Source: Pinibacter soli
GTDB lineage: Bacteria; Bacteroidota; Bacteroidia; Chitinophagales; Chitinophagaceae
Reading direction: 5' to 3'
Length of the DNA stretch: 64,000 nt
Assembly: GCF_029961145.1 (NCBI RefSeq)
Contig: NZ_JASBRG010000002.1
Location: 124,001 to 188,000, forward strand
Shown here: positions 1-64,000 of the stretch, one piece after another
How the letters are laid out: every line of letters begins with the position of its first letter
Position numbering within the stretch: position 1 is the stretch's first letter
Position numbers and translations under genes: made by a program
The notes under the pieces: model-generated
Databases searched by the model: none
Seen by the model: the letters and a program-made list of their open reading frames with translations, nothing else
Told to the model about the DNA's origin: nothing

Positions 1-1160
1 GCGGCAGGTGTTGCCAGCCCCATGGCACATGGACACGCTATCACCAGCACAGCGATGCTGCGCATAAGTGCAGGTGTGAAATCTTTTAGAAAAATATAAT
101 TGAGGACGAAAGTCAGTACAGCAATTCCCAAAACCAACGGTACAAAAATGGCGCTGATCTTATCTGCCAGCAACTGAGCCGGGGGTTTATCCCCTTGTGC
201 TTTTTTAACAAGGTTTATAATGTTTGACAGAACCGAATCCTTAGCCTCCGCAGTCACAATAGCTTTTACAGTACCATCCGCGATAACACTGCCCCCAACA
301 AGTTTGTCTTTCGCATGTTTTTCCAGTGGCAGGCTTTCTCCTGTAATGATAGCCTCGTCCACACTTGCATCGCCCCACAGTATCTTACAATCTGCAGGAA
401 CCTGTTCTCCGGATTTTATTAAAACAAGATCGCCATTTTTAAGCTGAGTATTTTCTACCGGAAGGATGACTTCTTTATGGTCGCCGTCGAAGGCGATCAT
501 ATTTGCCATTACCTTTTGCGATTTCGCCAGCTTATTCAACGCACGTTGCGTGGTTTGCACAGATGCATCTTCGAGGTAGTTACCAAAAAATACAAGTGTT
601 ATAATTGTTGCTGTCGTTTCAAAGAAAAGATATTCATGTCCCCATCCTGCCAGCACACCGATAAGGCTATAAACAAAAGCCGCTGTTGAACCCAGTGCCA
701 CCAAAACATTCATATTCGGGTAACCACTTCTCAGGCTTTTAAATGCACTTTTTCCAAAGAAACTCATACCTGTTATGTACACCGGTAAACACAACGCCAA
801 CTGCACCCATCCATTCATTAACCAATGTATATGCACCCATTTGTCGATCATATGTAGCACAAGCACCAATGTAAATGGCAAACAGATGAGCACATATCTC
901 AACTGCTTATTCATGCCTTCACCGCTATGATCGTGGTCGTGTGCATGGCCTTCATGGTGGTGAACCACCTTATATCCGAGGTCTTCAATGCCCGTTTGCA
1001 AATGTGAAGCATCGGAGCCCTCAACAATTTCAAATGCAACATCTCCATCGATAGGACTCACCTTAACATTTTTCGCGCCCTGTTTTTCCAGATATTTTGA
1101 TATCGTGAGCGCACAATTTGCGCAATCCATCCCTTCTACTTTCCAGTTTTTTGTTTCCAT
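1..1160 (-). CDS. copA: Copper-type heavy-metal P-type ATPase, C-terminus beyond left edge
   Basis: Inner-membrane P1B ATPase that exports a soft metal, most likely Cu(I). The window holds residues 1-386, translated by hand from the minus strand. Visible parts are an N-terminal HMA domain with a GMDCANC metal site (C13, C16), a His-rich linker with four HD/HE pairs near residue 70-80, six membrane segments, an actuator domain with TGES (about 273-276), and the transmembrane CPC motif (376-378) followed by AMGLATP. CPC followed by GLATP is the copper-type form; zinc exporters usually differ after the CPC. The phosphorylation DKTGT motif and the nucleotide-binding domain would lie outside the window. 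The gene is divergent from tsaE. A silver or other soft-metal substrate cannot be excluded. Confidence 0.92.
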   Translation of the reverse strand, partial: METKNWKVEGMDCANCALTISKYLEKQGAKNVKVSPIDGDVAFEIVEGSDASHLQTGIEDLGYKVVHHHEGHAHDHDHSGEGMNKQLRYVLICLPFTLVLVLHMIDKWVHIHWLMNGWVQLALCLPVYITGMSFFGKSAFKSLRSGYPNMNVLVALGSTAAFVYSLIGVLAGWGHEYLFFETTATIITLVFFGNYLEDASVQTTQRALNKLAKSQKVMANMIAFDGDHKEVILPVENTQLKNGDLVLIKSGEQVPADCKILWGDASVDEAIITGESLPLEKHAKDKLVGGSVIADGTVKAIVTAEAKDSVLSNIINLVKKAQGDKPPAQLLADKISAIFVPLVLGIAVLTFVLNYIFLKDFTPALMRSIAVLVIACPCAMGLATPA

Positions 1161-1266
1161 AATTCGTCCTTTTTTGTCACGTCTGCAATTTACAACGGCT
1201 TTAAAGAAACTATCATGACGAGAAGCAACTCTTATAGAAACGATGTTGCAAAAGGGGCGAAATATG

Positions 1267-1427
1267 GCACGCAGATGACGCAGATTAAACTGATTTACAT
1301 TGATTTTCAAAACTGAATAACCGAGTAACTGAATAACTGAATGTTTATGTTCATCAGCGTCTTTAACTCGCAACACTCAGTTATTCAGTAATTCAGTAAT
1401 TTCTGCCAATCAGCTTCATCTGCGTGC
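1267..1427. repeat. Nested composite inverted repeat (two word families)
   Basis: Outer arms GCACGCAGATGA (1267-1278) and its exact complement (1416-1427). Inside them, tandem copies of the word TGAATAACTG (1313-1343) face the complementary series (1374-1400), with an 11-bp perfect core at 1330-1340/1377-1387. It lies between two divergent genes, so it cannot be simply a terminator. The right outer arm ends 8 nt before the tsaE -7 box. Confidence 0.8.
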
Positions 1428-1435
1428 TCACTGCC

Positions 1436-1443
1436 TATCTTTG
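1436..1443 (+). promoter_or_regulatory. Bacteroidota -7 box TATCTTTG for tsaE
   Basis: TATCTTTG fits the TAnnTTTG consensus exactly and ends 4 nt before the tsaE ATG at 1448. The transcript would be leaderless or nearly so. The short distance also supports the ATG at 1448 over the upstream in-frame GTG at 1424. Confidence 0.6.
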
Positions 1444-1447
1444 TACC

Positions 1448-1855
1448 ATGCAGCTGACATTTACATTGGATGAACTACCTGCAGTCGCAGAAAAATTCTG
1501 GCAGGAAAATGAGGGGAAAAAAGTCTTTTCCTTTCATGGCAACATGGGTGCAGGAAAAACAACTTTTATAATGGCACTGGCAAAGGCCAAAAAAGTAAAA
1601 AACACCATTAGCAGTCCTACCTATTCTATTATTAACGAGTATGGATACGACAGTGGGAAAATATACCACATGGACCTTTACCGGCTGAAAGACACTGAGG
1701 AAGCTATACAGGCAGGAGTGGAAGATGCCCTTTACAGCGGAAACATTTGCCTGGTAGAATGGCCGGAAAGAGCTGTGGAATTATTTCCGGACGACAATGT
1801 AAATGTTTACCTGGAAGTCGTTAACGGCTCAACACGTAATATTTCAATAAAATAG
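1448..1855 (+). CDS. tsaE: tRNA threonylcarbamoyladenosine biosynthesis ATPase TsaE
   Basis: P-loop ATPase that works with TsaB and TsaD to install threonylcarbamoyl on A37 of ANN-decoding tRNAs in the cytoplasm. The 135-residue protein shows the Walker A segment GNMGAGKTTF near residues 32-41, the family signature SSPTYSIINEY after it, and the HMDLYRL and LVEWPER motifs typical of TsaE. Length fits the family. The start at ATG 1448 is chosen because a -7 box lies immediately upstream and the family begins close to this Met. It is followed by ald 101 bp downstream; the tsaE-ald pair is, from memory, common in Bacteroidota. Confidence 0.95.
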   Translation: MQLTFTLDELPAVAEKFWQENEGKKVFSFHGNMGAGKTTFIMALAKAKKVKNTISSPTYSIINEYGYDSGKIYHMDLYRLKDTEEAIQAGVEDALYSGNICLVEWPERAVELFPDDNVNVYLEVVNGSTRNISIK

Positions 1856-1910
1856 ATTAGTTATTTTTGGAGTCGGGATAAATAAATACCCTGCATTCAG
1901 GAAGAAACTT

Positions 1911-1918
1911 TATGTTTG
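1911..1918 (+). promoter_or_regulatory. Candidate -7 box TATGTTTG for ald
   Basis: TATGTTTG matches TAnnTTTG and lies 38 nt upstream of the ald ATG. A second match, TATTTTTG, lies at 1862-1869. No clear -33 element was found, so which one is used is open. Confidence 0.4.
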
Positions 1919-1956
1919 ACTTCCCGTTTTTTTGAAAAATAAATGATTCTTGCCTC

Positions 1957-3171
1957 ATGGCGCAACAAAGACCACTTATAAGCACTTCTTTCAGCTACGA
2001 AACACTAGAAGAAACATTGGATGTTAAGCCCAAAGGCGAGTCAATCAGCATTGGTATCCCCAAGGAAACAGCCTTCCAGGAAAACCGCGTGGCACTAACT
2101 CCCGAAGCCGTAAGTGTTTTGGTAAGCAATGGCCACCACGTGTACATAGAGCATAACGCGGGAGATGCATCTCATTTTCGCGATAAAGAATACAGTGAGG
2201 CAGGCGGGAAGATCGTTTATAACAAAGAAGATATTTACAAAGCACCTATAGTAGTGAAATCTGCGCCGGTGGTGGAGGAAGATCTCCCCTACCTGCAAGC
2301 CGGCCAGGTCATCATTTCTCCAATGCACCTGAGCGTAATGAAATCTGAGTGGCTGGAAAAAATGATGGAAAAACGCATTACCGCATTGGCATTTGAACAC
2401 CTGAAGGATGACAGCGGCACATTACCTATCGTTCGCAGCATGAGCGAAATAGCGGGCAATGCCGTAATGTTGATTGCAGGGCAATATCTTGGTTCTGCCA
2501 ATCATGGGAAAGGTGTATTGCTCGGAGGCATTTCGGGTGTACCGCCAACAAAAGTCATCATCATTGGTGCTGGTGTTGTAGGAGAATATGCTGCAAGAGC
2601 GGCCCTCGCATTGGGCGCATCAGTGAAAGTTTTTGACAATAGCGTTTACAGATTAAAAAGACTGCAGAATAATATCGGCCAGCGTCTCTGGACCTCGGTT
2701 CTTGAGCCAAAAATTTTGGCGAAACAATTAAAAACCTGCGAGGTTGCGGTGGGTGCGCTTGGCTCAAACGGGGGAAGAACGCCAATCGTTGTTTCCGAAG
2801 AAATGGTGAGCAACATGCGTCCCGGCAGTGTGATCATTGACGTGAGTACAGACCGTGGCGGCTGTTTTGAAACTTCAGAAATCACCAGCCATGAGAACCC
2901 GATATTTATGAAATATGGCGTTATTCATTATGGCGTTCCCAATATTCCTTCAGGCTTTTCACGCACCGCTTCGCAAGCGATCAGCAACGTGTTGATGCCG
3001 TTGTTAATTGAGGCAGGAGATGCAGGAGGATTTGAAAACCTGATCTGGCACAAGGTAAATTTGCGCAGCGGCATTTATCTGTTCAAGGGCGCTCTTACCA
3101 ATTTCCACTTGAGCGAAAGATTTGACCTGAAATATACTGATCTGAATCTGTTGATTGCGAGCCAGCGTTAA
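1957..3171 (+). CDS. ald: Alanine dehydrogenase
   Basis: NAD-dependent enzyme interconverting L-alanine and pyruvate plus ammonia. The 404-residue protein has the AlaDh/PNT N-terminal domain with the GIPKET and ENRVALTP motifs (pyruvate-binding Arg about residue 44), the conserved SPMHLS segment near 121-126, and a Rossmann NAD domain with GAGVVG at 204-209 and an acidic residue at the end of the second strand (VKVFD). An N-terminal extension of about 30 residues relative to short bacterial Ald is typical of the Bacteroidota form as I recall it. The C-terminal region lacks the membrane domains of transhydrogenases, which argues against PntA. Confidence 0.9.
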   Translation: MAQQRPLISTSFSYETLEETLDVKPKGESISIGIPKETAFQENRVALTPEAVSVLVSNGHHVYIEHNAGDASHFRDKEYSEAGGKIVYNKEDIYKAPIVVKSAPVVEEDLPYLQAGQVIISPMHLSVMKSEWLEKMMEKRITALAFEHLKDDSGTLPIVRSMSEIAGNAVMLIAGQYLGSANHGKGVLLGGISGVPPTKVIIIGAGVVGEYAARAALALGASVKVFDNSVYRLKRLQNNIGQRLWTSVLEPKILAKQLKTCEVAVGALGSNGGRTPIVVSEEMVSNMRPGSVIIDVSTDRGGCFETSEITSHENPIFMKYGVIHYGVPNIPSGFSRTASQAISNVLMPLLIEAGDAGGFENLIWHKVNLRSGIYLFKGALTNFHLSERFDLKYTDLNLLIASQR

Positions 3172-3195
3172 ATCAAACAATTTTCCTTACTAGCT

Positions 3196-3227
3196 GTTAC
3201 CCTTTTGAAAAATAACAAAAGGGTAAC
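3196..3227. terminator. 12-bp perfect hairpin between ald and the 2H phosphoesterase gene
   Basis: Arms GTTACCCTTTTG (3196-3207) and CAAAAGGGTAAC (3216-3227) with the 8-nt loop AAAAATAA. No U-tract follows, so termination is plausible but unproven. The ATG of the next gene is only 9 nt downstream, so the hairpin could instead affect its translation. Confidence 0.5.
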
Positions 3228-3236
3228 GTTGCTAAC

Positions 3237-3806
3237 ATGAGCAGAGATCTCTACTTCATCGCCATCATTCCTCCACAAGATATTTGCGATGAAATAACAT
3301 CTTTCAAAATGGAAATTGCCAGTGACTACGATAGTCACAGAGCGCTGAAAGTTATTCCCCACATTACTTTAAAAGCGCCATTCAAAATGCCGGCAGCGCA
3401 TCACGCGGGACTGTTTAAATGGTTTAGCGAATTGTATGTTAACACAGGACCATTTACAATAGACCTTAACAATTTTGGGGCGTTTCACAACAAAAACAAT
3501 CCTGTGATATTTGTGCATCCGGTTATGAATGTACAATTGGCGGCCGTTCAAAAAGAGATCATTCGAAGTTTTCACAATCATTATCCGGAAATAACGATCA
3601 TGGATATCGAACACAAGTTTACACCACACATGACCGTTGCTTATCGTGATCTGGAATTTTCACGCTTCCAGGAAGCATGGAAAGTATATCATGACAAGGA
3701 ATACAAGAGAACGTTTACTGTAATTGATTTTCATTTGTTGCAGCATGACGGCGTGAAGTGGAATATTGCGGAGACGTACGGGTTAAGTAAAAATAAAAAA
3801 TTGTAA
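3237..3806 (+). CDS. 2'-5' RNA ligase / 2H phosphoesterase family protein
   Basis: Cytoplasmic protein of the 2H phosphoesterase superfamily (ThpR/LigT and YjcG relatives), which hydrolyse or ligate 2',5' or cyclic phosphodiester bonds in RNA. The 189-residue sequence has the two hallmark H-x-T/S-x motifs: HITL at about 42-45 and HMTV at about 131-134, each followed by a hydrophobic strand. The paired spacing of about 90 residues is normal for the fold. The physiological substrate is not evident. It is convergent with lpxD and separated from ald by a short hairpin. Confidence 0.85.
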   Translation: MSRDLYFIAIIPPQDICDEITSFKMEIASDYDSHRALKVIPHITLKAPFKMPAAHHAGLFKWFSELYVNTGPFTIDLNNFGAFHNKNNPVIFVHPVMNVQLAAVQKEIIRSFHNHYPEITIMDIEHKFTPHMTVAYRDLEFSRFQEAWKVYHDKEYKRTFTVIDFHLLQHDGVKWNIAETYGLSKNKKL

Positions 3807-3895
3807 GGCGAATCGCACTAGCCCTGTGATGCCATGAATGTGCAACAAAATATTCGGAGCAGCGCACATTTGTGTTGTGCCCCAAAAATGAAAAA

Positions 3896-3916
3896 GGGGC
3901 GAATTGCATTCGCCCC
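3896..3916. repeat. GGGGCGAAT palindrome
   Basis: Perfect 9-bp arms, GGGGCGAAT (3896-3904) and ATTCGCCCC (3908-3916), loop TGC, in the gap between two convergent genes. A shorter copy lies at 14777-14795, so this is a dispersed unit. It could serve as a bidirectional terminator for the flanking genes, though no T-run follows. Confidence 0.7.
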
Positions 3917-3938
3917 CACAGATACACCGAAATATTAT

Positions 3939-4985
3939 TTAAACCCTCTCTGTTAACAATTGTTTCACCAATTGCTCCAGTTCAGATAATCTCTTTTCAA
4001 GATCAGGAAGATTGCGGCTAAGCGCCTGGCTGCGCAACGCACTTGTGTAATCAAATGCCGGACTGCCGGTAACGGCAGTGTTTGGCGTTTTGATACTTTT
4101 ACTTACACCACTCTGCGCATTGATTTTACTGCCATCAGCAATAGAGATATGACCAACAATGCCGGCTTGTCCGCCGATCATCACGTTCTTACCAAGTTTG
4201 GTACTACCGCTCACGCCGCTTTGTGCAGCCATCACAGTATTGTTGCCAACTTCTACGTTGTGTGCAACCTGGATAAGGTTATCCAGTTTCGCACCGGATT
4301 TAATGAGCGTAGAGCCTATGGTAGCGCGGTCAATAGTAGCATTGGCGCCTATTTCCACGTTGTCTTCAACCACTACATTACCAATTTGTGGCACTTTTTT
4401 AAAGCTGCCGTCAGCCTGCGGCGCAAAACCAAATCCGTCACTTCCTATTACAGTACCGGCATGAACAGTAACATTTTTGCCAAGCACACAATCAAAGTAG
4501 ATTTTTACTCCTGCGTGCAAGATCGTATTGTCACCAATTTTCACATTATTACCAAGGAACGTGCCGGGGAATATTTTTACGTTATTGCCGATCACTACAT
4601 TTTCACCCAAGTACACAAATGCGCCGATGAAAATGTTTTCACCCAGTTTCGCAGTGGTCGAAATATAAGAAGGTTGTTGAATTCCTGTAAGCTGTTGCGT
4701 CATTATTTCCTGGTATTTGGATAACAATGTGGCAAAAGCGGAATAAGCATCGGGAACGCGAATAAGTGTCGCATTTATGGGTTCCTTCAACTCCTGAGCT
4801 TCATTTACTATAATGATGGAAGCTTCAGTTTTATACAAAAAGTCTTCGTATTTGGGATTGGCTAAGAAGGATAATTGGCCTTTTGTAGCTTCTTCAATTT
4901 TTCCAAATGAACCAACGGCAGCTTCAGGGTTACCGTCAACTTTTCCATTGATAAGAAGCGCAATTTGGGCAGCAGAAAATTGCAT
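3939..4985 (-). CDS. lpxD: UDP-3-O-acylglucosamine N-acyltransferase LpxD
   Basis: Adds the second acyl chain (N-linked 3-hydroxyacyl) to UDP-3-O-acylglucosamine in lipid A synthesis, using acyl-ACP in the cytoplasm. The 348-residue protein has an N-terminal uridine-binding domain (about 1-100), a long left-handed beta helix of hexapeptide repeats (about 108-300), the catalytic His in AHNVEVGNN near residue 242, and a C-terminal helix. The start is placed at the ATG at 4985 because the upstream in-frame TTG adds only two residues and the family normally begins M-x-F-x-A. The HD hydrolase gene lies directly upstream in the same direction. Confidence 0.95.
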   Translation of the reverse strand: MQFSAAQIALLINGKVDGNPEAAVGSFGKIEEATKGQLSFLANPKYEDFLYKTEASIIIVNEAQELKEPINATLIRVPDAYSAFATLLSKYQEIMTQQLTGIQQPSYISTTAKLGENIFIGAFVYLGENVVIGNNVKIFPGTFLGNNVKIGDNTILHAGVKIYFDCVLGKNVTVHAGTVIGSDGFGFAPQADGSFKKVPQIGNVVVEDNVEIGANATIDRATIGSTLIKSGAKLDNLIQVAHNVEVGNNTVMAAQSGVSGSTKLGKNVMIGGQAGIVGHISIADGSKINAQSGVSKSIKTPNTAVTGSPAFDYTSALRSQALSRNLPDLEKRLSELEQLVKQLLTERV

Positions 4986-5060
4986 ACTCAATTTTAATAT
5001 TTGTTAAGAGTTAATGTTTAAACCTTTAAGTAAACTTTTCCTTATACTCTTTGGCTTTTT

Positions 5061-6281
5061 TTAAACATTAAGAAAGCAAATGTAGTGTTTTTTCACAGGG
5101 CTTGACAAATTCCGGTGAATTAGTGCGTTATCCACTTGTGAAATATCTTTCACAGATCCGTCCTTGAATAGAATATTGATACTTTCTTCGGTAGGGTCAT
5201 ACGTTGTGTTGATAGCTTCCCCACTGAAAACATAGTATTCTGCTTCGTTTTCAGCGATATTTAATGTATTACAAATTTTTTCCTTTATTGTTTTTTCAAG
5301 ATTGGGATCAATCGGGTTGGGCGATAATTTCAGCTTATAGAGCTTTCTGTTAATTAAAGATGTACTCAAAAAAGACAGTACCTTATCTTGATGGAACATC
5401 CATTTTTTAAACGTGCTGACCAGGTCGGTGTCATCGAGCAAGCAGAACTTATCCAGATGGTCTGCAAGATTATTGCCAGCTGATGGATTGTGCAGGAAAA
5501 AATCAAGCATTGGCGTTGAGCAGTCTACCTGAACACCATTTTTTACCAGCTCTTTTGCGCGGGCAATTACTTTAACCAACATCATTTCTGCGCTTAGAAC
5601 GGTTTTGTGCAGATACACCTGCCAATACATAAGTCTTCTTGCAACAAGGAATTTTTCAATCGAATAGATCGCTTTTTCTTCCACCATCAATTCATCATTA
5701 TGAACGGTTAGCATTTTTAAAATACGATCGTAGCCAATTACACCTTCAGAAACGCCGGTAAAAAAACTGTCCCTCGTTAGGTAATCCATTCTGTCAACGT
5801 CCAGTTGCCCGGAAACCAACTGATGCAAAAACGGTTTATTGTACTTGTTCGTGAAAATATCAATCGCAAGCTTCAGCTGTCCTTCAAATATCTCATTGAA
5901 GTGCTGCATGATCAGCAACGATATTTTTTCATGATGTACTTTTTCTATAAGCGTTTTTTCCAGCGCATGTGAAAACGGACCGTGCCCGATATCGTGTAGC
6001 AGAATCGCAATCTTTGCGCCAAGTTCTTCTTCAGTTGTTATTGCGATGCCTTTATTTTTTAGCTCACCCAACGCGCAACACATCAGGTGATACGCCCCGA
6101 GTGAGTGATGCAAACGCGTATGCACTGCACCAGGGTACACGAGCGAAGCAAACGCCATCTGGTGAATGCGGCGCAAACGCTGGTAGTAGGGATGGGCAAT
6201 GATTTGTAGTAAAAGCGGATGATCTATTGTTATAAAGCCGTAAACGGGATCGTTGATTATTTTTCGGGTCACATTTGCCAT
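5061..6281 (-). CDS. HD-domain phosphohydrolase, SAMHD1-like
   Basis: Predicted metal-dependent phosphohydrolase of the HD superfamily, in the branch that includes dNTP triphosphohydrolases such as SAMHD1 and YwfO. The 406-residue protein has the TRLHHSLG element near 55-62, the HD pair in LLHDIGHGPFSH (H96, D97), and DVDRMDYLTRD further on, together the metal and substrate site. The first half is catalytic; the C-terminal 150 residues are a helical region followed by a small alpha/beta tail. Substrate is unproven; dNTP hydrolysis is the family expectation. It is divergent from porX and upstream of lpxD. Confidence 0.85.
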   Translation of the reverse strand: MANVTRKIINDPVYGFITIDHPLLLQIIAHPYYQRLRRIHQMAFASLVYPGAVHTRLHHSLGAYHLMCCALGELKNKGIAITTEEELGAKIAILLHDIGHGPFSHALEKTLIEKVHHEKISLLIMQHFNEIFEGQLKLAIDIFTNKYNKPFLHQLVSGQLDVDRMDYLTRDSFFTGVSEGVIGYDRILKMLTVHNDELMVEEKAIYSIEKFLVARRLMYWQVYLHKTVLSAEMMLVKVIARAKELVKNGVQVDCSTPMLDFFLHNPSAGNNLADHLDKFCLLDDTDLVSTFKKWMFHQDKVLSFLSTSLINRKLYKLKLSPNPIDPNLEKTIKEKICNTLNIAENEAEYYVFSGEAINTTYDPTEESINILFKDGSVKDISQVDNALIHRNLSSPVKKHYICFLNV

Positions 6282-6319
6282 GCTGTTTCAGCTTTGTTAA
6301 ATTAATTTTTGCGAAAGCT

Positions 6320-6327
6320 CAAAAGTA
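6320..6327 (-). promoter_or_regulatory. -7 box TACTTTTG for the HD hydrolase
   Basis: On the minus strand TACTTTTG matches TAnnTTTG, 38 nt upstream of the ATG at 6281. It faces the porX candidate box at 6349-6356. Confidence 0.5.
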
Positions 6328-6348
6328 CAATTTAGTGAAGGGAAAATT

Positions 6349-6356
6349 TATTTTTG
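6349..6356 (+). promoter_or_regulatory. -7 box TATTTTTG, candidate porX promoter
   Basis: Exact TAnnTTTG match on the plus strand, 165 nt upstream of porX. If used, the porX leader would contain the whole 6385-6503 inverted repeat. Confidence 0.4.
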
Positions 6357-6376
6357 AACTATAACCTTTAAGGATA

Positions 6377-6514
6377 ATTAATAATTAATAAAGAATAATT
6401 AATAAGACTACATTCGTTATAGGATGTTGCTATTTGCTTCTTTTTAAAAGACTTGTAACATTGCTTTGTCAGGGCCATCGCCCTATTAATTATTCTTTAT
6501 TAAATTATTAATTA
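6377..6514. repeat. TTAATAAAG-family inverted repeat, 20-bp perfect core
   Basis: Core arm TTAATAAAGAATAATTAATA at 6385-6404 is exactly complementary to 6484-6503, with an 80-nt loop. Flanking TAATTA repeats extend both arms imperfectly. The same 20-mer recurs exactly at 32875-32894. The right arm ends 8 nt before the porX ATG. Confidence 0.85.
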
Positions 6515-6521
6515 CTATAAA

Positions 6522-8081
6522 ATGGCGGTAGCTAAAATTCTTTGGGTGGATGATGAAATGGAAAGCTTACAATCACAGAAAATGTTTTTGGAAAACAAGG
6601 GATATGAAGTACACACTTTATCAAATGGATTTGACGCGATAGATTACGTGAAAGAACATATGGTAGATGTTGTGTTGCTAGATGAATCCATGCCTGGCAT
6701 TTCCGGCCTTGAAACGCTTGCCAAGATCAAAGAAATACGCCAGCAAATTCCTGTAATCATGATCACCAAAAATGAAACAGAGAATGTGATGGACGATGCT
6801 ATCGGCAGCCAAATCAGCGATTACCTTATTAAACCGGTAAACCCAAACCAGGTTTTGCTTAGCCTCAAAAAACTTCTGGACAATAAAAGATTAGTAGCGG
6901 AAAAAACCACGTCAGCCTATCAGCAGGAATTCAGGAATTTGTTCATGGCGCTAAGCAGCAACCCCGATTATAACGAGTGGATGGAAATTTATAAAAAGCT
7001 TGTGTACTGGGAACTTGAAATGGAAAAGAGCGACAGTCCTGAAATGCGTGAAGTTTTTCAAACGCAGAAAGAAGAAGCGAATACAGAGTTTGGAAAATTT
7101 ATTGCAAAAAATTACGCTTCATGGGTAAATCCTAAAAGCACCGATCTTCCAATAATGTCGCACACTTTGCTACAGTACAAAGTATTGCCGCATTTGGAGA
7201 AAGGCATTCCCACTTTTTTTGTGTTGATCGATAACTTACGTTTTGATCAGTGGAAAGCCATCCAGCCAATATTTGCCGAAAGCTTTCGCATACAGCAGGA
7301 AGAATCGTTTTACGCCATCCTGCCTACAGCCACACAATACGCACGCAATGCAATTTTCGCAGGCATGCTGCCTATTGACATTGAGAAGAAATTCCCTGTT
7401 CAATGGAAAAATGATGACGAAGAAGGCGGAAAGAATTTGTATGAAGAAGAGTTTTTTAAAGATCAGTTGAAACGTCTGAAAAAAGACAACCTGCGGACTT
7501 CTTATACAAAAGTGCTCAATCATAATGCCGGACAAGATCTGGTGAATAATATTCACAATTTGCTGGATAACGACCTCAATGTGATTGTGTACAATTTCGT
7601 AGACATGCTTAGCCATGCACGTACAGAAATGGAAGTACTGAAAGAACTGGCAAATGATGAGATGAGCTACAGAAGTATTACTGCCAGCTGGTTTGAGCAT
7701 TCGCCATTACATCAGGCGCTGAAGCGAATCGCTGATAAAAAAGTAAATATCATCCTTGCTACTGATCACGGAAGCGTGCGTGTAAACAGTCCGCACAAGG
7801 TTATCGGAGATAAACAAACAACGACTAACCTTCGCTACAAACATGGTCGCAATCTCAACTACGAACCTAAAGAAGTAATTGCTTTCCGCGATCCCCGTGA
7901 GGCAGGTCTTCCCACACCAACGGTAAATTCTTCTTTCATTTTCGCAAAAGCAGACGGTTACCTGTGTTATCCCAACAATTATAACTATTTCGCAAACTAT
8001 TACCGCAACAGTTTCCAACACGGCGGCGTAAGCCTCGAGGAAATGATTATTCCGGTAATCAAAATGACCGGGAAAGTTTAA
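6522..8081 (+). CDS. porX: PorX-like response regulator with PglZ domain
   Basis: Response regulator that in Bacteroidota controls type IX secretion and gliding genes together with PorY and SigP. The 519-residue protein has an N-terminal receiver domain (about 4-120) with the acidic pair D10-D11, phosphoacceptor D54 in VVLLDESMPG, and the conserved Lys in LIKPVN near 105. A helical linker leads to a PglZ domain (about 200-515), an alkaline-phosphatase-like metal-binding fold; DNLRFDQW and ATDHGS carry the likely zinc ligands. Length and architecture match PorX closely. No sensor kinase gene is adjacent, as is usual for porX. The gene is monocistronic here and divergent from the HD hydrolase. 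Confidence 0.93.
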   Translation: MAVAKILWVDDEMESLQSQKMFLENKGYEVHTLSNGFDAIDYVKEHMVDVVLLDESMPGISGLETLAKIKEIRQQIPVIMITKNETENVMDDAIGSQISDYLIKPVNPNQVLLSLKKLLDNKRLVAEKTTSAYQQEFRNLFMALSSNPDYNEWMEIYKKLVYWELEMEKSDSPEMREVFQTQKEEANTEFGKFIAKNYASWVNPKSTDLPIMSHTLLQYKVLPHLEKGIPTFFVLIDNLRFDQWKAIQPIFAESFRIQQEESFYAILPTATQYARNAIFAGMLPIDIEKKFPVQWKNDDEEGGKNLYEEEFFKDQLKRLKKDNLRTSYTKVLNHNAGQDLVNNIHNLLDNDLNVIVYNFVDMLSHARTEMEVLKELANDEMSYRSITASWFEHSPLHQALKRIADKKVNIILATDHGSVRVNSPHKVIGDKQTTTNLRYKHGRNLNYEPKEVIAFRDPREAGLPTPTVNSSFIFAKADGYLCYPNNYNYFANYYRNSFQHGGVSLEEMIIPVIKMTGKV

Positions 8082-8117
8082 TTTGAAAATATGGGAATTT
8101 GAAATTTGAAAATTACT

Positions 8118-8217
8118 GGAACGCTGATTCTCATGATTTTTCAAGATTTTTTAGTCCAGTTAGTAACACAGACTCGGTTTTTTCAGATCATAATAATCAT
8201 GAAAATCTGCGTTCTCC
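8118..8217. repeat. GAACGCAGATTTTCATGATT-family inverted repeat
   Basis: Left arm from 8118 (GGAACGCTGATTCTCATG) and right arm AATCATGAAAATCTGCGTTC (8195-8214) are imperfect complements. The right arm is an exact complement of the 20-mer at 16481 and 60695. A separate run of the TTTGAAATTTGAAAA word starts at the porX stop codon (8079-8115). Confidence 0.8.
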
Positions 8218-8288
8218 CTAATTTTGGGTGCTTCGCGCCTTGTGGATAATTTGGGGCTAACTAATATGTCCAAAAAGCTTAATAGGCT

Positions 8289-8296
8289 TAGATTTG
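8289..8296 (+). promoter_or_regulatory. -7 box TAGATTTG upstream of the 90-residue gene
   Basis: Exact TAnnTTTG match 37 nt before the ATG at 8334. Confidence 0.45.
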
Positions 8297-8333
8297 CGGT
8301 GGATGAAATTGAGTATTCAGAAAACAGACGAGC

Positions 8334-8606
8334 ATGAAATACACGCAAAACACGTTAGAAAAAGTAGAAAGAATTTTATTGGAAAATGATTATATCATTC
8401 GTTATGAAAGAGGCTCTTTTCAAAGCGGTTATTGTATTTTGGAAGCTAAAAAAGTAGTCGTTCTCAATAAATTCCTTACAGTAGAGGGCAGAATCAACAC
8501 CTTAGCAGATATTATTCCTCAACTTAATATTACTCCCGATACATTAAGCAACGAATCACGTAAAACATATGAGGAAGCGATGACGATGAAAAGAGATGCA
8601 GAGTAA
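8334..8606 (+). CDS. Small conserved protein of unknown function (90 aa)
   Basis: Soluble 90-residue protein with no signal peptide or membrane segment. The sequence is a helix (TLEKVERILLEN), a beta-rich centre (IIRYERGSFQSGYCILEAKKVVVLNKFL) and a C-terminal helix with charged residues. The RYERGSFQSG and VVVLNKFLTVEGRI segments look strongly conserved and I recall similar proteins across Bacteroidota, but no function is known to me. A -7 box upstream and a strong terminator downstream (8712-8746) suggest an independent transcription unit. The coding pattern and start codon are convincing. Confidence 0.75.
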   Translation: MKYTQNTLEKVERILLENDYIIRYERGSFQSGYCILEAKKVVVLNKFLTVEGRINTLADIIPQLNITPDTLSNESRKTYEEAMTMKRDAE

Positions 8607-8611
8607 TGTGG

Positions 8612-8841
8612 AAATTTGAGGATTTGAAAATTTGAAAATGCTTTCTGTGCTTACTTACAAACAAGGTTATACAATCCGGATGAATTATTTAAATTTGAAA
8701 AGATAACTATTAACAAAAGGTGGATCACTACGATCCACCTTTTGTTTTTATGATTGGCTCCTCAGATTCATTTTGAATATTCAAGAAGTGCACAATATTT
8801 TTTACGGTTACGCAAAGAAAAAATTTTCAAATCCTCAAATT
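8612..8841. repeat. AATTTGAGGATTTG-family inverted repeat with 21-bp perfect arms
   Basis: Arms at 8613-8633 and 8821-8841 are exact complements, 187 nt apart, and enclose a conventional terminator hairpin. The 33-nt unit 8612-8644 recurs with one difference at 48771-48803 and in a slightly more diverged form near 37562-37592. The left arm begins 5 nt after the upstream stop codon. Confidence 0.85.
8712..8750 (+). terminator. Strong Rho-independent terminator
   Basis: A 15-bp perfect stem (8712-8726 with 8732-8746), loop ACTAC, GC-rich near the loop and followed by TTTTTA. Confidence 0.9.
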
Positions 8842-8883
8842 AGCATTTCATCCGCCTTTGGTGATTGTTTATTAAATTCGCTT

Positions 8884-9675
8884 GTGACATGTCCCCCTCT
8901 TACAATAACATTTCTTGGAACAGGCACCAGTAGCGGCGTTCCAATGATCGCCTGCAGTTGTGCCGTTTGTACATCTACCGACAAAAAAGATAAAAGATTA
9001 CGCAGCAGCGTGCTGGTCCGCTCGGCAAAAACAACATTGGTGGTGGATACCACTCCTGATTTTCGTTATCAAATGTTGCGTGAGCACGTAATGCACCTGG
9101 ATGCAGTAGTGTTTACACATCCGCATAAGGATCACGTTGCGGGTCTGGATGACATCCGCGCCTATAATTACTTTTCCCAAAAAGCAATGCAGGTGTACGC
9201 GAACGAAATGACACAGGAAACAATCATTCGCGAGTTTCCATATGCTTTTTCCGACTTCAAGTACCCCGGCATTCCCGAAATAAAACTCAATACGATTGAT
9301 GGTGCTCCGTTTATGGTAGGAGATATTCCTGTTACTCCAATCACAGTATGGCATTTGAAAATGCCGGTGCTGGGTTTCCGTTTTGGAAATTTCACCTACA
9401 TCACCGATGCCAACAGAATCGAGGATAGTGAAAAAGAAAAAATCAGGGGAAGTCAAATTTTGGTGGTGAACGCCTTAAGAAAAGAGAAGCATATTTCACA
9501 TTATACGTTGCAGGAAGCGATAGACCTCACTCACGAGCTGCACATTCCTCAGGCCTACTTTACACACATTAGTCATCAGCTGGGAAAGCATGAAGAAATT
9601 ACTGCGGAATTACCGCCAGGCATACATTTGGCGTATGATGGACTGAAGCTGCAAATGGAGGCTATAACTGAATAA
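8884..9675 (+). CDS. MBL-fold metallohydrolase (PhnP-like)
   Basis: Zinc-dependent hydrolase of the metallo-beta-lactamase fold, in the branch related to PhnP and other cyclic phosphodiesterases. The sequence opens with ITFLGTGTSSGVP, then a Cys/Cys segment (CSCAVC), the metal motif HPHKDHVAGLDD (H-x-H-x-D-H) and late ligands in ITDAN and THISH. The open frame extends upstream to a TTG at 8773, but that stretch is a repeat arm and unrelated sequence. The GTG at 8884 places the first beta strand correctly and follows a near-consensus -7 box (TAAATTCG). The natural substrate is unknown. Confidence 0.85.
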   Translation: MTCPPLTITFLGTGTSSGVPMIACSCAVCTSTDKKDKRLRSSVLVRSAKTTLVVDTTPDFRYQMLREHVMHLDAVVFTHPHKDHVAGLDDIRAYNYFSQKAMQVYANEMTQETIIREFPYAFSDFKYPGIPEIKLNTIDGAPFMVGDIPVTPITVWHLKMPVLGFRFGNFTYITDANRIEDSEKEKIRGSQILVVNALRKEKHISHYTLQEAIDLTHELHIPQAYFTHISHQLGKHEEITAELPPGIHLAYDGLKLQMEAITE

Positions 9676-9699
9676 CTAATTATTGAGTCAAGACCGCAT

Positions 9700-9796
9700 C
9701 GTCATTACGAGGCCTGCGGAGAAAGAATAATGAACTATCTACAGAAAGGCGAGCAGAAGGAAAGCGGCCGAAGCAATCTCCGCATGCGCAATGACG
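9700..9796. repeat. CGTCATTGCGAGG / CGAAGCAATC dispersed palindromic element, short form
   Basis: Starts CGTCATTACG and ends CGCAATGACG (9700-9709/9787-9796, one mismatch), with GGCCGAAGCAATCTC at 9766-9780. The termini and the GAAGCAATC core are shared with the larger element at 21985-22150. Similar CGTCATTGCGAGG...CGAAGCAATC repeats occur in unrelated bacteria as I recall. Confidence 0.8.
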
Positions 9797-9950
9797 TTTG
9801 AGAGTCTTTGCGTTGAGCATTAGGCACTGGGCATTTTAGCATTTAGCAATTTCAGACTATAACATTCATCAATATTCGAAAATATACTATCATTGCAGCT
9901 CCAACCTACAGGCCAATACAGACTAATATTCTCAAACATTCAATTTCTGT

Positions 9951-10886
9951 ATGCCGTTTACAAATAAAAAATGGTGGAAAGATTATTTTTCTTTCACTAA
10001 AAAAGAGAGGGTTGGAATAGTTGTTCTGTTGGTTACTATTGTTGTAGTCTTTTTATTACCCACCTTCTTTTCCAATCCTGCCCCGCCAGATGCAGCAGCC
10101 GCAATGGATTTCAAAGAGCAGGTAGCTAAACTGGAAACGAAAAAAGAAGCACATTCTAATTACGGTAGCCACTACGAGAAACGAGATTACCATGATTTCA
10201 ACACTGAAAAAATCTCCACACAGGGCGAACTGTTTTACTTTGACCCAAATACTGCGACGCAGTTAGATTGGCAACGGCTTGGGGTAACCGAAAAAACTTC
10301 ACACATCATTCTCAACTATCTGTCAAAAGGAGGAAAGTTTAGAAAGCCTGAAGATTTGTTGAAAATATACAGCCTCAAAGAAGCCGATGCTCAGCGTTTA
10401 ATTCCCTATGTAAGAATAGCCGGCACGGATGAGGGCAAAAATGACAGCCACGACGATCACGTTGCGACAAAATTTGAAAAGAAAATCTCCATAATTGATA
10501 TTAACACAGCGGACACAAATCTTCTGAAATCATTACCGGGAATTGGCAGCAAACTCGCTCAGCGAATCATCAACTTCAGGGATAAACTGGGTGGATTTTA
10601 TACCGCTAGCCAGGTTGCAGAAACATATGGCTTGCCTGACTCAACCTTTCAAAAAATAAACAGCTATCTGACTGCTGGAAAAGCCAGCATGAAACAAATA
10701 AATATTAATGTTGCCACAGTAAATGAATTAAAACAACATCCTTACATAGGCTGGAAAATTGCCAGTGCCATCGTCCAATATCGATCCCAACATAATGAAT
10801 TTCAATCTATTGAAGACATTCTTAAAATTGCCTTAATATCTGAAAATGATTACAAAAAAATTTCACCTTATCTGTCAATAAAATAA
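9951..10886 (+). CDS. Membrane-anchored triple helix-hairpin-helix (ComEA-like) protein
   Basis: The 311-residue protein has a charged N-terminus (KKWWKDYFSFTKKER), one membrane segment at about 21-41, an acidic/His-rich linker, then three ComEA-like helix-hairpin-helix units at roughly 80-145, 177-240 and 240-311. The middle unit is the most canonical (NTADTNLLKSLPGIGSKLAQRI). ComEA-type domains bind DNA without sequence specificity and, in competent bacteria, sit outside the inner membrane to take up DNA. No other com gene is adjacent, although comF lies about 24 kb away. A role in DNA uptake is inference from domain content. Confidence 0.8.
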   Translation: MPFTNKKWWKDYFSFTKKERVGIVVLLVTIVVVFLLPTFFSNPAPPDAAAAMDFKEQVAKLETKKEAHSNYGSHYEKRDYHDFNTEKISTQGELFYFDPNTATQLDWQRLGVTEKTSHIILNYLSKGGKFRKPEDLLKIYSLKEADAQRLIPYVRIAGTDEGKNDSHDDHVATKFEKKISIIDINTADTNLLKSLPGIGSKLAQRIINFRDKLGGFYTASQVAETYGLPDSTFQKINSYLTAGKASMKQININVATVNELKQHPYIGWKIASAIVQYRSQHNEFQSIEDILKIALISENDYKKISPYLSIK

Positions 10887-10889
10887 AGT

Positions 10890-10910
10890 ACTAACGGATG
10901 TTAGTTTTTA
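10890..10910 (+). terminator. Weak Rho-independent terminator
   Basis: ACTAAC (10890-10895), loop GGAT, GTTAGT (10900-10905) followed by TTTTA, directly after the stop codon of the helix-hairpin-helix gene. Confidence 0.5.
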
Positions 10911-10941
10911 TTGAAATTGTTTCTATATTGCAATGCCTTTA

Positions 10942-11050
10942 ACGATTTGCTTACTATTTATTGCTAGACTTCGACCTCTAGCAATTGCTTTAGTCTCTGG
11001 TTGCTTGCCATTAACGATTGCTTGTTATTTTTAAAAACCACGATTGCTTG
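10942..11050. repeat. Cluster of CGATTGCTT-like direct repeats
   Basis: Five variants of C(G/A)ATTGCTT occur upstream of the acyl-CoA dehydrogenase at about 10943, 10982, 10999, 11015 and 11041; a sixth lies just after its stop codon (12202). The outermost copies share a longer match, ACGATTTGCTTACTATT and ACGATTGCTTACTATAA, so the gene is bracketed by a direct repeat. TTGCTAGA/TCTAGCAA (10961/10977) adds a small inverted repeat. Confidence 0.6.
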
Positions 11051-11053
11051 CTT

Positions 11054-12193
11054 ATGAATTTTGATACACAGGATCTCACAAAACAAGTAGCGCAGACGGC
11101 CAGAGATTTTGCACTTCGATATATTAAACCCCACGTTTCCGAGTGGGACGAAAATCAACATTTTCCTGCAGAGGTATTTAAAGAAATGGGTAAACTGGGC
11201 TTCATGGGCATTTTGGTCCCTGAGGAATACGGTGGCTCAGGGCTGTCGTATGCAGAATACGTTGCTGTGATCGAGGAGATCGCAAAAGTCTGTGGCGGTA
11301 TCGGCCTAAGCCTTGCAGCACACAACTCTTTGTGCACAGGTCATATTCTCGCCTTTGCCAATGAAACGCAGAAGAAAAAATACCTTCCACTACTAGCATC
11401 CGGACAGTGGCTCGGGGCCTGGGGGCTTACGGAACCGAATACAGGAAGTGATGCGGGAAACATGCAAACGGTCGCTGTAAAACAAGAAGGCGGTTGGTTG
11501 CTCAACGGCACAAAATCCTGGATTACCCACGGCAAGAGCGGAGACGTTGCCGTTGTAATTGCCAGAACCGGCGAACCGCGCCAACATAATAATGCCACTT
11601 CTTTTATTGTTGAAAGAGGGACCCCTGGTTTTTCGGGTGGGAAAAAGGAAAACAAATTGGGGATGCGTGCGAGTGAAACCGCGGAAATGATCTTCGATAA
11701 CTGCTTCATCCCAGATCAAAATGTTTTGGGAAGCGAGGGCAACGGATTTCATCAGGCAATGAAGATTTTGGATGGCGGACGCATTTCTATCGCTGCACTT
11801 AGCCTGGGCATCGCCAAAGGAGCCTATGAGTGTGCGTTGCAATATTCTAAAGAACGCCATCAATTCAATAAACCCATTTCACACTTTCAGGGGATTAGTT
11901 TCAAACTGGCAGACCTTGCTACTGAAATAACAGCGGCAGAACTGCTGACACAGCAGGCGTGCGACCTTAAAACAAAACATTTGCCGGTAACACAAAAAGC
12001 CGCGATGGCAAAGTATTACGCAAGCGAAGTTGCCGTAAAAGCTGCTACAGAAGCTGTACAAATATTTGGAGGCTATGGTTACACAAAAGATTTTCCTGCC
12101 GAAAAATATTACCGTGATTCCAAGTTGTGTACCATCGGCGAAGGAACATCCGAAATTCAAAAGATTGTAATAGCCCGCGAGGCTTTAAAATAG
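11054..12193 (+). CDS. Acyl-CoA dehydrogenase
   Basis: FAD-dependent enzyme that introduces the alpha-beta double bond into acyl-CoA in fatty-acid or branched-chain catabolism. The 379-residue protein has the N-terminal helical domain, the FAD-contact segment GLTEPNTGSDAGN, the WITHGKSGD strand, and the C-terminal helices with GGYGYTKDFPAEKYYRD. The IGEGTSEIQ motif carries the Glu expected to be the catalytic base in short-chain and butyryl-type enzymes. The open frame continues upstream into repeat sequence, so the ATG at 11054 is preferred. Chain-length specificity cannot be read from sequence alone. Confidence 0.92.
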   Translation: MNFDTQDLTKQVAQTARDFALRYIKPHVSEWDENQHFPAEVFKEMGKLGFMGILVPEEYGGSGLSYAEYVAVIEEIAKVCGGIGLSLAAHNSLCTGHILAFANETQKKKYLPLLASGQWLGAWGLTEPNTGSDAGNMQTVAVKQEGGWLLNGTKSWITHGKSGDVAVVIARTGEPRQHNNATSFIVERGTPGFSGGKKENKLGMRASETAEMIFDNCFIPDQNVLGSEGNGFHQAMKILDGGRISIAALSLGIAKGAYECALQYSKERHQFNKPISHFQGISFKLADLATEITAAELLTQQACDLKTKHLPVTQKAAMAKYYASEVAVKAATEAVQIFGGYGYTKDFPAEKYYRDSKLCTIGEGTSEIQKIVIAREALK

Positions 12194-12221
12194 GTTTTCT
12201 ACGATTGCTTACTATAATTCG

Positions 12222-12250
12222 TGCCCTTTTTTCTAAAAGGGCATTTTTTT
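12222..12250 (+). terminator. Rho-independent terminator after the acyl-CoA dehydrogenase gene
   Basis: TGCCCTTTT (12222-12230), loop TTCT, AAAAGGGCA (12235-12243) followed by an uninterrupted T-run to 12250 and beyond. Confidence 0.9.
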
Positions 12251-12342
12251 TAATTAAGAATTATCAATTAGGAATTAAGAATTGTAGCTGTGTGAACTAC
12301 TTTCTTATCTCTTGCATCCGGTGCATCACTAATTCCTAATTG
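12251..12342. repeat. AATTAAGAATT-family inverted repeat
   Basis: Arm CAATTAGGAATTA (12265-12277) is an exact complement of 12330-12342. Other members of this family are at 31562-31692, 35219-35349 and 50883-50918. The right arm overlaps the earliest possible TTG start of the next gene. Confidence 0.8.
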
Positions 12343-12351
12343 TTTTTTAAA

Positions 12352-12702
12352 TTGCCGACACAACAATGCGCGGACTCGTTGAACACTTCTATTTATAACA
12401 CTTTTTTCACCTGGCTGCAAAGCCATATGCTAACTTGTCCTTCAAAAAAATTCTTACATATAGATTGTCCGGGATGCGGCCTGCAAAGAAGCGTCATAGC
12501 AATGTTAAAGGGAGATGCCATAGAAAGTTTCTATCTATATCCTGCTACCGTTCCCTTATTTCTGACTATTATTCTTCTTTTATTACACCTGAAATGTAAT
12601 TTTAAGTATGGCGCGGTGGCACTTAAGTCCATGTATATTTTTTCGGCAGTAATTATTTTTTCATTTTATACTTATAAACTGGTAACACTTAAATTTTTTT
12701 AA
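12352..12702 (+). CDS. DUF2752 family membrane protein
   Basis: Small membrane protein of about 116 residues with the DUF2752 signature: CPSKKF followed by CPGCGLQRS, four Cys in a pattern that looks like a metal or redox site next to the first membrane segment. Two or three membrane segments follow, ending in a basic tail. No ATG precedes the conserved FFTWLQSHMLTCP region; the TTG at 12352 is the most plausible start because the TTG at 12340 lies inside a repeat arm. The stop codon is 3 nt before the next gene, so the two are co-translated. The function of DUF2752 is not established. Confidence 0.75.
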   Translation: MPTQQCADSLNTSIYNTFFTWLQSHMLTCPSKKFLHIDCPGCGLQRSVIAMLKGDAIESFYLYPATVPLFLTIILLLLHLKCNFKYGAVALKSMYIFSAVIIFSFYTYKLVTLKFF

Positions 12703-12705
12703 ACA

Positions 12706-13068
12706 ATGGAGAACCAACAAGACACGAGCCAAAATTATCTAAACTTCCAAACGTCGCTCCCAAACGCAACAGCAGTGCTGGTTTTGGGGATTTTATCAAT
12801 CATTGGGTGTTTTTGTTATGGATCAGGTTTGGTGATGGGTGTAATCGCACTGATACTCGCAAGAAAAGATATTCGACTGTACAGCACTAACCCAAGCGCC
12901 TATACGCCGTCCTCCCTCAGCAATATCAAGGCGGGAAGAGTATGCGCCATTATCGGCACGGTGATATCTTCCATTTATGTGTTGTTGATTATTATTGCGC
13001 TTATTATTTTTGGCGCCACTTTTTTTGCGGACCCACAAGGTTTTATTAAACAAATGCAAACGCACTAA
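12706..13068 (+). CDS. Small two-pass membrane protein paired with DUF2752
   Basis: A 120-residue protein with a polar N-terminus (about 1-20) and two hydrophobic blocks (about 22-50 and 78-107) separated by a loop rich in Tyr, Ser and Pro. The first membrane segment contains a GCFCYG cluster; related Bacteroidota proteins carry CCC at this site and resemble DUF4190 proteins. The partnership with DUF2752 (3-nt gap) is a recurring arrangement in Bacteroidota as I recall it. A terminator follows at 13075. Function unknown; membrane localisation is clear from hydropathy. Confidence 0.75.
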   Translation: MENQQDTSQNYLNFQTSLPNATAVLVLGILSIIGCFCYGSGLVMGVIALILARKDIRLYSTNPSAYTPSSLSNIKAGRVCAIIGTVISSIYVLLIIIALIIFGATFFADPQGFIKQMQTH

Positions 13069-13074
13069 TATGAA

Positions 13075-13109
13075 AAAAGCTGCAACAAAGATTGCAGCTT
13101 TTCTTTTTC
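13075..13109 (+). terminator. Rho-independent terminator of the DUF2752 operon
   Basis: AAAAGCTGCAA (13075-13085), loop CAAAGA, TTGCAGCTTTT (13092-13102) followed by CTTTTTC. Confidence 0.85.
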
Positions 13110-13123
13110 TTGAGAGGATTTTA

Positions 13124-13297
13124 TTACGGCATAAAATCTTCTTCGTCTTTAGGACCGTACTTGTCGAACAATTTATCAAGAGCTCCGCCGAATAACGGGA
13201 ACTTTTTCTTTGCAAAATTTTTGATCACTTCAATCGCTTTGTAAGCCTGTTGCTCTGTCAATCCTTCAGCCATTAGCTGTTTAATCAGTTCGTCCAT
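13124..13297 (-). CDS. 57-residue hypothetical protein
   Basis: Short reading frame from an ATG at 13297 to TAA at 13124. The product is MDELIKQLMAEGLTEQQAYK followed by a second helix (AIEVIKNFAKKKFP), a Gly-containing turn and an acidic tail (GPKDEEDFMP). Codon use is like that of neighbours, and the pattern of an amphipathic helix then a KKFPLFGG turn looks protein-like rather than random. It is convergent with the DUF2752 operon and lies downstream of clpX. I recall small proteins of this kind in Chitinophagaceae but cannot name a family. Confidence 0.65.
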   Translation of the reverse strand: MDELIKQLMAEGLTEQQAYKAIEVIKNFAKKKFPLFGGALDKLFDKYGPKDEEDFMP

Positions 13298-13343
13298 ATA
13301 AAAAGTTTTGAGTTATAAGTTTTAAGTTTGGGCCCGAGCCAAA

Positions 13344-13435
13344 TGTGTACGGTGTACGAGATGTACGATGTACGAAAGTCATTACGCTAATAGCACCAAA
13401 AACATTTCGTACATCGTACTTCGTACACCGTACAT
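13344..13435. repeat. GTACGATGTACGAA-family inverted repeat
   Basis: Two perfect blocks: 13363-13377 with 13405-13419 (15 bp) and 13350-13359 with 13421-13430 (10 bp). Other members are at 61302-61388 and 62266-62335. A run of the GTTTTAAGTT word precedes the left arm. Confidence 0.85.
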
Positions 13436-13449
13436 CTAAAATTTTATCC

Positions 13450-14691
13450 TTAAGCCACTTTCAACAGGCTCATCTTGCTCTTGTCAAATTTCTTCTTCGC
13501 ATACTCAAGCGTAAGATGGAACTTGGTTTCTTTGCTTGACGGCAGTTCGAACATTGCGTCAGTTAAAATATTTTCACAAATAGAACGCAATCCTCTTGCA
13601 CCCAATTTATATTCCATCGCCTTTTCTACCATGAAGTCATACACATCATCGTCGATCGCCAACTCAATACCTTCCAGTTCAAACAATTTTTTGTATTGTT
13701 TTGAAAGTGAGTTTTTAGGCTCTGTAAGAATTGAGCGTAGTGTAGTAGTGTCCAGTGGATTCAGATAAGTTACGACAGGTAGACGTCCTAAAAGTTCTGG
13801 TATTAAACCAAAGCTCTTCAAATCCTGCGCATTCACATATTGCAGCAAATTCTTTCTTGCAGCTTCCTGGTGCTCCTTGTTTACGTTGAAACCAATCGCA
13901 TTGGTATTTACCCTGCGGGAAATGATCTTATCAACGCCGTCAAACGCCCCACCGCAAATGAACAATATATTGTGTGTATTTAATTTAATCAGCTTTTGTT
14001 CAGGATGCTTGCGCCCGCCTTGCGGTGGCACCAATACATCGGTTCCTTCCAGAAGTTTTAGCAACCCTTGCTGTACACCTTCACCGCTTACATCACGCGT
14101 AATAGATGGATTATCACCTTTCCGGGCAATTTTATCTAGCTCATCTATGTAAACGATTCCTCTTTCTGCGGCAGCAACATCATAGTTACAAACCTGCAGC
14201 AAGCGGGTAAGAATACTTTCCACATCTTCCCCTACATAACCAGCTTCGGTAAACACTGTTGCATCAACGATCGCAAAAGGAACATTCAGCAATTTGGCAA
14301 TTGTTTTCGCCAAAAGGGTTTTACCAGTTCCGGTTTCACCCACCATTACAATGTTACTTTTTTCAATCTCTACTTCTCCTTCTGTGCCGGTCTTCTGCTG
14401 TAAACGCTTGTAGTGGTTATATACCGCCACTGCAAGTATTTTCTTAGCGTCATCCTGTCCGATCACATATTCGTCAAGATATCTCTTTATTTCAACCGGT
14501 TTTTTAACCGTTAGTTTAAAAGATGATGAGGAAATGGTAGCATCGGTACGGATCATCAGCTCCTGCTCAATAATCTCACGGGCATGCTCCACGCAGTTCT
14601 CACATATATGTCCCTCCTGTCCCGCAATAAGGATTTTAACTTCATCCCTGCTGCGCCCGCAAAAAGAGCAATGTAAAGTGTTTTTAGCCAT
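13450..14691 (-). CDS. clpX: ATP-dependent Clp protease ATP-binding subunit ClpX
   Basis: AAA+ unfoldase that selects tagged substrates and feeds them to ClpP. The 413-residue protein has the N-terminal zinc-binding domain (C8, C11, C30, C33), Walker A GETGTGKT at 118-125, a Walker B segment in [12 protein letters not shown], the RKHPEQ pore-2 region and the C-terminal small domain. Length and motifs are typical. It is the last gene of a minus-strand set that starts with two clpP genes, but a terminator-like hairpin and its own -7 box lie between clpX and the nearer clpP, so it can be transcribed separately. Confidence 0.97.
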
Positions 14692-14714
14692 TTACTTAGT
14701 TTATATCAATTTTA

Positions 14715-14722
14715 CAAAGTTA
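14715..14722 (-). promoter_or_regulatory. -7 box TAACTTTG for clpX
   Basis: Exact TAnnTTTG match on the minus strand, 23 nt upstream of the clpX ATG. Confidence 0.55.
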
Positions 14723-14776
14723 CCCAATAGTTGCGGATAAGCAACTTTTAGGATTTATTCACGGCCCCTTTTGACA

Positions 14777-14795
14777 GGGCGAATGTGATTCGCCC
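14777..14795. repeat. GGGCGAAT palindrome, second copy
   Basis: GGGCGAAT (14777-14784) and ATTCGCCC (14788-14795), loop GTG; same unit as at 3896-3916. Confidence 0.65.
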
Positions 14796-14818
14796 CCTAC
14801 TTACGACAATAATAGGCA

Positions 14819-14847
14819 AAAAACCGCTGCAATAAGCAGCGGTTTTT
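14819..14847 (-). terminator. Terminator hairpin after the 210-residue ClpP gene
   Basis: AAAAACCGCTGC (14819-14830) and GCAGCGGTTTTT (14836-14847) with a 5-nt loop; on the minus strand the stem is followed by TTTTT. The symmetric A/T ends make it potentially bidirectional. Confidence 0.85.
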
Positions 14848-14888
14848 ATATACTCAATTAATTATCAATCTATTAATTCCGGTACAAA

Positions 14889-15521
14889 TTACAGTTTATC
14901 CAGTAATCCGTCCACAATTCCGTACTCGATAGATTCTTTAGCATCCATCCAGTAATCGCGGTCAAAATCCTTCATAATTTGTGCCATGGTCTTGCCGCAG
15001 TTATCCGCGAGGATCTTCGCGCCGATCTCTTTCACCTTTCTTGTTTGCTTAGCCTGAATTTCCAGGTCAGCACTTACGCCCTGCATAAAACCTCCAAGGC
15101 TTGGCTGGTGGATCATTACTTCACCGTGTTCGTAAATAAATCTACGTCCCTTCGCACCTCCGCTCAGCAGAATAGAACCCATAGAGGCTGCCAATCCCAT
15201 ACAAATGGTACTTACGGGACTTTTGATCATTCGCATAGTGTCATAAATAACCATACCACTGGTTACCATACCACCCGGACTATTGATGTAAAACTTTATT
15301 TCTTCGCCTGGCTTATCTGCATCGAGCAACAATATTTTCGTGGTTACTTCACGTGCGGATTTGTCATCAACCACGCCCCACAAATAAACGCTTCTGTTGT
15401 CAAAGAAAAGTTTTTCCAATTTTTTATTAAACATCATCAGCTCATCTCTTCTGCCTTCTTCGGGTTTTTCTTCCTCTTCATCGTCCATTCTAAATGGCGC
15501 TATATATTTTGAATAGTTCAT
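14889..15521 (-). CDS. clpP: ClpP protease subunit, paralogue with acidic N-terminus
   Basis: Serine peptidase subunit of the Clp protease ring. The 210-residue protein keeps the full catalytic triad: S113 in GLAASMGS, H138 in MIHQPS and D189 in DRDYWM. It differs from the second ClpP by an acidic N-terminal stretch (DDEEEEKPEEGRRDE at about 13-27) and by SLGGFMQG after the His instead of GGIGGQ. Two different ClpP rings or a mixed ring are possible, as described for some other bacteria. The second clpP lies 151 bp upstream and clpX 197 bp downstream, all on the minus strand. Confidence 0.93.
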   Translation of the reverse strand: MNYSKYIAPFRMDDEEEEKPEEGRRDELMMFNKKLEKLFFDNRSVYLWGVVDDKSAREVTTKILLLDADKPGEEIKFYINSPGGMVTSGMVIYDTMRMIKSPVSTICMGLAASMGSILLSGGAKGRRFIYEHGEVMIHQPSLGGFMQGVSADLEIQAKQTRKVKEIGAKILADNCGKTMAQIMKDFDRDYWMDAKESIEYGIVDGLLDKL

Positions 15522-15567
15522 CTTAAGTTATGAGTTTTAAGTTTTAAGTTAAAAGTTTTAAGTTAAA

Positions 15568-15656
15568 AGTAATAAGTTGTGAAAGAGGTCAAAAATTATA
15601 ACCAGAAGCTCTCGACATAGTTCAAAGCTGCGTTCTCAACTCACAACCTATTACTT
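15568..15656. repeat. TTTTAAGTTAAAAG-family inverted repeat between the two clpP genes
   Basis: AAGTAATAAGTTGTGA near 15568-15582 pairs with 15641-15656 with one mismatch. Tandem TTTTAAGTT words run from 15532 and complementary AAAACTT words end 3 nt from the clpP stop at 15673. A related pair of arms is at 42505-42659. Confidence 0.7.
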
Positions 15657-15672
15657 ACTACTTAAAACTTCT

Positions 15673-16368
15673 TTAGCTTTCTTTTGCTTCTTTACGTGGG
15701 TTTACAAGCAGCACTTCGTCTACCAGCCCGTATTCTTTTGCTTCAAATGAAGTCAACCAGTAGTCACGATCGCTGTCTTTTTCCACTTGTTTCACCGGTT
15801 TGCCAGTGTGTTGAGAGATCACTTCGTAGAGCTCTTTTTTCAGTTTTCTGATCTCGTTTACAGTGATTTCTATATCGCTTGCTTGTCCGCCGATACCGCC
15901 GCTTGGCTGGTGGATCATGATACGGCTGTGCTTAAGCGCAGTACGTTTGCCTTTTGTACCAGCACACATTAATACTGCACCCATTGACGCCGCCATACCT
16001 ATACAGATAGTCGACACGTCCGGAGTAATGAATTGCATTGTATCATATACCGCCATACCCGAGTAAACGCTACCACCGGGGCTGTTGATATACATTTGAA
16101 TATCACGGCCGCGGTCAGTGCTTTCCATGAACAATAACTGCGCTGTAATGATATTTGCCACCTCGTCATTGATCGGGTAACCAAGGAAAATAATGCGGTC
16201 CATCATCAAACGGCTGTACACATCCATCACCGCGATGTTCATGGGCCTTTCCTCAATAATATTTGGAGTAAGATTATTAACCTGGTATTTATTATAATCG
16301 TTTAGCGTATTGCTGGAAATACCCCGATGTTTAACGGCATATTTCTCAAATTCCTTTTGAAAATTCAT
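15673..16368 (-). CDS. clpP: ClpP protease subunit, canonical form
   Basis: Peptidase subunit of the Clp protease with triad S128 (GMAASMGA), H153 (MIHQPSGG) and D202 (DRDYWL). The 231-residue length includes about 35 N-terminal residues that are longer than in E. coli ClpP. The GGIGGQASDIEI segment is the usual handle-helix sequence, so this is the likely housekeeping ClpP. The purine-rich AGAAAGGAAA just upstream of the ATG is one of the few Shine-Dalgarno-like sequences in the window. The trigger factor gene often found upstream of clpP is not present. Confidence 0.95.
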   Translation of the reverse strand: MNFQKEFEKYAVKHRGISSNTLNDYNKYQVNNLTPNIIEERPMNIAVMDVYSRLMMDRIIFLGYPINDEVANIITAQLLFMESTDRGRDIQMYINSPGGSVYSGMAVYDTMQFITPDVSTICIGMAASMGAVLMCAGTKGKRTALKHSRIMIHQPSGGIGGQASDIEITVNEIRKLKKELYEVISQHTGKPVKQVEKDSDRDYWLTSFEAKEYGLVDEVLLVNPRKEAKES

Positions 16369-16480
16369 ATGTATTTCCTTTCTGATTATTAATTAGTTTG
16401 AAAGTATGTATTTATTACCAAATCTCCTTCCAATTTTTAAAAATTGTAAAAAACTGACAGAGCGTCAGGATATAGAGAAA

Positions 16481-16644
16481 GAACGCAGATTTTCATGATT
16501 GTGATGATCAGATATGATTTAGAATTTTGAGATTGAAGATTCGAGATTGGGATCTACCGTTTGCGTGGCAAAGCATTTGGCTATCGGTACAAAAACTTTT
16601 ATTCAAATCGTAACAAATCATGACGATCATGAAAATCTGCGTTC
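16481..16644. repeat. GAACGCAGATTTTCATGATT inverted repeat
   Basis: Left arm 16481-16500 is the exact 20-mer; the right arm 16625-16644 is complementary over 19 of 20 positions. The TTGAGATTGAAGATT word fills part of the loop. It sits in the 288-bp gap upstream of clpP, which otherwise shows nothing coding. Confidence 0.85.
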
Positions 16645-16656
16645 CGTCTTCTCGAT

Positions 16657-17976
16657 CTACCTGATCGATTCTAGCAAATCAATCACTTTCTCTCTCTTTA
16701 AAATCAGGTACCCAAGCCTGTCATTGCTGATGCCTTCTTTTAACTGATAATTAAAAACGAGTTGGTCTTGGGAAACGGCGGTTTCGAAATAGCGGAAAAT
16801 GATGTTGGGGAACACCTTCAACTCTTCGCCGATTTCGTATAAGTGTGTGGAAAGTATGAAAAGAGAATTGGGAATTCTTATCAAACCCTTGATAACGGTT
16901 GTGGAGCACTTCATCGCGTCCTGTACGTTGGTGCCTTTGAAAAGTTCGTCAATTAGTACAAGCCATTTTTTACCGTTGTTGATGGTCTCAATGGTTCTCT
17001 TTATGCGCTGCACTTCGTTGAAGAAATAACTTTCTCCTTTCACGATGTTATCGCTCACATTGATGTTGCTCAAAATGCCATCAAACAGGCTGAGTTGAAA
17101 ATTATTCGCGGGCACGCCCATTCCCAGGTGAGCGAGGTAAACAGCGGAACCAACAGCCTTGATGAATGTGCTTTTCCCAGCCATATTTGCACCCGTTAAA
17201 AAAAGAAAATTGTTGCTCGTATCAAGCTTTACATTGTATGAAACAGATGTTGGCAATAACGGATGATACAAATCTTTTGCATCAAGGTATGCCTGCTGAC
17301 TTTCGATGAAAGTTGGAAAAGTAAGATTGAATTTCTTTACCGCCATCGCCATGGAATACCACGCATCGATGCGCCCGAAAATATTGATCAGCTCGTTTGC
17401 TGCCGACTTATAACTGTTTCTCAGATAATGCCCGTAATAAATGGTTTGCACCGGAGAAAGCTTTGCATCTTTTTCTATTTGCGCCAGCTTACCAATGATG
17501 CCAGGCTTCATCAAGTCCTTTGCCCGCGTAATAAAAGTGCGCAGCATTTTAGGCGTATCGCTATTGTCAAAAACTTCAACAAGCGTCATGAAGCCTTTTA
17601 TCAAATCAGCAAAGTGTGTAACAGAATATCGTGTCAGAGAGTAATCAGGAGCATGTAAAAGTTTATAGGAAATAGCATTGACCGTATTCGCATGGTCGGG
17701 CAACGGGTCCATGCCATAATCATAGAATTTCTCAATTACCATGATGGTTCCATTGGTAATTTGAGTGGGCCATTGCGACTCCTTTTCTATAATTGTTTTA
17801 ATGATCTGCTGCGTTTCCTTAATGCGGGCAATATCTGTAAAAGGCTCCGAGAAAAATTTTGCTAGCCACGCTTTACCATCCGTTGTTTGTGTGAAATTGA
17901 ATTTATGAAAAAGAGAAAACTCCTCTTCATGAGAAAAAATGGATAAGTCGTTGAAGGTAACTTTGTCAATGTTCAT
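16657..17976 (-). CDS. MutS-related ATPase lacking the mismatch-binding domain
   Basis: The 439-residue protein has a MutS core/lever region (about 1-230) and the MutS C-terminal ATPase: Walker A in GANMAGKST (about 262-270), the signature loop region around NINVSDNIVKGES, Walker B LIDELFKGTN and the late LSTHLYEI motif. It lacks the N-terminal mismatch-recognition and connector domains of MutS and the Smr domain of MutS2, so classical mismatch repair is unlikely. Roles proposed for such short homologues include recombination control. It is monocistronic, between repeats on both sides. The biological role is unknown. Confidence 0.85.
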   Translation of the reverse strand: MNIDKVTFNDLSIFSHEEEFSLFHKFNFTQTTDGKAWLAKFFSEPFTDIARIKETQQIIKTIIEKESQWPTQITNGTIMVIEKFYDYGMDPLPDHANTVNAISYKLLHAPDYSLTRYSVTHFADLIKGFMTLVEVFDNSDTPKMLRTFITRAKDLMKPGIIGKLAQIEKDAKLSPVQTIYYGHYLRNSYKSAANELINIFGRIDAWYSMAMAVKKFNLTFPTFIESQQAYLDAKDLYHPLLPTSVSYNVKLDTSNNFLFLTGANMAGKSTFIKAVGSAVYLAHLGMGVPANNFQLSLFDGILSNINVSDNIVKGESYFFNEVQRIKRTIETINNGKKWLVLIDELFKGTNVQDAMKCSTTVIKGLIRIPNSLFILSTHLYEIGEELKVFPNIIFRYFETAVSQDQLVFNYQLKEGISNDRLGYLILKREKVIDLLESIR

Positions 17977-17998
17977 AGAGTCAAGTTAAAGAATAATT

Positions 17999-18089
17999 GA
18001 ATAACTGAATGACTGAATAACTGAGTAGTCGAATTACTTAAATTGATTCACAAATTCAACCACTCAGTTATTTAGTCATTCAGTTATTC
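17999..18089. repeat. TGAATAACTG-family inverted repeat, 27 of 28 bp
   Basis: 17999-18026 and 18062-18089 are complementary at 27 of 28 positions, loop 35 nt. The right arm ends 2 nt before the dihydroorotase stop codon (18092-18094). Confidence 0.9.
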
Positions 18090-18091
18090 GA

Positions 18092-19435
18092 TCAGTCTCT
18101 GTCAAACCTCAATCTCATTCCCTTATTAGATTCATCCCACACACCATTTCCATACACGAGGTTGCCATTTACAAAAGTATGTGTGATAGAGGCGGGGAAA
18201 GTGAAGTCTTCCAGCGGGCTCCAGCCACATTTGTAAAGAATGTTTGATTTGTTTACAGTAGTGGGAGCGTTCATGTCCACGATAACGAGGTCGGCGAAAT
18301 AACCTTCACGGATATAGCCTCTATTCTCAATTTGAAAACATTCTGCTACTGCGTGGCTCATTTTTTCTACAACTTTTTCAATAGAAATTTTTCCCTGTTT
18401 TACATAATGCAACATTAAAGAAAGAGAATGCTGCACTAGTGGTAGCCCCGCATGTGCCTTTTCGTAAGGTTCGTCTTTCTCGGCCCACGTGTGTGGGGCG
18501 TGGTCGGTGGCAATAATATCCAACCTGTCATCGAGCATCGCATCCCAGAGAGCTTCTTTGTTGAATGGCGCTTTAATGGCAGGATTGCATTTAATAAGAT
18601 TTCCCAAGCGGGCGTAATCATCGCTTGTAAAATGCAGGTGATGCACACACACTTCGGTTGTGATCCTTTTATCTTTTAAAGGGATCATATTAGTAAACAA
18701 CTGCAATTCTTTTGCAGTGCTTATGTGCAGGATGTGTAGGCGCGTATTGTGCTTCTTTGCCAGCTGAACTGCTGCAAATGAAGATTCAAAACAGTTTATA
18801 TCATCTCTTATAATCGGGTGATCAGCGGCTGTGAGCGGGCGATTTTCGGCCTTAACGCGTTCGAGGTTTTCGCGAATGATTCTTTCGTTTTCACAATGCG
18901 TGGCGATCAATACTTCGCTTTCGCTGAAAATTTTATCGAGCGTGAGGTAATTGTCCACCAGCATATTTCCGGTAGAAGAGCCCATAAAAATCTTTATGCC
19001 ACAAACATCTTTTCGCTTGTCGTTTGTTTTCAAAACTTCATCGCTGTTGTCATTGCCCGTACCCATAAAGAATGAGTAATTGGCCAGGGATGTATTTGCC
19101 CCGATCGTATATTTTTCTTCTAGTAATTCCTGCGTTAATGTGTTGGGAATGGTATTGGGCATTTCCATAAACGACGTTACACCACCGGCAACCGCCGCCT
19201 TCGACTCAGTATAAATGTTAGCCTTATGCGTTAAACCGGGCTCGCGAAAGTGCACCTGGTCATCAATTACGCCGGGCAATAGAAATTTATTTTCTCCGTT
19301 TATTTCCGTAACCGAGCCGTTGGTATTAATATTGCTTCCTATTTTTTCTATCCGGCCATTGTCGATCAATACATCCCCAGGCAAAGATTTACCGTCATTA
19401 ACGATAGTAATATTTTTAATCAGGAATTTTTGCAT
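18092..19435 (-). CDS. pyrC: Dihydroorotase
   Basis: Amidohydrolase that cyclises carbamoyl-aspartate to dihydroorotate in pyrimidine synthesis. The 447-residue protein shows the class I layout: DDQVHFREPG (residues 58-67), the GIKIFMG lysine (K148) that would be carboxylated, ATHCEN (H180), LHILHIS and ATDHAPHTW with the catalytic Asp. The first metal His of the usual H-x-H pair is Gln (Q60-V-H62). I recall the DDQVHFREPG form as the normal one in Bacteroidota, so activity is still expected. The gene is divergent from the RemB-like gene with a 38-bp gap. Confidence 0.9.
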   Translation of the reverse strand: MQKFLIKNITIVNDGKSLPGDVLIDNGRIEKIGSNINTNGSVTEINGENKFLLPGVIDDQVHFREPGLTHKANIYTESKAAVAGGVTSFMEMPNTIPNTLTQELLEEKYTIGANTSLANYSFFMGTGNDNSDEVLKTNDKRKDVCGIKIFMGSSTGNMLVDNYLTLDKIFSESEVLIATHCENERIIRENLERVKAENRPLTAADHPIIRDDINCFESSFAAVQLAKKHNTRLHILHISTAKELQLFTNMIPLKDKRITTEVCVHHLHFTSDDYARLGNLIKCNPAIKAPFNKEALWDAMLDDRLDIIATDHAPHTWAEKDEPYEKAHAGLPLVQHSLSLMLHYVKQGKISIEKVVEKMSHAVAECFQIENRGYIREGYFADLVIVDMNAPTTVNKSNILYKCGWSPLEDFTFPASITHTFVNGNLVYGNGVWDESNKGMRLRFDRD

Positions 19436-19473
19436 ATTTTAAAAAAATAAATATTTATTATAATCGTACCAGC

Positions 19474-21165
19474 ATGCAATTTATAAAAACACTTTTTAGG
19501 GCTGCGATAATTATTAGCCCGTCGATTGCGTTCGCCCAGTCAAGCTTGCTCCCTCAGCAAACAAAATACCAGCAAATGCTAGACAGGCTGGAAATTAAGG
19601 CCCAAAAAGATTCAGTGCTCAACTTCTCTTTTGTGAAACCGCAAAACAGAAAAATGCTAGTGGAAAGAGCCGAACTTTTGTTGAAAAACGACTCGATGAA
19701 TGACAATTTAAAATTATCTGATGTCGACAGGGCCAATCTTCAAAGCTTTTTCGCCAATAATATTGAATGGGTAAGCGGAGACAAATCTGTTTACAACAGC
19801 AAACATCCAATCTGGAACACGATCTATAAAACGAAGGCAAACTTTTTCCAGGTTGATTCAAAAGATTTCTTTCTTGCGGTAAATCCTGTTCTGCAGTTTC
19901 AAGTTTCAAAAGAAAAAAATAACAGCGAAAGTCTTTTCCTTAACACACGTGGGGTTAGTGGCCGCGGTTTGATCGCTAAAAAGATTGGATTCGACTTTTA
20001 CCTTACGGATAACCAGGAACGCACTCCGGGTTTTGTGCAAAAATGGGTTGACAGTTTTCATGCCGTACCGGGAGCGGGCTTCTACAAACCGTTTAAAACA
20101 ACCGCTTACGACTATTTTGACGGACGCGGCTCCATTTACTTCAATGTTACCAAATACATAAACGTACAATTTGGTTTCGATAAGAACTTTTATGGAAATG
20201 GGTACAGAAGTCTTTTCCTGAGCGACTTTTCCAACAACTATCTTTTCCTGAAATTGAGCACCAGAATATGGAAGCTTGATTACGAGATGCTCGTCAACGA
20301 GCTTGTGCCACAGGATAAGGACATGAATGCAGGCAATACCGTGGTCGACAAAAAGTATTCTACTATACATCGCTTGAGTATGAATGTTACAAAATGGCTG
20401 AATGTGGGCCTTTTTGATAATGTGGTGTATGGCCGCACAAACAGCGTTGAACTTGCCTACCTGAATCCAATCATCTTCCTGCGTCCGGCGGAGTCGAACA
20501 ATGGCAGCGCAGACAACTCAATGATAGGTATTGATCTTAAGGCAAATGTGGCCAAAAGACTACAATTCTACTCTCAAATCATGCTGGATGAGTTTGTGTT
20601 GAGCCATGTAAAGGACCAGGACGGCTGGTGGGGCAACAAATATGGCATCCAGGCGGGCATGAAATATATTGATGCGTTTGGAATTAAGAATCTTGACATA
20701 CAGGGTGAAGTTAATGCCGTTCGTCCTTACACTTATTCTCACTACGATTCGGTGGCCAACTGGACACACTATAACCAACCTTTGGCACATCCGTTTGGGG
20801 CCAATTTCCTGGAAGGCATTGGCATCATCCGCTACCAGCCTTTTAAGAAACTACAGATACAAGCCAAGCTTATCGCGTGGAGACAGGGGCTGGATTCGGC
20901 TGGCACTAACTATGGCGGAAATGTTTTCAAAGATTACAACACACGTCCGGGAGATTTTGGATTTAATATTGGCAGCGGAGCAAAAGGAACAGGTGTGAAT
21001 GGTTCGTTGTGGGTTGGCTATGAAGTGCTGGAAAACTTATTAATTGACGGAAGTTTTATGTACAGAAAACTGAGTGTTCCAAGTTATCCAAGCTACAATA
21101 ACAATAGCACGATGTTTACACTGGGCCTGCGTTTGAATATGTTTAGAAGGGAATACGATTATTAA
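19474..21165 (+). CDS. Wzi/RemB-like outer-membrane beta-barrel protein
   Basis: The 563-residue protein has a signal peptide (residues 1-21, cleavage after AFA) and then an even distribution of amphipathic strands with many aromatic girdle residues, ending in LGLRLNMFRREYDY, which fits an outer-membrane barrel C-terminus. Segments such as YFDGRGSIYFN, FGFDKNFYGNGYRSLFLSDFSNNY and HPFGANFLEGIGI resemble the capsule-assembly Wzi family, to which the gliding protein RemB of Flavobacterium belongs. Function here is probably surface-polysaccharide attachment or adhesion. It is divergent from pyrC, with no partner genes. Confidence 0.75.
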   Translation: MQFIKTLFRAAIIISPSIAFAQSSLLPQQTKYQQMLDRLEIKAQKDSVLNFSFVKPQNRKMLVERAELLLKNDSMNDNLKLSDVDRANLQSFFANNIEWVSGDKSVYNSKHPIWNTIYKTKANFFQVDSKDFFLAVNPVLQFQVSKEKNNSESLFLNTRGVSGRGLIAKKIGFDFYLTDNQERTPGFVQKWVDSFHAVPGAGFYKPFKTTAYDYFDGRGSIYFNVTKYINVQFGFDKNFYGNGYRSLFLSDFSNNYLFLKLSTRIWKLDYEMLVNELVPQDKDMNAGNTVVDKKYSTIHRLSMNVTKWLNVGLFDNVVYGRTNSVELAYLNPIIFLRPAESNNGSADNSMIGIDLKANVAKRLQFYSQIMLDEFVLSHVKDQDGWWGNKYGIQAGMKYIDAFGIKNLDIQGEVNAVRPYTYSHYDSVANWTHYNQPLAHPFGANFLEGIGIIRYQPFKKLQIQAKLIAWRQGLDSAGTNYGGNVFKDYNTRPGDFGFNIGSGAKGTGVNGSLWVGYEVLENLLIDGSFMYRKLSVPSYPSYNNNSTMFTLGLRLNMFRREYDY

Positions 21166-21169
21166 TATC

Positions 21170-21228
21170 AAGTAAAAAGTAAAAAAGCGCGGTGATCCTG
21201 CAACAAAGCTTTTTACTTTTTACTTTTG
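21170..21228. repeat. AAGTAAAAAGT-family inverted repeat
   Basis: AAGTAAAAAGTAAAAAAGC from 21170 faces GCTTTTTACTTTTTACTT near 21208-21226. The right arm runs into TACTTTTG (21221-21228), an exact TAnnTTTG -7 box 26 nt before pepE, so the repeat may supply the pepE promoter. Confidence 0.75.
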
Positions 21229-21253
21229 ATTTTTTATTTAACATCCATTACAT

Positions 21254-21964
21254 ATGCGTCTTCTACTGCTTAGTAACTCCACCAATGCCGGAGAGAAATA
21301 TCTCGAATACCCAAAACAATACATCGCAGACTTTTTGCAAAAAAGCAATGTAACCGAAGTTGTTTTTATTCCGTTTGCCGCTGTCACTTTTTCTTATGAC
21401 GATTATGAAAGCAGGGTGCAGGAACGCTTTTCTGAGTTTAACGTAACTGTAAAATCCATTCATAAAGCTGCTGATCCCTTGCATGCAATAAACAATGCTC
21501 AGGCAATTGTAACCGGCGGGGGAAATACTTTTCATTTATTAAAAACATTGCAGGACCTCAACCTGATCGATGCTATCCGTGAAAAAGTTTTAAACGGGAC
21601 GCCTTATGTTGGCTGGAGTGCCGGAAGCAACATTGCTGCACCTACCATTTGTACAACGAATGATATGCCGATTGTACAACCGCAAAGTTTTAATGCCTTA
21701 AACCTTATTCCTTTCCAAATCAACCCTCATTATTTAGATGCGCATCCCGAGCATCATGCCGGTGAAACCCGCGAACAACGCTTGCTGGAATATATTGAGG
21801 CAAACAAACAGATTTATGTAACGGGGCTTCGTGAAGGCTGTATGTTTTTGGTAGAAAACGAAAGCCTCTCCTTGGTTGGAAACCGATCCCTAAGGCTGTT
21901 CAAATATGGGCAGGAAATAAAAGAATTAGAGGCGAGTGATGATTTTGATTTTTTGCTAGGATAA
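21254..21964 (+). CDS. pepE: Peptidase E (alpha-aspartyl dipeptidase)
   Basis: Cytoplasmic serine peptidase of family S51 that cleaves Asp-Xaa dipeptides. The 236-residue protein carries the nucleophile S122 in GWSAGSN, D137 in the TNDMP segment and H159 in NPHYLDAHP, matching the PepE triad order. The N-terminal MRLLLLSNST strand and the VTGGGNTFHLL loop are also typical. Length matches E. coli PepE closely. It is a single-gene unit between two repeat elements. Confidence 0.92.
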   Translation: MRLLLLSNSTNAGEKYLEYPKQYIADFLQKSNVTEVVFIPFAAVTFSYDDYESRVQERFSEFNVTVKSIHKAADPLHAINNAQAIVTGGGNTFHLLKTLQDLNLIDAIREKVLNGTPYVGWSAGSNIAAPTICTTNDMPIVQPQSFNALNLIPFQINPHYLDAHPEHHAGETREQRLLEYIEANKQIYVTGLREGCMFLVENESLSLVGNRSLRLFKYGQEIKELEASDDFDFLLG

Positions 21965-21984
21965 AGCTCACCGCGGCACCGCGT

Positions 21985-22150
21985 TCATTGCGAGACCGGC
22001 GGAGCGTGAAGATCGAACCAGTAGTGAAAGTTTACATTTCGGAGACGAGGCGAAGCAATCTCATGCGTAAGGGGATTGCTTCGGCCACTTGCTGCTGTTC
22101 GATCTTGTTGTCGTAGTGCCGGTATTCTTTCTCCGCGGGCCTCGCAATGA
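21985..22150. repeat. Three-level nested palindromic element (CATTGCGAG / GAAGCAATC type)
   Basis: Three exact, properly nested arm pairs: TCATTGCGAG (21985-21994/22141-22150), GATCGAAC (22011-22018/22097-22104) and CGAAGCAATC (22051-22060/22074-22083). The right part corresponds, inverted, to the shorter element at 9700-9796. No reading frame spans it. The plus-strand neighbours are pepE and the UbiA gene. Confidence 0.85.
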
Positions 22151-22209
22151 CGCTACCGATAATTAAGCATTTAGCAAGTGCAACACGTTTTCCTTATTTT
22201 AGTTAAACC

Positions 22210-23067
22210 ATGCTCCAAAAGTCAACCATACAACTGCTAAGGTTTCATTTTTCCATTTTTTTATTGCCCGTTTTTTTGTTTGCCGTTAGCCAGGTGGCGC
22301 AGGTAAATCTTTGGCATACTTTTTTTGTTTTTATTATACTGCATGTATTGGTTTATCCGTCGAGTAATGGATATAATTCCTACATGGATAAAGACGAATC
22401 TGCCATTGGCGGTCTTTCCAAACCTATGATGCCCACCAAAGAGTTGTTCCACCTTACGGTAATTATGGATACTATCGCCATCATTGCCGGAATAATTGTT
22501 ATCGACCTAACTTTTGGCATTGGTTTGTTGTTATACATATTGGCTTCAAGAGCATATAGCTATCGTGGCATAAGACTCAAAAAATATCCTCTAATTGGTT
22601 ATTTAACGGTTATTGTCTTCCAGGGCGGTTTCATTTTTGCTTTGGTATATTATGGTTGCAGCGTTGAAAGATCTTTGAATATTCCGTTGGTGTGTATGCT
22701 GGCTTCTACTTTTTTAATTGGAGGCTATTACCCCCTCACTCAAATTTACCAGTTTGAAGAAGATGAAAAGGACGGAGTGAAAACCATAAGCATGTTATTG
22801 GGTAAACGAGGAACATTCATTTTTTGCAGCATTATATTTTCACTTGCAGCAACCTGCATCTGGTATTTATCGTATATACATAGAAACGACAAGATCCTGT
22901 ATCTGTTTCTTGCAATTATGACACCGGTTCTTGTTTATTTTTTATGGTGGATGAATGCCGTTTGGAAAAACCCTCAAAAAGCAGATTTTAAAAACAGCCT
23001 GCAAATGAATATCATTGCATCGGGCTGTACTTGTATTTACTTCATAACGCTTCTATTTTTAAGATAA
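22210..23067 (+). CDS. UbiA-family prenyltransferase
   Basis: Integral membrane enzyme that transfers an isoprenoid chain to an acceptor, usually an aromatic ring. The 285-residue protein has about eight hydrophobic segments and two Asp-rich motifs: NGYNSYMDKD (about 53-62) and QFEEDEKDGVKT (about 178-190), which bind prenyl diphosphate through magnesium. The first motif is a variant of the usual N-x-x-x-D-x-x-x-D. The type III polyketide synthase gene starts 3 nt after the stop codon, so the two are translationally linked. The acceptor is probably the polyketide-derived ring; this is inference from context. Confidence 0.85.
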   Translation: MLQKSTIQLLRFHFSIFLLPVFLFAVSQVAQVNLWHTFFVFIILHVLVYPSSNGYNSYMDKDESAIGGLSKPMMPTKELFHLTVIMDTIAIIAGIIVIDLTFGIGLLLYILASRAYSYRGIRLKKYPLIGYLTVIVFQGGFIFALVYYGCSVERSLNIPLVCMLASTFLIGGYYPLTQIYQFEEDEKDGVKTISMLLGKRGTFIFCSIIFSLAATCIWYLSYIHRNDKILYLFLAIMTPVLVYFLWWMNAVWKNPQKADFKNSLQMNIIASGCTCIYFITLLFLR

Positions 23068-23070
23068 CGA

Positions 23071-24180
23071 TTGAGTAAAATAATAAACATAGCAACGGCG
23101 GTTCCGCCATTCAAGCACAGCCAGGAAGACATTCTACAGTTCATGCAATGCGTGTATGCACTTGATGCCGTAGGAAACCGAAAACTTAAGTTTTTATATC
23201 ATCACAGCAGCATCGACAGCCGCTATTCGGTTATTCCGGATTATAGCAGGTCAGTATCTGATTGGCAGTTCTATCCACAATCGGAAAACCTGGAACCGTT
23301 TCCTTCGCTTGAAATTCGTATGCAATGGTTCAACAAATTTGCTCCGGAATTATCTGTAAATGCTATCAGGAATTGTCTCGAAGAAACATCGTTGGATAAA
23401 AACGATATTACCCATCTTATTACCGTTAGCTGTACAGGCATGAGTGCCCCGGGTCTTGACCTGCAGGTGATGGAACTACTTGAGCTGCCTAATAATATAT
23501 TTCGCACTTCGGTCAATTTCATGGGCTGCTATGCAGCTATTCATGCGTTGAAACTTGCTAACTGCATTTGTCTTGCAGATGAGCGGGCAAAAGTGATGAT
23601 TGTATGCACGGAGCTGTGTACACTCCACTTTCAACGGGAGTCTGATCCTGATAATATAGCCGCCAGTTTGTTATTTGCCGATGGCGCTGCGGCGGTAATG
23701 GTTACGGGAAACAGCTACGAGGAGGAAGGCCTTCTGATTGATGGCTTTTATTCAGAGGTTTTGTCAAAAGGAAAGAACGACATGAGCTGGGAACTTTCTT
23801 CCAAAGGTTTTTTAATGACGTTGAGTGGCTACGTGCCTGAATTAATTGAAGAAGATTTTAATTCACTTGTAAGTCGCGCAATGAAACATTATAACTCTTC
23901 AAAAGCCCAGATAAACGAATGGTGCATACATCCCGGCGGCAAACGCATTTTGGAAGCGATTCACAAAAGTCTTGACCTGCAGGAAAATGCTTTACAGGAT
24001 AGTTATAGTGTTTTGAAAGAATATGGCAATATGTCTTCACCAACCATTCTGTTTGTGTTGAAAGAAATTATGAAGAAAAGATGTAAAGCTCACGATGATT
24101 GCAAAATATTCGGTGCCGCCTTCGGGCCCGGGCTCACTATGGAAACAATGTTGTTAGAGAGAGAACGCAAATTTTCATGA
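23071..24180 (+). CDS. Type III polyketide synthase
   Basis: Homodimeric ketosynthase that condenses a starter acyl-CoA with malonyl-CoA and cyclises the chain to a resorcinol or pyrone. The 369-residue protein has the Cys-His-Asn triad: C153 in NFMGCYAA, H287 in WCIHPGG and N320 in EYGNMSSPT, plus the family's GxxFGPG end (AAFGPGLTMET). The start is a TTG 3 nt after the UbiA stop codon. The last codons (ERKFS) and the stop lie in a dispersed repeat arm (24163-24181), so the native C-terminus has apparently been replaced by repeat sequence. It is the core gene of the cluster. Confidence 0.93.
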   Translation: MSKIINIATAVPPFKHSQEDILQFMQCVYALDAVGNRKLKFLYHHSSIDSRYSVIPDYSRSVSDWQFYPQSENLEPFPSLEIRMQWFNKFAPELSVNAIRNCLEETSLDKNDITHLITVSCTGMSAPGLDLQVMELLELPNNIFRTSVNFMGCYAAIHALKLANCICLADERAKVMIVCTELCTLHFQRESDPDNIAASLLFADGAAAVMVTGNSYEEEGLLIDGFYSEVLSKGKNDMSWELSSKGFLMTLSGYVPELIEEDFNSLVSRAMKHYNSSKAQINEWCIHPGGKRILEAIHKSLDLQENALQDSYSVLKEYGNMSSPTILFVLKEIMKKRCKAHDDCKIFGAAFGPGLTMETMLLERERKFS

Positions 24181-24281
24181 TAAGTCAAGATCTTTTGATT
24201 TGATATTTGATATTGAAGAATTCCTCACATTTCAAATCTTAAATCTTAAATTTCAAATCATCAAAAATCATGACAATCTGC
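24163..24281. repeat. Repeat hairpin overlapping the 3' end of the polyketide synthase gene
   Basis: Left arm 24163-24181 matches the GAACGCAGATTTTCATGAT unit with one difference; right arm near 24265-24281 is its imperfect complement. An inner pair uses the TTTGATATTTGA / CAAATCTTAAATC word. This fills the 146-bp gap that separates the synthase from the methyltransferase. Confidence 0.8.
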
Positions 24282-24326
24282 CTGCCCGACTAGTCATTCA
24301 GGCGGGTGTTCTTTGTTAATATCAAA

Positions 24327-25025
24327 ATGATGAAATTTTCGCAACGCTCATATACCCAGGAATTCCTCGACCGTGATGATATACCTTTCAACGATATCAA
24401 ACGCAATATGCAGGAGCTAGATGTTATCAATACCTGGTTGGGAGGTCATGGCATTACTCTCTCGGGAATAAAAGAACTGTTACAAACACAAAAACTTGAA
24501 AAGGTTATCATCTGTGAAATTGGTTGTGGCGGCGGAGATAATCTTTGTGCAATAAACAAATGGTGTGAGAAAAATAATGTTGCGGCATTTTTTATAGGCA
24601 TAGACATTAACGCTCATTGTATTTCATATGCGCGGGAACGAAATCCATCAATATCCTGCGAATGGATAACATCTGATTATGCGAAAGTGATGTTTGATCA
24701 AAAACCGCACATCATTTTTTCCTCTCTTTTCTGCCATCACTTTTCTGAAGAGCAATTGCAAAAAATGTTTCAATGGATGCATGCCAACAGCTCCCTTGGC
24801 TTTTTTATAAACGACCTGCATCGCAACAGGTTGGCCTATTATTCTATAAAAATACTCACGGCTATTTTTTCGCGATCGTATCTTGTGAAAAATGATGCAC
24901 CGCTTTCTGTATTGCGTGGCTTCTCGAAAAGTGAATTGAATACAATACTGTCAGACGCCTCTATTCATAAGCATTCCATCAAATGGAAATGGGCATTTCG
25001 CTGGCTGATAATTGTAAAACGTTGA
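24327..25025 (+). CDS. Class I SAM-dependent methyltransferase of the polyketide cluster
   Basis: Rossmann-fold methyltransferase of 232 residues with SAM motif I CEIGCGGGDN (about 66-75), the acidic ribose-binding end of strand 2 (GIDIN) and a motif IV-like IIFSSLFCHH. The family resembles methyltransferases placed next to type III polyketide synthases and FAD oxidoreductases in Bacteroidota. It would O- or C-methylate the phenolic product. The ATG at 24327 is preferred over the in-frame GTG at 24306. The next gene begins 17 nt after the stop. Confidence 0.85.
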   Translation: MMKFSQRSYTQEFLDRDDIPFNDIKRNMQELDVINTWLGGHGITLSGIKELLQTQKLEKVIICEIGCGGGDNLCAINKWCEKNNVAAFFIGIDINAHCISYARERNPSISCEWITSDYAKVMFDQKPHIIFSSLFCHHFSEEQLQKMFQWMHANSSLGFFINDLHRNRLAYYSIKILTAIFSRSYLVKNDAPLSVLRGFSKSELNTILSDASIHKHSIKWKWAFRWLIIVKR

Positions 25026-25042
25026 CATGAAAACTGAAGTCT

Positions 25043-26194
25043 GTGGAAACCAATCAAACAAATAGTACCTCTTACGATATTGCTGTCATTGGTGGCGGGC
25101 TTGCGGGTTTGTCGCTCTCTATACAGGCGGCAAGAGCCGGGTACAAGGTCATTTTATTTGAAAAAGAAACTTATCCTTTTCATCGCGTGTGCGGAGAATA
25201 CATAAGCCTGGAAAGCTGGCCGTTCCTGGAATTGCTCGGTTTACGTTTGAAGGAAATGAATCTCCCGATAATAAAAAAACTGATCGTCACTTCTCCCGAT
25301 GGAAGCAGTATTGAGGAATCATTGCCATTAGGAGGCTTTGGCATCAGCCGTTATACAATCGATTTCGAACTGACGAAAATTGCAAGAGATGCAGGTGTGC
25401 TTCTACTGGAAAATGCAAAGGTGACGGATATTGTTTTTGAAAACGGAGGCTTTTGCGTGAAATACAATAATGAAGCAATACTGTGTCAAATGGCAGTTGG
25501 TTCGTTTGGCAAACGCAGTAATCTTGATGTAAAATGGAAACGTTCGTTCATTCGACAAAAGCCCAATAAACTCAATAATTACATTGGCATCAAGTATCAT
25601 ATTGAAACGAATTTTCCTGGCGATACCATTGCGTTACACAATTTCAAAAATGGCTATTGCGGCATGTCTCGGGTAGAAGGCAACAAGTACTGTTTGTGTT
25701 ATTTAACCACTGCGGCAAATTTGAAGGAGAATGATAATTCATTTGAGAAACTCGAACGGAATATCTTATTCGAAAATCCTTACCTGAAGCAGATTTTCAC
25801 TACTTCTAAATTTCTATTTTCTTCACCGGTGACCATTTCTCAAATTTCTTTTGAAAAGAAATCACTTATTGAAAATCACATTTTGATGGCGGGCGATGCA
25901 TGCGGAATGATCACGCCATTATGCGGCAACGGCATGAGCATGGCACTGCACGGAAGTAAAATTGCATTTCAATGTATCGATCAGTTTTTGCAGGGTAAAA
26001 TAAGCCGCGACCACATGGAGAAGCAATACATCGGTGCGTGGAACAAACAGTTTTCAGGTCGACTTCAAACAGGACGCCTTATACAAGGCATGTTTGGCAA
26101 GGAATGGATGACGAATGTTTTCATTAAGACCATCAAGCCGTTTCCAAAATTGATTGCATATTTGATCAGACAAACGCATGGCGAACCGTATTAA
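25043..26194 (+). CDS. FAD-dependent oxidoreductase, geranylgeranyl-reductase/hydroxylase family
   Basis: The 383-residue flavoprotein has the dinucleotide-binding GGGLAG at about 17-22, an acidic strand end (ILFEK), the family motif HRVCGEYIS near 48-56 (the CGE segment of geranylgeranyl reductases and aromatic hydroxylases) and the second FAD motif HILMAGDACGMITPLCGNGM at about 280-299. The start is GTG at 25043; the nearby ATG at 25027 is in another frame. It could hydroxylate the polyketide ring or reduce the prenyl chain added by the UbiA enzyme. Both fit the cluster, and sequence alone does not decide. Confidence 0.85.
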   Translation: METNQTNSTSYDIAVIGGGLAGLSLSIQAARAGYKVILFEKETYPFHRVCGEYISLESWPFLELLGLRLKEMNLPIIKKLIVTSPDGSSIEESLPLGGFGISRYTIDFELTKIARDAGVLLLENAKVTDIVFENGGFCVKYNNEAILCQMAVGSFGKRSNLDVKWKRSFIRQKPNKLNNYIGIKYHIETNFPGDTIALHNFKNGYCGMSRVEGNKYCLCYLTTAANLKENDNSFEKLERNILFENPYLKQIFTTSKFLFSSPVTISQISFEKKSLIENHILMAGDACGMITPLCGNGMSMALHGSKIAFQCIDQFLQGKISRDHMEKQYIGAWNKQFSGRLQTGRLIQGMFGKEWMTNVFIKTIKPFPKLIAYLIRQTHGEPY

Positions 26195-26291
26195 CTGGCT
26201 TAATGCTTTTTGTGCAGCCTTTTGCGTTGGGCGTTCCATGTTGAGCATTAAGCAATATTTCCCTAAACAAACTTTCATTTATTTTTGAAAA

Positions 26292-26334
26292 TTCAGAAAG
26301 TATACTTTATCTTTACTTTATGAAACTTTCTGAA
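26292..26334. promoter_or_regulatory. Candidate operator of the GbsR/MarR regulator
   Basis: AAAGTATACTTT (26297-26308) is a perfect palindrome, and TTCAGAAAGT (26292-26301) is repeated inverted as ACTTTCTGAA (26325-26334) around the start codon. TATCTTTA just downstream is one base off the -7 consensus. A similar half-site, TTCTGAAAGTTC, precedes the following epimerase gene near 26930-26942. Confidence 0.5.
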
Positions 26335-26826
26335 GCGAAACAACAATTCATCGCATCGTGGGGGGCCTTTGGCACGCATTGGGGCATTAATCGTACTATG
26401 GCGCAGGTGCATGCATTGTTGCTTGTTAGCCCTGATCCCTTAACGCAAGATGATGTGATGGAACAACTCTCTGTGAGCCGCGGTAATGCAAACATGAATA
26501 TTCGTGAGCTGATCGATTGGGGTCTTGTGGACCGCGTGATTGTTCCCGGTGAACGCAAAGAATATTTTTCTGCTGAAAAGGATATCTGGAAAGTAGCAAC
26601 GCAAATTATAAAAGAGAGAAAGAAACGTGAGCTCGATCCTATGCTGAAACTGATCAATCAACTATCAACTATAGAAGGCGATAAAAAAGATAAAGAGACA
26701 AAAGCATTTATCGATACGATCAATGGTATTAAAAAGTTTGGCGAGCAGGCAGACAGAACGCTGGACACAATGATAAAAAGCGAAGAGAGCTGGTTTCTGA
26801 GTACGATGCTGAAGCTGTTTAAGTAA
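26320..26826 (+). CDS. GbsR/MarR-family transcriptional regulator
   Basis: Winged-helix DNA-binding protein of 168 residues. It starts with the MKLSEAKQQFIASWG helix, has a helix-turn-helix in LTQDDVMEQLSVSRGNANMNI (recognition helix around 46-60) and the wing DRVIVPGERKEYFSAE, the pattern of GbsR-type MarR regulators. The remaining residues form a long dimerisation coil. A palindrome overlaps its own promoter region, which suggests autoregulation. Its position after the polyketide cluster makes that cluster and the downstream epimerase candidate targets. Confidence 0.88.
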   Translation: MKLSEAKQQFIASWGAFGTHWGINRTMAQVHALLLVSPDPLTQDDVMEQLSVSRGNANMNIRELIDWGLVDRVIVPGERKEYFSAEKDIWKVATQIIKERKKRELDPMLKLINQLSTIEGDKKDKETKAFIDTINGIKKFGEQADRTLDTMIKSEESWFLSTMLKLFK

Positions 26827-26955
26827 AGGTCAAAATCAGGGCAGTCTCGCAAACTATTTTTTACTTTTTCCTTTTGACTTACATAGGCTGTTTAATCACA
26901 GCTTTTTTAACCAATTAATATTTCATTTTTTTCTGAAAGTTCAAAACATACAGAC

Positions 26956-27930
26956 ATGAAAAACAGAAAGATAATTGTCGCAGTCGGAACAGGATTTATT
27001 GGTCAGCGGTTGGCGAAATATTTTTGCGAAAACAATCAAATTGTCATTCTTACAAGACAATTACCAGATCCGCAAAATAATGCTTATCAATCTTCACTTA
27101 TTTATCATCCAAACATTGAGTATGTAAAATGGGATGGTAAGAACCTTGGCACGTGGGCACTTTCATTTATGAATGCAGATGTTGTGATCAATCTTGCCGG
27201 CAAATCTGTTAATTGCCGCTACAACAAAAAAAATAAAAAGGAAATTTTTGATAGCCGTACCGACGCGACAAAAGCGATAGGCGAAGCGATCCGCACCATT
27301 CACAACTCCCCTACACTCTGGATCAATGCAGCCTCTGCCACCATTTACCGACACGCCGAAGACAGGCCGCAGGATGAGTACACCGGTGAGCATCACAATG
27401 ATTTCTCGGTGCAGGTTTGCAAACTTTGGGAGAAAACTTTTTACGAAGAAAAAACTCCTCAAACCCGCAAAGTGGCACTCCGCATGGCGATCACACTCGG
27501 CGATGGCGGCGTAATGATTCCTTACTTTAATCTTTTAAAATTCGGTCTTGGCGGTCGCCAGGGAAACGGCAACCAAATGTACAGCTGGGTGCATATTGAA
27601 GACGTTTGTCGATCCATCGATTGGATCTGCAATCACCCCGAAATGAATGGCACCTATAACATCAGCTCTCCGTTTCCGGTTCGCAATAACGAATTCATGC
27701 AAACACTTCGCAAAGTGAGCGGACACGTAATCGGGCTGCCTGCTTTCAAATGGATGCTTCGCATTGGCGCAAAACTCATCGGCACAGAAACAGAATTGAT
27801 TTTAAAAAGTCGTTGGGTGGTTCCCGCAAAAATGCTTGAAAGTGGCTTTGAATTCAAGTATGCAGAATTGAAACCTGCATTGGAGAATATTGTGCAGAGC
27901 GTGCCAAGGAAAATGTATCACTGGTTCTGA
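26956..27930 (+). CDS. TIGR01777-type NAD-dependent epimerase/dehydratase
   Basis: Extended short-chain dehydrogenase-like protein of 324 residues (SDR39U1/YfcH type). It shows the nucleotide-binding GTGFIGQRL near residues 11-19, VINLAGKSV in the middle, NAASATIY where the usual SDR Ser/Tyr site lies, and the family's RMAITLGDGGVM and YSWVHIEDV motifs. The usual Y-x-x-x-K pair is not obvious. Substrate unknown. It follows the GbsR regulator by 129 bp and shares a CTGAAAGT-like half-site, so joint control is possible. Confidence 0.87.
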   Translation: MKNRKIIVAVGTGFIGQRLAKYFCENNQIVILTRQLPDPQNNAYQSSLIYHPNIEYVKWDGKNLGTWALSFMNADVVINLAGKSVNCRYNKKNKKEIFDSRTDATKAIGEAIRTIHNSPTLWINAASATIYRHAEDRPQDEYTGEHHNDFSVQVCKLWEKTFYEEKTPQTRKVALRMAITLGDGGVMIPYFNLLKFGLGGRQGNGNQMYSWVHIEDVCRSIDWICNHPEMNGTYNISSPFPVRNNEFMQTLRKVSGHVIGLPAFKWMLRIGAKLIGTETELILKSRWVVPAKMLESGFEFKYAELKPALENIVQSVPRKMYHWF

Positions 27931-27950
27931 GATTCAAAGTCCCTGTGAGG

Positions 27951-27989
27951 CGCTATTCGACATGCGCTTCGCTAACATGTCGAATAGCG
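27951..27989. repeat. 14-bp perfect hairpin after the epimerase gene
   Basis: CGCTATTCGACATG (27951-27964) and CATGTCGAATAGCG (27976-27989), loop 11 nt. It lies 20 nt downstream of the stop codon. No T-run follows, so it may be an RNA 3' end structure or a repeat element. Confidence 0.75.
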
Positions 27990-28107
27990 GCACAGCGGCG
28001 GCGAAAGAAAAAGACTTTCCAGATAATGCATCCGCCAGCTTTTGAATTTTCCCTTTTTACTTTTTACTTAACACCCACAAGGCCTGAATTTTTAATAAAT
28101 TTATGGT

Positions 28108-28470
28108 ATGAAAAAGAAGACATTAGTATTGGGAGCATCAGATAATCCGGCGCGTTATAGCAATCTCGCTATCAACAGCCTGAAACAGCACGGGCATCCG
28201 GTGGTGGCAATTGGTCGCAGAGATACAAGTGTGGCGGGGATAGACGTTACAAAAGAGAAAAAAGATTTTGACGATGTTGACACTGTTACACTTTACTTAA
28301 ACGAAACACATCAAAAGGAGTACTACGATTATATATTGTCGTTAAAGCCTAAGCGCATTATTTTTAACCCCGGCGCAGAAAATATGGAGTTGGAAAAGCT
28401 GGCCGAGGAAAACAACATTAAAACGCAGGAAGCGTGTACCCTGGTTTTGCTGAGTACAGGCCAATACTGA
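28108..28470 (+). CDS. CoA-binding domain protein (CoA_binding_2)
   Basis: Small Rossmann-fold protein of 120 residues with the LVLGASDNPARYSN nucleotide-binding start, a VVAIGRRD second strand, and the C-terminal IIFNPGAEN segment typical of the CoA_binding_2 family (YccU-like). Relatives bind CoA without a known reaction. It is a single-gene unit. The stop codon is followed after 3 nt by a long repeat arm. Confidence 0.88.
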   Translation: MKKKTLVLGASDNPARYSNLAINSLKQHGHPVVAIGRRDTSVAGIDVTKEKKDFDDVDTVTLYLNETHQKEYYDYILSLKPKRIIFNPGAENMELEKLAEENNIKTQEACTLVLLSTGQY

Positions 28471-28473
28471 GCG

Positions 28474-28613
28474 AGCACGCAGATGACGCTGATTGAATGG
28501 ATTTACGCTGATTTTTTAAAATAAACTGAATAACTGGTTGGTATGCAAACAAGCTGACGTTGGATATCGGAAAAATCTGCGCAGATCAGTCCAATCAGCG
28601 TCATCGGCGTGCT
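28474..28613. repeat. GCACGCAGATGACG-family inverted repeat
   Basis: 22-bp arms with one mismatch: 28474-28495 and 28592-28613. The loop carries a single TGAATAACTG word and an AAAAATCTGCGCAGAT stretch. It is the same outer word as at 1267-1278, again combined with TGAATAACTG inside. It fills part of the 272-bp gap before the next gene. Confidence 0.85.
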
Positions 28614-28742
28614 ACTATTCCTAATTTTTTTCCCCACTAAAACAATATTCCCCAGAAACCACCGTTTGAAATAAGTAATCATTGCCTTCGGGCAAGTCAC
28701 CGTACCCTTTAGAGATCGTTTAAAATCCAAAAATTCAATTCC

Positions 28743-29219
28743 ATGAAAGCCGTGCTTATCAACGGGGGTATAGTGTTATGTCTAACCCTTTCACTAAATG
28801 GTTTTTCCCAGCAGCATAAAGTTGCTGATAATGCCACTCCGTCACAGCCTTTACTGTTTAAAAATTTACAGGCGAAAACAAATTGTCCCCTGTCGGTTAT
28901 TGACAAATCCTTTAGCTACAACAAAGGCAGACAAATCATCTTAAACATCGACACTGATCTTTCCATTGCAGGCGAGGTTCTTGAAAAATCCCAGCCAGAT
29001 CCGCAAGTAGAAACGATCAATGTGCGTTGCACAAACTATGGCAATGCGCTTCTTACGCTTTCACGAATTAAACAGGAAGATGGCACCATCTCATATACAG
29101 GCATCATCCATAGCCGCACGTCCGGTGATGTATTGCTGCTGGTAAATGAAAATGGCCATTACTTTTTTAAAAAGCAGCAGCATTCATTAGTAATCGCAGA
29201 TTGTCCGCTGCCTGAATAA
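28743..29219 (+). CDS. Secreted hypothetical protein
   Basis: A 158-residue protein with a signal peptide (MKAVLINGGIVLCLTLSLNG, cleavage probably after GFS) followed by a beta-rich domain with alternating hydrophobic residues. Two Cys (near 48 and 98) and a third near the C-terminus could form a disulfide. I do not recognise a family. It precedes the T9SS metalloprotease gene by 102 bp in the same direction, so a shared unit or an accessory or inhibitor role is conceivable, but this rests only on position. Confidence 0.7.
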   Translation: MKAVLINGGIVLCLTLSLNGFSQQHKVADNATPSQPLLFKNLQAKTNCPLSVIDKSFSYNKGRQIILNIDTDLSIAGEVLEKSQPDPQVETINVRCTNYGNALLTLSRIKQEDGTISYTGIIHSRTSGDVLLLVNENGHYFFKKQQHSLVIADCPLPE

Positions 29220-29321
29220 TTTTACTTTGTCCTCTCCAAAAGAGAGGGAACCAAATTGATAGTTCCGTTAGGGTTTAATCCGTACCCTCTTTGAAAACCA
29301 GAATGTTTATCCGAATATCCG

Positions 29322-30926
29322 ATGTTTATGAAAGTCCTGTTACGTATTCTATGCATAGCCGTCATTGGCATGTATGCACCAAAATTAAATGCGCAGATTC
29401 CTATACTGAACAGCTACCCATCTGCGAAAGCGACTGTTTATCTTGACTTTGACGGCCAATACGTTACAGGCACCAGCTGGAACTGGGATGGCCCAATCGA
29501 TGCGCAACCATCCGGTCTTGCAAATGATCAGATCACGGAAATCTTCAATCGCATTTCTGAAGACTACCGCCCTTTCAATCTCAACATCACCACAGACTCC
29601 ACAGTCTACGCAAAGGCTCCGTTGGCACAGCGTATAAGAGTGATATTTACTCCAACCAGTGCGTGGTATGGTTCGGCAGGCGGTGTATCTTTTGTAGGAT
29701 CTTTTACCTGGGGAAATGGAACGCCATCGTTTGTTTTCAATCAGCTCCTGAACAATGTACCAAAGTATGTAGCCGAATCTGCTTCGCATGAAATCGGCCA
29801 TACACTTGGCTTACAACATCAAAGCACCTATGATGCAAACGGAAACAAACTGTCTGAATACAATGGCGGTCAGGGTACCGGTGAAATCGGATGGGCGCCT
29901 ATTATGGGTGTAGGATACTACAAGAATCAAACGACCTGGCATTACGGAACCAGCACACAGGGAGCTCTTATGATACAGAGCGATCTGGATATCATCTCAG
30001 GAACAACCAACAACTTCGGTTACAGAACCGATGATGTTGGCAACACTATGTCCAAAAGTACTGTTATTAGCACACCAGATGCTGGTTTTACAGCTTCGGG
30101 CCTTATCAACTCTGCGACCGATGTTGATGTTTTTAAAGTAACCTTTCTAAAAAGAAACAGCTTTAATCTTACCGCTGTTCCGCAAAACGTAGGAGCAAAC
30201 GATGAAGGGGCAAATATTGATATCAAAGTTGCTTTACTTAATGCGAAGGGTGATACTCTTAACAGATATAACCCATCACTGTTACTGAATGCAGGTATCG
30301 ATACCACATTAGATGCCGGCGCTTACTATCTCGTTGTTGACGGTGTAAGCAATGTAAATCACTCAGAATACGGAAGCCTTGGCTACTACACATTAATCGC
30401 AAAATCGTCCCTGGCTACTTTGCCTTTGCATAATTTGCAACTGAAGGGCAGTAACAATAATGGCATCCACCAATTTACATGGGCATACGAAGCTGACGAA
30501 CGGGTAAGTTTCTTAGCTATGGAAAGCTCTGCAGATGGCGCAATTTTTACAGAACTCACGGCGCTTGCAACAAGTGCGAGATCGTTCTCTTATAAACCAT
30601 TAACTGATGGCACTTTGATGTACAGAATCAAGGCTATCACTGCCAACGAACAGAAGACTTACTACTCCAATGTTGTGAGTATCAAACAAGCCGGCAACAA
30701 CGATGGCCTGAAAATATGGTCAAACATAATAACTTCTTCCCTGAAAGTTACCAGCAGCAAGGCTTATAACTATCAGGTTGTTGACCTGTCCGGTCGCGTA
30801 CTGGCAAAGGGCATAACAACTACAGGAACCACAAATATTCAGTTGCCGGCAACAGCTACGGGTATGCTATTTTTCACCTGGAACGATGGAACATCCCAGC
30901 ACAGCGAGAAATTAATCAAACAATAA
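29322..30926 (+). CDS. Secreted zinc metalloprotease with T9SS C-terminal domain
   Basis: The 534-residue protein has a signal peptide (about 1-24, LNA|Q), a metzincin-like catalytic region with HEIGHTLGLQH (H156, E157, H160, H166) and a Met in MGVGY further on as a possible Met-turn. A pre-peptidase C-terminal-like domain (about 250-362), a beta-sandwich (about 370-455) and a final domain of about 75 residues follow; the last starts near LKIWSNIITSSLKV and ends in HSEKLIKQ, the pattern of a type A T9SS sorting domain. It would be exported by the Sec and T9SS routes and fits the presence of porX. ATG codons at 29322 and 29328 are both possible starts. Confidence 0.85.
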   Translation: MFMKVLLRILCIAVIGMYAPKLNAQIPILNSYPSAKATVYLDFDGQYVTGTSWNWDGPIDAQPSGLANDQITEIFNRISEDYRPFNLNITTDSTVYAKAPLAQRIRVIFTPTSAWYGSAGGVSFVGSFTWGNGTPSFVFNQLLNNVPKYVAESASHEIGHTLGLQHQSTYDANGNKLSEYNGGQGTGEIGWAPIMGVGYYKNQTTWHYGTSTQGALMIQSDLDIISGTTNNFGYRTDDVGNTMSKSTVISTPDAGFTASGLINSATDVDVFKVTFLKRNSFNLTAVPQNVGANDEGANIDIKVALLNAKGDTLNRYNPSLLLNAGIDTTLDAGAYYLVVDGVSNVNHSEYGSLGYYTLIAKSSLATLPLHNLQLKGSNNNGIHQFTWAYEADERVSFLAMESSADGAIFTELTALATSARSFSYKPLTDGTLMYRIKAITANEQKTYYSNVVSIKQAGNNDGLKIWSNIITSSLKVTSSKAYNYQVVDLSGRVLAKGITTTGTTNIQLPATATGMLFFTWNDGTSQHSEKLIKQ

Positions 30927-30946
30927 CATAATAACTTTTTGTTATG

Positions 30947-30984
30947 CAATGAGTTTTTCGGTAAATTCGGAAAACTCATTTTTT
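30947..30984 (+). terminator. Terminator after the metalloprotease gene
   Basis: AATGAGTTTT (30947-30956) pairs with AAAACTCATT (30970-30979), followed by TTTTT. The ATG at 30949 lies inside this stem, which argues that the next gene starts at 30985 instead. Confidence 0.8.
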
Positions 30985-31458
30985 ATGATTTGGAGAAAGT
31001 TTAATGGTGACACTATTGAGCTGCCCATAACGCAGGCTGTGGAAACGGCCATCAAGCGTGAAGTTGAACGTGGGTTTAGATTAAAAGTGTGCATCGGTAC
31101 AGATTCACAAGTAAAGGGAATCGAAACTGAATTTGCCACTGTTATTGTTTTTTTGCGTGAAGGACACGGAGGTTTTATGTTCATTCACAACGATAAAACA
31201 AAACAGAAATTCAGTATTAAAGAGCGTATGCTGGTAGAAGTTGCGAAGAGCATTGAAATTGCCTACGAACTTTGCGATCTCTTCACGGTGTACGATGTTG
31301 ACATGGAAGTTCATGCTGATATTAACACCAATCCGCATTTTAAAAGCAATGATGCTTTAAAAGAAGCGATGGGTTACATATTGGGCATGGGCTTTGCCTT
31401 TAAAGCCAAGCCGGAAGCCTTTGCCAGCAGCAGTTGTGCGAATAAAGTGGTGAACTAA
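30985..31458 (+). CDS. YkuK-like RNase H-fold protein (DUF458)
   Basis: The 157-residue protein belongs to the DUF458/YkuK group, predicted to have an RNase H-like fold. Visible elements are MIWRKFNGDTIELPI at the start, the acidic IGTDSQVKG strand-loop, VYDVDMEVHADIN and GYILGMGFAFKAKPEAFASS at the end, all family-typical. The frame is open to an ATG at 30949, but those 12 codons are the terminator of the preceding gene, and the family begins with the WRKF segment. Its activity is not established. Confidence 0.85.
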   Translation: MIWRKFNGDTIELPITQAVETAIKREVERGFRLKVCIGTDSQVKGIETEFATVIVFLREGHGGFMFIHNDKTKQKFSIKERMLVEVAKSIEIAYELCDLFTVYDVDMEVHADINTNPHFKSNDALKEAMGYILGMGFAFKAKPEAFASSSCANKVVN

Positions 31459-31561
31459 TACCGACACACTCCCTCTACAATTTCGCACTCCTCTAAAGTT
31501 GTGTTACGCACAGCTCAAGGCTTTATCTCCCCTATACTTTCTAAATTAATTAAGAATTGGC

Positions 31562-31692
31562 AATTAAGAATTAAGAATTCTTCGGGTGTTGCATTGCCCA
31601 TAATTGCAAAGTCAAAAAAAGACCAACAGTTTGGTCTTAATATTTTATCTGTGAGTCGCACAGAAGGCATTCTTAATTCTTAATTCCTAATT
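31562..31692. repeat. AATTAAGAATT-family inverted repeat enclosing a terminator
   Basis: 17-bp core arms 31562-31578/31669-31685. The loop contains AAGACCAA/TTGGTCTT (31619-31626/31631-31638), a small terminator between two convergent genes. The 26-nt right arm 31667-31692 is identical to 35324-35349. The right arm ends 7 nt before the stop codon at 31700. Confidence 0.88.
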
Positions 31693-31699
31693 GTCTTCC

Positions 31700-32134
31700 C
31701 TACTTATAATAAATATAAATTTTCGCCTTCGGGCTTGCATTGATCTTCACCGGTAATTTGCTCTCCTTGAAAGCGGGAGTCTGAAAGCGTGTTGCTGCAA
31801 CTTTCGCGGAACCATGCACTAAAATATCTTCTGGAATAGCGGTGTATTTTTTTTCGATCGCCGTGTCGGGACTCATTATGTGTGCATTAAAATCAGTAGT
31901 CACATTTGGAGAGATATCGTAAATGTAAAGAATCAGGTAACTCTTGCTGGGATAGATGTAGAAGGAGGCTCCGTTGGTAGCGTTGAAATTTATCAGTGCT
32001 TTGTATCCATTCTTTATAGCTCTGTCTTTTGCGGCTTTTGCCACATCTTTTGAATCTTTTTCATAGGTTGGGGACTGCGCAAAAACAAGGGATACATTAA
32101 ATAAGAATAAAAGCACGAGGAGTTGTTGTTTCAT
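31700..32134 (-). CDS. Secreted hypothetical protein (144 aa)
   Basis: Starts at the ATG at 32134 with a clear signal peptide (MKQQLLVLLFLFNVSLVFAQ); the frame extends 10 codons further upstream but the signal peptide fixes this start. The mature part is beta-rich with a short Lys/Ala-rich helix (DSKDVAKAAKDRAIKNGY) and ends in AKIYIYYK. No family is recognised. It lies 81 bp downstream of engB on the same strand. Confidence 0.7.
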   Translation of the reverse strand: MKQQLLVLLFLFNVSLVFAQSPTYEKDSKDVAKAAKDRAIKNGYKALINFNATNGASFYIYPSKSYLILYIYDISPNVTTDFNAHIMSPDTAIEKKYTAIPEDILVHGSAKVAATRFQTPAFKESKLPVKINASPKAKIYIYYK

Positions 32135-32215
32135 AACGTAGAGTTTTTCAATATTCTGAAACAAGCAAACTCATCAAAAGTTTATCCCAAATGCACTTTT
32201 TAGGAAAAAAAGCGG

Positions 32216-32848
32216 CTATTCGTAAAATCTTTCGTTTACCTCTCCGATGTAAGTAAGAATCTTATCGCGGCCATGGGTTTTTACAGAACTGCTTACAAAG
32301 TGTTGTGGCAAAAACTGCCAGGTTTCGCGCATTTTGTTCAAAAAGTCTTTTACATTTTTGGCGACAATTGCCTGCGTTTCTTTATCTGATTTTGTAAATA
32401 TCAGAGAGAAGGGAACATCCCATTTTGCCAGTTGTTGTAAAAATTCAAGATCAATTTTTTGCGGACTGTGGCGACTGTCGATCAACACAAAAACGTTTGC
32501 CAGGTTTTCTCTTTTGCGAAGATAATTTTCAATCATTTGCTCCCATCTGCGGCGGCTGCTTTGCGAAACTTTTGCGAAGCCATATCCCGGCAGATCCACA
32601 ATGTACCATGGTGCCGGTTTTTTGTCCCATTCGTTTTTAACACTAAGTACGTTAAAGTGGTTGATCATTTGGGTTTTCCCGGGTGATCCGGATGTTTTTG
32701 CCAGCTTCTGATTATTGCAAAGCATATTGATGAGCGAAGATTTGCCCACGTTGCTTCGCCCGATAAACGCATACTCCGGTCTGTCCGGTGCAGGACATTT
32801 CTCGTAATCGGGACTAGATATGAGGTAACTGGCAGTTTTAATAAGCAT
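32216..32848 (-). CDS. engB: Ribosome biogenesis GTPase YsxC/EngB
   Basis: Cytoplasmic GTPase needed for assembly of the large ribosomal subunit. The protein of 210 residues has G1 GRSNVGKSS, G2 around TSGSPGKTQ, G3 DLPGYGFAK, G4 TKSD and a G5-like SSSVK segment, in the order of the TrmE-Era-EngA superfamily. The start is set at the ATG at 32848; the TTG two codons upstream overlaps a near-consensus -7 box (TATCCTTG, 32852-32859), which suggests a leaderless message. Confidence 0.95.
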   Translation of the reverse strand: MLIKTASYLISSPDYEKCPAPDRPEYAFIGRSNVGKSSLINMLCNNQKLAKTSGSPGKTQMINHFNVLSVKNEWDKKPAPWYIVDLPGYGFAKVSQSSRRRWEQMIENYLRKRENLANVFVLIDSRHSPQKIDLEFLQQLAKWDVPFSLIFTKSDKETQAIVAKNVKDFLNKMRETWQFLPQHFVSSSVKTHGRDKILTYIGEVNERFYE

Positions 32849-32874
32849 ATGCAAGGATAATTAATAATTAATAA

Positions 32875-33015
32875 TTAATAAAGAATAATTAATAGGGCAA
32901 ACTGCTTGCGAAAATGTATCTGCCCATTTTTAGGAAACACAAAGTCTCCCTAAAAACGAAGCGCCATTCAGTCAAGAATGGCGCCCAATTAATTCTTAAT
33001 TATTAATTATTAATT
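32875..33015. repeat. TTAATAAAG-family inverted repeat overlapping the glutathione peroxidase stop
   Basis: The left arm contains the exact 20-mer seen at 6385-6404 (here 32875-32894). The right arm, 32987-33015, is an AATTATTAATT series that includes the last codon and stop of the peroxidase gene. An inner hairpin GCGCCATTC/GAATGGCGC (32961-32969/32976-32984) sits in the loop. Confidence 0.8.
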
Positions 33016-33525
33016 CAGGTATTTCGTTATCTCCTCGCTCATCGGTTTCACTTTACTCGGAAACACCGTCACCAGTTTTCCCTTTTCATCGATAAGGAAT
33101 TTGGTGAAGTTCCATTTAACAGGATCTTCGATGCCAAGTTTTTTTGCTTCTTCTGTCAGGTATTTATACAAAGGATGAATGTCGTCACCTTTCACAGAAA
33201 TTTTTTCTGCCATAGGAAAACTTACACCATAATTCTTTTTGCAAAATTCCTGTATCTCAGTATTGGTGCCTGGTTCCTGCTGCCCAAAGTTGTTTGCAGG
33301 GAAGCCGATGATCACCATTTTGTCTTTGTATTTTTCGTACAATTTTTCGAGCTCGTCATACTGAGGAGTGTAGCCGCATTTAGATGCAGTATTTACAATC
33401 AGAATTTTTTTTCCTTTATAAGCCGCAAGATCTATTGTGCCATTGCCATCCAGCGCAGGAACTTTAAAATCGTAAATACCGATTGCAGTTGTAAGTATTA
33501 CTGCCAATAACAAAGTTTTAAGCAT
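33010..33525 (-). CDS. Cys-type glutathione peroxidase with signal peptide
   Basis: Thiol peroxidase of the glutathione peroxidase family, 171 residues. It has an N-terminal signal peptide or anchor (about 1-16), the peroxidatic Cys in NTASKCGYTPQY, the conserved Gln in NNFGQQEPG and Trp-Asn in KWNFTKFL, completing the tetrad. Cys replaces selenocysteine, so thioredoxin is the likely reductant. The signal sequence suggests an envelope location. The stop codon overlaps a repeat arm. Confidence 0.92.
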   Translation of the reverse strand: MLKTLLLAVILTTAIGIYDFKVPALDGNGTIDLAAYKGKKILIVNTASKCGYTPQYDELEKLYEKYKDKMVIIGFPANNFGQQEPGTNTEIQEFCKKNYGVSFPMAEKISVKGDDIHPLYKYLTEEAKKLGIEDPVKWNFTKFLIDEKGKLVTVFPSKVKPMSEEITKYLN

Positions 33526-33560
33526 ACATGTATTTTTTAAAAAATGGTTTACAAAATTCT

Positions 33561-33762
33561 ATTTTAAGTAAAAAGTAAAAAATCCCCGCGTGACCAGACG
33601 GGCAGGAAAATTCAAAAAGCTGCAAACACCGTCGCACTAACTAACTGTTAACTTGCAGATATCAGCATCAAATAAATATTGCCGCTCAGGTTCTTAAACA
33701 AACATGAGCAAGCCTCCACTGAAAGTTTTTGACTTTTTCCTTCTAAGTTTCGACTTAACATC
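33561..33762. repeat. Imperfect arms of the AAGTAAAAAGT family
   Basis: TTAAGTAAAAAGTAAAAAATCC near 33561 on the left and GACTTTTTCCTTCTAAGTTTCG near 33730 on the right are only partly complementary. The 240-bp gap shows no other feature. The right arm ends just before the stop codon at 33766. Confidence 0.5.
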
Positions 33763-33765
33763 TTT

Positions 33766-35163
33766 CTACTGGCGTTCATAAGAACCAAGATCCGGAGCAT
33801 TTATACTCCTTGGATTTCCGTCCAAATCATAGGCCAAAGTTGTGGGTACGCCTTTGTTAATAGCAGGGGAAATATCTTTCAGCCTAAAGTTATAGAAATG
33901 TTTCGACGCATTGATGCTGTCAAATGCAGGCGGTTGATTAAATACATTGGTGGCAGTTACGTTTGCAGGTGTTGTGGTAACTTTCCAGAGACAACTGGTA
34001 AAATTCACAGCAAACGGATTGCTGCCCTGTTTCGTAACTATTACCTCATCAGTCATACTGCCGCCTTCGCTCCAGATAATACAGTTTACAAACGAAGCAG
34101 TTAAGGCTCCCGTTTGGGTGCTTCCGCTTGGTGAATACGCATCGCTTAGCCAAACGTCTGCACTCAGGTGCGGCACATAACTATTCGAAATGGATGCGAT
34201 GGTGCAATGTGTGAATTTATAATCACCGCCATATTGCACAAACACATTTTTTCCGCAATTGCTTATCAGGCAATTATTTGCAGTCAAAGAGCTTTTTGTA
34301 GCAATAATGCCCGCATCGGAAATGTTATCAATAATACATTGATCGAGCGATACATTCGGCGTGGCACTATTATTTGGCTGCTGCATAATCAATCCCTGGT
34401 AAGCATTCTTTATAGCAGCATATTGCAGGGTATTGTTTGCGCTGGTTTGTCTAAAATAAATGCCGGGCCAGCTTCCTGGATAATCGCGATAGGGATCATC
34501 CAACCTGTCGCCTGCAAATACAACTCTCATGCTGTCATATTTTTCGCCGGTCACTTTTAATGTGCCGTCGATGAGTATCGGCGCGTCGGCATGTGCATAT
34601 ATGCGGCAACCTTTTGTAATGCTTAACGTTGCATTTTGCTTTACCTGCAATCCGCCGAGTATTACATACGGAAGATCGTTCGTCCATGTTGTGTTGGCAT
34701 CAATAATTTTATTTTTAAGGAAATGGGCGTTTTGTCCCCATGCACTCAACTTCACGTATTTCCTGTTACCATTATAACTTAGCAAAATGCTATCCTCTAC
34801 AATAAACGGTAAGTTATTTGCCGTAGGATTGATCGATGCAATAACAAAAACATAAATGCTGTCTTTCGCTTCAATTTCAATGTCATTCATTTGCGGAACC
34901 GCAGCACCATCAATGTTTATTTTAAATGGAGAAGCAAGACCGCCGGCGAGACTAACCGTGGTGAGTTTTAATTTCTGGTCGTTGTTGTTGATGATCTTTA
35001 TCCCTTGTGTTACGGAACCGGCAGAGGTAAAAACGGTGTCAAAATATAAAGAGTCGCTACTTAATATTATAGTCGCTTCGGAGCTTGTTATAAAAGAATC
35101 CTTTTTGCAAGCAAACATTGCAAATACAAAAGAAGTAATGATTATGAGAAATGATTTGTTCAT
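33766..35163 (-). CDS. Lipoprotein with right-handed beta-helix, choice-of-anchor Q type
   Basis: The 465-residue protein has a lipoprotein signal with lipobox FAMFAC (Cys19) followed by KKD, so it is probably outer-membrane anchored. Residues about 30-150 form a beta-sandwich. From about 170 to 430 short repeating strands with stacked Asn and Ile (for example ISDAGIIATKSSLTANNCLIS) indicate a parallel beta-helix. The end SPAINKGVPTTLAYDLDGNP...GSYERQ is the signature of choice-of-anchor Q and related polysaccharide-binding domains. A role in glycan binding at the cell surface is inferred. Confidence 0.82.
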   Translation of the reverse strand: MNKSFLIIITSFVFAMFACKKDSFITSSEATIILSSDSLYFDTVFTSAGSVTQGIKIINNNDQKLKLTTVSLAGGLASPFKINIDGAAVPQMNDIEIEAKDSIYVFVIASINPTANNLPFIVEDSILLSYNGNRKYVKLSAWGQNAHFLKNKIIDANTTWTNDLPYVILGGLQVKQNATLSITKGCRIYAHADAPILIDGTLKVTGEKYDSMRVVFAGDRLDDPYRDYPGSWPGIYFRQTSANNTLQYAAIKNAYQGLIMQQPNNSATPNVSLDQCIIDNISDAGIIATKSSLTANNCLISNCGKNVFVQYGGDYKFTHCTIASISNSYVPHLSADVWLSDAYSPSGSTQTGALTASFVNCIIWSEGGSMTDEVIVTKQGSNPFAVNFTSCLWKVTTTPANVTATNVFNQPPAFDSINASKHFYNFRLKDISPAINKGVPTTLAYDLDGNPRSINAPDLGSYERQ

Positions 35164-35218
35164 GAATCCAATTAATAATTAAAGAATAAACGATACACGC
35201 CTTTTGAAACAAATTAAG

Positions 35219-35349
35219 AATTAGGAATTAAGAATTCTCCATGTTCAATATTGCTTACTCTTAATAAGACCCAAAAGCCTAACTATTTTGATCTCTGTGT
35301 TTTATTGACGTGCCACACACAAAGCATTCTTAATTCTTAATTCCTAATT
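35219..35349. repeat. AATTAAGAATT-family inverted repeat
   Basis: 16-bp perfect core arms 35219-35234/35334-35349. The right arm (35324-35349) is a 26-nt exact copy of 31667-31692 and ends 4 nt before the comF stop codon at 35354. Confidence 0.88.
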
Positions 35350-35353
35350 ATCT

Positions 35354-36049
35354 CTACTCATCCACGGCAAAGGCCAAACTTAAAATACTTAACTGCGCTC
35401 CTTCAGCCTTCAGTAACTCAATACCACATGCCTCAAGAGTTGCGCCGGTCGTAATTACATCATCCACCAACAAAATGTTTTTATGCATCAATAACGCCGC
35501 CTCTTCGAGAAAAAATTTCCCTTCCATATTTTCCCATCTTTCTTCCCGGCTTTTGTGCGTTTGTGTTTCCGTGGCCGAAAGACGTTTTACTGCATTTTCA
35601 ATCACTGGAATTTGAAGCACATCGCTGATCGCTTCACATAAAACAGTCGCCTGATTGTATCCACGTTTCTTTTCACGGCTGGCAAATAAAGGCAGGGGCA
35701 CAAGCGCATCAATACCTCTAAACCTATCACAGTCTTTTATTTGCACCGCCATTTGCCTTCCTAAAAAATATCCAATCTCTTTATTTCCTTTATACTTTAA
35801 TGCGTGTAACATGTTTTGCAACTGCGAGCCCTTAGTAAAATAAAATGTGCTGGCGGCTGCGTGTATTGGCAATCTCCCCCAGAATCTTTTCTCCACTGCA
35901 TTGTCCTGCTGAAGACAAAAATTAGTGAACGGCATTTGTAGTTCGCATTGCATGCAAACGATCTGCTCTCCCGCAATATCGTTTCCACAACCCACACAAA
36001 CGTGAGGAAAGAATAGATGTGAAAAGGATGATAAGGCTTGTTTTAGCAA
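35354..36049 (-). CDS. ComF-like phosphoribosyltransferase
   Basis: The 231-residue protein has an N-terminal four-Cys zinc site (CVGC and CMQC at about 18-35), the ALKYKGNKEIG segment and the type I PRTase motif ILLVDDVITTGATL near 190-203. ComF is required for DNA uptake in competent bacteria but is also present in many non-competent ones. The start is TTG at 36049; there is no ATG in frame before the zinc site. It is in the same direction as radA, 98 bp downstream, with a repeat hairpin between. Confidence 0.88.
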   Translation of the reverse strand: MLKQALSSFSHLFFPHVCVGCGNDIAGEQIVCMQCELQMPFTNFCLQQDNAVEKRFWGRLPIHAAASTFYFTKGSQLQNMLHALKYKGNKEIGYFLGRQMAVQIKDCDRFRGIDALVPLPLFASREKKRGYNQATVLCEAISDVLQIPVIENAVKRLSATETQTHKSREERWENMEGKFFLEEAALLMHKNILLVDDVITTGATLEACGIELLKAEGAQLSILSLAFAVDE

Positions 36050-36074
36050 GATGAATGATTTGAGAATTGAAATC

Positions 36075-36131
36075 TGAGATTTGAAATTTGGGCACTCAAA
36101 CTAAGTGACGTTGTCGCCAATTTCAAATCTC
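36075..36131. repeat. GAGATTTGAAATTTG-family inverted repeat between radA and comF
   Basis: GAGATTTGAAATTTGG around 36076-36091 pairs with CCAATTTCAAATCTC (36117-36131) with one extra base. The word is extended on both sides, and the right side reaches within 5 nt of the radA stop at 36148. A related pair is at 47488-47555. Confidence 0.8.
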
Positions 36132-36147
36132 AAATTTCAAATCGTAT

Positions 36148-37524
36148 TTATGCAAATAGTAAATTGTAAACCTCCTCCACTCTTCCTACCGCTACTACTT
36201 CAATATTTGTCTTCAGGTTACTACCGCCCTTTTGGTTATAACGGGAAAGGATTATTTTTTCAAACCCCATTTTTTCTGCTTCTGCAATGCGTTGCTCTAT
36301 TCTGTTCACAGCTCTTATTTCACCGCTCAATCCTACCTCACCGGCAAAACAAATGTTCATGGGCAATGGAACATCTTCATAAGAACTTAACAAGGCACAC
36401 AATACGGCGAGGTCAATGGCCGGATCTTCTACTTTTAAACCACCTGCAATATTAAGGAACACGTCCTTTACACCAAAATGAAAACCACCCCTCTTCTCCA
36501 GCACTGCCAACAAGAGCTGCAACCTTCGCAGATCCATGCCACTCGTGGTTCTTTGCGGGGTGCCATAAACAGATTGAGTTACCAATGCCTGAATCTCTAT
36601 TAATAATGGCCTTAAACCTTCAATTGTTGCTGAGATGGCTGTGCCACTTAGATTCTCTTCTTTCTGTGTGATAAGAATTTCACTCGGGTTGCTTACACCA
36701 CGCATGCCGCTTCCCGTCATTTCATAAATACCTAACTCTGCCGTACTGCCGAAGCGGTTTTTCAAGGTGCGTAAAATACGATATGCATAATGACGATCTC
36801 CTTCAAACTGCAACACAGTATCTACCATGTGCTCCAAAATTTTTGGCCCGGCAATGCTGCCATCTTTAGTGATGTGACCAATTAAGAAAACCGGAGTATT
36901 TGTTTCCTTGGCAAATCGCTGCAGCTCTGCCGCTGTTTCCCTGATCTGAGAAACACTTCCCGCAGATGATTCAATGAATGGTGTATGTAGTGTTTGTATA
37001 GAATCAATGATGATCAGCTGCGGACGTAGTTTTTTTATTTCCTGGAAAATGATCTGCGTAGATGTCTCGGTAAGCAAATAAAAATCTTCATTGCTGGCCT
37101 TTAATCTGTCGGCTCGCATCTTAATTTGCTGCTCGCTCTCTTCACCGCTTACATATAAAATGGAAACACCTTTCATATGCAAACCATTCTGCAGAAACAG
37201 GGTCGACTTACCAATGCCAGGCTCACCCGCCACCAATACAATGCTTCCCATCACTATACCTCCACCCAGCACCCTGTTGAGCTCGCCGTCTGTGGTGACA
37301 ATTCTTTTTTCCTCGCTGCTGGTTATATCGTTAAGCGAGATTGTTTTGTTTTTTCTTTCGCCATTATAAGATTTCCAATCATCGTTGCTGTTCTTCCCTT
37401 TGTCTTTTTGTACCAACTCTTCTACGAAAGTGTTCCATTGTTGGCAGGAAGGACATTTACCCAACCACTTTGCACTTTCATATCCACAACTTTGACAAAA
37501 AAAAGCGGATTTCGTTTTGCTCAT
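36148..37524 (-). CDS. radA: DNA repair protein RadA
   Basis: RecA-like ATPase and branch-migration helicase in recombination. The 458-residue protein has the zinc motif CQSCGYESAKWLGKCPSC at the start, Walker A GEPGIGKSTL near 105, the RadA-specific KNRFG motif and a Lon protease-like C-terminal domain (GTAISATIEGLRPLLIEIQ onward). The open frame reaches back to 37668 but the upstream part is a repeat arm, and the ATG at 37524 begins directly before the zinc finger. A TATCTTTA sequence at 37529-37536 is one base off the -7 consensus. Confidence 0.96.
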   Translation of the reverse strand: MSKTKSAFFCQSCGYESAKWLGKCPSCQQWNTFVEELVQKDKGKNSNDDWKSYNGERKNKTISLNDITSSEEKRIVTTDGELNRVLGGGIVMGSIVLVAGEPGIGKSTLFLQNGLHMKGVSILYVSGEESEQQIKMRADRLKASNEDFYLLTETSTQIIFQEIKKLRPQLIIIDSIQTLHTPFIESSAGSVSQIRETAAELQRFAKETNTPVFLIGHITKDGSIAGPKILEHMVDTVLQFEGDRHYAYRILRTLKNRFGSTAELGIYEMTGSGMRGVSNPSEILITQKEENLSGTAISATIEGLRPLLIEIQALVTQSVYGTPQRTTSGMDLRRLQLLLAVLEKRGGFHFGVKDVFLNIAGGLKVEDPAIDLAVLCALLSSYEDVPLPMNICFAGEVGLSGEIRAVNRIEQRIAEAEKMGFEKIILSRYNQKGGSNLKTNIEVVAVGRVEEVYNLLFA

Positions 37525-38161
37525 GGAATAAAGATAAATGAGTGAACTGAACAATTTGAAAAATTGAGGATTTGAAAGATTGAAAATGCTTTGAATGCAT
37601 CCTTTTGAATTTATTATTTGTTCCCCGGATAGCTGAAGCAGTAATTTGAAAAATGAAACGCATGTCAAAAGGAATTTTCAAATTCCCATATTTTCAAATT
37701 AACACTTCATGATTACGATGAAAAAAGTTTTCATTGAACGAATGAATTGTTTTTAAAGAAAAATTTTTCAGGAAATCATAAACTCAAGAAGAGAAACTTT
37801 GTTTTTGAAGAGGAGAAATTGCGAAGAATAAAACTTGACTTTATACAAAGTAAAAGGGCCAGCAAAACTGCTGACCCCTTACTTACTAACCCATTAAATT
37901 CTTGCACTAAATTACAAATTAGCGCCACATAACAAAATTATTTTTTAACCCTGTGTATAACTTTTAGGATTTTGAAAGCCTTGTTTTTCATTATAAGAAA
38001 TTGATTTACAATTAATTAAAATTATGTCAAAATTTATCCGGAACCACGTCTTTGCCAAAATTGGCTAGAGGACGATCAAAACATGACAAAAAGTCACCAA
38101 ACTGCAGAGCCTTAAAAATGGCAGTCTTATTGATCATTCATTCATTAAAAATCAAGAGAAA
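37525..38161. other. 637-bp non-coding region
   Basis: The longest gap in the window. 37556-37592 and 37677-37701 are repeat arms of the GAGGATTTGAAA family. AGGGCCAGCA/TGCTGACCCCT (37855-37876) is a near-perfect hairpin that could end a transcript. TGTGTATAA at 37952-37960 is a single DnaA-box-like match in an AT-rich stretch. A 61-codon frame at 37747-37932 looks random in composition and is not called. Nothing else is recognisable. Confidence 0.6.
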
Positions 38162-38845
38162 ATGACACCTTCTATCATGTTCGTTTCGCTCCTTTTTGTG
38201 GGTCTTAGTATGCTGATTTCCTTAGTGTTGAAGAGCAAGTTCGCATCCTATAGTAAAATTCCTCTTGCAAGTGGATTATCCGGTAAAGAAGTGGCAGAAA
38301 AGATGCTTAAAGAAAATGGAATATATGACGTTCAGGTCGTTTCTGTGAACGGATTCCTGTCAGATCACTATAATCCAGCTAATAAAACCGTAAATCTGAG
38401 CCCGGACGTGTATAATGGGACAAATGTATCGGCGGCGGCGGTTGCGGCCCATGAATGTGGTCATGCTGTACAACACGCAGCAGGCTATGCCTGGCTGGGT
38501 CTGCGGTCAAAACTGGTTCCGGCTGTTCAGGTAAGCTCAACGCTGGTTCAATGGGTACTTTTGGCGGGAATTATCCTAATTAACCGGTTTCCGCAGCTTT
38601 TGCTGGCCGGGATCGTCCTTTTTGCAATGACGACCTTGTTTTCGCTTGTTACCCTTCCTGTGGAGTTTGACGCCAGCAGAAGAGCACTTGCCTGGCTCAA
38701 CCGAACTAACGTAACCAATCAAACGGAATACCCAAAAGCAAAAGATGCCCTAAAATGGGCAGCGATGACTTACGTAATTGCAGCTCTTGCTTCGCTGGTG
38801 ACTTTGATACAGTATATTTTGGTTTACCAGAATAGGAATCGGTAA
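38162..38845 (+). CDS. Membrane zinc metallopeptidase, YugP type
   Basis: The 227-residue protein of the Zn_peptidase_2 family (PF04298) has an N-terminal membrane segment, the metal site HECGHAVQH near 96-104, two central membrane segments (about 125-168), the family DASRRAL motif and a last membrane segment near the C-terminus. The catalytic site would face the cytoplasm. Substrates are unknown. It follows the long non-coding region, so its promoter is probably within that gap. Confidence 0.88.
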   Translation: MTPSIMFVSLLFVGLSMLISLVLKSKFASYSKIPLASGLSGKEVAEKMLKENGIYDVQVVSVNGFLSDHYNPANKTVNLSPDVYNGTNVSAAAVAAHECGHAVQHAAGYAWLGLRSKLVPAVQVSSTLVQWVLLAGIILINRFPQLLLAGIVLFAMTTLFSLVTLPVEFDASRRALAWLNRTNVTNQTEYPKAKDALKWAAMTYVIAALASLVTLIQYILVYQNRNR

Positions 38846-38848
38846 TTC

Positions 38849-38987
38849 AATTGAAAATTGAAAGTTGAAAATGAGTTCAGCGTTCAACTTTCAATTTTTT
38901 ATTGGAGCACCTTACCAGAACGAACATGGTTAAGGCAATTATCGTGAAACTGCACCAAAACAACTTTCAACTTTCAATTTTCAACTC
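38849..38987. repeat. TTGAAAGTTGAAAATG-family repeat with three arms
   Basis: AAAATTGAAAGTTGAA (38854-38869) pairs exactly with 38883-38898 after a 13-nt loop; a third complementary arm (38961-38985) lies further on and ends 3 nt before the HerA-like stop at 38989. The 26-nt stretch 38849-38874 is identical to 46891-46916. Confidence 0.88.
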
Positions 38988-38988
38988 C

Positions 38989-40533
38989 CTAAAACCAACT
39001 CTTTTTGCTGCTCTTTCCGCCCAGGCCCAGCGCACCAAGCAAACTCCTGGTAATGATACTGGCAGCTGTTCTGCCGACCTGTTTGGTGATGGGATTATCG
39101 AGCACTTCTTCTATCATTGATTTCTCTTGTGGCGCAGCTTTCTTTCCCGGAGCAGGAGTTGTTTTGCTCTTTTCTTCTGCTTCATCGAGCTTGGCTGTTA
39201 AAATTTCGTAGGCGCTTTGAGAGTCTATGGTCTGGTTGTATTTTTTGACCAGCTTAGATTGGTTTACTATGTTGTCGATTTCTCCTGACGTAAGCACATC
39301 CATACGGCTACGGGGAGCGCACAGCATTACCTGTGCAAGCGGTGTAGGAATACCTTTTTCATTTAACATTGTTACCAGCGCTTCGCCTATACCCAGCTGT
39401 GTGAGCAATTCATCGGTTTTATAAAATTTCGTTTCTGGATAGTTCTCTGCGGTTTGCTTGATCACTTTTCTATCGGCGGCAGTAAATGCCCGCAAAGCAT
39501 GCTGCACTTTTAAACCGAGCTGACCAAGGATAGAAGCAGGTACGTCCATTGGATTCTGTGTACAGAAAAATATACCAACGCCTTTTGAACGGATCAGCTT
39601 GATGATGGTTTCTATTTGTTGCAGCAAAGCATCGCTTGCCTCCTGGAAGATGAGGTGTGCCTCGTCTATAAAGATTACCAGCTTCGGCTTATCTATATCG
39701 CCTTCCTCCGGGCAGCTTGCATACAACTCAGCAAGCATTTGTAACATGAACGTTGAAAATAGTTTCGGACGATCCTGCAGATCCGTTACACGCAATATGC
39801 TTATCATACCGCGGCCATCATCGCTGATGTGCATTAGATCATTTACATCAAAACTTATTTCCCCAAAAAATGTGTCTGCGCCTTGTTGTTGCAGTTCCAC
39901 CACTTTACGCAAAATAGTTCCTGTTGAAGTAGTGGAAACTTTTCCGTAAGCTTTTTCCAATTCTGCTTTACCCTCGTCACTTACATATTGCAGCACCTTG
40001 ATAAAATCTTTCAGATCGAGCAAAGGCAATTTATTGTCATCACAATATTTAAAGATCATTGCTACAAGGCCACCCTGCGTGTCGTTCAGATCCAATATCT
40101 TGCTTAACAAGACCGGGCCGAACTCACTCACCGTTGCTCTCAGTCGAACACCTTTTTCATTGCTCAACGTCAATAACTCCGCAGGATAAGCAGATGGCTT
40201 ATATTCCAACCCCAGTTTTTGATAACGCTCTTTTAGTTTATCATTTTCTGTACCGGCTGCGGCAATACCACTAAGATCACCTTTAATATCCATCAGCAAC
40301 ACAGGTACGCTATTGTCGCTCAGCATTTCGCTGATCACCTGCAGCGTTTTGGTTTTACCCGTACCCGTAGCACCTGCGATCAATCCGTGACGGTTCATTG
40401 TTCGCAACGGCAGAAAAATATCCGCACCCTGCACTACTTCACCATCCAGCATTGCCACTCCAATTTTCGGAGCATCTCCCTTAAAAGTATAACCGTCTTT
40501 TATCGCTTGTAAAAACTGAGAAGCGTCTGCCAT
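38989..40533 (-). CDS. HerA-like helicase/translocase (DUF853)
   Basis: The 514-residue P-loop ATPase of the HerA/FtsK superfamily begins MADASQFLQAI and has Walker A in GATGTGKTKT near 55-64, LLMDIKGDLSG as the next conserved strand, Walker B VIFIDEAHLIF, FFCTQNPMDVP as sensor and an Arg near the end of the core. The C-terminal 90 residues are Lys/Ala/Pro-rich. The family (YjgR/DUF853) is widespread and its role is not settled; DNA translocation is assumed. The start at ATG 40533 excludes 30 hydrophobic codons that come from upstream sequence. Confidence 0.88.
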   Translation of the reverse strand: MADASQFLQAIKDGYTFKGDAPKIGVAMLDGEVVQGADIFLPLRTMNRHGLIAGATGTGKTKTLQVISEMLSDNSVPVLLMDIKGDLSGIAAAGTENDKLKERYQKLGLEYKPSAYPAELLTLSNEKGVRLRATVSEFGPVLLSKILDLNDTQGGLVAMIFKYCDDNKLPLLDLKDFIKVLQYVSDEGKAELEKAYGKVSTTSTGTILRKVVELQQQGADTFFGEISFDVNDLMHISDDGRGMISILRVTDLQDRPKLFSTFMLQMLAELYASCPEEGDIDKPKLVIFIDEAHLIFQEASDALLQQIETIIKLIRSKGVGIFFCTQNPMDVPASILGQLGLKVQHALRAFTAADRKVIKQTAENYPETKFYKTDELLTQLGIGEALVTMLNEKGIPTPLAQVMLCAPRSRMDVLTSGEIDNIVNQSKLVKKYNQTIDSQSAYEILTAKLDEAEEKSKTTPAPGKKAAPQEKSMIEEVLDNPITKQVGRTAASIITRSLLGALGLGGKSSKKSWF

Positions 40534-40645
40534 AACAAATAATTGAAGAAATGATTTATAGAATAATTGAAGAAAAGGTAGGAAGAAAAATGCTTCAAAA
40601 TATGTGGAGAGAAAAAAAATCATTCGAACAGCACCGGTGCCGATA

Positions 40646-40736
40646 GCTGAATAACTGATTAACCGAATAACTGAGTGCCTGAAAGTCGAAAAGACTTTCC
40701 GATATGAAACGTTCAGTTATTCAGTTATTCAGTCAC
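40646..40736. repeat. TGAATAACTG-family inverted repeat overlapping a stop codon
   Basis: Left arm from 40646 and right arm to 40736, imperfect over about 25 bp. GAAAGTC/GACTTTC (40681-40687/40693-40699) is an inner hairpin. The right arm contains the TGA of the LytTR regulator gene (40733-40735). Confidence 0.82.
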
Positions 40737-41446
40737 TCCGGCTGCAAGCCAAGGAGCGCTTCCAGATTTGCTTTATAATTATCACTCAATGGAATTTCAT
40801 GTTGTGCCACCACAACAAGGCCGCGCTTAATGGCAGAAATTTTCGGAAGTGAAACGATGTATGATTTATGTATTCTTGCAAATTGATGCACGGGCAATTT
40901 TTCTTCCATTGCCTTCATGCTCATGCGGGTAAGAACGGGTTTTGTATTGGCCAAATGAATACGTATGTAATCTTTCATTGCTTCTACAAAAACGATATCA
41001 TCATTATTAATTCTTACCTGGTTGTATTCTACGTTTACAAAAAAGTAATCGCGTTGTATGACCGAATTGTTGAACAACGGTCTGTGTTGAAGCTGGTAGA
41101 GATCGTATGCTTTGTTGCAGGCTTTTAAAAATCTTTCGAAGGAAACAGGTTTCACCAAATAATCTACTACATCAAGATTGAAGCCTTCGATTGCATAGTT
41201 TTCATAAGCGGTGATCATAATGGTGAGCGGTTTTACAGACAAACTTTTTAAAAGCTGAAAGCCTGTAACGCCTGCCATCTGGATATCCAGAAACATAAGA
41301 TCCACTTTCTCACGTTTCAGCACATCCATTGCTTCCATCGCGTTCTTACAACGCTTTACCAGTTTTAAAAAAGGTATTTGCTTAATGTTATCTTCCAGCA
41401 GATCGAGAGCAAGTTTTTCGTCGTCTACCGCAATGCAATGCATCAT
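40733..41446 (-). CDS. LytTR-family response regulator
   Basis: The 237-residue regulator has a receiver domain (residues 1-120) with the acidic D8-D9, phosphoacceptor D54 in MFLDIQM and Lys in VKPVSFERF, then a LytTR DNA-binding domain (about 135-235) with the FVEAMKDYIRIH and FARIHKSYIVS segments. It forms a two-component system with the kinase gene upstream; the start ATG overlaps the kinase stop (ATGA), so translation is coupled. Targets are not evident. The gene's stop codon is inside a repeat arm. Confidence 0.93.
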   Translation of the reverse strand: MMHCIAVDDEKLALDLLEDNIKQIPFLKLVKRCKNAMEAMDVLKREKVDLMFLDIQMAGVTGFQLLKSLSVKPLTIMITAYENYAIEGFNLDVVDYLVKPVSFERFLKACNKAYDLYQLQHRPLFNNSVIQRDYFFVNVEYNQVRINNDDIVFVEAMKDYIRIHLANTKPVLTRMSMKAMEEKLPVHQFARIHKSYIVSLPKISAIKRGLVVVAQHEIPLSDNYKANLEALLGLQPE

Positions 41447-42498
41447 CTTAATTGAAGTATTAGGTTAATGTAAAACCAGTTATCGTTATTACTAATCGTC
41501 AGTTTATGTTCATTTCCATACAATAGGTTCAACCGCCGTTCTACATTTACTAGACCAATTCCGGAGTGCTTATCGTTGCTTCCCTTGTTTGCCGGATTGA
41601 ATTTATTTTTTACTTCAAAGTGCAGCTCCCCGGCTTTCTCTTCCATTTTAATGTGAATTTCCGGTTTGTCTATAAAGCCAATACCGTGCTTGAAAGCATT
41701 TTCAACAAAGGGTATGAGTAACATGGGTTCGATAAGATAGCTGTCGAAACTTCCGCTGCCTTCAAATTCAATGTGTACACTATCTGCAAAGCGCAGTTGT
41801 TGTAAATCAATATAGTTCTGAAGATACTCGCGTTCCTTGGTCAAACTTACCTTATCTTCATCGGATTCGTACAACATGTAACGCAAAAGATGTGATAATT
41901 TTATTAAGGTTGGTTCCAGTTGCGCTGATCGCACCCTCGCAAGTGACACAGCACTGTTCAGCACGTTGAACATAAAATGCGGACTCACTTGTGAACGCAG
42001 AAAAGATAGTTCAGTTTTCAGATGTTCCGTCTGTCTTTCCTTTAAGTTTCGCTCATTTTTAACATTATCAATAATGATCCGGTAAGTTGTACTGATCGCT
42101 AAAATAAATAACGTAGGAAAGACAGATATAAAGAATGGCACGCGCCACGGAATGCTTTCAACATCTTCATAACGGTTTACCATCAGCATGATCAACAGCA
42201 CGACAGCAAATACTCCTACAAGACTTATTATGTACCAAGCCATTTTTTTCCTTTGCATTAAGAAGGGAATGAGCACATAGGCATTCAAATAAAAAACTGC
42301 AATAAGCAGCAATCTAAAAACCGACTGAACGCTTTGCGGTTGCGGCATCCGGCTCACATGCGAAGTTGCCGCCTCAATATTCGGACGAAGAAAAAATGGA
42401 ATAGAAAAGATCAATACCCATGATGTTACATGGAACAGCACCGCAAACGTTGGCTGCTGGTACCACTTTAATCCGGGCTTGTATTTGAGAGTAAACAC
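41443..42498 (-). CDS. LytS-type sensor histidine kinase
   Basis: The 351-residue membrane kinase has four membrane segments in the first 140 residues, then a short linker and the His_kinase domain with phosphoacceptor H174 in SQVSPHFMFNVLNS. The ATPase N box is PFVENAFKHGIG and the G box is SGIGLVNVERRL, with the expected spacing. The extracytoplasmic loops are short, so the signal may be sensed within the membrane. The start is GTG at 42498. It is coupled to the LytTR regulator downstream. Confidence 0.92.
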   Translation of the reverse strand: MFTLKYKPGLKWYQQPTFAVLFHVTSWVLIFSIPFFLRPNIEAATSHVSRMPQPQSVQSVFRLLLIAVFYLNAYVLIPFLMQRKKMAWYIISLVGVFAVVLLIMLMVNRYEDVESIPWRVPFFISVFPTLFILAISTTYRIIIDNVKNERNLKERQTEHLKTELSFLRSQVSPHFMFNVLNSAVSLARVRSAQLEPTLIKLSHLLRYMLYESDEDKVSLTKEREYLQNYIDLQQLRFADSVHIEFEGSGSFDSYLIEPMLLIPFVENAFKHGIGFIDKPEIHIKMEEKAGELHFEVKNKFNPANKGSNDKHSGIGLVNVERRLNLLYGNEHKLTISNNDNWFYINLILQLR

Positions 42499-42504
42499 AG
42501 GAAG

Positions 42505-42659
42505 TTTTGAGTTGTGAGTTGTGAGTTATAAGTAATGTGTAGTGAGTTCTGAGTTCTGAGTTTTGGGTTCTGAGCAATAAAGCCGCTGGCATCAAATGGC
42601 TTAGCGTACATGAGTTTTCAACCATTTTCCGCTACTCATAGCTCACCACTCATAACTTA
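42505..42659. repeat. GAGTTGTGAGTT-family repeat between kinase and phosphopantetheinyl transferase
   Basis: Left series of GAGTTNTGAGTT words (42505-42566) and right CTCATAGCTCACCACTCATAAC (42635-42656). Complementarity is imperfect. The right end overlaps the TAA of the transferase gene (42657-42659). Confidence 0.6.
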
Positions 42660-43295
42660 ATCTGCTACCCAAACCATCATCAGCGGGCGAAATAATTTTC
42701 CATGCACAGTAAGCGGAATCAGTTTTTCTTTTTCAAAAACAAATGGCAGTGTCGCTGCATCTCTTGCCAATATGGAAATAGGGCCGTTCAAACGCATATG
42801 TTGCTTGAAATCTACTTCTCCATTTCCATACCATTTAAACACGGCTTCCTTGGCGCTCCACATCAATGCAACAAGTTGCAAATGCACATGCGGCAAATAA
42901 CTCCAGCCATCGAGTACAGATTTCTCATTCGCGTTCAGGAATTTGGAGGAAATCTTTTCCAGTCGTGATGTCACCAGCTCCACATCTATACCCACTCTTC
43001 GTTTGGTGCTAACAATTGCCGCCGCAAAATTACCGCAGTGGGATATAGAAAAGTGAAATTTTTCGTTGGGCAAAAACGGCTTTCTTGTATCCGCTATTTC
43101 AATTTCCGAAAGCGGGAAGTCGGCGAAAAGTGTGGGCAAAAGATATCGTCCCGCAAGGTGTTGCAGCCGTTTGTAGGGGTGCGAAACATCTTTCTTCAGC
43201 GGTACTTTTTTCAGGAAAAAGTCTTCTGGCTCTTCTATTCGCCAAATACCCAATTTGGTATTTTCGTCTATAATTTGTTGATAAAAAAGAGGCAT
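42657..43295 (-). CDS. 4'-phosphopantetheinyl transferase superfamily protein
   Basis: Transfers phosphopantetheine from CoA to carrier proteins. The 212-residue protein carries the Sfp-type motifs: FHFSISHCG near 79, GIDVELVTSRLE near 101 with the magnesium-binding Asp/Glu, and WSAKEAVFKWYG near 145 with the catalytic Glu and Lys. Size fits the Sfp group. The start at ATG 43295 is used; the frame extends upstream without homology. It could activate acyl carriers, but no carrier protein gene is near. Confidence 0.88.
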   Translation of the reverse strand: MPLFYQQIIDENTKLGIWRIEEPEDFFLKKVPLKKDVSHPYKRLQHLAGRYLLPTLFADFPLSEIEIADTRKPFLPNEKFHFSISHCGNFAAAIVSTKRRVGIDVELVTSRLEKISSKFLNANEKSVLDGWSYLPHVHLQLVALMWSAKEAVFKWYGNGEVDFKQHMRLNGPISILARDAATLPFVFEKEKLIPLTVHGKLFRPLMMVWVAD

Positions 43296-43358
43296 AATTT
43301 CAAAAATGACGGTTACTTTGCCGCTTACAAATTGACAATAAAAAACTGACATTCAAAA

Positions 43359-43895
43359 ATGATACTCTCCGATACCAGAATACTGGAAGAAATTGAAAAA
43401 GGAACCATCAAAATAACCCCGTACGACAGAGAATGTCTCGGTAGCAACTCCTATGATGTACATCTTGGAAAATGGCTGGCAAAATATAAGGACGAGGTCC
43501 TGGATGCCCGCAAACATAACCAGATCGAACATTTTGAGATTCCTGAGGAAGGCTTCATTCTGCAACCGCACGTATTTTACCTCGGTGTAACGGAAGAGTA
43601 TACGGAAACGCATGCGCATGTGCCTTTTCTGGAAGGAAAATCTTCAACCGGCCGCCTGGGTATTGATATCCACGCAACGGCGGGTAAAGGGGATGTTGGT
43701 TTTTGCGGTAACTGGACATTGGAGATTTCGGTAAAACAACCGGTTCGCATTTACAAAGGAATGCCGATCGGCCAGTTGATCTACTTCCCAGTAGATGGAG
43801 AGATTGCAGTAAAATACAATCAAAAAAAGAATGCGAAATACAGCGGCCAGCCAAACAAGCCGGTTGAAAGCATGATGTGGAAGAATAAATTTTAA
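43359..43895 (+). CDS. dcd: dCTP deaminase
   Basis: Converts dCTP to dUTP in thymidylate supply. The 178-residue trimeric enzyme has the SDTRI and LGSNSYDVHLG start, the active-site segment EGKSSTGRLGIDIHATAGKG (near 90-109) with catalytic Glu, and the GNWTLEI and QLIYFPVDG strands. Length fits Dcd. It is divergent from the phosphopantetheinyl transferase. A terminator follows at 43901-43925. Confidence 0.95.
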   Translation: MILSDTRILEEIEKGTIKITPYDRECLGSNSYDVHLGKWLAKYKDEVLDARKHNQIEHFEIPEEGFILQPHVFYLGVTEEYTETHAHVPFLEGKSSTGRLGIDIHATAGKGDVGFCGNWTLEISVKQPVRIYKGMPIGQLIYFPVDGEIAVKYNQKKNAKYSGQPNKPVESMMWKNKF

Positions 43896-43900
43896 AGTAG

Positions 43901-43925
43901 AGACGCATGAAAATGCGTCTTTTTT
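43901..43925 (+). terminator. dcd terminator built from a GAGACGCAT unit
   Basis: AGACGCAT (43901-43908), loop GAAA, ATGCGTCT (43913-43920), then TTTTT. The stem word is the same as in the palindromes at 43931 and 50486. Confidence 0.88.
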
Positions 43926-43930
43926 ATAAT

Positions 43931-43983
43931 GAATGCACGCACTGTAGAGACGCGTTGAACGCGTCTCTACAGTGCGTGCATTC
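43931..43983. repeat. 26-bp perfect palindrome that encodes the end of the DUF3810 gene
   Basis: Arms 43931-43956 and 43958-43983 are exact complements around a single G. It contains GAGACGCGTT and TGCACGCACTG. The last codons (MHAL) and TAG stop of the minus-strand DUF3810 gene lie in the right arm. Confidence 0.93.
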
Positions 43984-45049
43984 CGTATTTCTTCGTGTAG
44001 GCAATCACCATTCCCACCACCTCATTGTACGACATCATTCCCACAGGTTGTTCATTTGCTTTTAAATATTGTCCATACATCTTCGTAATCAGCGGCTCGA
44101 ATGGATTGGAATATTTTTGATAGAAATTTTTGAGCTCCAGAAAATCATTTTTCACACCCGGTAACAATTCTTTTTTCAATCGGTTACCAACAACTGTATC
44201 GCGCCGCAACAGATCACGCATGCAATAGCTGTACAAATCAAAATAAAGCGAGTACAAAAATGCTGAATCCGAAGAGGCTTTTGCAGAGAGAAATCCCGCA
44301 AAATTCGCTTCGTTTTCTTTGGCATAACCCATTTGGTGGCCCATTTCATGGCAGGTCGTAAATGGCTGCACGAAAAGCGGAACGGTCGTGTTTACCTGCG
44401 CTTCTCCACTGAAAGGATTATAGTACCCTGTGAACCCAAAATAGTCCCCGAAATAGCTGTAAATAGAAGGCTTTACCGATTTTGTTTTATAAGTAAGAAA
44501 GGAATAGTCATTCGATGTGGCGTCGTACGCTTCGAAGGCACGCTTAAAAAGCGTCCGCTTTTTGTGCATATCGTTTCTTGTTGGCAAACTTGCATTGTAC
44601 GTGCCATTCAAACGACGAATGATCGTGTCTGTAAGTGTAGAGAGGTCTTCGGTTGAATATGTTTCCACCTCAATTTGCAACTGCTCTGCGATGCCTATTC
44701 GGTTATAATTTAAGCCCCATGCCAGGTTAAAATAAACATACACTACCAGCCACGCATAAACGAAATCTAAAACAAGTTTGTAAAAGTACTTCCGGGTTAA
44801 TTCCTTCCTGAAGGCAGAGCGAATGAATCTTACAAACATTATCACCAAATACAAAGCGATCACTCCGTAAAAAATATCTCCCACGCTAAAAGGAATCCAT
44901 CCCAAAAGGAGACGCTGTATCCTTGATATGAAGGGATAAAAGCCGAGCGAATAGTATTTCTCTATAAATGCAGGAAATAAACTGATGACCTTAATAACGA
45001 TTGCCAATGTTAACAAAACGATCCAGCAGATTTTTCTTTTTAATCCCAT
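43967..45049 (-). CDS. DUF3810 membrane protein with HExxH motif
   Basis: The 360-residue protein has an N-terminal membrane segment (about 8-28), two more between 45 and 115, and a soluble domain with the metal-site-like HEMGHQMGYAKENEANF (about 234-250), the hallmark of DUF3810. The HExxH...E pattern suggests a zinc metallopeptidase, but activity is not established. The C-terminal residues are specified by a palindromic repeat, so the native end may have been altered. It is monocistronic. Confidence 0.85.
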   Translation of the reverse strand: MGLKRKICWIVLLTLAIVIKVISLFPAFIEKYYSLGFYPFISRIQRLLLGWIPFSVGDIFYGVIALYLVIMFVRFIRSAFRKELTRKYFYKLVLDFVYAWLVVYVYFNLAWGLNYNRIGIAEQLQIEVETYSTEDLSTLTDTIIRRLNGTYNASLPTRNDMHKKRTLFKRAFEAYDATSNDYSFLTYKTKSVKPSIYSYFGDYFGFTGYYNPFSGEAQVNTTVPLFVQPFTTCHEMGHQMGYAKENEANFAGFLSAKASSDSAFLYSLYFDLYSYCMRDLLRRDTVVGNRLKKELLPGVKNDFLELKNFYQKYSNPFEPLITKMYGQYLKANEQPVGMMSYNEVVGMVIAYTKKYGMHAL

Positions 45050-45070
45050 GTTGATAAAAGTAAAAAATCA

Positions 45071-45231
45071 AAAGTAAAAAGTAAAAAAAGCAACTGTTAA
45101 TAACAGATAAATACATGAAGCGTCAAAAATATTGTACCATTCTTTGTAAGATGCTCATCAGGCAGATTGAACGTGGGCCGGCGCAAGGTGACTTTTTTCA
45201 TTTTGACTTTTGATTTTTTACTTTTTACTTT
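45071..45231. repeat. AAAGTAAAAAGT-family inverted repeat
   Basis: AAAGTAAAAAGTAAAAAA (45071-45088) and its exact complement (45214-45231), 18 bp. On the minus strand the left arm contains TACTTTTG (45069-45076), a -7 box 20 nt upstream of the DUF3810 start. The frame reading through the right arm upstream of the carboxylase gene is not coding. Confidence 0.85.
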
Positions 45232-45259
45232 CCTATCTTACAATTATAATCTGCTTGCA

Positions 45260-46888
45260 ATGAATCTTGAACTGAATAAGAATGAAGACGCTATGCAATT
45301 GGCCGTTAGCCAGCTTAAAAACCGTTTCGAAAAAATAACATTGGGAGGTGGCAAAAAGGCAATTGAAAAACAGCACGCTAAAAACAAATTAACTGCAAGG
45401 GAACGAATAGTTTACCTGATCGACAAAAACAAACCCTTTACAGAGATAGGATCTTTTGCCGGCTTCGAAATGTATGAAGAAGAAGGAGGATGCCCGGCAG
45501 GCGGCACTGTAGGCGGCCTTGGATATGTTAGCGGCAGACAATGTGTGATCGTTGCAAATGATCAAACCGTGAAGGCAGGTGCTTGGTTTCCAATTACAGG
45601 TAAGAAGAATTTGCGTTTGCAGGAAATTGCGATGGAAAACAAGTTGCCCATCATTTACCTCGTTGATAGCGCAGGGGTTTATTTGCCAATGCAGGATGAA
45701 ATTTTTCCCGATAAAGAACATTTTGGTCGCATCTTTCGCAACAATGCACAAATGAGTGCGATGGGCATTACGCAAATAGCTGCGGTTATGGGCGCCTGTG
45801 TGGCAGGTGGCGCATATCTTCCTGTCATGAGCGATGAAATGCTGATGGTAGAAGAAAATGGTTCCGTTTTTCTCGCAGGGCCTTATCTCGTAAAAGCTGC
45901 AATTGGCGAAGATGTAAATGCAGAAACGCTTGGCGGTGCTTCCATGCATACTGCTATCAGTGGCATTGCTGATTATAAATTCAAAACAGAACAAGAATGC
46001 CTTGATTATATCAAAAGTTTGATGAGCAAGCTGGGACATAATCCCACAGCGGGTTTCGACAGAATCGGAGCAACGGAACCCGCTAAAAATGCCGGCGACA
46101 TTTTTCAAATCATGCCGTTGGGAAATGCAAAAGCGTATGATGTGGTGGAAGTTATCGAAAGATTGGTTGACGATTCTAAATTTGAACAATACAAAGAAGA
46201 TTACGGCAAAACAATTGTTTGTGGTTACGCCCGTGTCGATGGCTGGGCCGTAGGAATTGTTGCTAATCAACGCAAGATCATAAAAAGTGCGAAAGGTGAA
46301 ATGCAGATTGGCGGCGTGATCTACAATGACAGTGCCGATAAAGCTGCCCGTTTTATTTTAAACTGCAATCAGAAAAAAATTCCTCTGATCTTCTTACAGG
46401 ATGTAACAGGATTTATGGTGGGAAGTCGCAGCGAGCACGCCGGCATTATTAAAGATGGCGCGAAGATGGTGAATGCTGTCGCGAATTCTGTCGTTCCGAA
46501 GATCACGATCGTCATTGGAAACTCGTTTGGCGCAGGCAATTATGCAATGTGTGGCAAAGCCTACGACCCAAGATTTATCTATGCATGGCCCAATGCAAAA
46601 ATCGCTGTAATGGGCGGAGAGCAAGCGGCCAAAACATTATTACAAATACAAGTTGGCTCATTAAAAGCAAAAGGAGAAACGATTACACCAGAAGCCGAAA
46701 GCAAACTGTTGAATGAAATAAAAGGCCGGTACGAAAAACAAACAACGCCTTACTACGCAGCGGCAAGGCTATGGGTAGATGAAATCATCGATCCATTGGA
46801 AACAAGATCAAGAATTTCAGAAGCTTTGAACGCTGCAAATCATAATGCAGACATGCCGGCTTTGAAGACGGGTGTGTTCCAGGTGTGA
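45260..46888 (+). CDS. Acyl-CoA carboxylase carboxyltransferase (beta) subunit
   Basis: Biotin-dependent carboxyltransferase of 542 residues, closest in length and motifs to methylcrotonoyl-CoA carboxylase beta (GGCPAGGTVGGLG, VDSAGVYLPMQDEIFPD, GACVAGGAYLPVM, NSFGAGNYAMCGKAYDP and AVMGGEQAAKTL). The two crotonase-like halves carry the oxyanion-hole glycines. Propionyl-CoA carboxylase is the alternative. The biotin carboxylase and biotin carrier partners are not adjacent. The start at ATG 45260 leaves out 31 codons derived from repeat sequence. Confidence 0.9.
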   Translation: MNLELNKNEDAMQLAVSQLKNRFEKITLGGGKKAIEKQHAKNKLTARERIVYLIDKNKPFTEIGSFAGFEMYEEEGGCPAGGTVGGLGYVSGRQCVIVANDQTVKAGAWFPITGKKNLRLQEIAMENKLPIIYLVDSAGVYLPMQDEIFPDKEHFGRIFRNNAQMSAMGITQIAAVMGACVAGGAYLPVMSDEMLMVEENGSVFLAGPYLVKAAIGEDVNAETLGGASMHTAISGIADYKFKTEQECLDYIKSLMSKLGHNPTAGFDRIGATEPAKNAGDIFQIMPLGNAKAYDVVEVIERLVDDSKFEQYKEDYGKTIVCGYARVDGWAVGIVANQRKIIKSAKGEMQIGGVIYNDSADKAARFILNCNQKKIPLIFLQDVTGFMVGSRSEHAGIIKDGAKMVNAVANSVVPKITIVIGNSFGAGNYAMCGKAYDPRFIYAWPNAKIAVMGGEQAAKTLLQIQVGSLKAKGETITPEAESKLLNEIKGRYEKQTTPYYAAARLWVDEIIDPLETRSRISEALNAANHNADMPALKTGVFQV

Positions 46889-46894
46889 GGAATT

Positions 46895-46963
46895 GAAAAT
46901 TGAAAGTTGAAAATGAAAAGCCTGTACACATTGTAAAGCTCCCATTTTCAACTTTCAATTTTC
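46895..46963. repeat. TTGAAAGTTGAAAATG inverted repeat, 21-bp perfect
   Basis: 46895-46915 and 46943-46963 are exact complements; loop 27 nt. The left arm starts 2 nt after the carboxylase stop and 46891-46916 is identical to 38849-38874. Confidence 0.92.
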
Positions 46964-47007
46964 CATTTTCCATTTTAATTACCTTCGCCGTCATAACATT
47001 TTTTGCA

Positions 47008-47481
47008 TTGAATAAAGAACTGATCATATACACAGATGGCGCTGCACGTGGAAACCCCGGCCCGGGCGGGTACGGAGCGATTTTGAAATGGGGGGATACA
47101 GAAAAAGAATTTTCGCAGGGCTACCGTTTGACAACCAATAACAGAATGGAACTGCTGGCAGTGATTGTGGCTTTGGAAAATTTGAAAAAGGACGGTTTGC
47201 CTATCACCATTTATAGCGACAGTCAATATGTGGTAAAAGCAGTTGAACAAGGCTGGCTAAAAAAATGGATCGCGACCAATTTTGCCGGAGGCAAAAAGAA
47301 CCGCGATCTCTGGTTGCGTTATCATGAGATTAGCAAAAAACACCAGGTTAGATTTAAATGGGTAAAGGGTCACGCTGACAATCCGTACAACAATCGCTGC
47401 GATGTACTAGCAACAACGGCTGCTGATGATAAGAGGAATTTATTGGTAGATGTGGAATATGAATCAGAAAACGGAAGGTAG
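47008..47481 (+). CDS. rnhA: Ribonuclease HI
   Basis: Degrades RNA in RNA-DNA hybrids. The 157-residue protein starting from TTG 47008 (MNKELIIYTDGAARGNPGPG) has the active-site residues D10, E48, D71 and D132 and the flexible-loop H122, all at normal spacing. The frame continues upstream to 46900 but that stretch is a repeat arm and not homologous. TACCTTCG at about 46980-46987 is one base off the -7 box and fits a short leader. Confidence 0.95.
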   Translation: MNKELIIYTDGAARGNPGPGGYGAILKWGDTEKEFSQGYRLTTNNRMELLAVIVALENLKKDGLPITIYSDSQYVVKAVEQGWLKKWIATNFAGGKKNRDLWLRYHEISKKHQVRFKWVKGHADNPYNNRCDVLATTAADDKRNLLVDVEYESENGR

Positions 47482-47487
47482 GCATTT

Positions 47488-47555
47488 GAGATTTGAAATG
47501 CTGAATGTGAATACACTCAAGAACTTGCATTAATCCAAATATCAAATCTCTAATT
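47488..47555. repeat. GAGATTTGAAAT-family inverted repeat
   Basis: GAGATTTGAAAT near 47488-47499 pairs loosely with ATCAAATCTC near 47541-47550. It starts a few nt after the rnhA stop codon. Confidence 0.6.
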
Positions 47556-47568
47556 TCAAATTATTCAT

Positions 47569-48006
47569 ATGGCAACAAACAAAACAACGCAAACCGAAGA
47601 AAGTGTGTTGGCTTTTATTGACCGGATTGAAGATGAAACAAAGAGAGTCGATGCACATAGCATTGTAAAATTGTTTGAGAAACAAAGCCGTCTTAAAGCT
47701 AAAATGTGGGGGCCTAGTATTATCGGATTTGGCGGCTATGCCTATAAATACGAAAGCGGTCACGAAGGCACTGCACCTCTGTTGGGTTTTTCTCCAAGAA
47801 AAACTTCACATGTATTTTATCTCAGTGCAGGCTTTGAGGGCCGCGAAGAAATCTTGAAAAAATTAGGCAAACACAAGACAGGCAAAGGTTGTGTGTACGT
47901 AAACAAATTAGCTGATATCAATCAGGATGTATTGAAGGAAATGATAGATGCTTCTCTGGCAAATATTCACGAGCAGGTTAAAAAGCACAAATGGAAGTTG
48001 ATATAA
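47569..48006 (+). CDS. DUF1801 domain protein
   Basis: The 145-residue soluble protein belongs to the DUF1801/YdhG-like group: EESVLAFIDRIEDETKR at the start, MWGPSIIGFGGYAYKYESG in the middle and LGFSPRKTSHVFYLSAGF later, then a Lys-rich helical end. No enzymatic function is established for this family. A strong bidirectional terminator follows at 48056. Confidence 0.88.
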   Translation: MATNKTTQTEESVLAFIDRIEDETKRVDAHSIVKLFEKQSRLKAKMWGPSIIGFGGYAYKYESGHEGTAPLLGFSPRKTSHVFYLSAGFEGREEILKKLGKHKTGKGCVYVNKLADINQDVLKEMIDASLANIHEQVKKHKWKLI

Positions 48007-48055
48007 GCATCTGACCGAGTCTTCGACAAAACGAAATACGACGGTTATGGGCAAC

Positions 48056-48088
48056 AAAAAAGGGAAGCGTCGCTTCCCTTTTTTATTT
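48056..48088. terminator. Bidirectional terminator between convergent genes
   Basis: A-rich stem AAAAAAGGGAAGC (48056-48068) pairs with GCTTCCCTTTTTT (48072-48084), loop GTC, serving both strands. Confidence 0.9.
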
Positions 48089-48103
48089 ATATCGTCTCAA
48101 CAA

Positions 48104-48673
48104 TTATTCAGCGAAAGCTGTATGCTGAGGAACATTCTTTTTAGTTAACAGGTAATGGCTGCCAAAGAGTACAGCACCAAAAGCCAATGTTCCCAATACT
48201 TCTCCTTTAAAAAATGGCAACGCATCAGTGTAACACATCATCAACCCGCTGAATGTTTTCGGACGTTGCAAACCTGCACCCGCGATCCAAACCAAAAAGT
48301 TTGAAGATAAAAAGAACAAAACCGGCGCCAGTAAAGAATATCCTAAAACATTTGCAATAGTCACGCGTTTCATAAAGAAACCAAGACAAGTCAACAATGC
48401 AAACAATGAGTAGTTGGCAATTTGTCCTTCGTAAAACCCAGGGATAGGACTTACACCCGCGTTATACAAAACCTGGTATAACACATCTGATAAAAACATA
48501 GAGAACAAAGGCAAAGCCAGCGCCCATTTCTTATCCTTAATAACCACACCGCCAAAAAGTGCCATTGCAATTTGTGGCGTAAAACCCCATGGACGTCCAG
48601 GGATAGCACGGTAAACCGCGGCGATAACAATCATTAGAATCAATGACCAAACTAAAGATTTATTCAATTTCAT
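48104..48673 (-). CDS. Multi-pass membrane protein, DUF6580-like
   Basis: The 189-residue protein has six hydrophobic segments and the motif YRAIPGRPWGFTPQIAMALFGG (loop between helices 1 and 2) that I associate with DUF6580. The arrangement recalls small-molecule transport S-components, but no ligand is suggested. The start is ATG 48673, 8 codons inside the longest frame, with an exact -7 box 21 nt upstream (48695-48702). It stands alone. Confidence 0.75.
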   Translation of the reverse strand: MKLNKSLVWSLILMIVIAAVYRAIPGRPWGFTPQIAMALFGGVVIKDKKWALALPLFSMFLSDVLYQVLYNAGVSPIPGFYEGQIANYSLFALLTCLGFFMKRVTIANVLGYSLLAPVLFFLSSNFLVWIAGAGLQRPKTFSGLMMCYTDALPFFKGEVLGTLAFGAVLFGSHYLLTKKNVPQHTAFAE

Positions 48674-48694
48674 AAATATCGTTCTTGAAGTAAA

Positions 48695-48702
48695 CAAAAG
48701 TA
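48695..48702 (-). promoter_or_regulatory. -7 box TACTTTTG for the DUF6580-like gene
   Basis: Exact TAnnTTTG match on the minus strand, 21 nt upstream of the ATG at 48673. Confidence 0.55.
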
Positions 48703-48770
48703 ATAAAAAAGGCTGTTAATCGGAAGGAAATGCGCGGATAACATTTGCGTGCATCATCTTGCCAATTTGA

Positions 48771-48803
48771 AAATTTGAGGATTTGAAAGTTTGAAAATGC
48801 TTT
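48771..48803. repeat. AAATTTGAGGATTTG arm, single
   Basis: A 33-nt unit with one difference from 8612-8644. No complementary arm lies in this gap, so it is an unpaired copy. Confidence 0.85.
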
Positions 48804-48854
48804 CATTCAACCCCTCTGACAGATTCCCGCTTTTCCCTCTCAAGAAGCTGACTA

Positions 48855-50066
48855 TTATACTGCCGGCACAAATGCTCTGTATATTTCGGTGTTTTCCAGC
48901 GCCTTTATTGTTATTGTCGCACCGGCAAATGTTACAAATGCTTCTCCTTTTTTCAGTATAACTTTCTTTTCATCATTGCTGATCTCTGCGCTTCCGGAAA
49001 GCAACAATACAATTTCAGTACTGGTAGCGTGTAAAGAGAATTCTTCGTTCTTTTCCAGGCTCACAGTGCTGAGCTGGAAATCAGGAGCAGGGGAAACGAA
49101 TACCTTTTCTTTTGTACCTGTTGCAGAGCCGGAAATTACATTTGGAACAACTTCTTTGAATGCAACGTGTTTCATCAACTCAGGTACATCGATGTGTTTT
49201 GGAGTAAGGCCACCACGCAAAACGTTGTCGCTATTTGCCATAATTTCCACGTTTTGCCCCTCAAGATAAGCGTGCAAAATACCTGCGTCCTGGAAAATGG
49301 CGCCGCCAGGTCGTATGTGAACAAGGTTCAACAAATAGACAGAGAAAATGCCACGATCAATATTGCTTCCTTCATTGAAGGTAAGCGCTGCACGTGCTGC
49401 CCAAAAATCCGGATTATCTTTTTGCAATTCATTGTTTCTGTATTGAGGAACGATGCGATCAATTAACGGCTGCAAATGTTCGTTTACTTTTTGCTGATCC
49501 ATTTGCATTACTTCTTCATACAATTTCGCATAGTTCTCACCTTCGAAGAATGGCAACAAAAACGATAATTCAGGAACAGAGGACAATGTTTTGCGGATAA
49601 GTTCCGGCGTTTTAAATCCGTGAAGCAAATAAAACTCGCTTAGCGCCGCCATTAGCTCCGGCTTATGGTTGTCGTCTTTATAATTACGATTAGACGCATT
49701 CAAGGCCACGCCTTTTGCGTTTTCTTTTGCGAACTCTTCTACAGCCGCTTGTTTTGTAGGATGCACCTGAATGGACAACATATCTTTTACATCCAAAATT
49801 TTAAGGAGATAAGGAAGCGCTTTAAAATCGTTGTACACTTTTTCGCCAAGTGCCGATGTATTTGCAGCTATGTATTCATTCAGCTTCGAAGGTTGTGCTC
49901 CTTCCAATTGTGCGGGAGCATTGACATGCGCACCCAGCCAGTATTCTGCGAATGGCTGTTGTTTCTCGTTCGCAACACTTAATAATGAAGGGATGTAGTT
50001 ATAACCGCCCCACTGATAATGTTGAATTTTTCCTGATAGCTTATAGAAGTTATTTTTAGTGCTCAT
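48855..50066 (-). CDS. manA: Mannose-6-phosphate isomerase, class I
   Basis: Interconverts mannose-6-phosphate and fructose-6-phosphate for sugar-nucleotide supply. The 403-residue cupin enzyme shows IQHYQWGG at the start, the metal ligands in LSIQVHPTK (Gln, His) and HKPELMAAL (Glu), and a later HAYLEG ligand. Length and order match type I phosphomannose isomerase. The start at ATG 50066 is used; the 40-bp gap to yraN holds divergent promoters. Confidence 0.95.
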   Translation of the reverse strand: MSTKNNFYKLSGKIQHYQWGGYNYIPSLLSVANEKQQPFAEYWLGAHVNAPAQLEGAQPSKLNEYIAANTSALGEKVYNDFKALPYLLKILDVKDMLSIQVHPTKQAAVEEFAKENAKGVALNASNRNYKDDNHKPELMAALSEFYLLHGFKTPELIRKTLSSVPELSFLLPFFEGENYAKLYEEVMQMDQQKVNEHLQPLIDRIVPQYRNNELQKDNPDFWAARAALTFNEGSNIDRGIFSVYLLNLVHIRPGGAIFQDAGILHAYLEGQNVEIMANSDNVLRGGLTPKHIDVPELMKHVAFKEVVPNVISGSATGTKEKVFVSPAPDFQLSTVSLEKNEEFSLHATSTEIVLLLSGSAEISNDEKKVILKKGEAFVTFAGATITIKALENTEIYRAFVPAV

Positions 50067-50106
50067 AATGTTATTTTTCGCGCACCAAAGAAAACAAAAA
50101 ATTACC

Positions 50107-50484
50107 ATGTCCTATCACAATGAACTGGGAAAAACGGGAGAATTATTAGCCTTAAAGTATTTGGAGGAAAAAGGCTTTACGATTATAGAGCACAACTGGC
50201 GCCATGGCCGTTATGAAATCGACATTATCGCATCGATAAAAGACACTATTCACTTTATTGAAGTAAAAACAAGAAGTGGCAAGGCTTTCGGCCTGCCTGA
50301 AGAAAGTGTTTCTGCCGACAAAGTCAAAAGATTGTCCACTGCTGCAAATGCTTATTTACAAAAGAATAGAGGCTGGAAATGGGTGCAGCATGATATTCTT
50401 TCCATCACCATTGTTAATGCCCATGATCCTGAATTTTATTTTATACAAGATGTGTGGATAGGTGCGGGAAATGTGAGAATTTAA
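50107..50484 (+). CDS. UPF0102 family protein YraN
   Basis: The 125-residue protein has the restriction-endonuclease-like core of UPF0102: GKTGELLALKYLEEKG at the start and YEIDIIA...IHFIEVKTR as the metal and catalytic D/E-x-K residues. The family is predicted to be a nuclease; its cellular role is unknown. The start at ATG 50107 fits the family length. It is divergent from manA. Confidence 0.92.
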   Translation: MSYHNELGKTGELLALKYLEEKGFTIIEHNWRHGRYEIDIIASIKDTIHFIEVKTRSGKAFGLPEESVSADKVKRLSTAANAYLQKNRGWKWVQHDILSITIVNAHDPEFYFIQDVWIGAGNVRI

Positions 50485-50485
50485 T

Positions 50486-50577
50486 GTGGAGACGCATTGA
50501 ATGCGTCTCCACGCAATCAACGACGCCTCACAAATTTCTGAAACGCTGTATTTCGGGAGACGCGTTCAACGCGTCTC
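50486..50577. repeat. Two GAGACGC palindromes
   Basis: GTGGAGACGCATT/AATGCGTCTCCAC (50486-50498/50500-50512) around one G, and GAGACGCGTT/AACGCGTCTC (50557-50566/50568-50577) around one C. They lie between convergent yraN and zapA. The first starts 1 nt after the yraN stop. Confidence 0.9.
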
Positions 50578-50585
50578 TACGGAGA

Positions 50586-50876
50586 TTATTCCAATGCCTT
50601 ATCCAATGCACTTTCCAGCGATTGTAATTTTTGCAGCATTTCCCCTTCTACAATTTGCTGATTGGTTTGTGGAATTTGCAGCGTGGCATACCAAACCATT
50701 ACCATGGCTACGTAATCCTGCATGTCTTTACCGGCGAAGTTCGTTTTGAATTCGACAATTTTATCGTTGATAATTTTTACTGTATGCCTTACCGCTTCTT
50801 CATCTTTTGTATCGATCTTAATGCGATAGGTTCTGTCGCCGATGACTATGTTGATGGGAATGAGTTGATCTGACAT
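50586..50876 (-). CDS. zapA: Cell division protein ZapA
   Basis: The 96-residue protein binds and bundles FtsZ at the Z ring. It has the ZapA globular start (INIVIGDRTYRIKID), the EEAVRHTVKIINDKI helix and a C-terminal coiled coil from about 60. Length fits the short form. The neighbouring coiled-coil gene and pheT upstream form a conserved Bacteroidota order as I recall. The gene is separated from the next by a single-arm repeat. Confidence 0.9.
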   Translation of the reverse strand: MSDQLIPINIVIGDRTYRIKIDTKDEEAVRHTVKIINDKIVEFKTNFAGKDMQDYVAMVMVWYATLQIPQTNQQIVEGEMLQKLQSLESALDKALE

Positions 50877-50882
50877 GTGCGA

Positions 50883-50918
50883 GGAATTAAGAATTAGGAA
50901 TTAGGAATTAAGAATTAG
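50883..50918. repeat. AATTAGGAATTAAGAATT single arm
   Basis: Tandem GGAATTAAGAATTAGGAATT words with no complementary partner in the gap. Family members at 12265, 31562 and 35219 have two arms. Confidence 0.75.
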
Positions 50919-50950
50919 AAAGTGCGTCTTCGCATTTCTTGTCTGAGTTC

Positions 50951-51238
50951 CTACTCTTGCAGCATTGCTATGCATTTATCAATTTCTTTAAGGTATTGAT
51001 TAATGCGTTTTTCGAAGTCTTTTTTATCTTCTTCGCTCATGCCGCTTTTGGCCGCTTTTAAAAGCGACACCTGCTGGTTGAGCTCACCTATTTGCTGGTA
51101 TTGAATATTCTCTTTTTCCTTTAACAGGCTCAATTGCAATGAAAGTTTTTCATTTTCTTTTTGCAATGCGCTGTACTGCTTCACCAATTGCTGAAGTTTT
51201 TCTTGTATGCGCCTGATGTGTTCCTGTAGTGGTTCCAT
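50951..51238 (-). CDS. Coiled-coil protein next to zapA
   Basis: The 95-residue protein is almost entirely a coiled coil: heptads run from about 5 to 62 (IRRIQEKLQQLVKQYSALQK onward), then a short acidic linker and a second helix to the end. It resembles a ZapB-like partner of ZapA in size and context but sequence similarity cannot be claimed for such low-complexity sequence. It is co-directional with zapA and pheT. Confidence 0.8.
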   Translation of the reverse strand: MEPLQEHIRRIQEKLQQLVKQYSALQKENEKLSLQLSLLKEKENIQYQQIGELNQQVSLLKAAKSGMSEEDKKDFEKRINQYLKEIDKCIAMLQE

Positions 51239-51260
51239 AGTTTGGTAAGAGTTGAAGAAC

Positions 51261-51379
51261 AGTTGTTAGTTGATGGTTATTAGTTGTTAGACATTATGTG
51301 CTAACACTAAAAGCGTTTTGATACCATTGTTGTATATGACACTTAAAGTCCAACAACTAATAACCATCAACTAACAACT
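51261..51379. repeat. GTTAGTTGATGG inverted repeat, 28-bp perfect
   Basis: 51261-51288 and 51352-51379 are exact complements, loop 63 nt. The right arm ends 4 nt before the pheT stop codon (51384). A weaker copy of the word is at 60118-60212. Confidence 0.93.
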
Positions 51380-51383
51380 TTCT

Positions 51384-53807
51384 CTATTTTCTAATCTCTG
51401 CCTGCAGTTCTTTCTCGACAGATGCCATGATCTTGCTCATCATGCTGTCGATTTCCTTATCGGTAAGTGTTTTTTCTTCGTCAAGGAAACTGAAACTTAC
51501 AGCCATTGATTTTTTATTTGTGCCTAGCTTATCGCTTTCAAATATATCAAACAAACTAACGTTTTGCAATTTGGAAGCTTTCGCATTTTTCACAGCTTTT
51601 TCCACAGCTTCAAATGGCAATGACTTATCCACAATGATTGCAAGGTCACGCTGCACTGGTAACTGTTTTGGCAACTCTGTGAAAGAGGTTCTCTTCTTAG
51701 CTACTGTTTCACGCAACAATTTCCAATCAAAGTCTGCAAACAATACCTCTTGCTTAATATCAAATCTTTCGCGTGTTTTCTTTGCTATCGTTCCCAATGA
51801 AAGCAGGTGTTTGGTATTTACTTTTGCAGAAAGACCTTCGATTTTTCCATTATTCAACGCCTCAAAGCTAGCATCATCAATGCCTGCCAATTTTAAGATA
51901 GCGGCCGCAATACCTTTCAACCTGTAGATGTCAGATTTTACTGCTTTCTGCTTCCAGCTATCTTCGCTTGCATTACCGCTGATGAACAAGGTAAGATGCT
52001 CCTGCTCTTCGTAGTGACCAACGCCTGAAGTAGAATATGTTTTACCGAACTCAAAAAAGTTCAGGTTATTGTTTTTCCTGTTGATGTTGTGTGCAACGCT
52101 TTCCAACCCTGTTTCCAACATAGCGGGGCGCATAATATCCAATTCAACGCTCAGGTTATTCATCAGTTTTACGGTGTGTTGCAAAACGTCTTCAGAATAA
52201 TAGTTGCTGTTCGTGATGGAGTTCGTCATGATCTCGCTGAAACCTTGTCCCACCAGGTAATTTGCCACTTTCATTCTGAAAGATTCTTTTACGCGGTCCG
52301 CTTCTACAGCAGGGCTGATGAGGATTGAGTGCGGAATGGTTACGTTGTCTAATCCATCAATGCGCAAAATTTCCTCTACGATATCTGCCGGAATGGAAAT
52401 ATCTGGTTTGCTGTAAGGCACGCAAAGGAAAAGCTCGTCAATGCCATCTTTCACCACCTCAAAGCCCAGCGCTTCCAATATTTTTTTAACTGTGTCGCTA
52501 TGGTAAGTTTTACCACTCAATCTCCTCAGGTAATGATATTTAATGGAAACAACCGTCTTATCCTTTGGTTGTGGGTAAACATCAACAAGGTCAGACGAAA
52601 TTTCACCTCCCGCAATTTCTTTGATCAGCAAAGCTGCTCTTTTCAAAACGTTTACGGTCGCTGAGATGTCTACACCTTTTTCAAAACGTGTAGCCGCGTC
52701 TGTACGCAAGCCGTGACGGAAAGATGTTTTACGAATGCTCGTTGGATTGAACCATGCACTTTCAAGGAAAATATTTGTAGTTGTGTCTTTTACACCGCTT
52801 TTCAAACCACCGAATACGCCTGCAATGCACATTGGTTCTGTATCATTGCAGATCATCAGGTCCTCGCTGCTTAATTTTCTTTCTTTCTCATCCAGCGTTA
52901 CAAAAACTGTATCCTGTGGCAGATTTTTTACAATTACTTTTTTGCCGGCCACCGCGTCTGCATCAAAAGCGTGCAAAGGTTGACCAGTTTCATGCAATAC
53001 AAAGTTTGTAATGTCAACAATGTTATTGATTGGTCGTAAACCGATTGCCTGCAATTTATCTTTCAGCCACTTTGGAGATTCTTTGATTGTAACACCCGAA
53101 ATGCTTACTCCTGCATAACGCTGGCAAGCTGTGGGGTTTTCGATTGTTACAGCGATCGGCAGATTGTGATTTTCTACTTTAAAAGCATTTACAGATGGGG
53201 CTTTTACTCGTAGTCCCCCTTTGTCGTGGTGCGTTAAGTATGCACATACATCTCTGGCAACACCCAAATGACTCATCGCGTCCATTCTGTTTGGTGTAAG
53301 GCCTATTTCGTAAACGAAATCTGTATAAGGTTGGAAATATTCAGCGGCTGGCATTCCCACTTTTACATTTGCTGGCAATACCATGATTCCAGCGTGGCTC
53401 TGTCCCATGCCCACTTCATCCTCTGCGCAGATCATCCCGAAGCTTTCCACTCCGCGTATCTTCGCCACTTTCATAGTCAGCGGATCGCCTGTCGAAGGAT
53501 AAATAGTTGTGCCAACGGTTGCCACCACTACTTTTTGGCCCGCAGCCACATTTGGAGCTCCGCAAACGACCTGCAACGGGTCGCCGCTTCCTATGTTTAC
53601 TTTGGTAACTTTTAGTTTATCGGCGTTTGGATGCTGCTCGCATTCCAAAACTTCGCCTATTACGAGGCCGTCAAGGCCACCTTTTACAGACTCGTATTTT
53701 TCCAGACTTTCCACTTCTAGTCCTATGGAAGTGAGGATCTTAGACAATCTTTCGGGATCCAATGATACCGGTAAATATTCACTCAGCCATTTATAACTTA
53801 TCGTCAT
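51384..53807 (-). CDS. pheT: Phenylalanyl-tRNA synthetase beta subunit
   Basis: Large subunit of the heterotetrameric synthetase that charges tRNA-Phe. The 807-residue protein has the EMAP/OB tRNA-binding domain (about 40-150), B3/B4 editing domain (about 210-390), B5 (about 410-480), the catalytic-like core and the FDX-ACB anticodon-binding domain at the end (PVQRDLAIIVDKSLPFEAV onward). Length and order match bacterial PheT. The pheS gene is not in this window. Confidence 0.97.
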   Translation of the reverse strand: MTISYKWLSEYLPVSLDPERLSKILTSIGLEVESLEKYESVKGGLDGLVIGEVLECEQHPNADKLKVTKVNIGSGDPLQVVCGAPNVAAGQKVVVATVGTTIYPSTGDPLTMKVAKIRGVESFGMICAEDEVGMGQSHAGIMVLPANVKVGMPAAEYFQPYTDFVYEIGLTPNRMDAMSHLGVARDVCAYLTHHDKGGLRVKAPSVNAFKVENHNLPIAVTIENPTACQRYAGVSISGVTIKESPKWLKDKLQAIGLRPINNIVDITNFVLHETGQPLHAFDADAVAGKKVIVKNLPQDTVFVTLDEKERKLSSEDLMICNDTEPMCIAGVFGGLKSGVKDTTTNIFLESAWFNPTSIRKTSFRHGLRTDAATRFEKGVDISATVNVLKRAALLIKEIAGGEISSDLVDVYPQPKDKTVVSIKYHYLRRLSGKTYHSDTVKKILEALGFEVVKDGIDELFLCVPYSKPDISIPADIVEEILRIDGLDNVTIPHSILISPAVEADRVKESFRMKVANYLVGQGFSEIMTNSITNSNYYSEDVLQHTVKLMNNLSVELDIMRPAMLETGLESVAHNINRKNNNLNFFEFGKTYSTSGVGHYEEQEHLTLFISGNASEDSWKQKAVKSDIYRLKGIAAAILKLAGIDDASFEALNNGKIEGLSAKVNTKHLLSLGTIAKKTRERFDIKQEVLFADFDWKLLRETVAKKRTSFTELPKQLPVQRDLAIIVDKSLPFEAVEKAVKNAKASKLQNVSLFDIFESDKLGTNKKSMAVSFSFLDEEKTLTDKEIDSMMSKIMASVEKELQAEIRK

Positions 53808-53854
53808 CGTAGTATTCTCTTTTTCGAGGGCTCAAAAATACGGAAAGAGAGAGG

Positions 53855-54037
53855 AATAACTGAATAACTGATTAACTGAATAACTGAAAGGAGCGTTTTG
53901 GGTCGACCTGGCGCTAAAAAGCACAATTAAATTAAATGTGGCAATTACCAAATCACTGAATAATTGAATAATTAAGACTTGAACGCAAAGTCGCGCTGGA
54001 AGCCTCAGTTATTCAGTTAATCAGTTATTCAGTTATT
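53855..54037. repeat. TGAATAACTG inverted repeat, 33-bp perfect
   Basis: 53855-53887 and 54005-54037 are exact complements, the longest paired arms of the window (loop 117 nt). The loop carries another copy of the word (53953-53972). The right arm overlaps the stop codon of the DUF3108 gene (54036-54038) by two bases. Confidence 0.95.
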
Positions 54038-54836
54038 ATTTCAGGCTAATCATCGAAGACAACGGATATCTCAAATTCCGGTAGCCCATCATGTCCACTT
54101 TTATGCTTCCCACGCTGATGGGACTTTCTACGCGGAGAGGAATATGGTTGCCATCATCGCTTACCCAAACATTCATTTTTTCACCGCCTTCGAATATTGT
54201 GCCTTTGATGAGAAGTGGCTTGAATTTGATGGCATTGAAGGTGCCGTATTTTGTTTTTATTTTTTCCTTTCCTAAATAACGAATGTACAGGTTGTACACC
54301 TCGTTGTCGAGAAACATACTGAAAGGAATTTTATCTTCCGGCTTGTATTTGTTGAAATCTATATTGCGGGCATAATAAATGGCGCTGATCACATCCTGTA
54401 TACATGCCGGCACTTTAAACACTCCGTTATTGGTAACTGCGGTGTTCGCCGTTTTATTAAAGGTTACATTTTCGTATTTCTTATAACCACCTTCATTTAT
54501 GTTCCGTATGAATTTTAAAGGTTGCAGCGTTGCCGTATCTACATAACTTTCGTACCTGTCGCGTACTTTAAAAAAGTTGTCGTAAAAGCTGTATGTTGAC
54601 CCATCTCCTACAACATGATAAACCGGTTTATTATTAAGTTTTTCAAGGGACACATTAAAGTTCGCTTCACCTGCGGCCACATATACGCCAAGCGTATAGT
54701 ACACTTTATAGTTTAAATATTCGCCGGTATTAAAGGCTGTATTCTTCAGTCCACAAAAATCATCACCCGCATTGAGCGCATTAGTAAGAGGTAAAACAAA
54801 TAAGGTTATCAGAGCAATTAAAAAAAATTTACGCAT
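54036..54836 (-). CDS. DUF3108 periplasmic protein
   Basis: The 266-residue protein has a signal peptide (1-22) and a beta-rich DUF3108 domain with FNTGEYLNYKVYYTLGVYVAAGEANF, VKVDRYESYVDT-like strands and VWVSDDGNHIPLRVE near the end, a pattern that recalls the folds of lipid-binding envelope proteins. Function is unknown. It is followed by a repeat and lies 26 bp downstream of the flippase-like gene on the same strand, so an operon is likely. Confidence 0.85.
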   Translation of the reverse strand: MRKFFLIALITLFVLPLTNALNAGDDFCGLKNTAFNTGEYLNYKVYYTLGVYVAAGEANFNVSLEKLNNKPVYHVVGDGSTYSFYDNFFKVRDRYESYVDTATLQPLKFIRNINEGGYKKYENVTFNKTANTAVTNNGVFKVPACIQDVISAIYYARNIDFNKYKPEDKIPFSMFLDNEVYNLYIRYLGKEKIKTKYGTFNAIKFKPLLIKGTIFEGGEKMNVWVSDDGNHIPLRVESPISVGSIKVDMMGYRNLRYPLSSMISLK

Positions 54837-54862
54837 CTGCCGTTTTTTTATTTGAACCCAGG

Positions 54863-55870
54863 CTATTGATCTTTGCCTGAATATATTTTGATTCCTAAAA
54901 TTAATAAACTGCCCACTATCGCCGGAACTACCAGGTTAATGAACCAAATACCAATTGTTCCCGCAATTACACCCACATTATTTGTGGTAAACAATCCAAA
55001 CAACTGTATGCTCAGCTGACCGCGAACACCAACTTCTGCCAATGCTATAGTCGGAATCAGCGCCAATATCAAAAACATAACGCTCACTGTCCATGCAATT
55101 TGCACGCTGTCCATTTCAACATCCATCAATTGCAGTATCAATATATATTGAAAGATGAATACGCAATAACGGATGAATGATAAAGCAAAAACTCTTAACA
55201 ATCTCGTAACACCCAGCTCTTCTAAGATAGCGATTTGATGAATCCACTTACCTATGCGAGGTATTTTTTCTATCGATTTTATTAACCACGACAAACGAAA
55301 GTATAATAGCAAACATAATACCGTTACGACCGATCCACCTGCTAAAGTAATTTTTATCCAAACCAGATAAGACGGCCGAACGTTTGATATATTGTGCGGC
55401 ATAAAGTTTAAAAAGTAAACAAGTCCAAAACAGCCCATCATGAATGTAATGATCAATTGACTGAAACTTCCGGCAACGGCGAGTGAAACAGCCTGGATGC
55501 GATGCCCTTCCTTTACATACAAAACCCTTCCTCCATATTCGCCAATTCTGTTTGGTGTGTTGATGGCAAATGCCACGCCGGATAATGAAGCTTTCAATGC
55601 ACGCCACCACGTTGTTTTTTCAAGCGTGAGCATTAGTATCTGCCACTTCCTTGCCTCTATTCCCCAATTGACAAAAGTGAAGAAAAGCAACATGTAAAGT
55701 TTCCATGAGTCACTACCTGTTAAGGAGAGTTTCATGTTGTGTAATGCGAGTCCAAGATCTGGTTGGTTTTTAATCTGTCGATATAAAGAATACGACAACC
55801 ATACAAAGAGTACGGGTCCTAAAAAATAATTGACAAACTTTTTGATATTTTTGTTGCTGTATATCGACAT
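54863..55870 (-). CDS. Lysylphosphatidylglycerol synthase-like/UPF0104 membrane protein
   Basis: The 335-residue protein has about eight membrane segments, the motif NTPNRIGEYGGRVLYVKEG near 105-125 and ALAEVGVRGQLSIQLFG near 275-290, typical of the flippase-like integral membrane domain shared by MprF and UPF0104 proteins. No synthase domain is present, so a lipid-flipping or glycolipid role is inferred. The start ATG 55870 lies 6 nt after an exact -7 box, suggesting a leaderless message. It is divergent from ruvC. Confidence 0.85.
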   Translation of the reverse strand: MSIYSNKNIKKFVNYFLGPVLFVWLSYSLYRQIKNQPDLGLALHNMKLSLTGSDSWKLYMLLFFTFVNWGIEARKWQILMLTLEKTTWWRALKASLSGVAFAINTPNRIGEYGGRVLYVKEGHRIQAVSLAVAGSFSQLIITFMMGCFGLVYFLNFMPHNISNVRPSYLVWIKITLAGGSVVTVLCLLLYFRLSWLIKSIEKIPRIGKWIHQIAILEELGVTRLLRVFALSFIRYCVFIFQYILILQLMDVEMDSVQIAWTVSVMFLILALIPTIALAEVGVRGQLSIQLFGLFTTNNVGVIAGTIGIWFINLVVPAIVGSLLILGIKIYSGKDQ

Positions 55871-55876
55871 TCTTTT

Positions 55877-55884
55877 CAAAAATA
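55877..55884 (-). promoter_or_regulatory. -7 box TATTTTTG 6 nt from the start codon
   Basis: Exact TAnnTTTG match on the minus strand. An in-frame TTG at 55879 lies inside the box and is not a likely start. Confidence 0.6.
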
Positions 55885-55893
55885 AACTCCTAT

Positions 55894-56460
55894 TTGCAAA
55901 AGGTTCCGAAAATAATTTTAGGCATAGATCCTGGTACTCTGGTAATGGGATATGGCATAATACATGTTACCGGTAACACTATCCGCCTTGTGGAGATGGA
56001 TGTTCTTTCTTTGAGCAGCAAGAAAAACATGTATTACCGCCTCGAAATGATTCACCGCAAAGTTGCAGAAATTATTGTTCAGCACAAGCCGACTTCTTTT
56101 GCAATTGAGGCGCCCTTTTATGGTAAAAACGTACAGAGCATGCTCAAACTCGGACGTGCGCAAGGTGTAGCCATCGCGGCCGCTATGCAGGCTGGTCTTG
56201 AGGTTTGCGAATATTCTCCCAAAAAAGTAAAGCAATCCGTTACTGGAAACGGTAATGCCGATAAAGAACAGGTTTGGAAAATGGTACAGCGTATTGTCAG
56301 CATTGAGGATAAGCCTAAGTTTTTTGACGCTACAGATGCACTCGCTGTTGCTATTTGTCATCACTATCAAACTTCCAATCCACTCATGGCGAACGCAAAG
56401 AAAGTGAAGGGTTGGGAAGATTTTATTAAACAAAATGCGGATAGAATTAAGATCATGTAG
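55894..56460 (+). CDS. ruvC: Holliday junction resolvase RuvC
   Basis: Endonuclease that resolves Holliday junctions with RuvAB. The 188-residue protein has the acidic tetrad D12 (LGIDPGT), E72 (AIEAPFYGKN), D145 and D148 (FFDATDALAVAICHH), all present. Length fits the family. The start is a TTG (55894), as no ATG is available before the first strand; the shared 23-bp region with the divergent gene holds its promoter. Confidence 0.95.
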   Translation: MQKVPKIILGIDPGTLVMGYGIIHVTGNTIRLVEMDVLSLSSKKNMYYRLEMIHRKVAEIIVQHKPTSFAIEAPFYGKNVQSMLKLGRAQGVAIAAAMQAGLEVCEYSPKKVKQSVTGNGNADKEQVWKMVQRIVSIEDKPKFFDATDALAVAICHHYQTSNPLMANAKKVKGWEDFIKQNADRIKIM

Positions 56461-56534
56461 GGAGATGTGCACAAAATTCGTTAGAGTTTAATACTTTGAT
56501 TGTCTCACGCTGTCAGCTGGGCTTTTAGTTAAAT

Positions 56535-57410
56535 TTAGGGCATTGGTTGTGAGTGAGTATTTGCCTCGATCAACTTCTTTTTTATCGCTTCGGATATTAG
56601 TTTCGAATCTTTTTGAAGCAACGTCACAGCTTGCTTTACCACAACCGGAACAGCCAAAGAAGTTCCTGTATCAATATGTTTATCACCATTGCTGTCGATC
56701 CATTCAACATCTTCTGCAGGAACATAAATATCTACTGCTTTGCCTCTATTGCTGATGATGCGCTTTCCATCTTTACTTAATGCACCAACACATAGCACAT
56801 TAGGAAGTTTTGCAAGACCTGGTACATCAAAGCTCTCTTCCATGTCTTCTTCATCGTTTCCAGCGGCTACGACAAATAATATTTCAGGAGCGGATGCAAA
56901 TGCCCGCTCAAACGATTTTTTGAATTCTTGCATCCACTGCTTCGCTGCCAGGAATCGCTCTTCCGGTGTGTTTCCAAGATTCAAATTATTCTCTGCAAAA
57001 ATAGAAGCGGATGTTCCAAAACTCATGTTCACTACTTTTACCTTTTGCTTGCGGAACCATTTTACTGTTTCCAAGGCAAATGTTTTATAGTAGCGATATT
57101 CTTCGTTTAAATGTTCTTTACGCTGAGCCACCGTCATATTCAATATTCCGGCCTGTTTTAGTTGAGCAGTAAGCGGTGTAAATCCGGCATGATACAACGA
57201 GTATTTGTTCATTCCTTTGGTAAGGGTGTATACTACTGCCATGCCATGCTCGTCAGCCGCATGTGTATTTTTTTCGAGTACTGTACCATTAAAGAAAACA
57301 GAGGCTTGAATATTGCCATTGAAGTAGGGTTCCCAAAGGCCAACACGGGTTTGTGAATGAGCCTGCAGCATAGCAAATGCCAAAATAAAAAATGAAAATA
57401 CCTGTTTCAT
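56535..57410 (-). CDS. Subtilase-like protein lacking a visible catalytic Asp
   Basis: Secreted protein of 291 residues with signal peptide (1-19) and a small S8-like domain. The His motif is ADEHGMAVVYTL (H55; usual form HGTHVAG), the substrate-binding strand is VVNMSFGT, the oxyanion Asn is in AAGNDEE (N185) and the Ser motif is DTGTSLAVP (S251). The Asp motif that should lie 30-40 residues before the His is absent; only about 35 residues separate the signal peptide from H55. It is therefore either a degenerate or non-classical subtilase. Monocistronic, no T9SS signal. Confidence 0.75.
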   Translation of the reverse strand: MKQVFSFFILAFAMLQAHSQTRVGLWEPYFNGNIQASVFFNGTVLEKNTHAADEHGMAVVYTLTKGMNKYSLYHAGFTPLTAQLKQAGILNMTVAQRKEHLNEEYRYYKTFALETVKWFRKQKVKVVNMSFGTSASIFAENNLNLGNTPEERFLAAKQWMQEFKKSFERAFASAPEILFVVAAGNDEEDMEESFDVPGLAKLPNVLCVGALSKDGKRIISNRGKAVDIYVPAEDVEWIDSNGDKHIDTGTSLAVPVVVKQAVTLLQKDSKLISEAIKKKLIEANTHSQPMP

Positions 57411-57513
57411 ATGAATAAGTTTGTCTTGTTTGCCAAGAAAAATGTAAAGTTCATTAGAAACACCTATAGTAAAAAGTCAGTGCCGCACTTTAGTCTTTTT
57501 ACGAAACAATAAT

Positions 57514-57549
57514 GCCTTTAATCATTAGTTGGAACGTTTGATTAAAGGC
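57514..57549. terminator. Hairpin downstream of the HIT gene
   Basis: GCCTTTAATCA (57514-57524) and TGATTAAAGGC (57539-57549), 11 bp, loop 14 nt; no T-run, moderate support. Confidence 0.5.
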
Positions 57550-57589
57550 CCCTATTAAATGCGGCAACATGTTTTGGCAGGAAAATCTT

Positions 57590-57982
57590 CTATCGCAGTT
57601 CCTTGATTATCCGATCTTGAATCTTCTTGAACTCTTCCGGTGATAATTTCAATTTTGCATTTGCAAAATTCATATCGTTTGCGCTGTTGATGGGAATGAG
57701 ATGCATGTGGGCGTGCGGCACTTCAAGGCCTACAACGCTTACGCCTATGCGATTACAGGGAACAGCTTTTTCAATGGCGTGTGCAATGCGTTTTGCGAAA
57801 ACAAGGTATTCGCTCATGTACTCATCCGCCACATCAAAAAACTTATCTGTTTCTACTTTTGGTACAACAAGCGTGTGACCTTCTACCAATGGGAAAATAT
57901 CGAGGAACGCATAGAACTTGTCATTCTCTGCAATTTTATAAGAAGGAATTTCGCCGGCTATTATTTTTGAAAAGATCGTCAT
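57590..57982 (-). CDS. HIT-family nucleotide hydrolase
   Basis: The 130-residue protein has FSKIIAGEIPSYKI at the start, EGHTLVVPK in the middle and the histidine triad HAHMHLIP near 89-96, typical of Hint/HIT nucleoside phosphoramidate or dinucleotide hydrolases. No organism-specific substrate can be assigned. It lies downstream of the korA terminator. Confidence 0.93.
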   Translation of the reverse strand: MTIFSKIIAGEIPSYKIAENDKFYAFLDIFPLVEGHTLVVPKVETDKFFDVADEYMSEYLVFAKRIAHAIEKAVPCNRIGVSVVGLEVPHAHMHLIPINSANDMNFANAKLKLSPEEFKKIQDRIIKELR

Positions 57983-58014
57983 GGTGATGTCGTTGAGTGT
58001 TATTCAAAATTAAT

Positions 58015-58183
58015 CGTGAATGGTGAATCGTCAATCGTGAATGGGTGTTTATTTTCGAAGTTTGAAAATTGTATTCGACCAGTAATGAAAAGAGCTTGCC
58101 ACTTTTTGATGACAAGCTCTTTGTTTTATTTTTTGAATGGTCAAATCTTAGAGACCTATTCACCTTTCGATTAACCATTCACG
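58015..58183. repeat. AATCGTGAATGG-family inverted repeat enclosing a terminator
   Basis: CGTGAATGGT (58015-58024) and ACCATTCACG (58174-58183) form the perfect core; tandem TCGTGAATGG words extend the left arm to 58047. The right arm ends 2 nt before the korA stop at 58186. Confidence 0.82.
58089..58127 (+). terminator. Terminator-like hairpin in the korA-HIT gap
   Basis: AAAGAGCTTG (58089-58098) and CAAGCTCTTT (58113-58122), loop 14 nt, followed on the plus strand by GTTTTATTTTT. The flanking genes are both on the minus strand, so its orientation is odd; on that strand it is preceded by A-rich and followed by TTTC. Confidence 0.55.
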
Positions 58184-58185
58184 AC

Positions 58186-60030
58186 CTACAACAATCCCTT
58201 AATCGCTTCTACCAATTCGCCTTTTGTAATTGGAACACCCATGATCTTGTTGTAACCTTTGGCGTCTATTAAGAATTGTTCGCGAATGATCTTTATTAGC
58301 TGACCATTGTTGATTTCGGGAATCAATACCTTATCAAACTTCTTGATAAGATCACCAAGGTTTTTCGGGAACGGACGCAGGTACTTAATATGCGCATGAC
58401 TCACTGCATGACCCTCGGCTTGAATTTCTGATACGGCACTTTTAATGGCACCATAAGTAGAACCCCAGCCAAGCACCAACACCTTACCTTTTTCAGGGCC
58501 GCTGTCTAATTGCTGATCAGGAATATAGTCTGCTATTTTATCTACTTTTTCCTGACGAATCTTCACCATCAGCTGGTGGTTCTCAGGATCGTAGCTTACG
58601 TTGCCTGTAATATTTTGTTTTTCCAAACCTCCGATGCGGTGCTCCAAACCTGCTGTTCCCGGAATGGCCCATGGACGCACTAGTTTTTCATCACGCAGAT
58701 ATGGTTGGAATTTTTCTTCCTCGTGACCAAGCTCTGTTTTGAACTTCACTTTTATTTCCTGCAGGTCTTCCGCCTTTGGAAACTTCCACGGCTCGGCACC
58801 GTTGGCTATATAACCATCGCTTAGGAAAATAACCGGCGTCATGTGTTGCACCGCAATTCTTACCGCTTCGTAAACAGTCGCAAAACAGTCGCTCGGGGTA
58901 GAAGCAGAAATCACGGGCATCGGGCATTCGCCGTTGCGTCCGTAATACGCCTGCAGCAAATCACTCTGTTCTGTTTTTGTTGGCAAGCCTGTAGAAGGGC
59001 CTCCGCGTTGAATATTTACAATCAGCAAAGGAATCTCCAGCATCACCGCCAATCCCATTGCTTCTGTTTTAAGCGCCATACCCGGACCCGAAGTGGTGGT
59101 AACGCCCAAAGAACCGCCATAAGCCGCACCGATTGCGGAGGTGATACCGGCAATCTCATCTTCTGCCTGGAACGTGCGAACGCCAAATGATTTATGACGG
59201 CTCAATTCATGCAAAATATCTGAAGCCGGTGTGATGGGGTATGTACCTATAAATAAAGGCAACCCGCTTTTTTGCGAAGCAGCGATCAAACCCATCGCCA
59301 CCGCCTGGTTGCCCATAATGGAGCGATATGTACCCGCTTGCATCTTAGCCTTTTCCACACGATAAGTAGTGGTGAACGTTTCTGTAGTATCACCGAAGTT
59401 AAACCCTGCCTGCAATGCTTTAATGTTACTGTTCAGGATAACTTCCTTTTTACCGAACTTATCTTCAAGGAATTTAATGGAACTTTCCATGTCGCGGTTG
59501 TACATCCAGTAAAGGAATCCAAGTACAAACATGTTCTTTGCACGGTCCTTTTCTTTCGTACCAAGTTCATATTCCTTAAGCGCTTCACGGGTCATTTTGG
59601 TTACATCCATTTTTATAACCTCATAACTGCTAAGGCTGTCGTCGTTGATAGGATTTACACCGTCGGGATAATTGGCAAGACGCAAGTTCTTTGCATCAAA
59701 ACCATCGGTATTTACGATTATTTTTCCGCCCTTCTTCAGGCTCTTAAGATTTGCTTTCAGGGCTGCGGCATTCATTGCCACCAGCACGTCACACTCATCG
59801 CCCGGCGTAAATACACGGTCGCTCGAAAAGCGCAACTGGTACCCGCTCACACCAGGTAACGTACCTTGTGGTGCACGTATCTCGGCTGGAAAATCTGGGA
59901 ATGTTGCCAAGTCAATTCCCATCAGGGCCGTATTGTTGGTAAACTGCGTTCCTGTCAACTGCATCCCGTCTCCACTGTCTCCTGCGAACTTTATCACTAC
60001 GTCCTGTAATAATTCTTCTTTACGGCTCAC
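58186..60030 (-). CDS. korA: 2-oxoacid:acceptor oxidoreductase subunit alpha (gamma-alpha fusion)
   Basis: The 614-residue protein fuses the gamma domain (about 10-190, GDSGDGMQLTG start) to the alpha pyrophosphate-domain (about 220-600), as in KorA-type 2-oxoglutarate:ferredoxin oxidoreductases. Motifs include TYPITPASDILHELS, TTSGPGMALKTEA and NIQRGGPSTGLPTKTEQSDL. The beta subunit (TPP-binding, korB) is normally directly downstream, but the next gene is a HIT protein. The start is GTG at 60030 with a -7 box 16 nt upstream. Confidence 0.92.
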   Translation of the reverse strand: MSRKEELLQDVVIKFAGDSGDGMQLTGTQFTNNTALMGIDLATFPDFPAEIRAPQGTLPGVSGYQLRFSSDRVFTPGDECDVLVAMNAAALKANLKSLKKGGKIIVNTDGFDAKNLRLANYPDGVNPINDDSLSSYEVIKMDVTKMTREALKEYELGTKEKDRAKNMFVLGFLYWMYNRDMESSIKFLEDKFGKKEVILNSNIKALQAGFNFGDTTETFTTTYRVEKAKMQAGTYRSIMGNQAVAMGLIAASQKSGLPLFIGTYPITPASDILHELSRHKSFGVRTFQAEDEIAGITSAIGAAYGGSLGVTTTSGPGMALKTEAMGLAVMLEIPLLIVNIQRGGPSTGLPTKTEQSDLLQAYYGRNGECPMPVISASTPSDCFATVYEAVRIAVQHMTPVIFLSDGYIANGAEPWKFPKAEDLQEIKVKFKTELGHEEEKFQPYLRDEKLVRPWAIPGTAGLEHRIGGLEKQNITGNVSYDPENHQLMVKIRQEKVDKIADYIPDQQLDSGPEKGKVLVLGWGSTYGAIKSAVSEIQAEGHAVSHAHIKYLRPFPKNLGDLIKKFDKVLIPEINNGQLIKIIREQFLIDAKGYNKIMGVPITKGELVEAIKGLL

Positions 60031-60045
60031 GTTTCAAAATTTTTG

Positions 60046-60053
60046 CAAATTTA
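60046..60053 (-). promoter_or_regulatory. -7 box TAAATTTG for korA
   Basis: Exact TAnnTTTG match 16 nt upstream of the GTG start. Confidence 0.55.
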
Positions 60054-60117
60054 CATAAGAAAGGGACGCGAAGGGAGGAATGGGCTTGCGCAAAGCGATA
60101 AAAAAAGTTATTAGCTG

Positions 60118-60212
60118 ATAGTTGTTGGTTGCCAGGCCTTGTAAATAAGCATTTTTTATAAAATATTAACAACTAGCACTTTAAAGCCTAATAGCTAACA
60201 ACAAACAACTAT
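60118..60212. repeat. ATAGTTGTTNGTTG inverted repeat overlapping the bcp stop
   Basis: Arms 60118-60131 and 60199-60212 complementary at 13 of 14. The right arm includes the TAG stop of bcp (60209-60211). Related to 51261. Confidence 0.7.
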
Positions 60213-60673
60213 TTCCCCAGCGCTGCAATAATCTCCTCGGCATGCTGCTTATTCTTCGGTCTCAAAAAGATCTTTTCGATCTTGCCCTTCTCGTCGATTA
60301 CAAAAGTTGTGCGGTGAAGTCCCATATATTTACGGCCATACAATTGTTTTTCACCCCATACGCCATATTTGTCAATGATTGCGCGACCTGTATCCGCAAT
60401 CAGCGTAAAAGGAAGCTGATGTTTCTCCCTGAATTTTATGTGCGATTTTTCGTCGTCCGGACTTACGCCGATGACCTCAAAGCCTTTTTGTTTTAACAGG
60501 CCGTAATTGTCACGAAGATTGCATGATTGTACGGTGCAGGTAGGCGTGAGATCCTGCGGATAAAAATACAATACCACTTTTTTGCCTTTAAAATCTGAAA
60601 GCGAAACTTTTTTACCGTCCTGATCAACTCCTGAAAATGCGGGAGCTTTATCCTCTTCTTGTAGATGCGTCAT
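60209..60673 (-). CDS. bcp: Thioredoxin-dependent peroxiredoxin, BCP/PrxQ type
   Basis: Cytoplasmic peroxidase of 154 residues that reduces hydroperoxides. Peroxidatic C46 and resolving C51 sit in LTPTCTVQSCNLRD, the 2-Cys atypical BCP pattern, with the GVSPDDEKSH segment and Arg in GLHRTTFVID. A -7 box (60678-60685) is 4 nt upstream of the ATG. It is the only member of this family in the window. Confidence 0.94.
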   Translation of the reverse strand: MTHLQEEDKAPAFSGVDQDGKKVSLSDFKGKKVVLYFYPQDLTPTCTVQSCNLRDNYGLLKQKGFEVIGVSPDDEKSHIKFREKHQLPFTLIADTGRAIIDKYGVWGEKQLYGRKYMGLHRTTFVIDEKGKIEKIFLRPKNKQHAEEIIAALGK

Positions 60674-60677
60674 GGCG

Positions 60678-60685
60678 CAAAATTA
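60678..60685 (-). promoter_or_regulatory. -7 box TAATTTTG 4 nt from the bcp start
   Basis: Exact TAnnTTTG match on the minus strand. The transcript would be leaderless or nearly so. Confidence 0.6.
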
Positions 60686-60694
60686 ACGAGAACG

Positions 60695-60714
60695 GAACGC
60701 AGATTTTCATGATT
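60695..60714. repeat. GAACGCAGATTTTCATGATT single arm
   Basis: Exact copy of the 20-mer at 16481-16500, with no partner arm in the gap. It lies 10 nt upstream of the bcp -7 box. A CTAACAACTAATAAC word follows at 60803-60817. Confidence 0.85.
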
Positions 60715-60840
60715 GTCATGAATTGAGAAGATTTTGTTTTTGAATTCATTTTAAAAAGAGCAACAATGATCTTTGAAAAAGAAGAAGGATCGATCCCCAG
60801 CCTAACAACTAATAACTAAATTGCAAGAAATACAATCACC

Positions 60841-61293
60841 ATGAAACGTCTAATATTTTTTGCAATGCCCGTAGTATTATTTGCCTGCGGCAACAATACT
60901 GAGCAACGCAAAGATGGATTTTCCCAAGCTCCTACAACAAAGGAAGATTCTTTGTATGAAGAAGTGATGAAAGGTCATGATATTGGAATGGCGGCTATGG
61001 GAAAAATCAAGGGATACCAGTCGCAGTCGCAGCATGCACTCGACAGCATTTCAAAATTGCCGAACCAGAAGCTGCAAGAGGCTTATAAGCAAAACGTATT
61101 GGCTGTTCAACAAGCGTTAAACAATGCAGATAGCAGCATGAATGAGTGGATGGAGAAATTCAGTCCCGATTCCTTTGCAAATGACAAGTCAAAAAGAGTG
61201 GAATATTTAGAATCAGAGAAAAATAAAGTGAACGACGTGAGACAAATGATTTTAGGGAGTTTAAAAAAGGCGGATTCGTTGTTTAAGAAATAG
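60841..61293 (+). CDS. Lipoprotein of unknown function
   Basis: The 150-residue protein has a lipoprotein signal (MKRLIFFAMPVVLFAC, Cys16) followed by GNN, and a helical, charge-rich remainder with coiled-coil character (about 35-148). Similar short Bacteroidota lipoproteins are common and uncharacterised. It stands alone. Confidence 0.78.
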   Translation: MKRLIFFAMPVVLFACGNNTEQRKDGFSQAPTTKEDSLYEEVMKGHDIGMAAMGKIKGYQSQSQHALDSISKLPNQKLQEAYKQNVLAVQQALNNADSSMNEWMEKFSPDSFANDKSKRVEYLESEKNKVNDVRQMILGSLKKADSLFKK

Positions 61294-61301
61294 GAAGCAA
61301 T

Positions 61302-61388
61302 GTACGGAGTACGATGTACGAAATTTCTTAGAGTGTAACACCTTAAAGTATTTCGTATATCGCACACCGTACCTCACACATCGTACAT
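61302..61388. repeat. GTACGATGTACGAA-family arms, imperfect
   Basis: Left GTACGGAGTACGATGTACG from 61302 and right TCGCACACCGTAC...CGTACAT to 61388; TACGAAAT/ATTTCGTA (61318-61325/61350-61357) is the perfect part. Confidence 0.7.
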
Positions 61389-61395
61389 CTTCCCA

Positions 61396-62193
61396 CTACC
61401 AACCGTCTCCATCAAGCATATTTCCCAACCCGCCGAGTATGCTACCTTCTTCTTTCCTGGTCGTTGTACCATAACTGAGAACGCGGCTTGCGAGCCTGCT
61501 GATTGGCAGCGTTTGTATCCACACTTTTCCCGGGCCGCGAAGAGTTGCGAAGAAAAGACCTTCACCACCAAACAATGTATTTTTTATACCGCCTACAAAT
61601 TGAATGTCGAAATCGATGCCCTGTGTGTACGCCACCAGACAACCGGTATCAAGTCTCAGCAATTCGCCCGGTTGAAGCGTGCGCTCAAACACGTGACCGC
61701 CGGCATGAACAAAAGCCATTCCATCACCTTCCAGTTTTTCCATAATAAAGCCTTCACCACCAAATATGCCGGTACCGAGTTTACGCTGGAATTCAATGCT
61801 GATGCTCACTCCTTTCGCTGCACACAAAAAGGCATCTTTCTGAGCAATAACCTTATTACCCAATTGTTTCAGATCGAGTGGAATAATTTTTCCGGGGTAC
61901 GGCGAAGCAAAACTCACATGCTTTTTGCCCATGCCAACGTTTGTAAAAGCCGTCATAAACAAGCTTTCACCTACAAGCATTCTTTTACCCGCAGAAAAAA
62001 GTTTGCCAAGCAAACCACTTCCCTGTTGTTGTGAGCCGTCGCCGAAAATGGTTTGCATTTGAATGCCATCTTCCATCATCATAAAAGCGCCACTTTCGCC
62101 GATGGCAGTTTCACCCGGGTCAAGTTCTATTTCTACATATTGCATTTCTTCTCCGTAAATGCGATAATCAATTTCATGATTGCTAATAGCCAT
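61396..62193 (-). CDS. AIM24/TIGR00266 family protein
   Basis: The 265-residue soluble protein has the AIM24-like double beta-sandwich: VEIELDPGETAIGESGAFMMM at the start, GGEGFIMEKLEGDGMAFVHAGG in the middle and LFGGEGLFFATLRGPGKVWIQT at the end, all family-typical. Members are of unknown function; a membrane-associated scaffolding role has been suggested for some. It is convergent with the lipoprotein gene. Confidence 0.9.
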   Translation of the reverse strand: MAISNHEIDYRIYGEEMQYVEIELDPGETAIGESGAFMMMEDGIQMQTIFGDGSQQQGSGLLGKLFSAGKRMLVGESLFMTAFTNVGMGKKHVSFASPYPGKIIPLDLKQLGNKVIAQKDAFLCAAKGVSISIEFQRKLGTGIFGGEGFIMEKLEGDGMAFVHAGGHVFERTLQPGELLRLDTGCLVAYTQGIDFDIQFVGGIKNTLFGGEGLFFATLRGPGKVWIQTLPISRLASRVLSYGTTTRKEEGSILGGLGNMLDGDGW

Positions 62194-62265
62194 GTTTTGT
62201 AAAGTTTAAATGGTAGACTAAAGGTATTACAAAGAAGAATTAAGTGCGCTGGATGTTTGATGTAC

Positions 62266-62335
62266 GGTGTACGAAGTATGATAGTGTTCGAGGTCTTACA
62301 TCCGAATTAACTTCGTACATCGTACTTCGTACACC
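62266..62335. repeat. GTACGAAGTA-family inverted repeat
   Basis: GGTGTACGAAGTA (62266-62278) and TACTTCGTACACC (62323-62335) are exact complements, 13 bp, in the gap between divergent genes. Confidence 0.85.
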
Positions 62336-62374
62336 TCCTGGGCATGGATTTTTAGTATTAACATAAAAGCAAAC

Positions 62375-63079
62375 ATGCCGGAAGGACCATCCATAGTGAT
62401 ATTGAAAGAAGAGGTGCAAGCATTTAAAAGAAAAAAGATCATTGCTGTAAGCGGCAATACAACGATCGATAAGGAACGAATGCTTAATCAAACGGTTGTT
62501 GATTTCAAGAGTTGGGGGAAACATTTTCTTATTTGTTTTAAAACGTTTTCGCTACGTATACATTTCATGCTGTTTGGCAGTTATAGAATCAATGAAAGAA
62601 AAGACGCACCGGTGAGATTGGGTCTTCAATTCACAAAGGGAGAGATCAATTTCTACACCTGCTCCGTTCAGTTTGTGGAAGGCGATGTAAACGACACTTA
62701 CGATTGGTCAGTCGATGTAATGAGTGACGAATGGAGCCCTACAAAAGCAAGAACTAAACTAAAAGCAAATCCAGACATGCTTGTTTGTGATGCTCTGCTA
62801 GACCAACATATTTTTTCCGGTGTTGGAAATATTATTAAGAACGAAGTACTGTTTCGAATTAAGGTGCATCCTGAAAGCAAAGTAGGCAATCTGCCACCCA
62901 AAAAACTTTCTGAACTTATTAAAGAAGCAAGGGTTTATTGTTTTCAATTTTTAGAATGGAAAAAAGCATTTGTACTTAAAACACATTGGCTCGCCCATAC
63001 TAAAAAGATTTGCCCGCGATCATGTTCCATTCATAAAAAAACATTTAGGCAAAACACACCGCAGGACGTTTTATTGTGA
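62375..63079 (+). CDS. Fpg/Nei-family DNA glycosylase with frameshifted zinc finger
   Basis: Base-excision repair glycosylase/AP lyase. The frame starts MPEGP (P2, E3 catalytic), contains the N-terminal beta-sandwich and the H2TH domain (DALLDQHIFSGVGNIIKNEV, about 150-170), then LAHTKKICPRSC. After CPR the read frame gives SCSIHKKTFRQNTPQDVLL and stops. In the +1 frame from 63024 the sequence continues VPFIKKHLGKTHRRTF, YCEMCQVRY and a TAA at 63099-63101, which is the expected zinc finger. A small indel near 63020-63023 has therefore moved the finger out of frame. The intact gene would run to 63101. Confidence 0.88.
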   Translation: MPEGPSIVILKEEVQAFKRKKIIAVSGNTTIDKERMLNQTVVDFKSWGKHFLICFKTFSLRIHFMLFGSYRINERKDAPVRLGLQFTKGEINFYTCSVQFVEGDVNDTYDWSVDVMSDEWSPTKARTKLKANPDMLVCDALLDQHIFSGVGNIIKNEVLFRIKVHPESKVGNLPPKKLSELIKEARVYCFQFLEWKKAFVLKTHWLAHTKKICPRSCSIHKKTFRQNTPQDVLL

Positions 63080-63099
63080 GATGTGCCAGGTGAGGTATT

Positions 63100-63159
63100 A
63101 AGTCAAAAACTTTGAATGTAACTCCTTTTCAAGAATGTAACACTCAAAGTTTTTGACTT
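63100..63159. repeat. AAGTCAAAAACTTTGA inverted repeat
   Basis: 63100-63115 and 63144-63159 are exact complements, 16 bp, loop 28 nt. The left arm overlaps the TAA that would end the intact glycosylase. Confidence 0.88.
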
Positions 63160-63179
63160 TCGACTTTTTTATTCTTGAC

Positions 63180-64000
63180 TTACTTCATGTAGTGTAGGCG
63201 AAGCTCTCTGGCAAGGTTCAGCGCCGCTCCCTTCGCTGCATTGTTTCCGGCATTGCAAAAAACAACTATTGCAAGGTCCTTTTCTTTATGTACTTCTATA
63301 TGTACAAAAAATGTAGTGAGTGTACCATCGCTTTCCGCAATATGATTACCATCTACTTCTAAATTTCCCCAACCCATAGAATAATCAGGATAGGCATACT
63401 GTAGCAATTGGTAAGCACGTTGAGGCATAAGCGCTTTTTTGTTCTCTAATCCTCGGAGATTATCGATGGCAAATTTTGCGTAGTCTTCTATTGACAGGTT
63501 AGCATCTATAGGTTCTAAACCGGGAGTAATTAACAGCCCCCACCAGTCATCCGGAGGTACTCCCTGAAACACACCCGCAATGTTCGCATGTCCCCAGGTA
63601 TCTTTAATATCGTTTCTGTTGGGAAACCTGAATTTTACATTTATGTCCAAAGGTTTGTTCACATACTCTTCCATTAACTCTTTGTATGGTTTGTCGCTAA
63701 CTTTTTCAAGCATCGCAGCAGCAACAATACTTCCGGCATTGGTATATCTAACGGGTTTTTTACCTTCCGAATCGGCCAGCCCTCGTTGGCGTGTGATCCA
63801 TTCTAAAAAATCTTTACGTTGTGCTGGGCCATCTTTTCCTCTCAACGCCGGCATTTTCCGGATTTCGTCAACCGTGTTAAAAGAAATTAATCCTGCTCTT
63901 TGTGAAAGTATATCTGCCAGCGTGATGTCCTTGTATTCCGGCCTCGCCCCTTTCATAATATCGGGGAAAAGAACCGCCAATTTTGTGTTCCACATTATTT
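63180..64000 (-). CDS. Beta-lactamase-related serine hydrolase, N-terminus beyond right edge
   Basis: The C-terminal 273 or so residues of a class C-like serine hydrolase. The window shows the VRYTNAGSIVAAAMLEKV segment (YxN motif, Tyr as base), GMGWGNLEVDG-like strands and ESDGTLTTFF (in place of the KTG box) near the C-terminus. The SxxK nucleophile would lie upstream of the window. The product could be an esterase or D-aminopeptidase-like protein rather than a beta-lactamase. The frame is still open at 64000. Confidence 0.85.
   Translation of the reverse strand, partial: IMWNTKLAVLFPDIMKGARPEYKDITLADILSQRAGLISFNTVDEIRKMPALRGKDGPAQRKDFLEWITRQRGLADSEGKKPVRYTNAGSIVAAAMLEKVSDKPYKELMEEYVNKPLDINVKFRFPNRNDIKDTWGHANIAGVFQGVPPDDWWGLLITPGLEPIDANLSIEDYAKFAIDNLRGLENKKALMPQRAYQLLQYAYPDYSMGWGNLEVDGNHIAESDGTLTTFFVHIEVHKEKDLAIVVFCNAGNNAAKGAALNLARELRLHYMK

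What the first reader, a model, noticed from the sequence alone, without database searches (positions are those of the whole stretch)
1267..63159. Window-wide system of intergenic inverted repeats built from short repeated words
Most intergenic gaps contain a pair of complementary arms separated by about 1-190 nt, and each arm is itself a near-tandem array of a short word. At least ten word families are present: TGAATAACTG (1313, 17999, 40646, 53855), AATTAAGAATT (12265, 31562, 35219, 50883), TTAATAAAG (6385, 32875), TTTGAGGATTTG (8613, 37562, 48771), TTGAAAGTTGAAAATG (38854, 46895), GTACGATGTACGAA (13350, 61302, 62266), AAGTAAAAAGT (21170, 45071), GTTAGTTGATGG (51261, 60118), GAACGCAGATTTTCATGATT (8195, 16481, 24163, 60695), GAGACGC palindromes (43931, 50486) and TCGTGAATGG (58015). 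Perfect arms reach 33 bp. Unrelated words share the same architecture, which suggests one process makes or maintains all of them. I know no named element with these features. They may be non-autonomous mobile hairpins, RNA 3' structures, or products of template switching.
Basis: seen in the sequence. Interest (0 to 1): 0.85.

Follow-up and report, generated by a model that had tools for sequence, protein, structure and literature searches.

The report
Genus-wide intergenic hairpins of 7-9-base words
In one genus of soil bacteria, many gaps between genes carry a hairpin whose two arms are runs of a 7-9-base word, and related species often keep a hairpin in the same gap, just after a stop codon, while exchanging the word or the loop.

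Summary
The window (a Pinibacter-like Chitinophagaceae genome) has 29 strong inverted repeats in 49 gaps, against 0.075 expected in shuffles and none in 26 chosen coding blocks. Hairpins lie a median 6 nt from stop codons and 31 nt from start codons. They are not T-tract terminators, Rfam families or RAYT-linked REPs.

Two syntenic relatives show how they evolve. In 129 ortholog-gap comparisons with periodic hairpins in both species, 78 share the word, 31 have a related and 20 an unrelated one. No precise empty site was found for a periodic hairpin. In G001 one 61-nt loop with TTGAGAG arms has spread (42 matches; 11 and 3 in the relatives). Six of its sites gave 12 ortholog comparisons: ten already hold TTGARAR-armed hairpins with other loops (nine strong, one weak), none is empty. 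I read this as replacement between dispersed hairpins guided by arm homology, plus slippage and template switching; direction is resolved at two sites only.

Paired tandem heptamers/octamers are in print for Geobacter metallireducens, and REPINs are similar: a new variant of a known kind.

The parts
1267..1427 (.). CACGCAGATGACGCAGATT hairpin (period 9) enclosing a GAATAACT hairpin (period 8; arms 1328-1345/1372-1389)
6385..6503 (.). AATTAAT hairpin (period 7), divergent gap, arms 6385-6404/6484-6503
   Evidence: same word in G001, other sequence in G002
8119..8214 (.). GCAGATTTTCATGATT-type hairpin (period 9) beside a left-over ATTTGAAA array (8082-8113); G001 has an ATTTGAAA hairpin here
8613..8841 (.). 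ATTTGAAA hairpin (period 8), arms 8613-8633/8821-8841; 3' arm inside a called ORF start
12265..12342 (.). AATTAAG/AATTAGG array pair, weaker (score 13)
13346..13434 (.). GTACGAT hairpin (period 7), arms 13346-13377/13405-13434
   Evidence: same word in both relatives
15553..15670 (.). AGTTTTA hairpin (period 7)
16481..16644 (.). CGCAGATTTTCATGATT hairpin; the same gap holds a TTGAGAG hairpin in G001 and a TTGAAAG hairpin in G002
17999..18089 (.). GAATAACT hairpin (period 8); same word in both relatives
21170..21225 (.). AAGTAAA hairpin (period 7)
21985..22150 (.). TCATTGCGAG palindromic repeat, not periodic
28474..28613 (.). CGCAGATGACGCTGATT hairpin (period 9), 43-nt arms
31555..31692 (.). 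AATTAAG hairpin (period 7); AATTAAT in G001, AATTAGG/AATTAAG in G002
32866..33015 (.). AATTAAT hairpin; G002 has AATTAGG/AATTAGA at the same bounds
35219..35349 (.). AATTAGG hairpin; AATTAAT in G001, GCGTTAGGC in G002
36067..36140 (.). ATTTGAA hairpin; GTTAGTT-type hairpin in both relatives
37553..37700 (.). ATTTGAAA array pair, weaker (score 13), across a called ORF start
38851..38984 (.). TTGAAAG hairpin; loop shared with G002 (76%), while G001 has the TTGAGAG element with the 61-nt loop
40654..40733 (.). GAATAACT hairpin
42503..42574 (.). AGTTCTG array (period 7, 10 copies), no partner arm of score >=12
43933..43981 (.). GAGACGC palindrome, not periodic
45056..45225 (.). AGTAAAA hairpin (score 24); the 3' arm lies inside a called ORF start
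46891..46967 (.). TTGAAAG hairpin, 25-nt arms, across a called ORF start
50489..50577 (.). pair of GAGACGC palindromes; ~101-nt unit cleanly absent in G002
51261..51379 (.). GTTAGTT hairpin, 40-nt arms
53855..54037 (.). GAATAACT hairpin, perfect 33-nt arms; GCGTTTAGC word in G002
58014..58184 (.). GTGAATC hairpin (period 7)
61302..61372 (.). GTACGAT hairpin; CACAGAGAA (period 9) hairpin in G001
62266..62335 (.). GTACGAA hairpin, divergent gap
63100..63159 (.). AAGTCAAAAA hairpin, arms not clearly tandem

Best explanation
These are copies of a genus-specific, multi-family population of non-autonomous intergenic hairpin repeats. Each is a pair of inverted arms, an arm being a few near-tandem copies of a 7-, 8- or 9-nt word, around a loop of a few to about 200 nt. 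They occupy slots that mostly begin right after stop codons. I propose three processes. (1) Unit slippage lengthens and homogenises an arm. (2) Fold-back template switching keeps the two arms complementary. (3) A whole hairpin (arms plus loop) overwrites another hairpin elsewhere, mostly one with the same or a related word, by ectopic recombination or copying through arm homology. Step 3 would explain why gaps keep a hairpin while word and loop change, why each species has its preferred spelling, and why precise empty sites are rare. Shown: the architecture, the period, the slot, kept pairing, word exchange at fixed gaps, and one loop at many dispersed G001 loci, six of which have orthologs that already hold hairpins. 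Inferred: the recombination route, the direction of copying (polarised at two sites), and that slippage and template switching are the local processes.
For: Architecture and chance. Slot: median 6 nt from the stop side (73% within 15 nt, n=199) against 31 nt from the start side (26%, n=139), over gaps with exactly one periodic hairpin, three species pooled. Pairing kept: 57 double compensatory changes among 1,864 arm pairs in 80 comparisons. Word exchange: 454 pairwise ortholog-gap comparisons (up to three per gap) gave 251 with none, 74 with one only, 78 same, 31 related and 20 unrelated words. Spelling by species: TTGAAAR x3 has 335/362/879 exact matches in G000/G001/G002, TTGAGAG 7/285/48 (overlapping units, not hairpins). 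Loop copying: a sequence-only model of the 61-nt-loop element has 42 matches in G001, 11 in G002, 3 in G000 and 0 in G062 at E<=1e-3, some places counted on both strands and only 150 first-look candidates scored per genome; 20 copies align, 16 of them from G001. Replacement: 6 G001 sites, 12 comparisons: 10 TTGARAR-armed hairpins with other loops (9 at score >=14, one at 11), 1 the same element (G002), 1 a GTTAGTT pair of score 11 (G000), 0 empty. G001 and G002 are sisters (89.6% vs 85.9-86.0%). At two sites G000 and G002 share TTGAAAG arms and an alignable loop (window 38851-38984; G001:C1:355908), so the G001 state is derived there. Another core, GCTCTGCAAGG, lies in a gap with a GAATAACT hairpin at all 6 places found in the gap set (forward-strand exact word).
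Against: Loops of most word families are not detectably related between loci by simple alignment. Loop BLAST gives 76, 18 and 21 related pairs in G001, G000 and G002 (0 in shuffles), but a good part are nested repeats sharing the same DNA, and 30, 6 and 6 join different families. So copying of whole hairpins is shown for a few subfamilies only. Replacement by unrelated words is not clearly above what gap length alone allows (18 Fisher tests, uncorrected p 0.01 to 1). 74 of 454 comparisons have a hairpin in one species only. No junction shows a conversion-tract mosaic. CGCAGATT-type hairpins look inserted beside remnants of ATTTGAAA arms, and at W223971 a 361-nt indel holds an ATTTGAAA hairpin absent from G000, which keeps only its 3' arm; both fit insertion or deletion as well. 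Word families were assigned by hand-made patterns with some errors, e.g. the G001 AATTAAT hairpin at W130281 was labelled GAATAACT.
Confidence: 0.45

Rival explanations
1. REPIN/MITE-like elements: an enzyme encoded elsewhere recognises the hairpin and moves whole copies into new gaps, favouring 3' ends or existing hairpins. Old copies decay and are deleted.
For: Inverted doublets with variable spacer, extragenic, hundreds of copies, nested hairpins; dispersed copies of one loop; three Y1_Tnp genes in G000. A non-periodic relative (the GAGACGC pair) shows a clean presence/absence.
Against: No precise empty site for a periodic hairpin. Y1_Tnp occurs in 23 of 29 genomes, including genomes with 5-9 matches and 0-1 TTGAAAR arrays. 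The palindrome beside the best RAYT-like gene in L001 is a CTACGGAGC type, not a periodic word (by eye). Many unrelated words would need many recognitions or a purely structural one.
Confidence: 0.29
2. Purely local mutation: a chance palindrome is perfected by fold-back template switching and lengthened by unit slippage, independently at each gap.
For: Arms co-vary; both arms change word together at fixed bounds (window 32866-33015); one-sided expansion to long (CTCAACT)n arms in G001. Template switching as maker and maintainer of stems is published (PMC8794818, outline and abstract read).
Against: The same words recur in hundreds of places and are almost absent from other genera sampled; a related 61-nt loop at many loci.
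Confidence: 0.1
3. Selected RNA or DNA signals: a hairpin after the stop codon is needed (3'-end protection, or a site for a protein binding 7-8-nt spaced units), and any word that folds will do.
For: Slot next to stop codons and convergent > tandem > divergent occupancy (17 of 35, 34 of 99, 7 of 29 in G000); pairing kept; 17 of 19 hand-defined periodic families have a G-richer 5' arm (my tally). Regulatory readings were proposed for similar arrays (PMC2700814, PMC4679880).
Against: About a quarter of divergent gaps have them too; T-tract after only 10 of 210; about half of gaps have none; the word tested is absent or rare (0-6 matches) in 152 other family genomes. Convergent against divergent gives p 0.07, 0.02 and 0.01, tandem against divergent is not significant.
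Confidence: 0.13

Closest known systems
Geobacter metallireducens 'putative global regulator binding sites' classes 1-3 (PMC2700814; section 14 and passages incl. figure legends read)
   Same: Tandem octanucleotides (GTTGCTYN x4), TCTCCGTS x3 or heptanucleotides (MTYCTGA x5), paired on opposite strands, at variable distance for classes 1 and 2, dispersed.
   Different: Three word classes with 16-48 sequences aligned per class there; here about 19 hand-defined word families and hundreds of copies, with ortholog replacement. Interpreted there as possible IHF/HU sites without test in the text read.
TAACTGA heptamer arrays of Beggiatoaceae, Cyanobacteria and Bacteroidetes (PMC4679880; abstract and sections 3, 10 read)
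   Same: Intergenic short-word arrays, patchy distribution, mixed words in some genomes; a related word (GAATAACT arrays contain TAACTGA).
   Different: Direct repeats, in the BOGUAY genome mostly upstream of start codons with one indirect repeat; here inverted pairs next to stop codons, period 8 for this word.
REPINs (PMC3116915; passages read)
   Same: Inverted doublets with spacer forming hairpins, extragenic, high copy, clusters formed by insertion into or next to other REPINs.
   Different: REPIN arms are non-periodic REPs linked to a RAYT; here arms are word arrays, no RAYT link was found, and slots are re-occupied.
Cyanobacterial STRR heptamer repeats (recalled, not read)
   Same: Heptanucleotide arrays in intergenic DNA.
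   Different: Inverted pairing not part of the definition, as I recall it.
Template-switch hairpins (PMC8794818; outline and abstract read)
   Same: Mechanism that makes and mends perfect stems.
   Different: Concerns stems at their own loci; no dispersal in the part read.

Membership tests
REP/REPIN | inverted doublet able to form a hairpin, extragenic, high copy | tested here: met
REP/REPIN | GTAG- or CGTC-tagged palindrome at the arm end | tested here: inconclusive
   none of 29 5' arms listed begins with GTAG or CGTC; flanks not scanned. A G001 GAGACGC arm begins GTAGAGACGCG
REP/REPIN | linked RAYT gene whose presence tracks the repeats | tested here: not met
   no strong inverted repeat in L001, one each without periodic arms in L002 and L003 (about 3.2 kb each); Y1_Tnp count does not track the words
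MITE (non-autonomous DNA transposon) | precise empty sites or target duplications | tested here: not met
   one search listed five indel rows: two for one GAGACGC event, one GGTTCGTG, one ACCTGACAGG with poor flanks, one ATTTGAAA hairpin whose 3' arm stays behind in G000; none is hairpin-only for a periodic hairpin
Intrinsic terminators | stem followed by a T-tract in the sense of the upstream gene | tested here: not met
   10 of 210 with >=6 T in 8 nt
Rfam structured RNA | match above gathering score | tested here: not met
   9 matches at E<=1, none above its gathering score
Paired tandem heptamer/octamer sites (G. metallireducens) | tandem 7/8-mers paired on opposite strands at variable distance, dispersed | tested here: met
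   against legends; sequences not compared
Paired tandem heptamer/octamer sites (G. metallireducens) | IHF/HU binding | not testable with these tools
   proposed without a binding test in the text read
Heptamer direct-repeat arrays (TAACTGA/STRR) | period exactly 7, direct repeats without inverted partner | tested here: not met
   periods 7, 8 and 9; arms paired

The most novel reading that the evidence does not exclude
Intergenic hairpins of this genus are exchangeable cassettes in fixed slots: the arms, made of short repeated words, serve as addresses through which a hairpin is overwritten by another one from elsewhere in the genome. Words, spellings and loops then spread by concerted evolution without a dedicated transposase, while the slot after the stop codon keeps a hairpin.
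Probability: 0.33. Interest if true: 0.8.

Novelty: new variant of a known kind. Interest (0 to 1): 0.6.

Why it matters
Short palindromic repeats are common in bacterial genomes, yet how they spread is only partly understood; gene conversion was raised as an explanation for REPs in 1988 (title seen in the reference list of PMC3116915). Here one genus holds, by extrapolation from 71 inverted repeats in 228 kb, roughly 1,500-1,800 such hairpins per genome in a regular word grammar. Three syntenic species show the slot kept and the word or loop exchanged. That makes arm-guided replacement directly testable by strain sequencing and by a marked-loop transfer assay. It also warns that compensatory changes and fixed position need not mean a selected RNA.

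Tried and rejected
RAYT as driver: rejected. SbcCD loss as specific cause: SbcD is below cut-off in G000-G002 and G062, but also in 16 of 20 other genomes tested, so it is permissive at most. Intrinsic terminators: rejected. Rfam: nothing above gathering; I take the sub-threshold miRNA-family scores to reflect long stems. Simple loop alignment within word families: no signal for most, which first led me away from copying; the G001 61-nt loop came from reading loops by eye and then a profile. Internal covariation of that loop: suggestive with 6 copies (2 double-changed pairs), gone with 20 (RNAalifold keeps only the arms), so not claimed. A misreading corrected: my notebook takes the many partial hits for CGCAGATT elements with related loops; one search shows that the query part is an AATTAAT hairpin, whose near-identical arms can account for much of the 71-76% identity over ~135 nt, so I do not use it as evidence of loop copying. 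The backward-pattern control is not valid, because a pure TTGAGAG array matches it too. A link of the 7-nt spacing to Rho or S1 binding was considered and dropped for lack of a test. Distribution: 75 of 80 Bacteroidota loci have no periodic inverted repeat; the TTGAAAR word is in 20 of 156 family genomes, with more than 6 matches only in G000-G002 and G062, and in 15 of 198 phylum genomes including G000, the other 14 with 1-4 matches.

Print searches (PubMed Central open-licence set only). No title or abstract start listed there described this in Pinibacter; one search found 3 papers holding the genus name, seen as listing only. Subscription papers were not searched.
Full report
WHAT IS THERE. 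The window is G000:C6:124001-188000 of a 5.91-Mb genome. With a simple inverted-repeat finder I found 29 repeats of score >=14 in 49 gaps, against 0.075 in dinucleotide shuffles and 0 in 26 chosen coding blocks; two of the 49 stretches were added by hand because they held repeats. A scan of the whole window gives 31, three of them inside called ORFs. Another 240 kb of the same genome gave 71 more outside ORFs and 8 inside. The arms are near-tandem arrays: period 7 or 8 for most words, about 9 for the CGCAGATT, CGGATT, CACTAAGG, CACAGAGA and CGCAAAGG words. In the 228-kb G000 stretch 34 of 71 5' arms reach tandem score 8, against 3.2 expected.

POLARITY AND PLACE. Among periodic hairpins of the three-species set, 142 have a G-richer 5' arm, 25 a C-richer one and 13 neither; non-periodic ones are 19 against 16 with 8 neither. 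By hand-defined word family I count 17 of 19 with positive mean skew. The rows include orthologs, so the family count is the fairer unit. The hairpin end lies a median 6 nt from the adjacent stop codon (n=199) and 31 nt from a start codon (n=139), in gaps with exactly one periodic hairpin. Occupancy in gaps >=60 nt is highest between convergent genes (17 of 35, 18 of 29, 17 of 26 in G000, G001, G002), lower in tandem gaps (34 of 99, 36 of 89, 30 of 88) and lowest in divergent ones (7 of 29, 8 of 28, 7 of 24). Convergent against divergent gives p 0.07, 0.02, 0.01; tandem against divergent is not significant.

COMPARISON OF SPECIES. G001 and G002 are syntenic with the window at about 82-92% per block. 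Over a 228-kb G000 region 156 and 150 of 176 gaps have an ortholog in G001 and G002. In 454 pairwise comparisons, 251 lack periodic hairpins in both, 74 have one on one side only, and 129 have them in both: 78 with a shared word, 31 related, 20 unrelated. Families were assigned by hand-made patterns, with some mislabelling. Examples: window 36067-36140 is ATTTGAA in G000 but GTTAGTT in both relatives; 16481-16644 is CGCAGATT, TTGAGAG and TTGAAAG in the three; 53855-54037 is GAATAACT in two and GCGTTTAGC in G002. Tests that unrelated words re-occupy the same gap beyond gap length give uncorrected p between 0.01 and 1 in 18 strata, so that part is suggestive only.

PAIRING IS KEPT. In 80 same-word ortholog comparisons, 1,643 of 1,864 pairs are identical, 57 changed on both sides and still pair, and 164 changed on one side or broke. 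If arms changed independently I estimate about 4 double changes (my arithmetic). Alignment of periodic arms is partly ambiguous, and both species were selected for having a repeat. Concerted change of both arms at fixed bounds is plain at 32866-33015.

COPYING BETWEEN LOCI. The word TTGAAAR x3 has 335, 362 and 879 exact matches in G000, G001 and G002, and 0-4 in each of 26 other relatives; TTGAGAG has 7, 285 and 48. In G001 a subfamily with TTGAGAG arms has a related 61-nt loop at six places in 640 kb; the profile finds no such loop in 228 kb of G000 and 240 kb of G002 (best E 2.7 there). A sequence-only model finds 42 matches in G001, 11 in G002, 3 in G000 and 0 in G062, some of them the same place on both strands, with 150 first-look candidates scored per genome. 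20 copies were aligned: 16 from G001, 3 from G002, 1 from G000. I located the orthologs of six G001 copies in G000 and G002. Of the 12 comparisons, ten hold TTGARAR-armed hairpins with other loops (nine at score >=14; the G000 one at C1:183745 only at 11), one (G002, ortholog of C1:397736) holds the same element, and one (G000, same site) a GTTAGTT pair of score 11. TTGARAR hairpins are only 7 of 71 and 10 of 75 repeats in the G000 and G002 sets. G001 and G002 are sisters, and at two sites G000 and G002 share arms and an alignable loop (76% at window 38851-38984, against a mean of 60% over all same-word comparisons; G001:C1:355908 by eye), so replacement happened on the G001 branch there. At the other four sites the order is not resolved. 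A second shared core, GCTCTGCAAGG, lies in gaps with GAATAACT hairpins.

WHAT IT IS NOT. No precise empty site was found for a periodic hairpin in the three-way set (only gap pairs with a suitable length difference and under 1,200 nt aligned). The nearest case, a 361-nt indel with an ATTTGAAA hairpin at W223971, leaves the 3' arm in G000. Y1_Tnp genes are in 23 of 29 genomes without tracking the words. T-tracts follow 10 of 210 hairpins. Rfam gives nothing above gathering. SbcD is missing by cut-off in the hairpin-rich genomes and in most hairpin-poor ones.

READING. I favour a population of hairpin repeats that spreads mainly by overwriting other hairpins through arm homology, with slippage and fold-back template switching as local upkeep. 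Transposition of a REPIN/MITE kind into or beside existing hairpins, followed by loss of the old copy, is the main rival and is not excluded.

KNOWN RELATIVES. Paired tandem octamers and heptamers on opposite strands were listed as putative global regulator sites in Geobacter metallireducens (PMC2700814). TAACTGA arrays occur in Beggiatoaceae, Cyanobacteria and some Bacteroidetes (PMC4679880). REPINs are inverted doublets with spacer (PMC3116915). The architecture is therefore not new. The many-word system, its stop-codon slots and the replacement pattern are what I did not find in print with the searches named under Tried and rejected.

Noticed in passing
window 24278-24305; also G002 orthologs of gaps 15522-15672 and 48698-48854, G001 ortholog of gap 47482-47568: A ~26-nt REP-like palindrome (CCTGCCCGAC..TTCAGGCGGG) sits at or inside word arrays; at the 48698 ortholog of G002 it interrupts an ATTTGAAA array that is continuous in G000.
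   Followed up: partly
window 50479-50585: A ~101-nt unit of two GAGACGC palindromes is present in G000 and G001 and cleanly absent in G002.
   Followed up: partly
W 33602, 36548; G1 18017; G2 12314, 15340, 86149 (script coordinates): A ~110-nt structured core (GCTCTGCAAGGCTTG...) occurs at all six found places in gaps holding GAATAACT hairpins; the four G002 copies found by loop BLAST are about 80-93% alike.
   Followed up: partly
L001 1180-1350: The best Y1_Tnp/RAYT-like gene of G000 is flanked by CTACGGAGC-type palindromes (by eye), a different repeat family.
   Followed up: no
L045 (Chitinophagaceae bacterium DXS); G062: DXS has TTGAAAG- and GTACGAT-type hairpins at lower density (3 per 22 kb); G062, probably the same species by size, has 71 TTGAAAR matches.
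   Followed up: partly
G001:C1 142792-142906, 183840-183905, 356003-356117: Very long pure (CTCAACT)n 3' arms, far longer than the 5' arms: one-sided unit expansion.
   Followed up: no
G001:C1 about 181202-181340 and about 19 dispersed places in G000 and G002 (listed part): AATTAAT hairpins align over ~135 nt at 71-76% between dispersed places; whether the loops are related beyond the arms was not tested.
   Followed up: partly
window 50586-50876 (-), 50951-51238 (-): Two small ORFs (ZapA-like by eye, and a coiled-coil-like protein) inside what a 100-aa cut-off calls one long gap.
   Followed up: no
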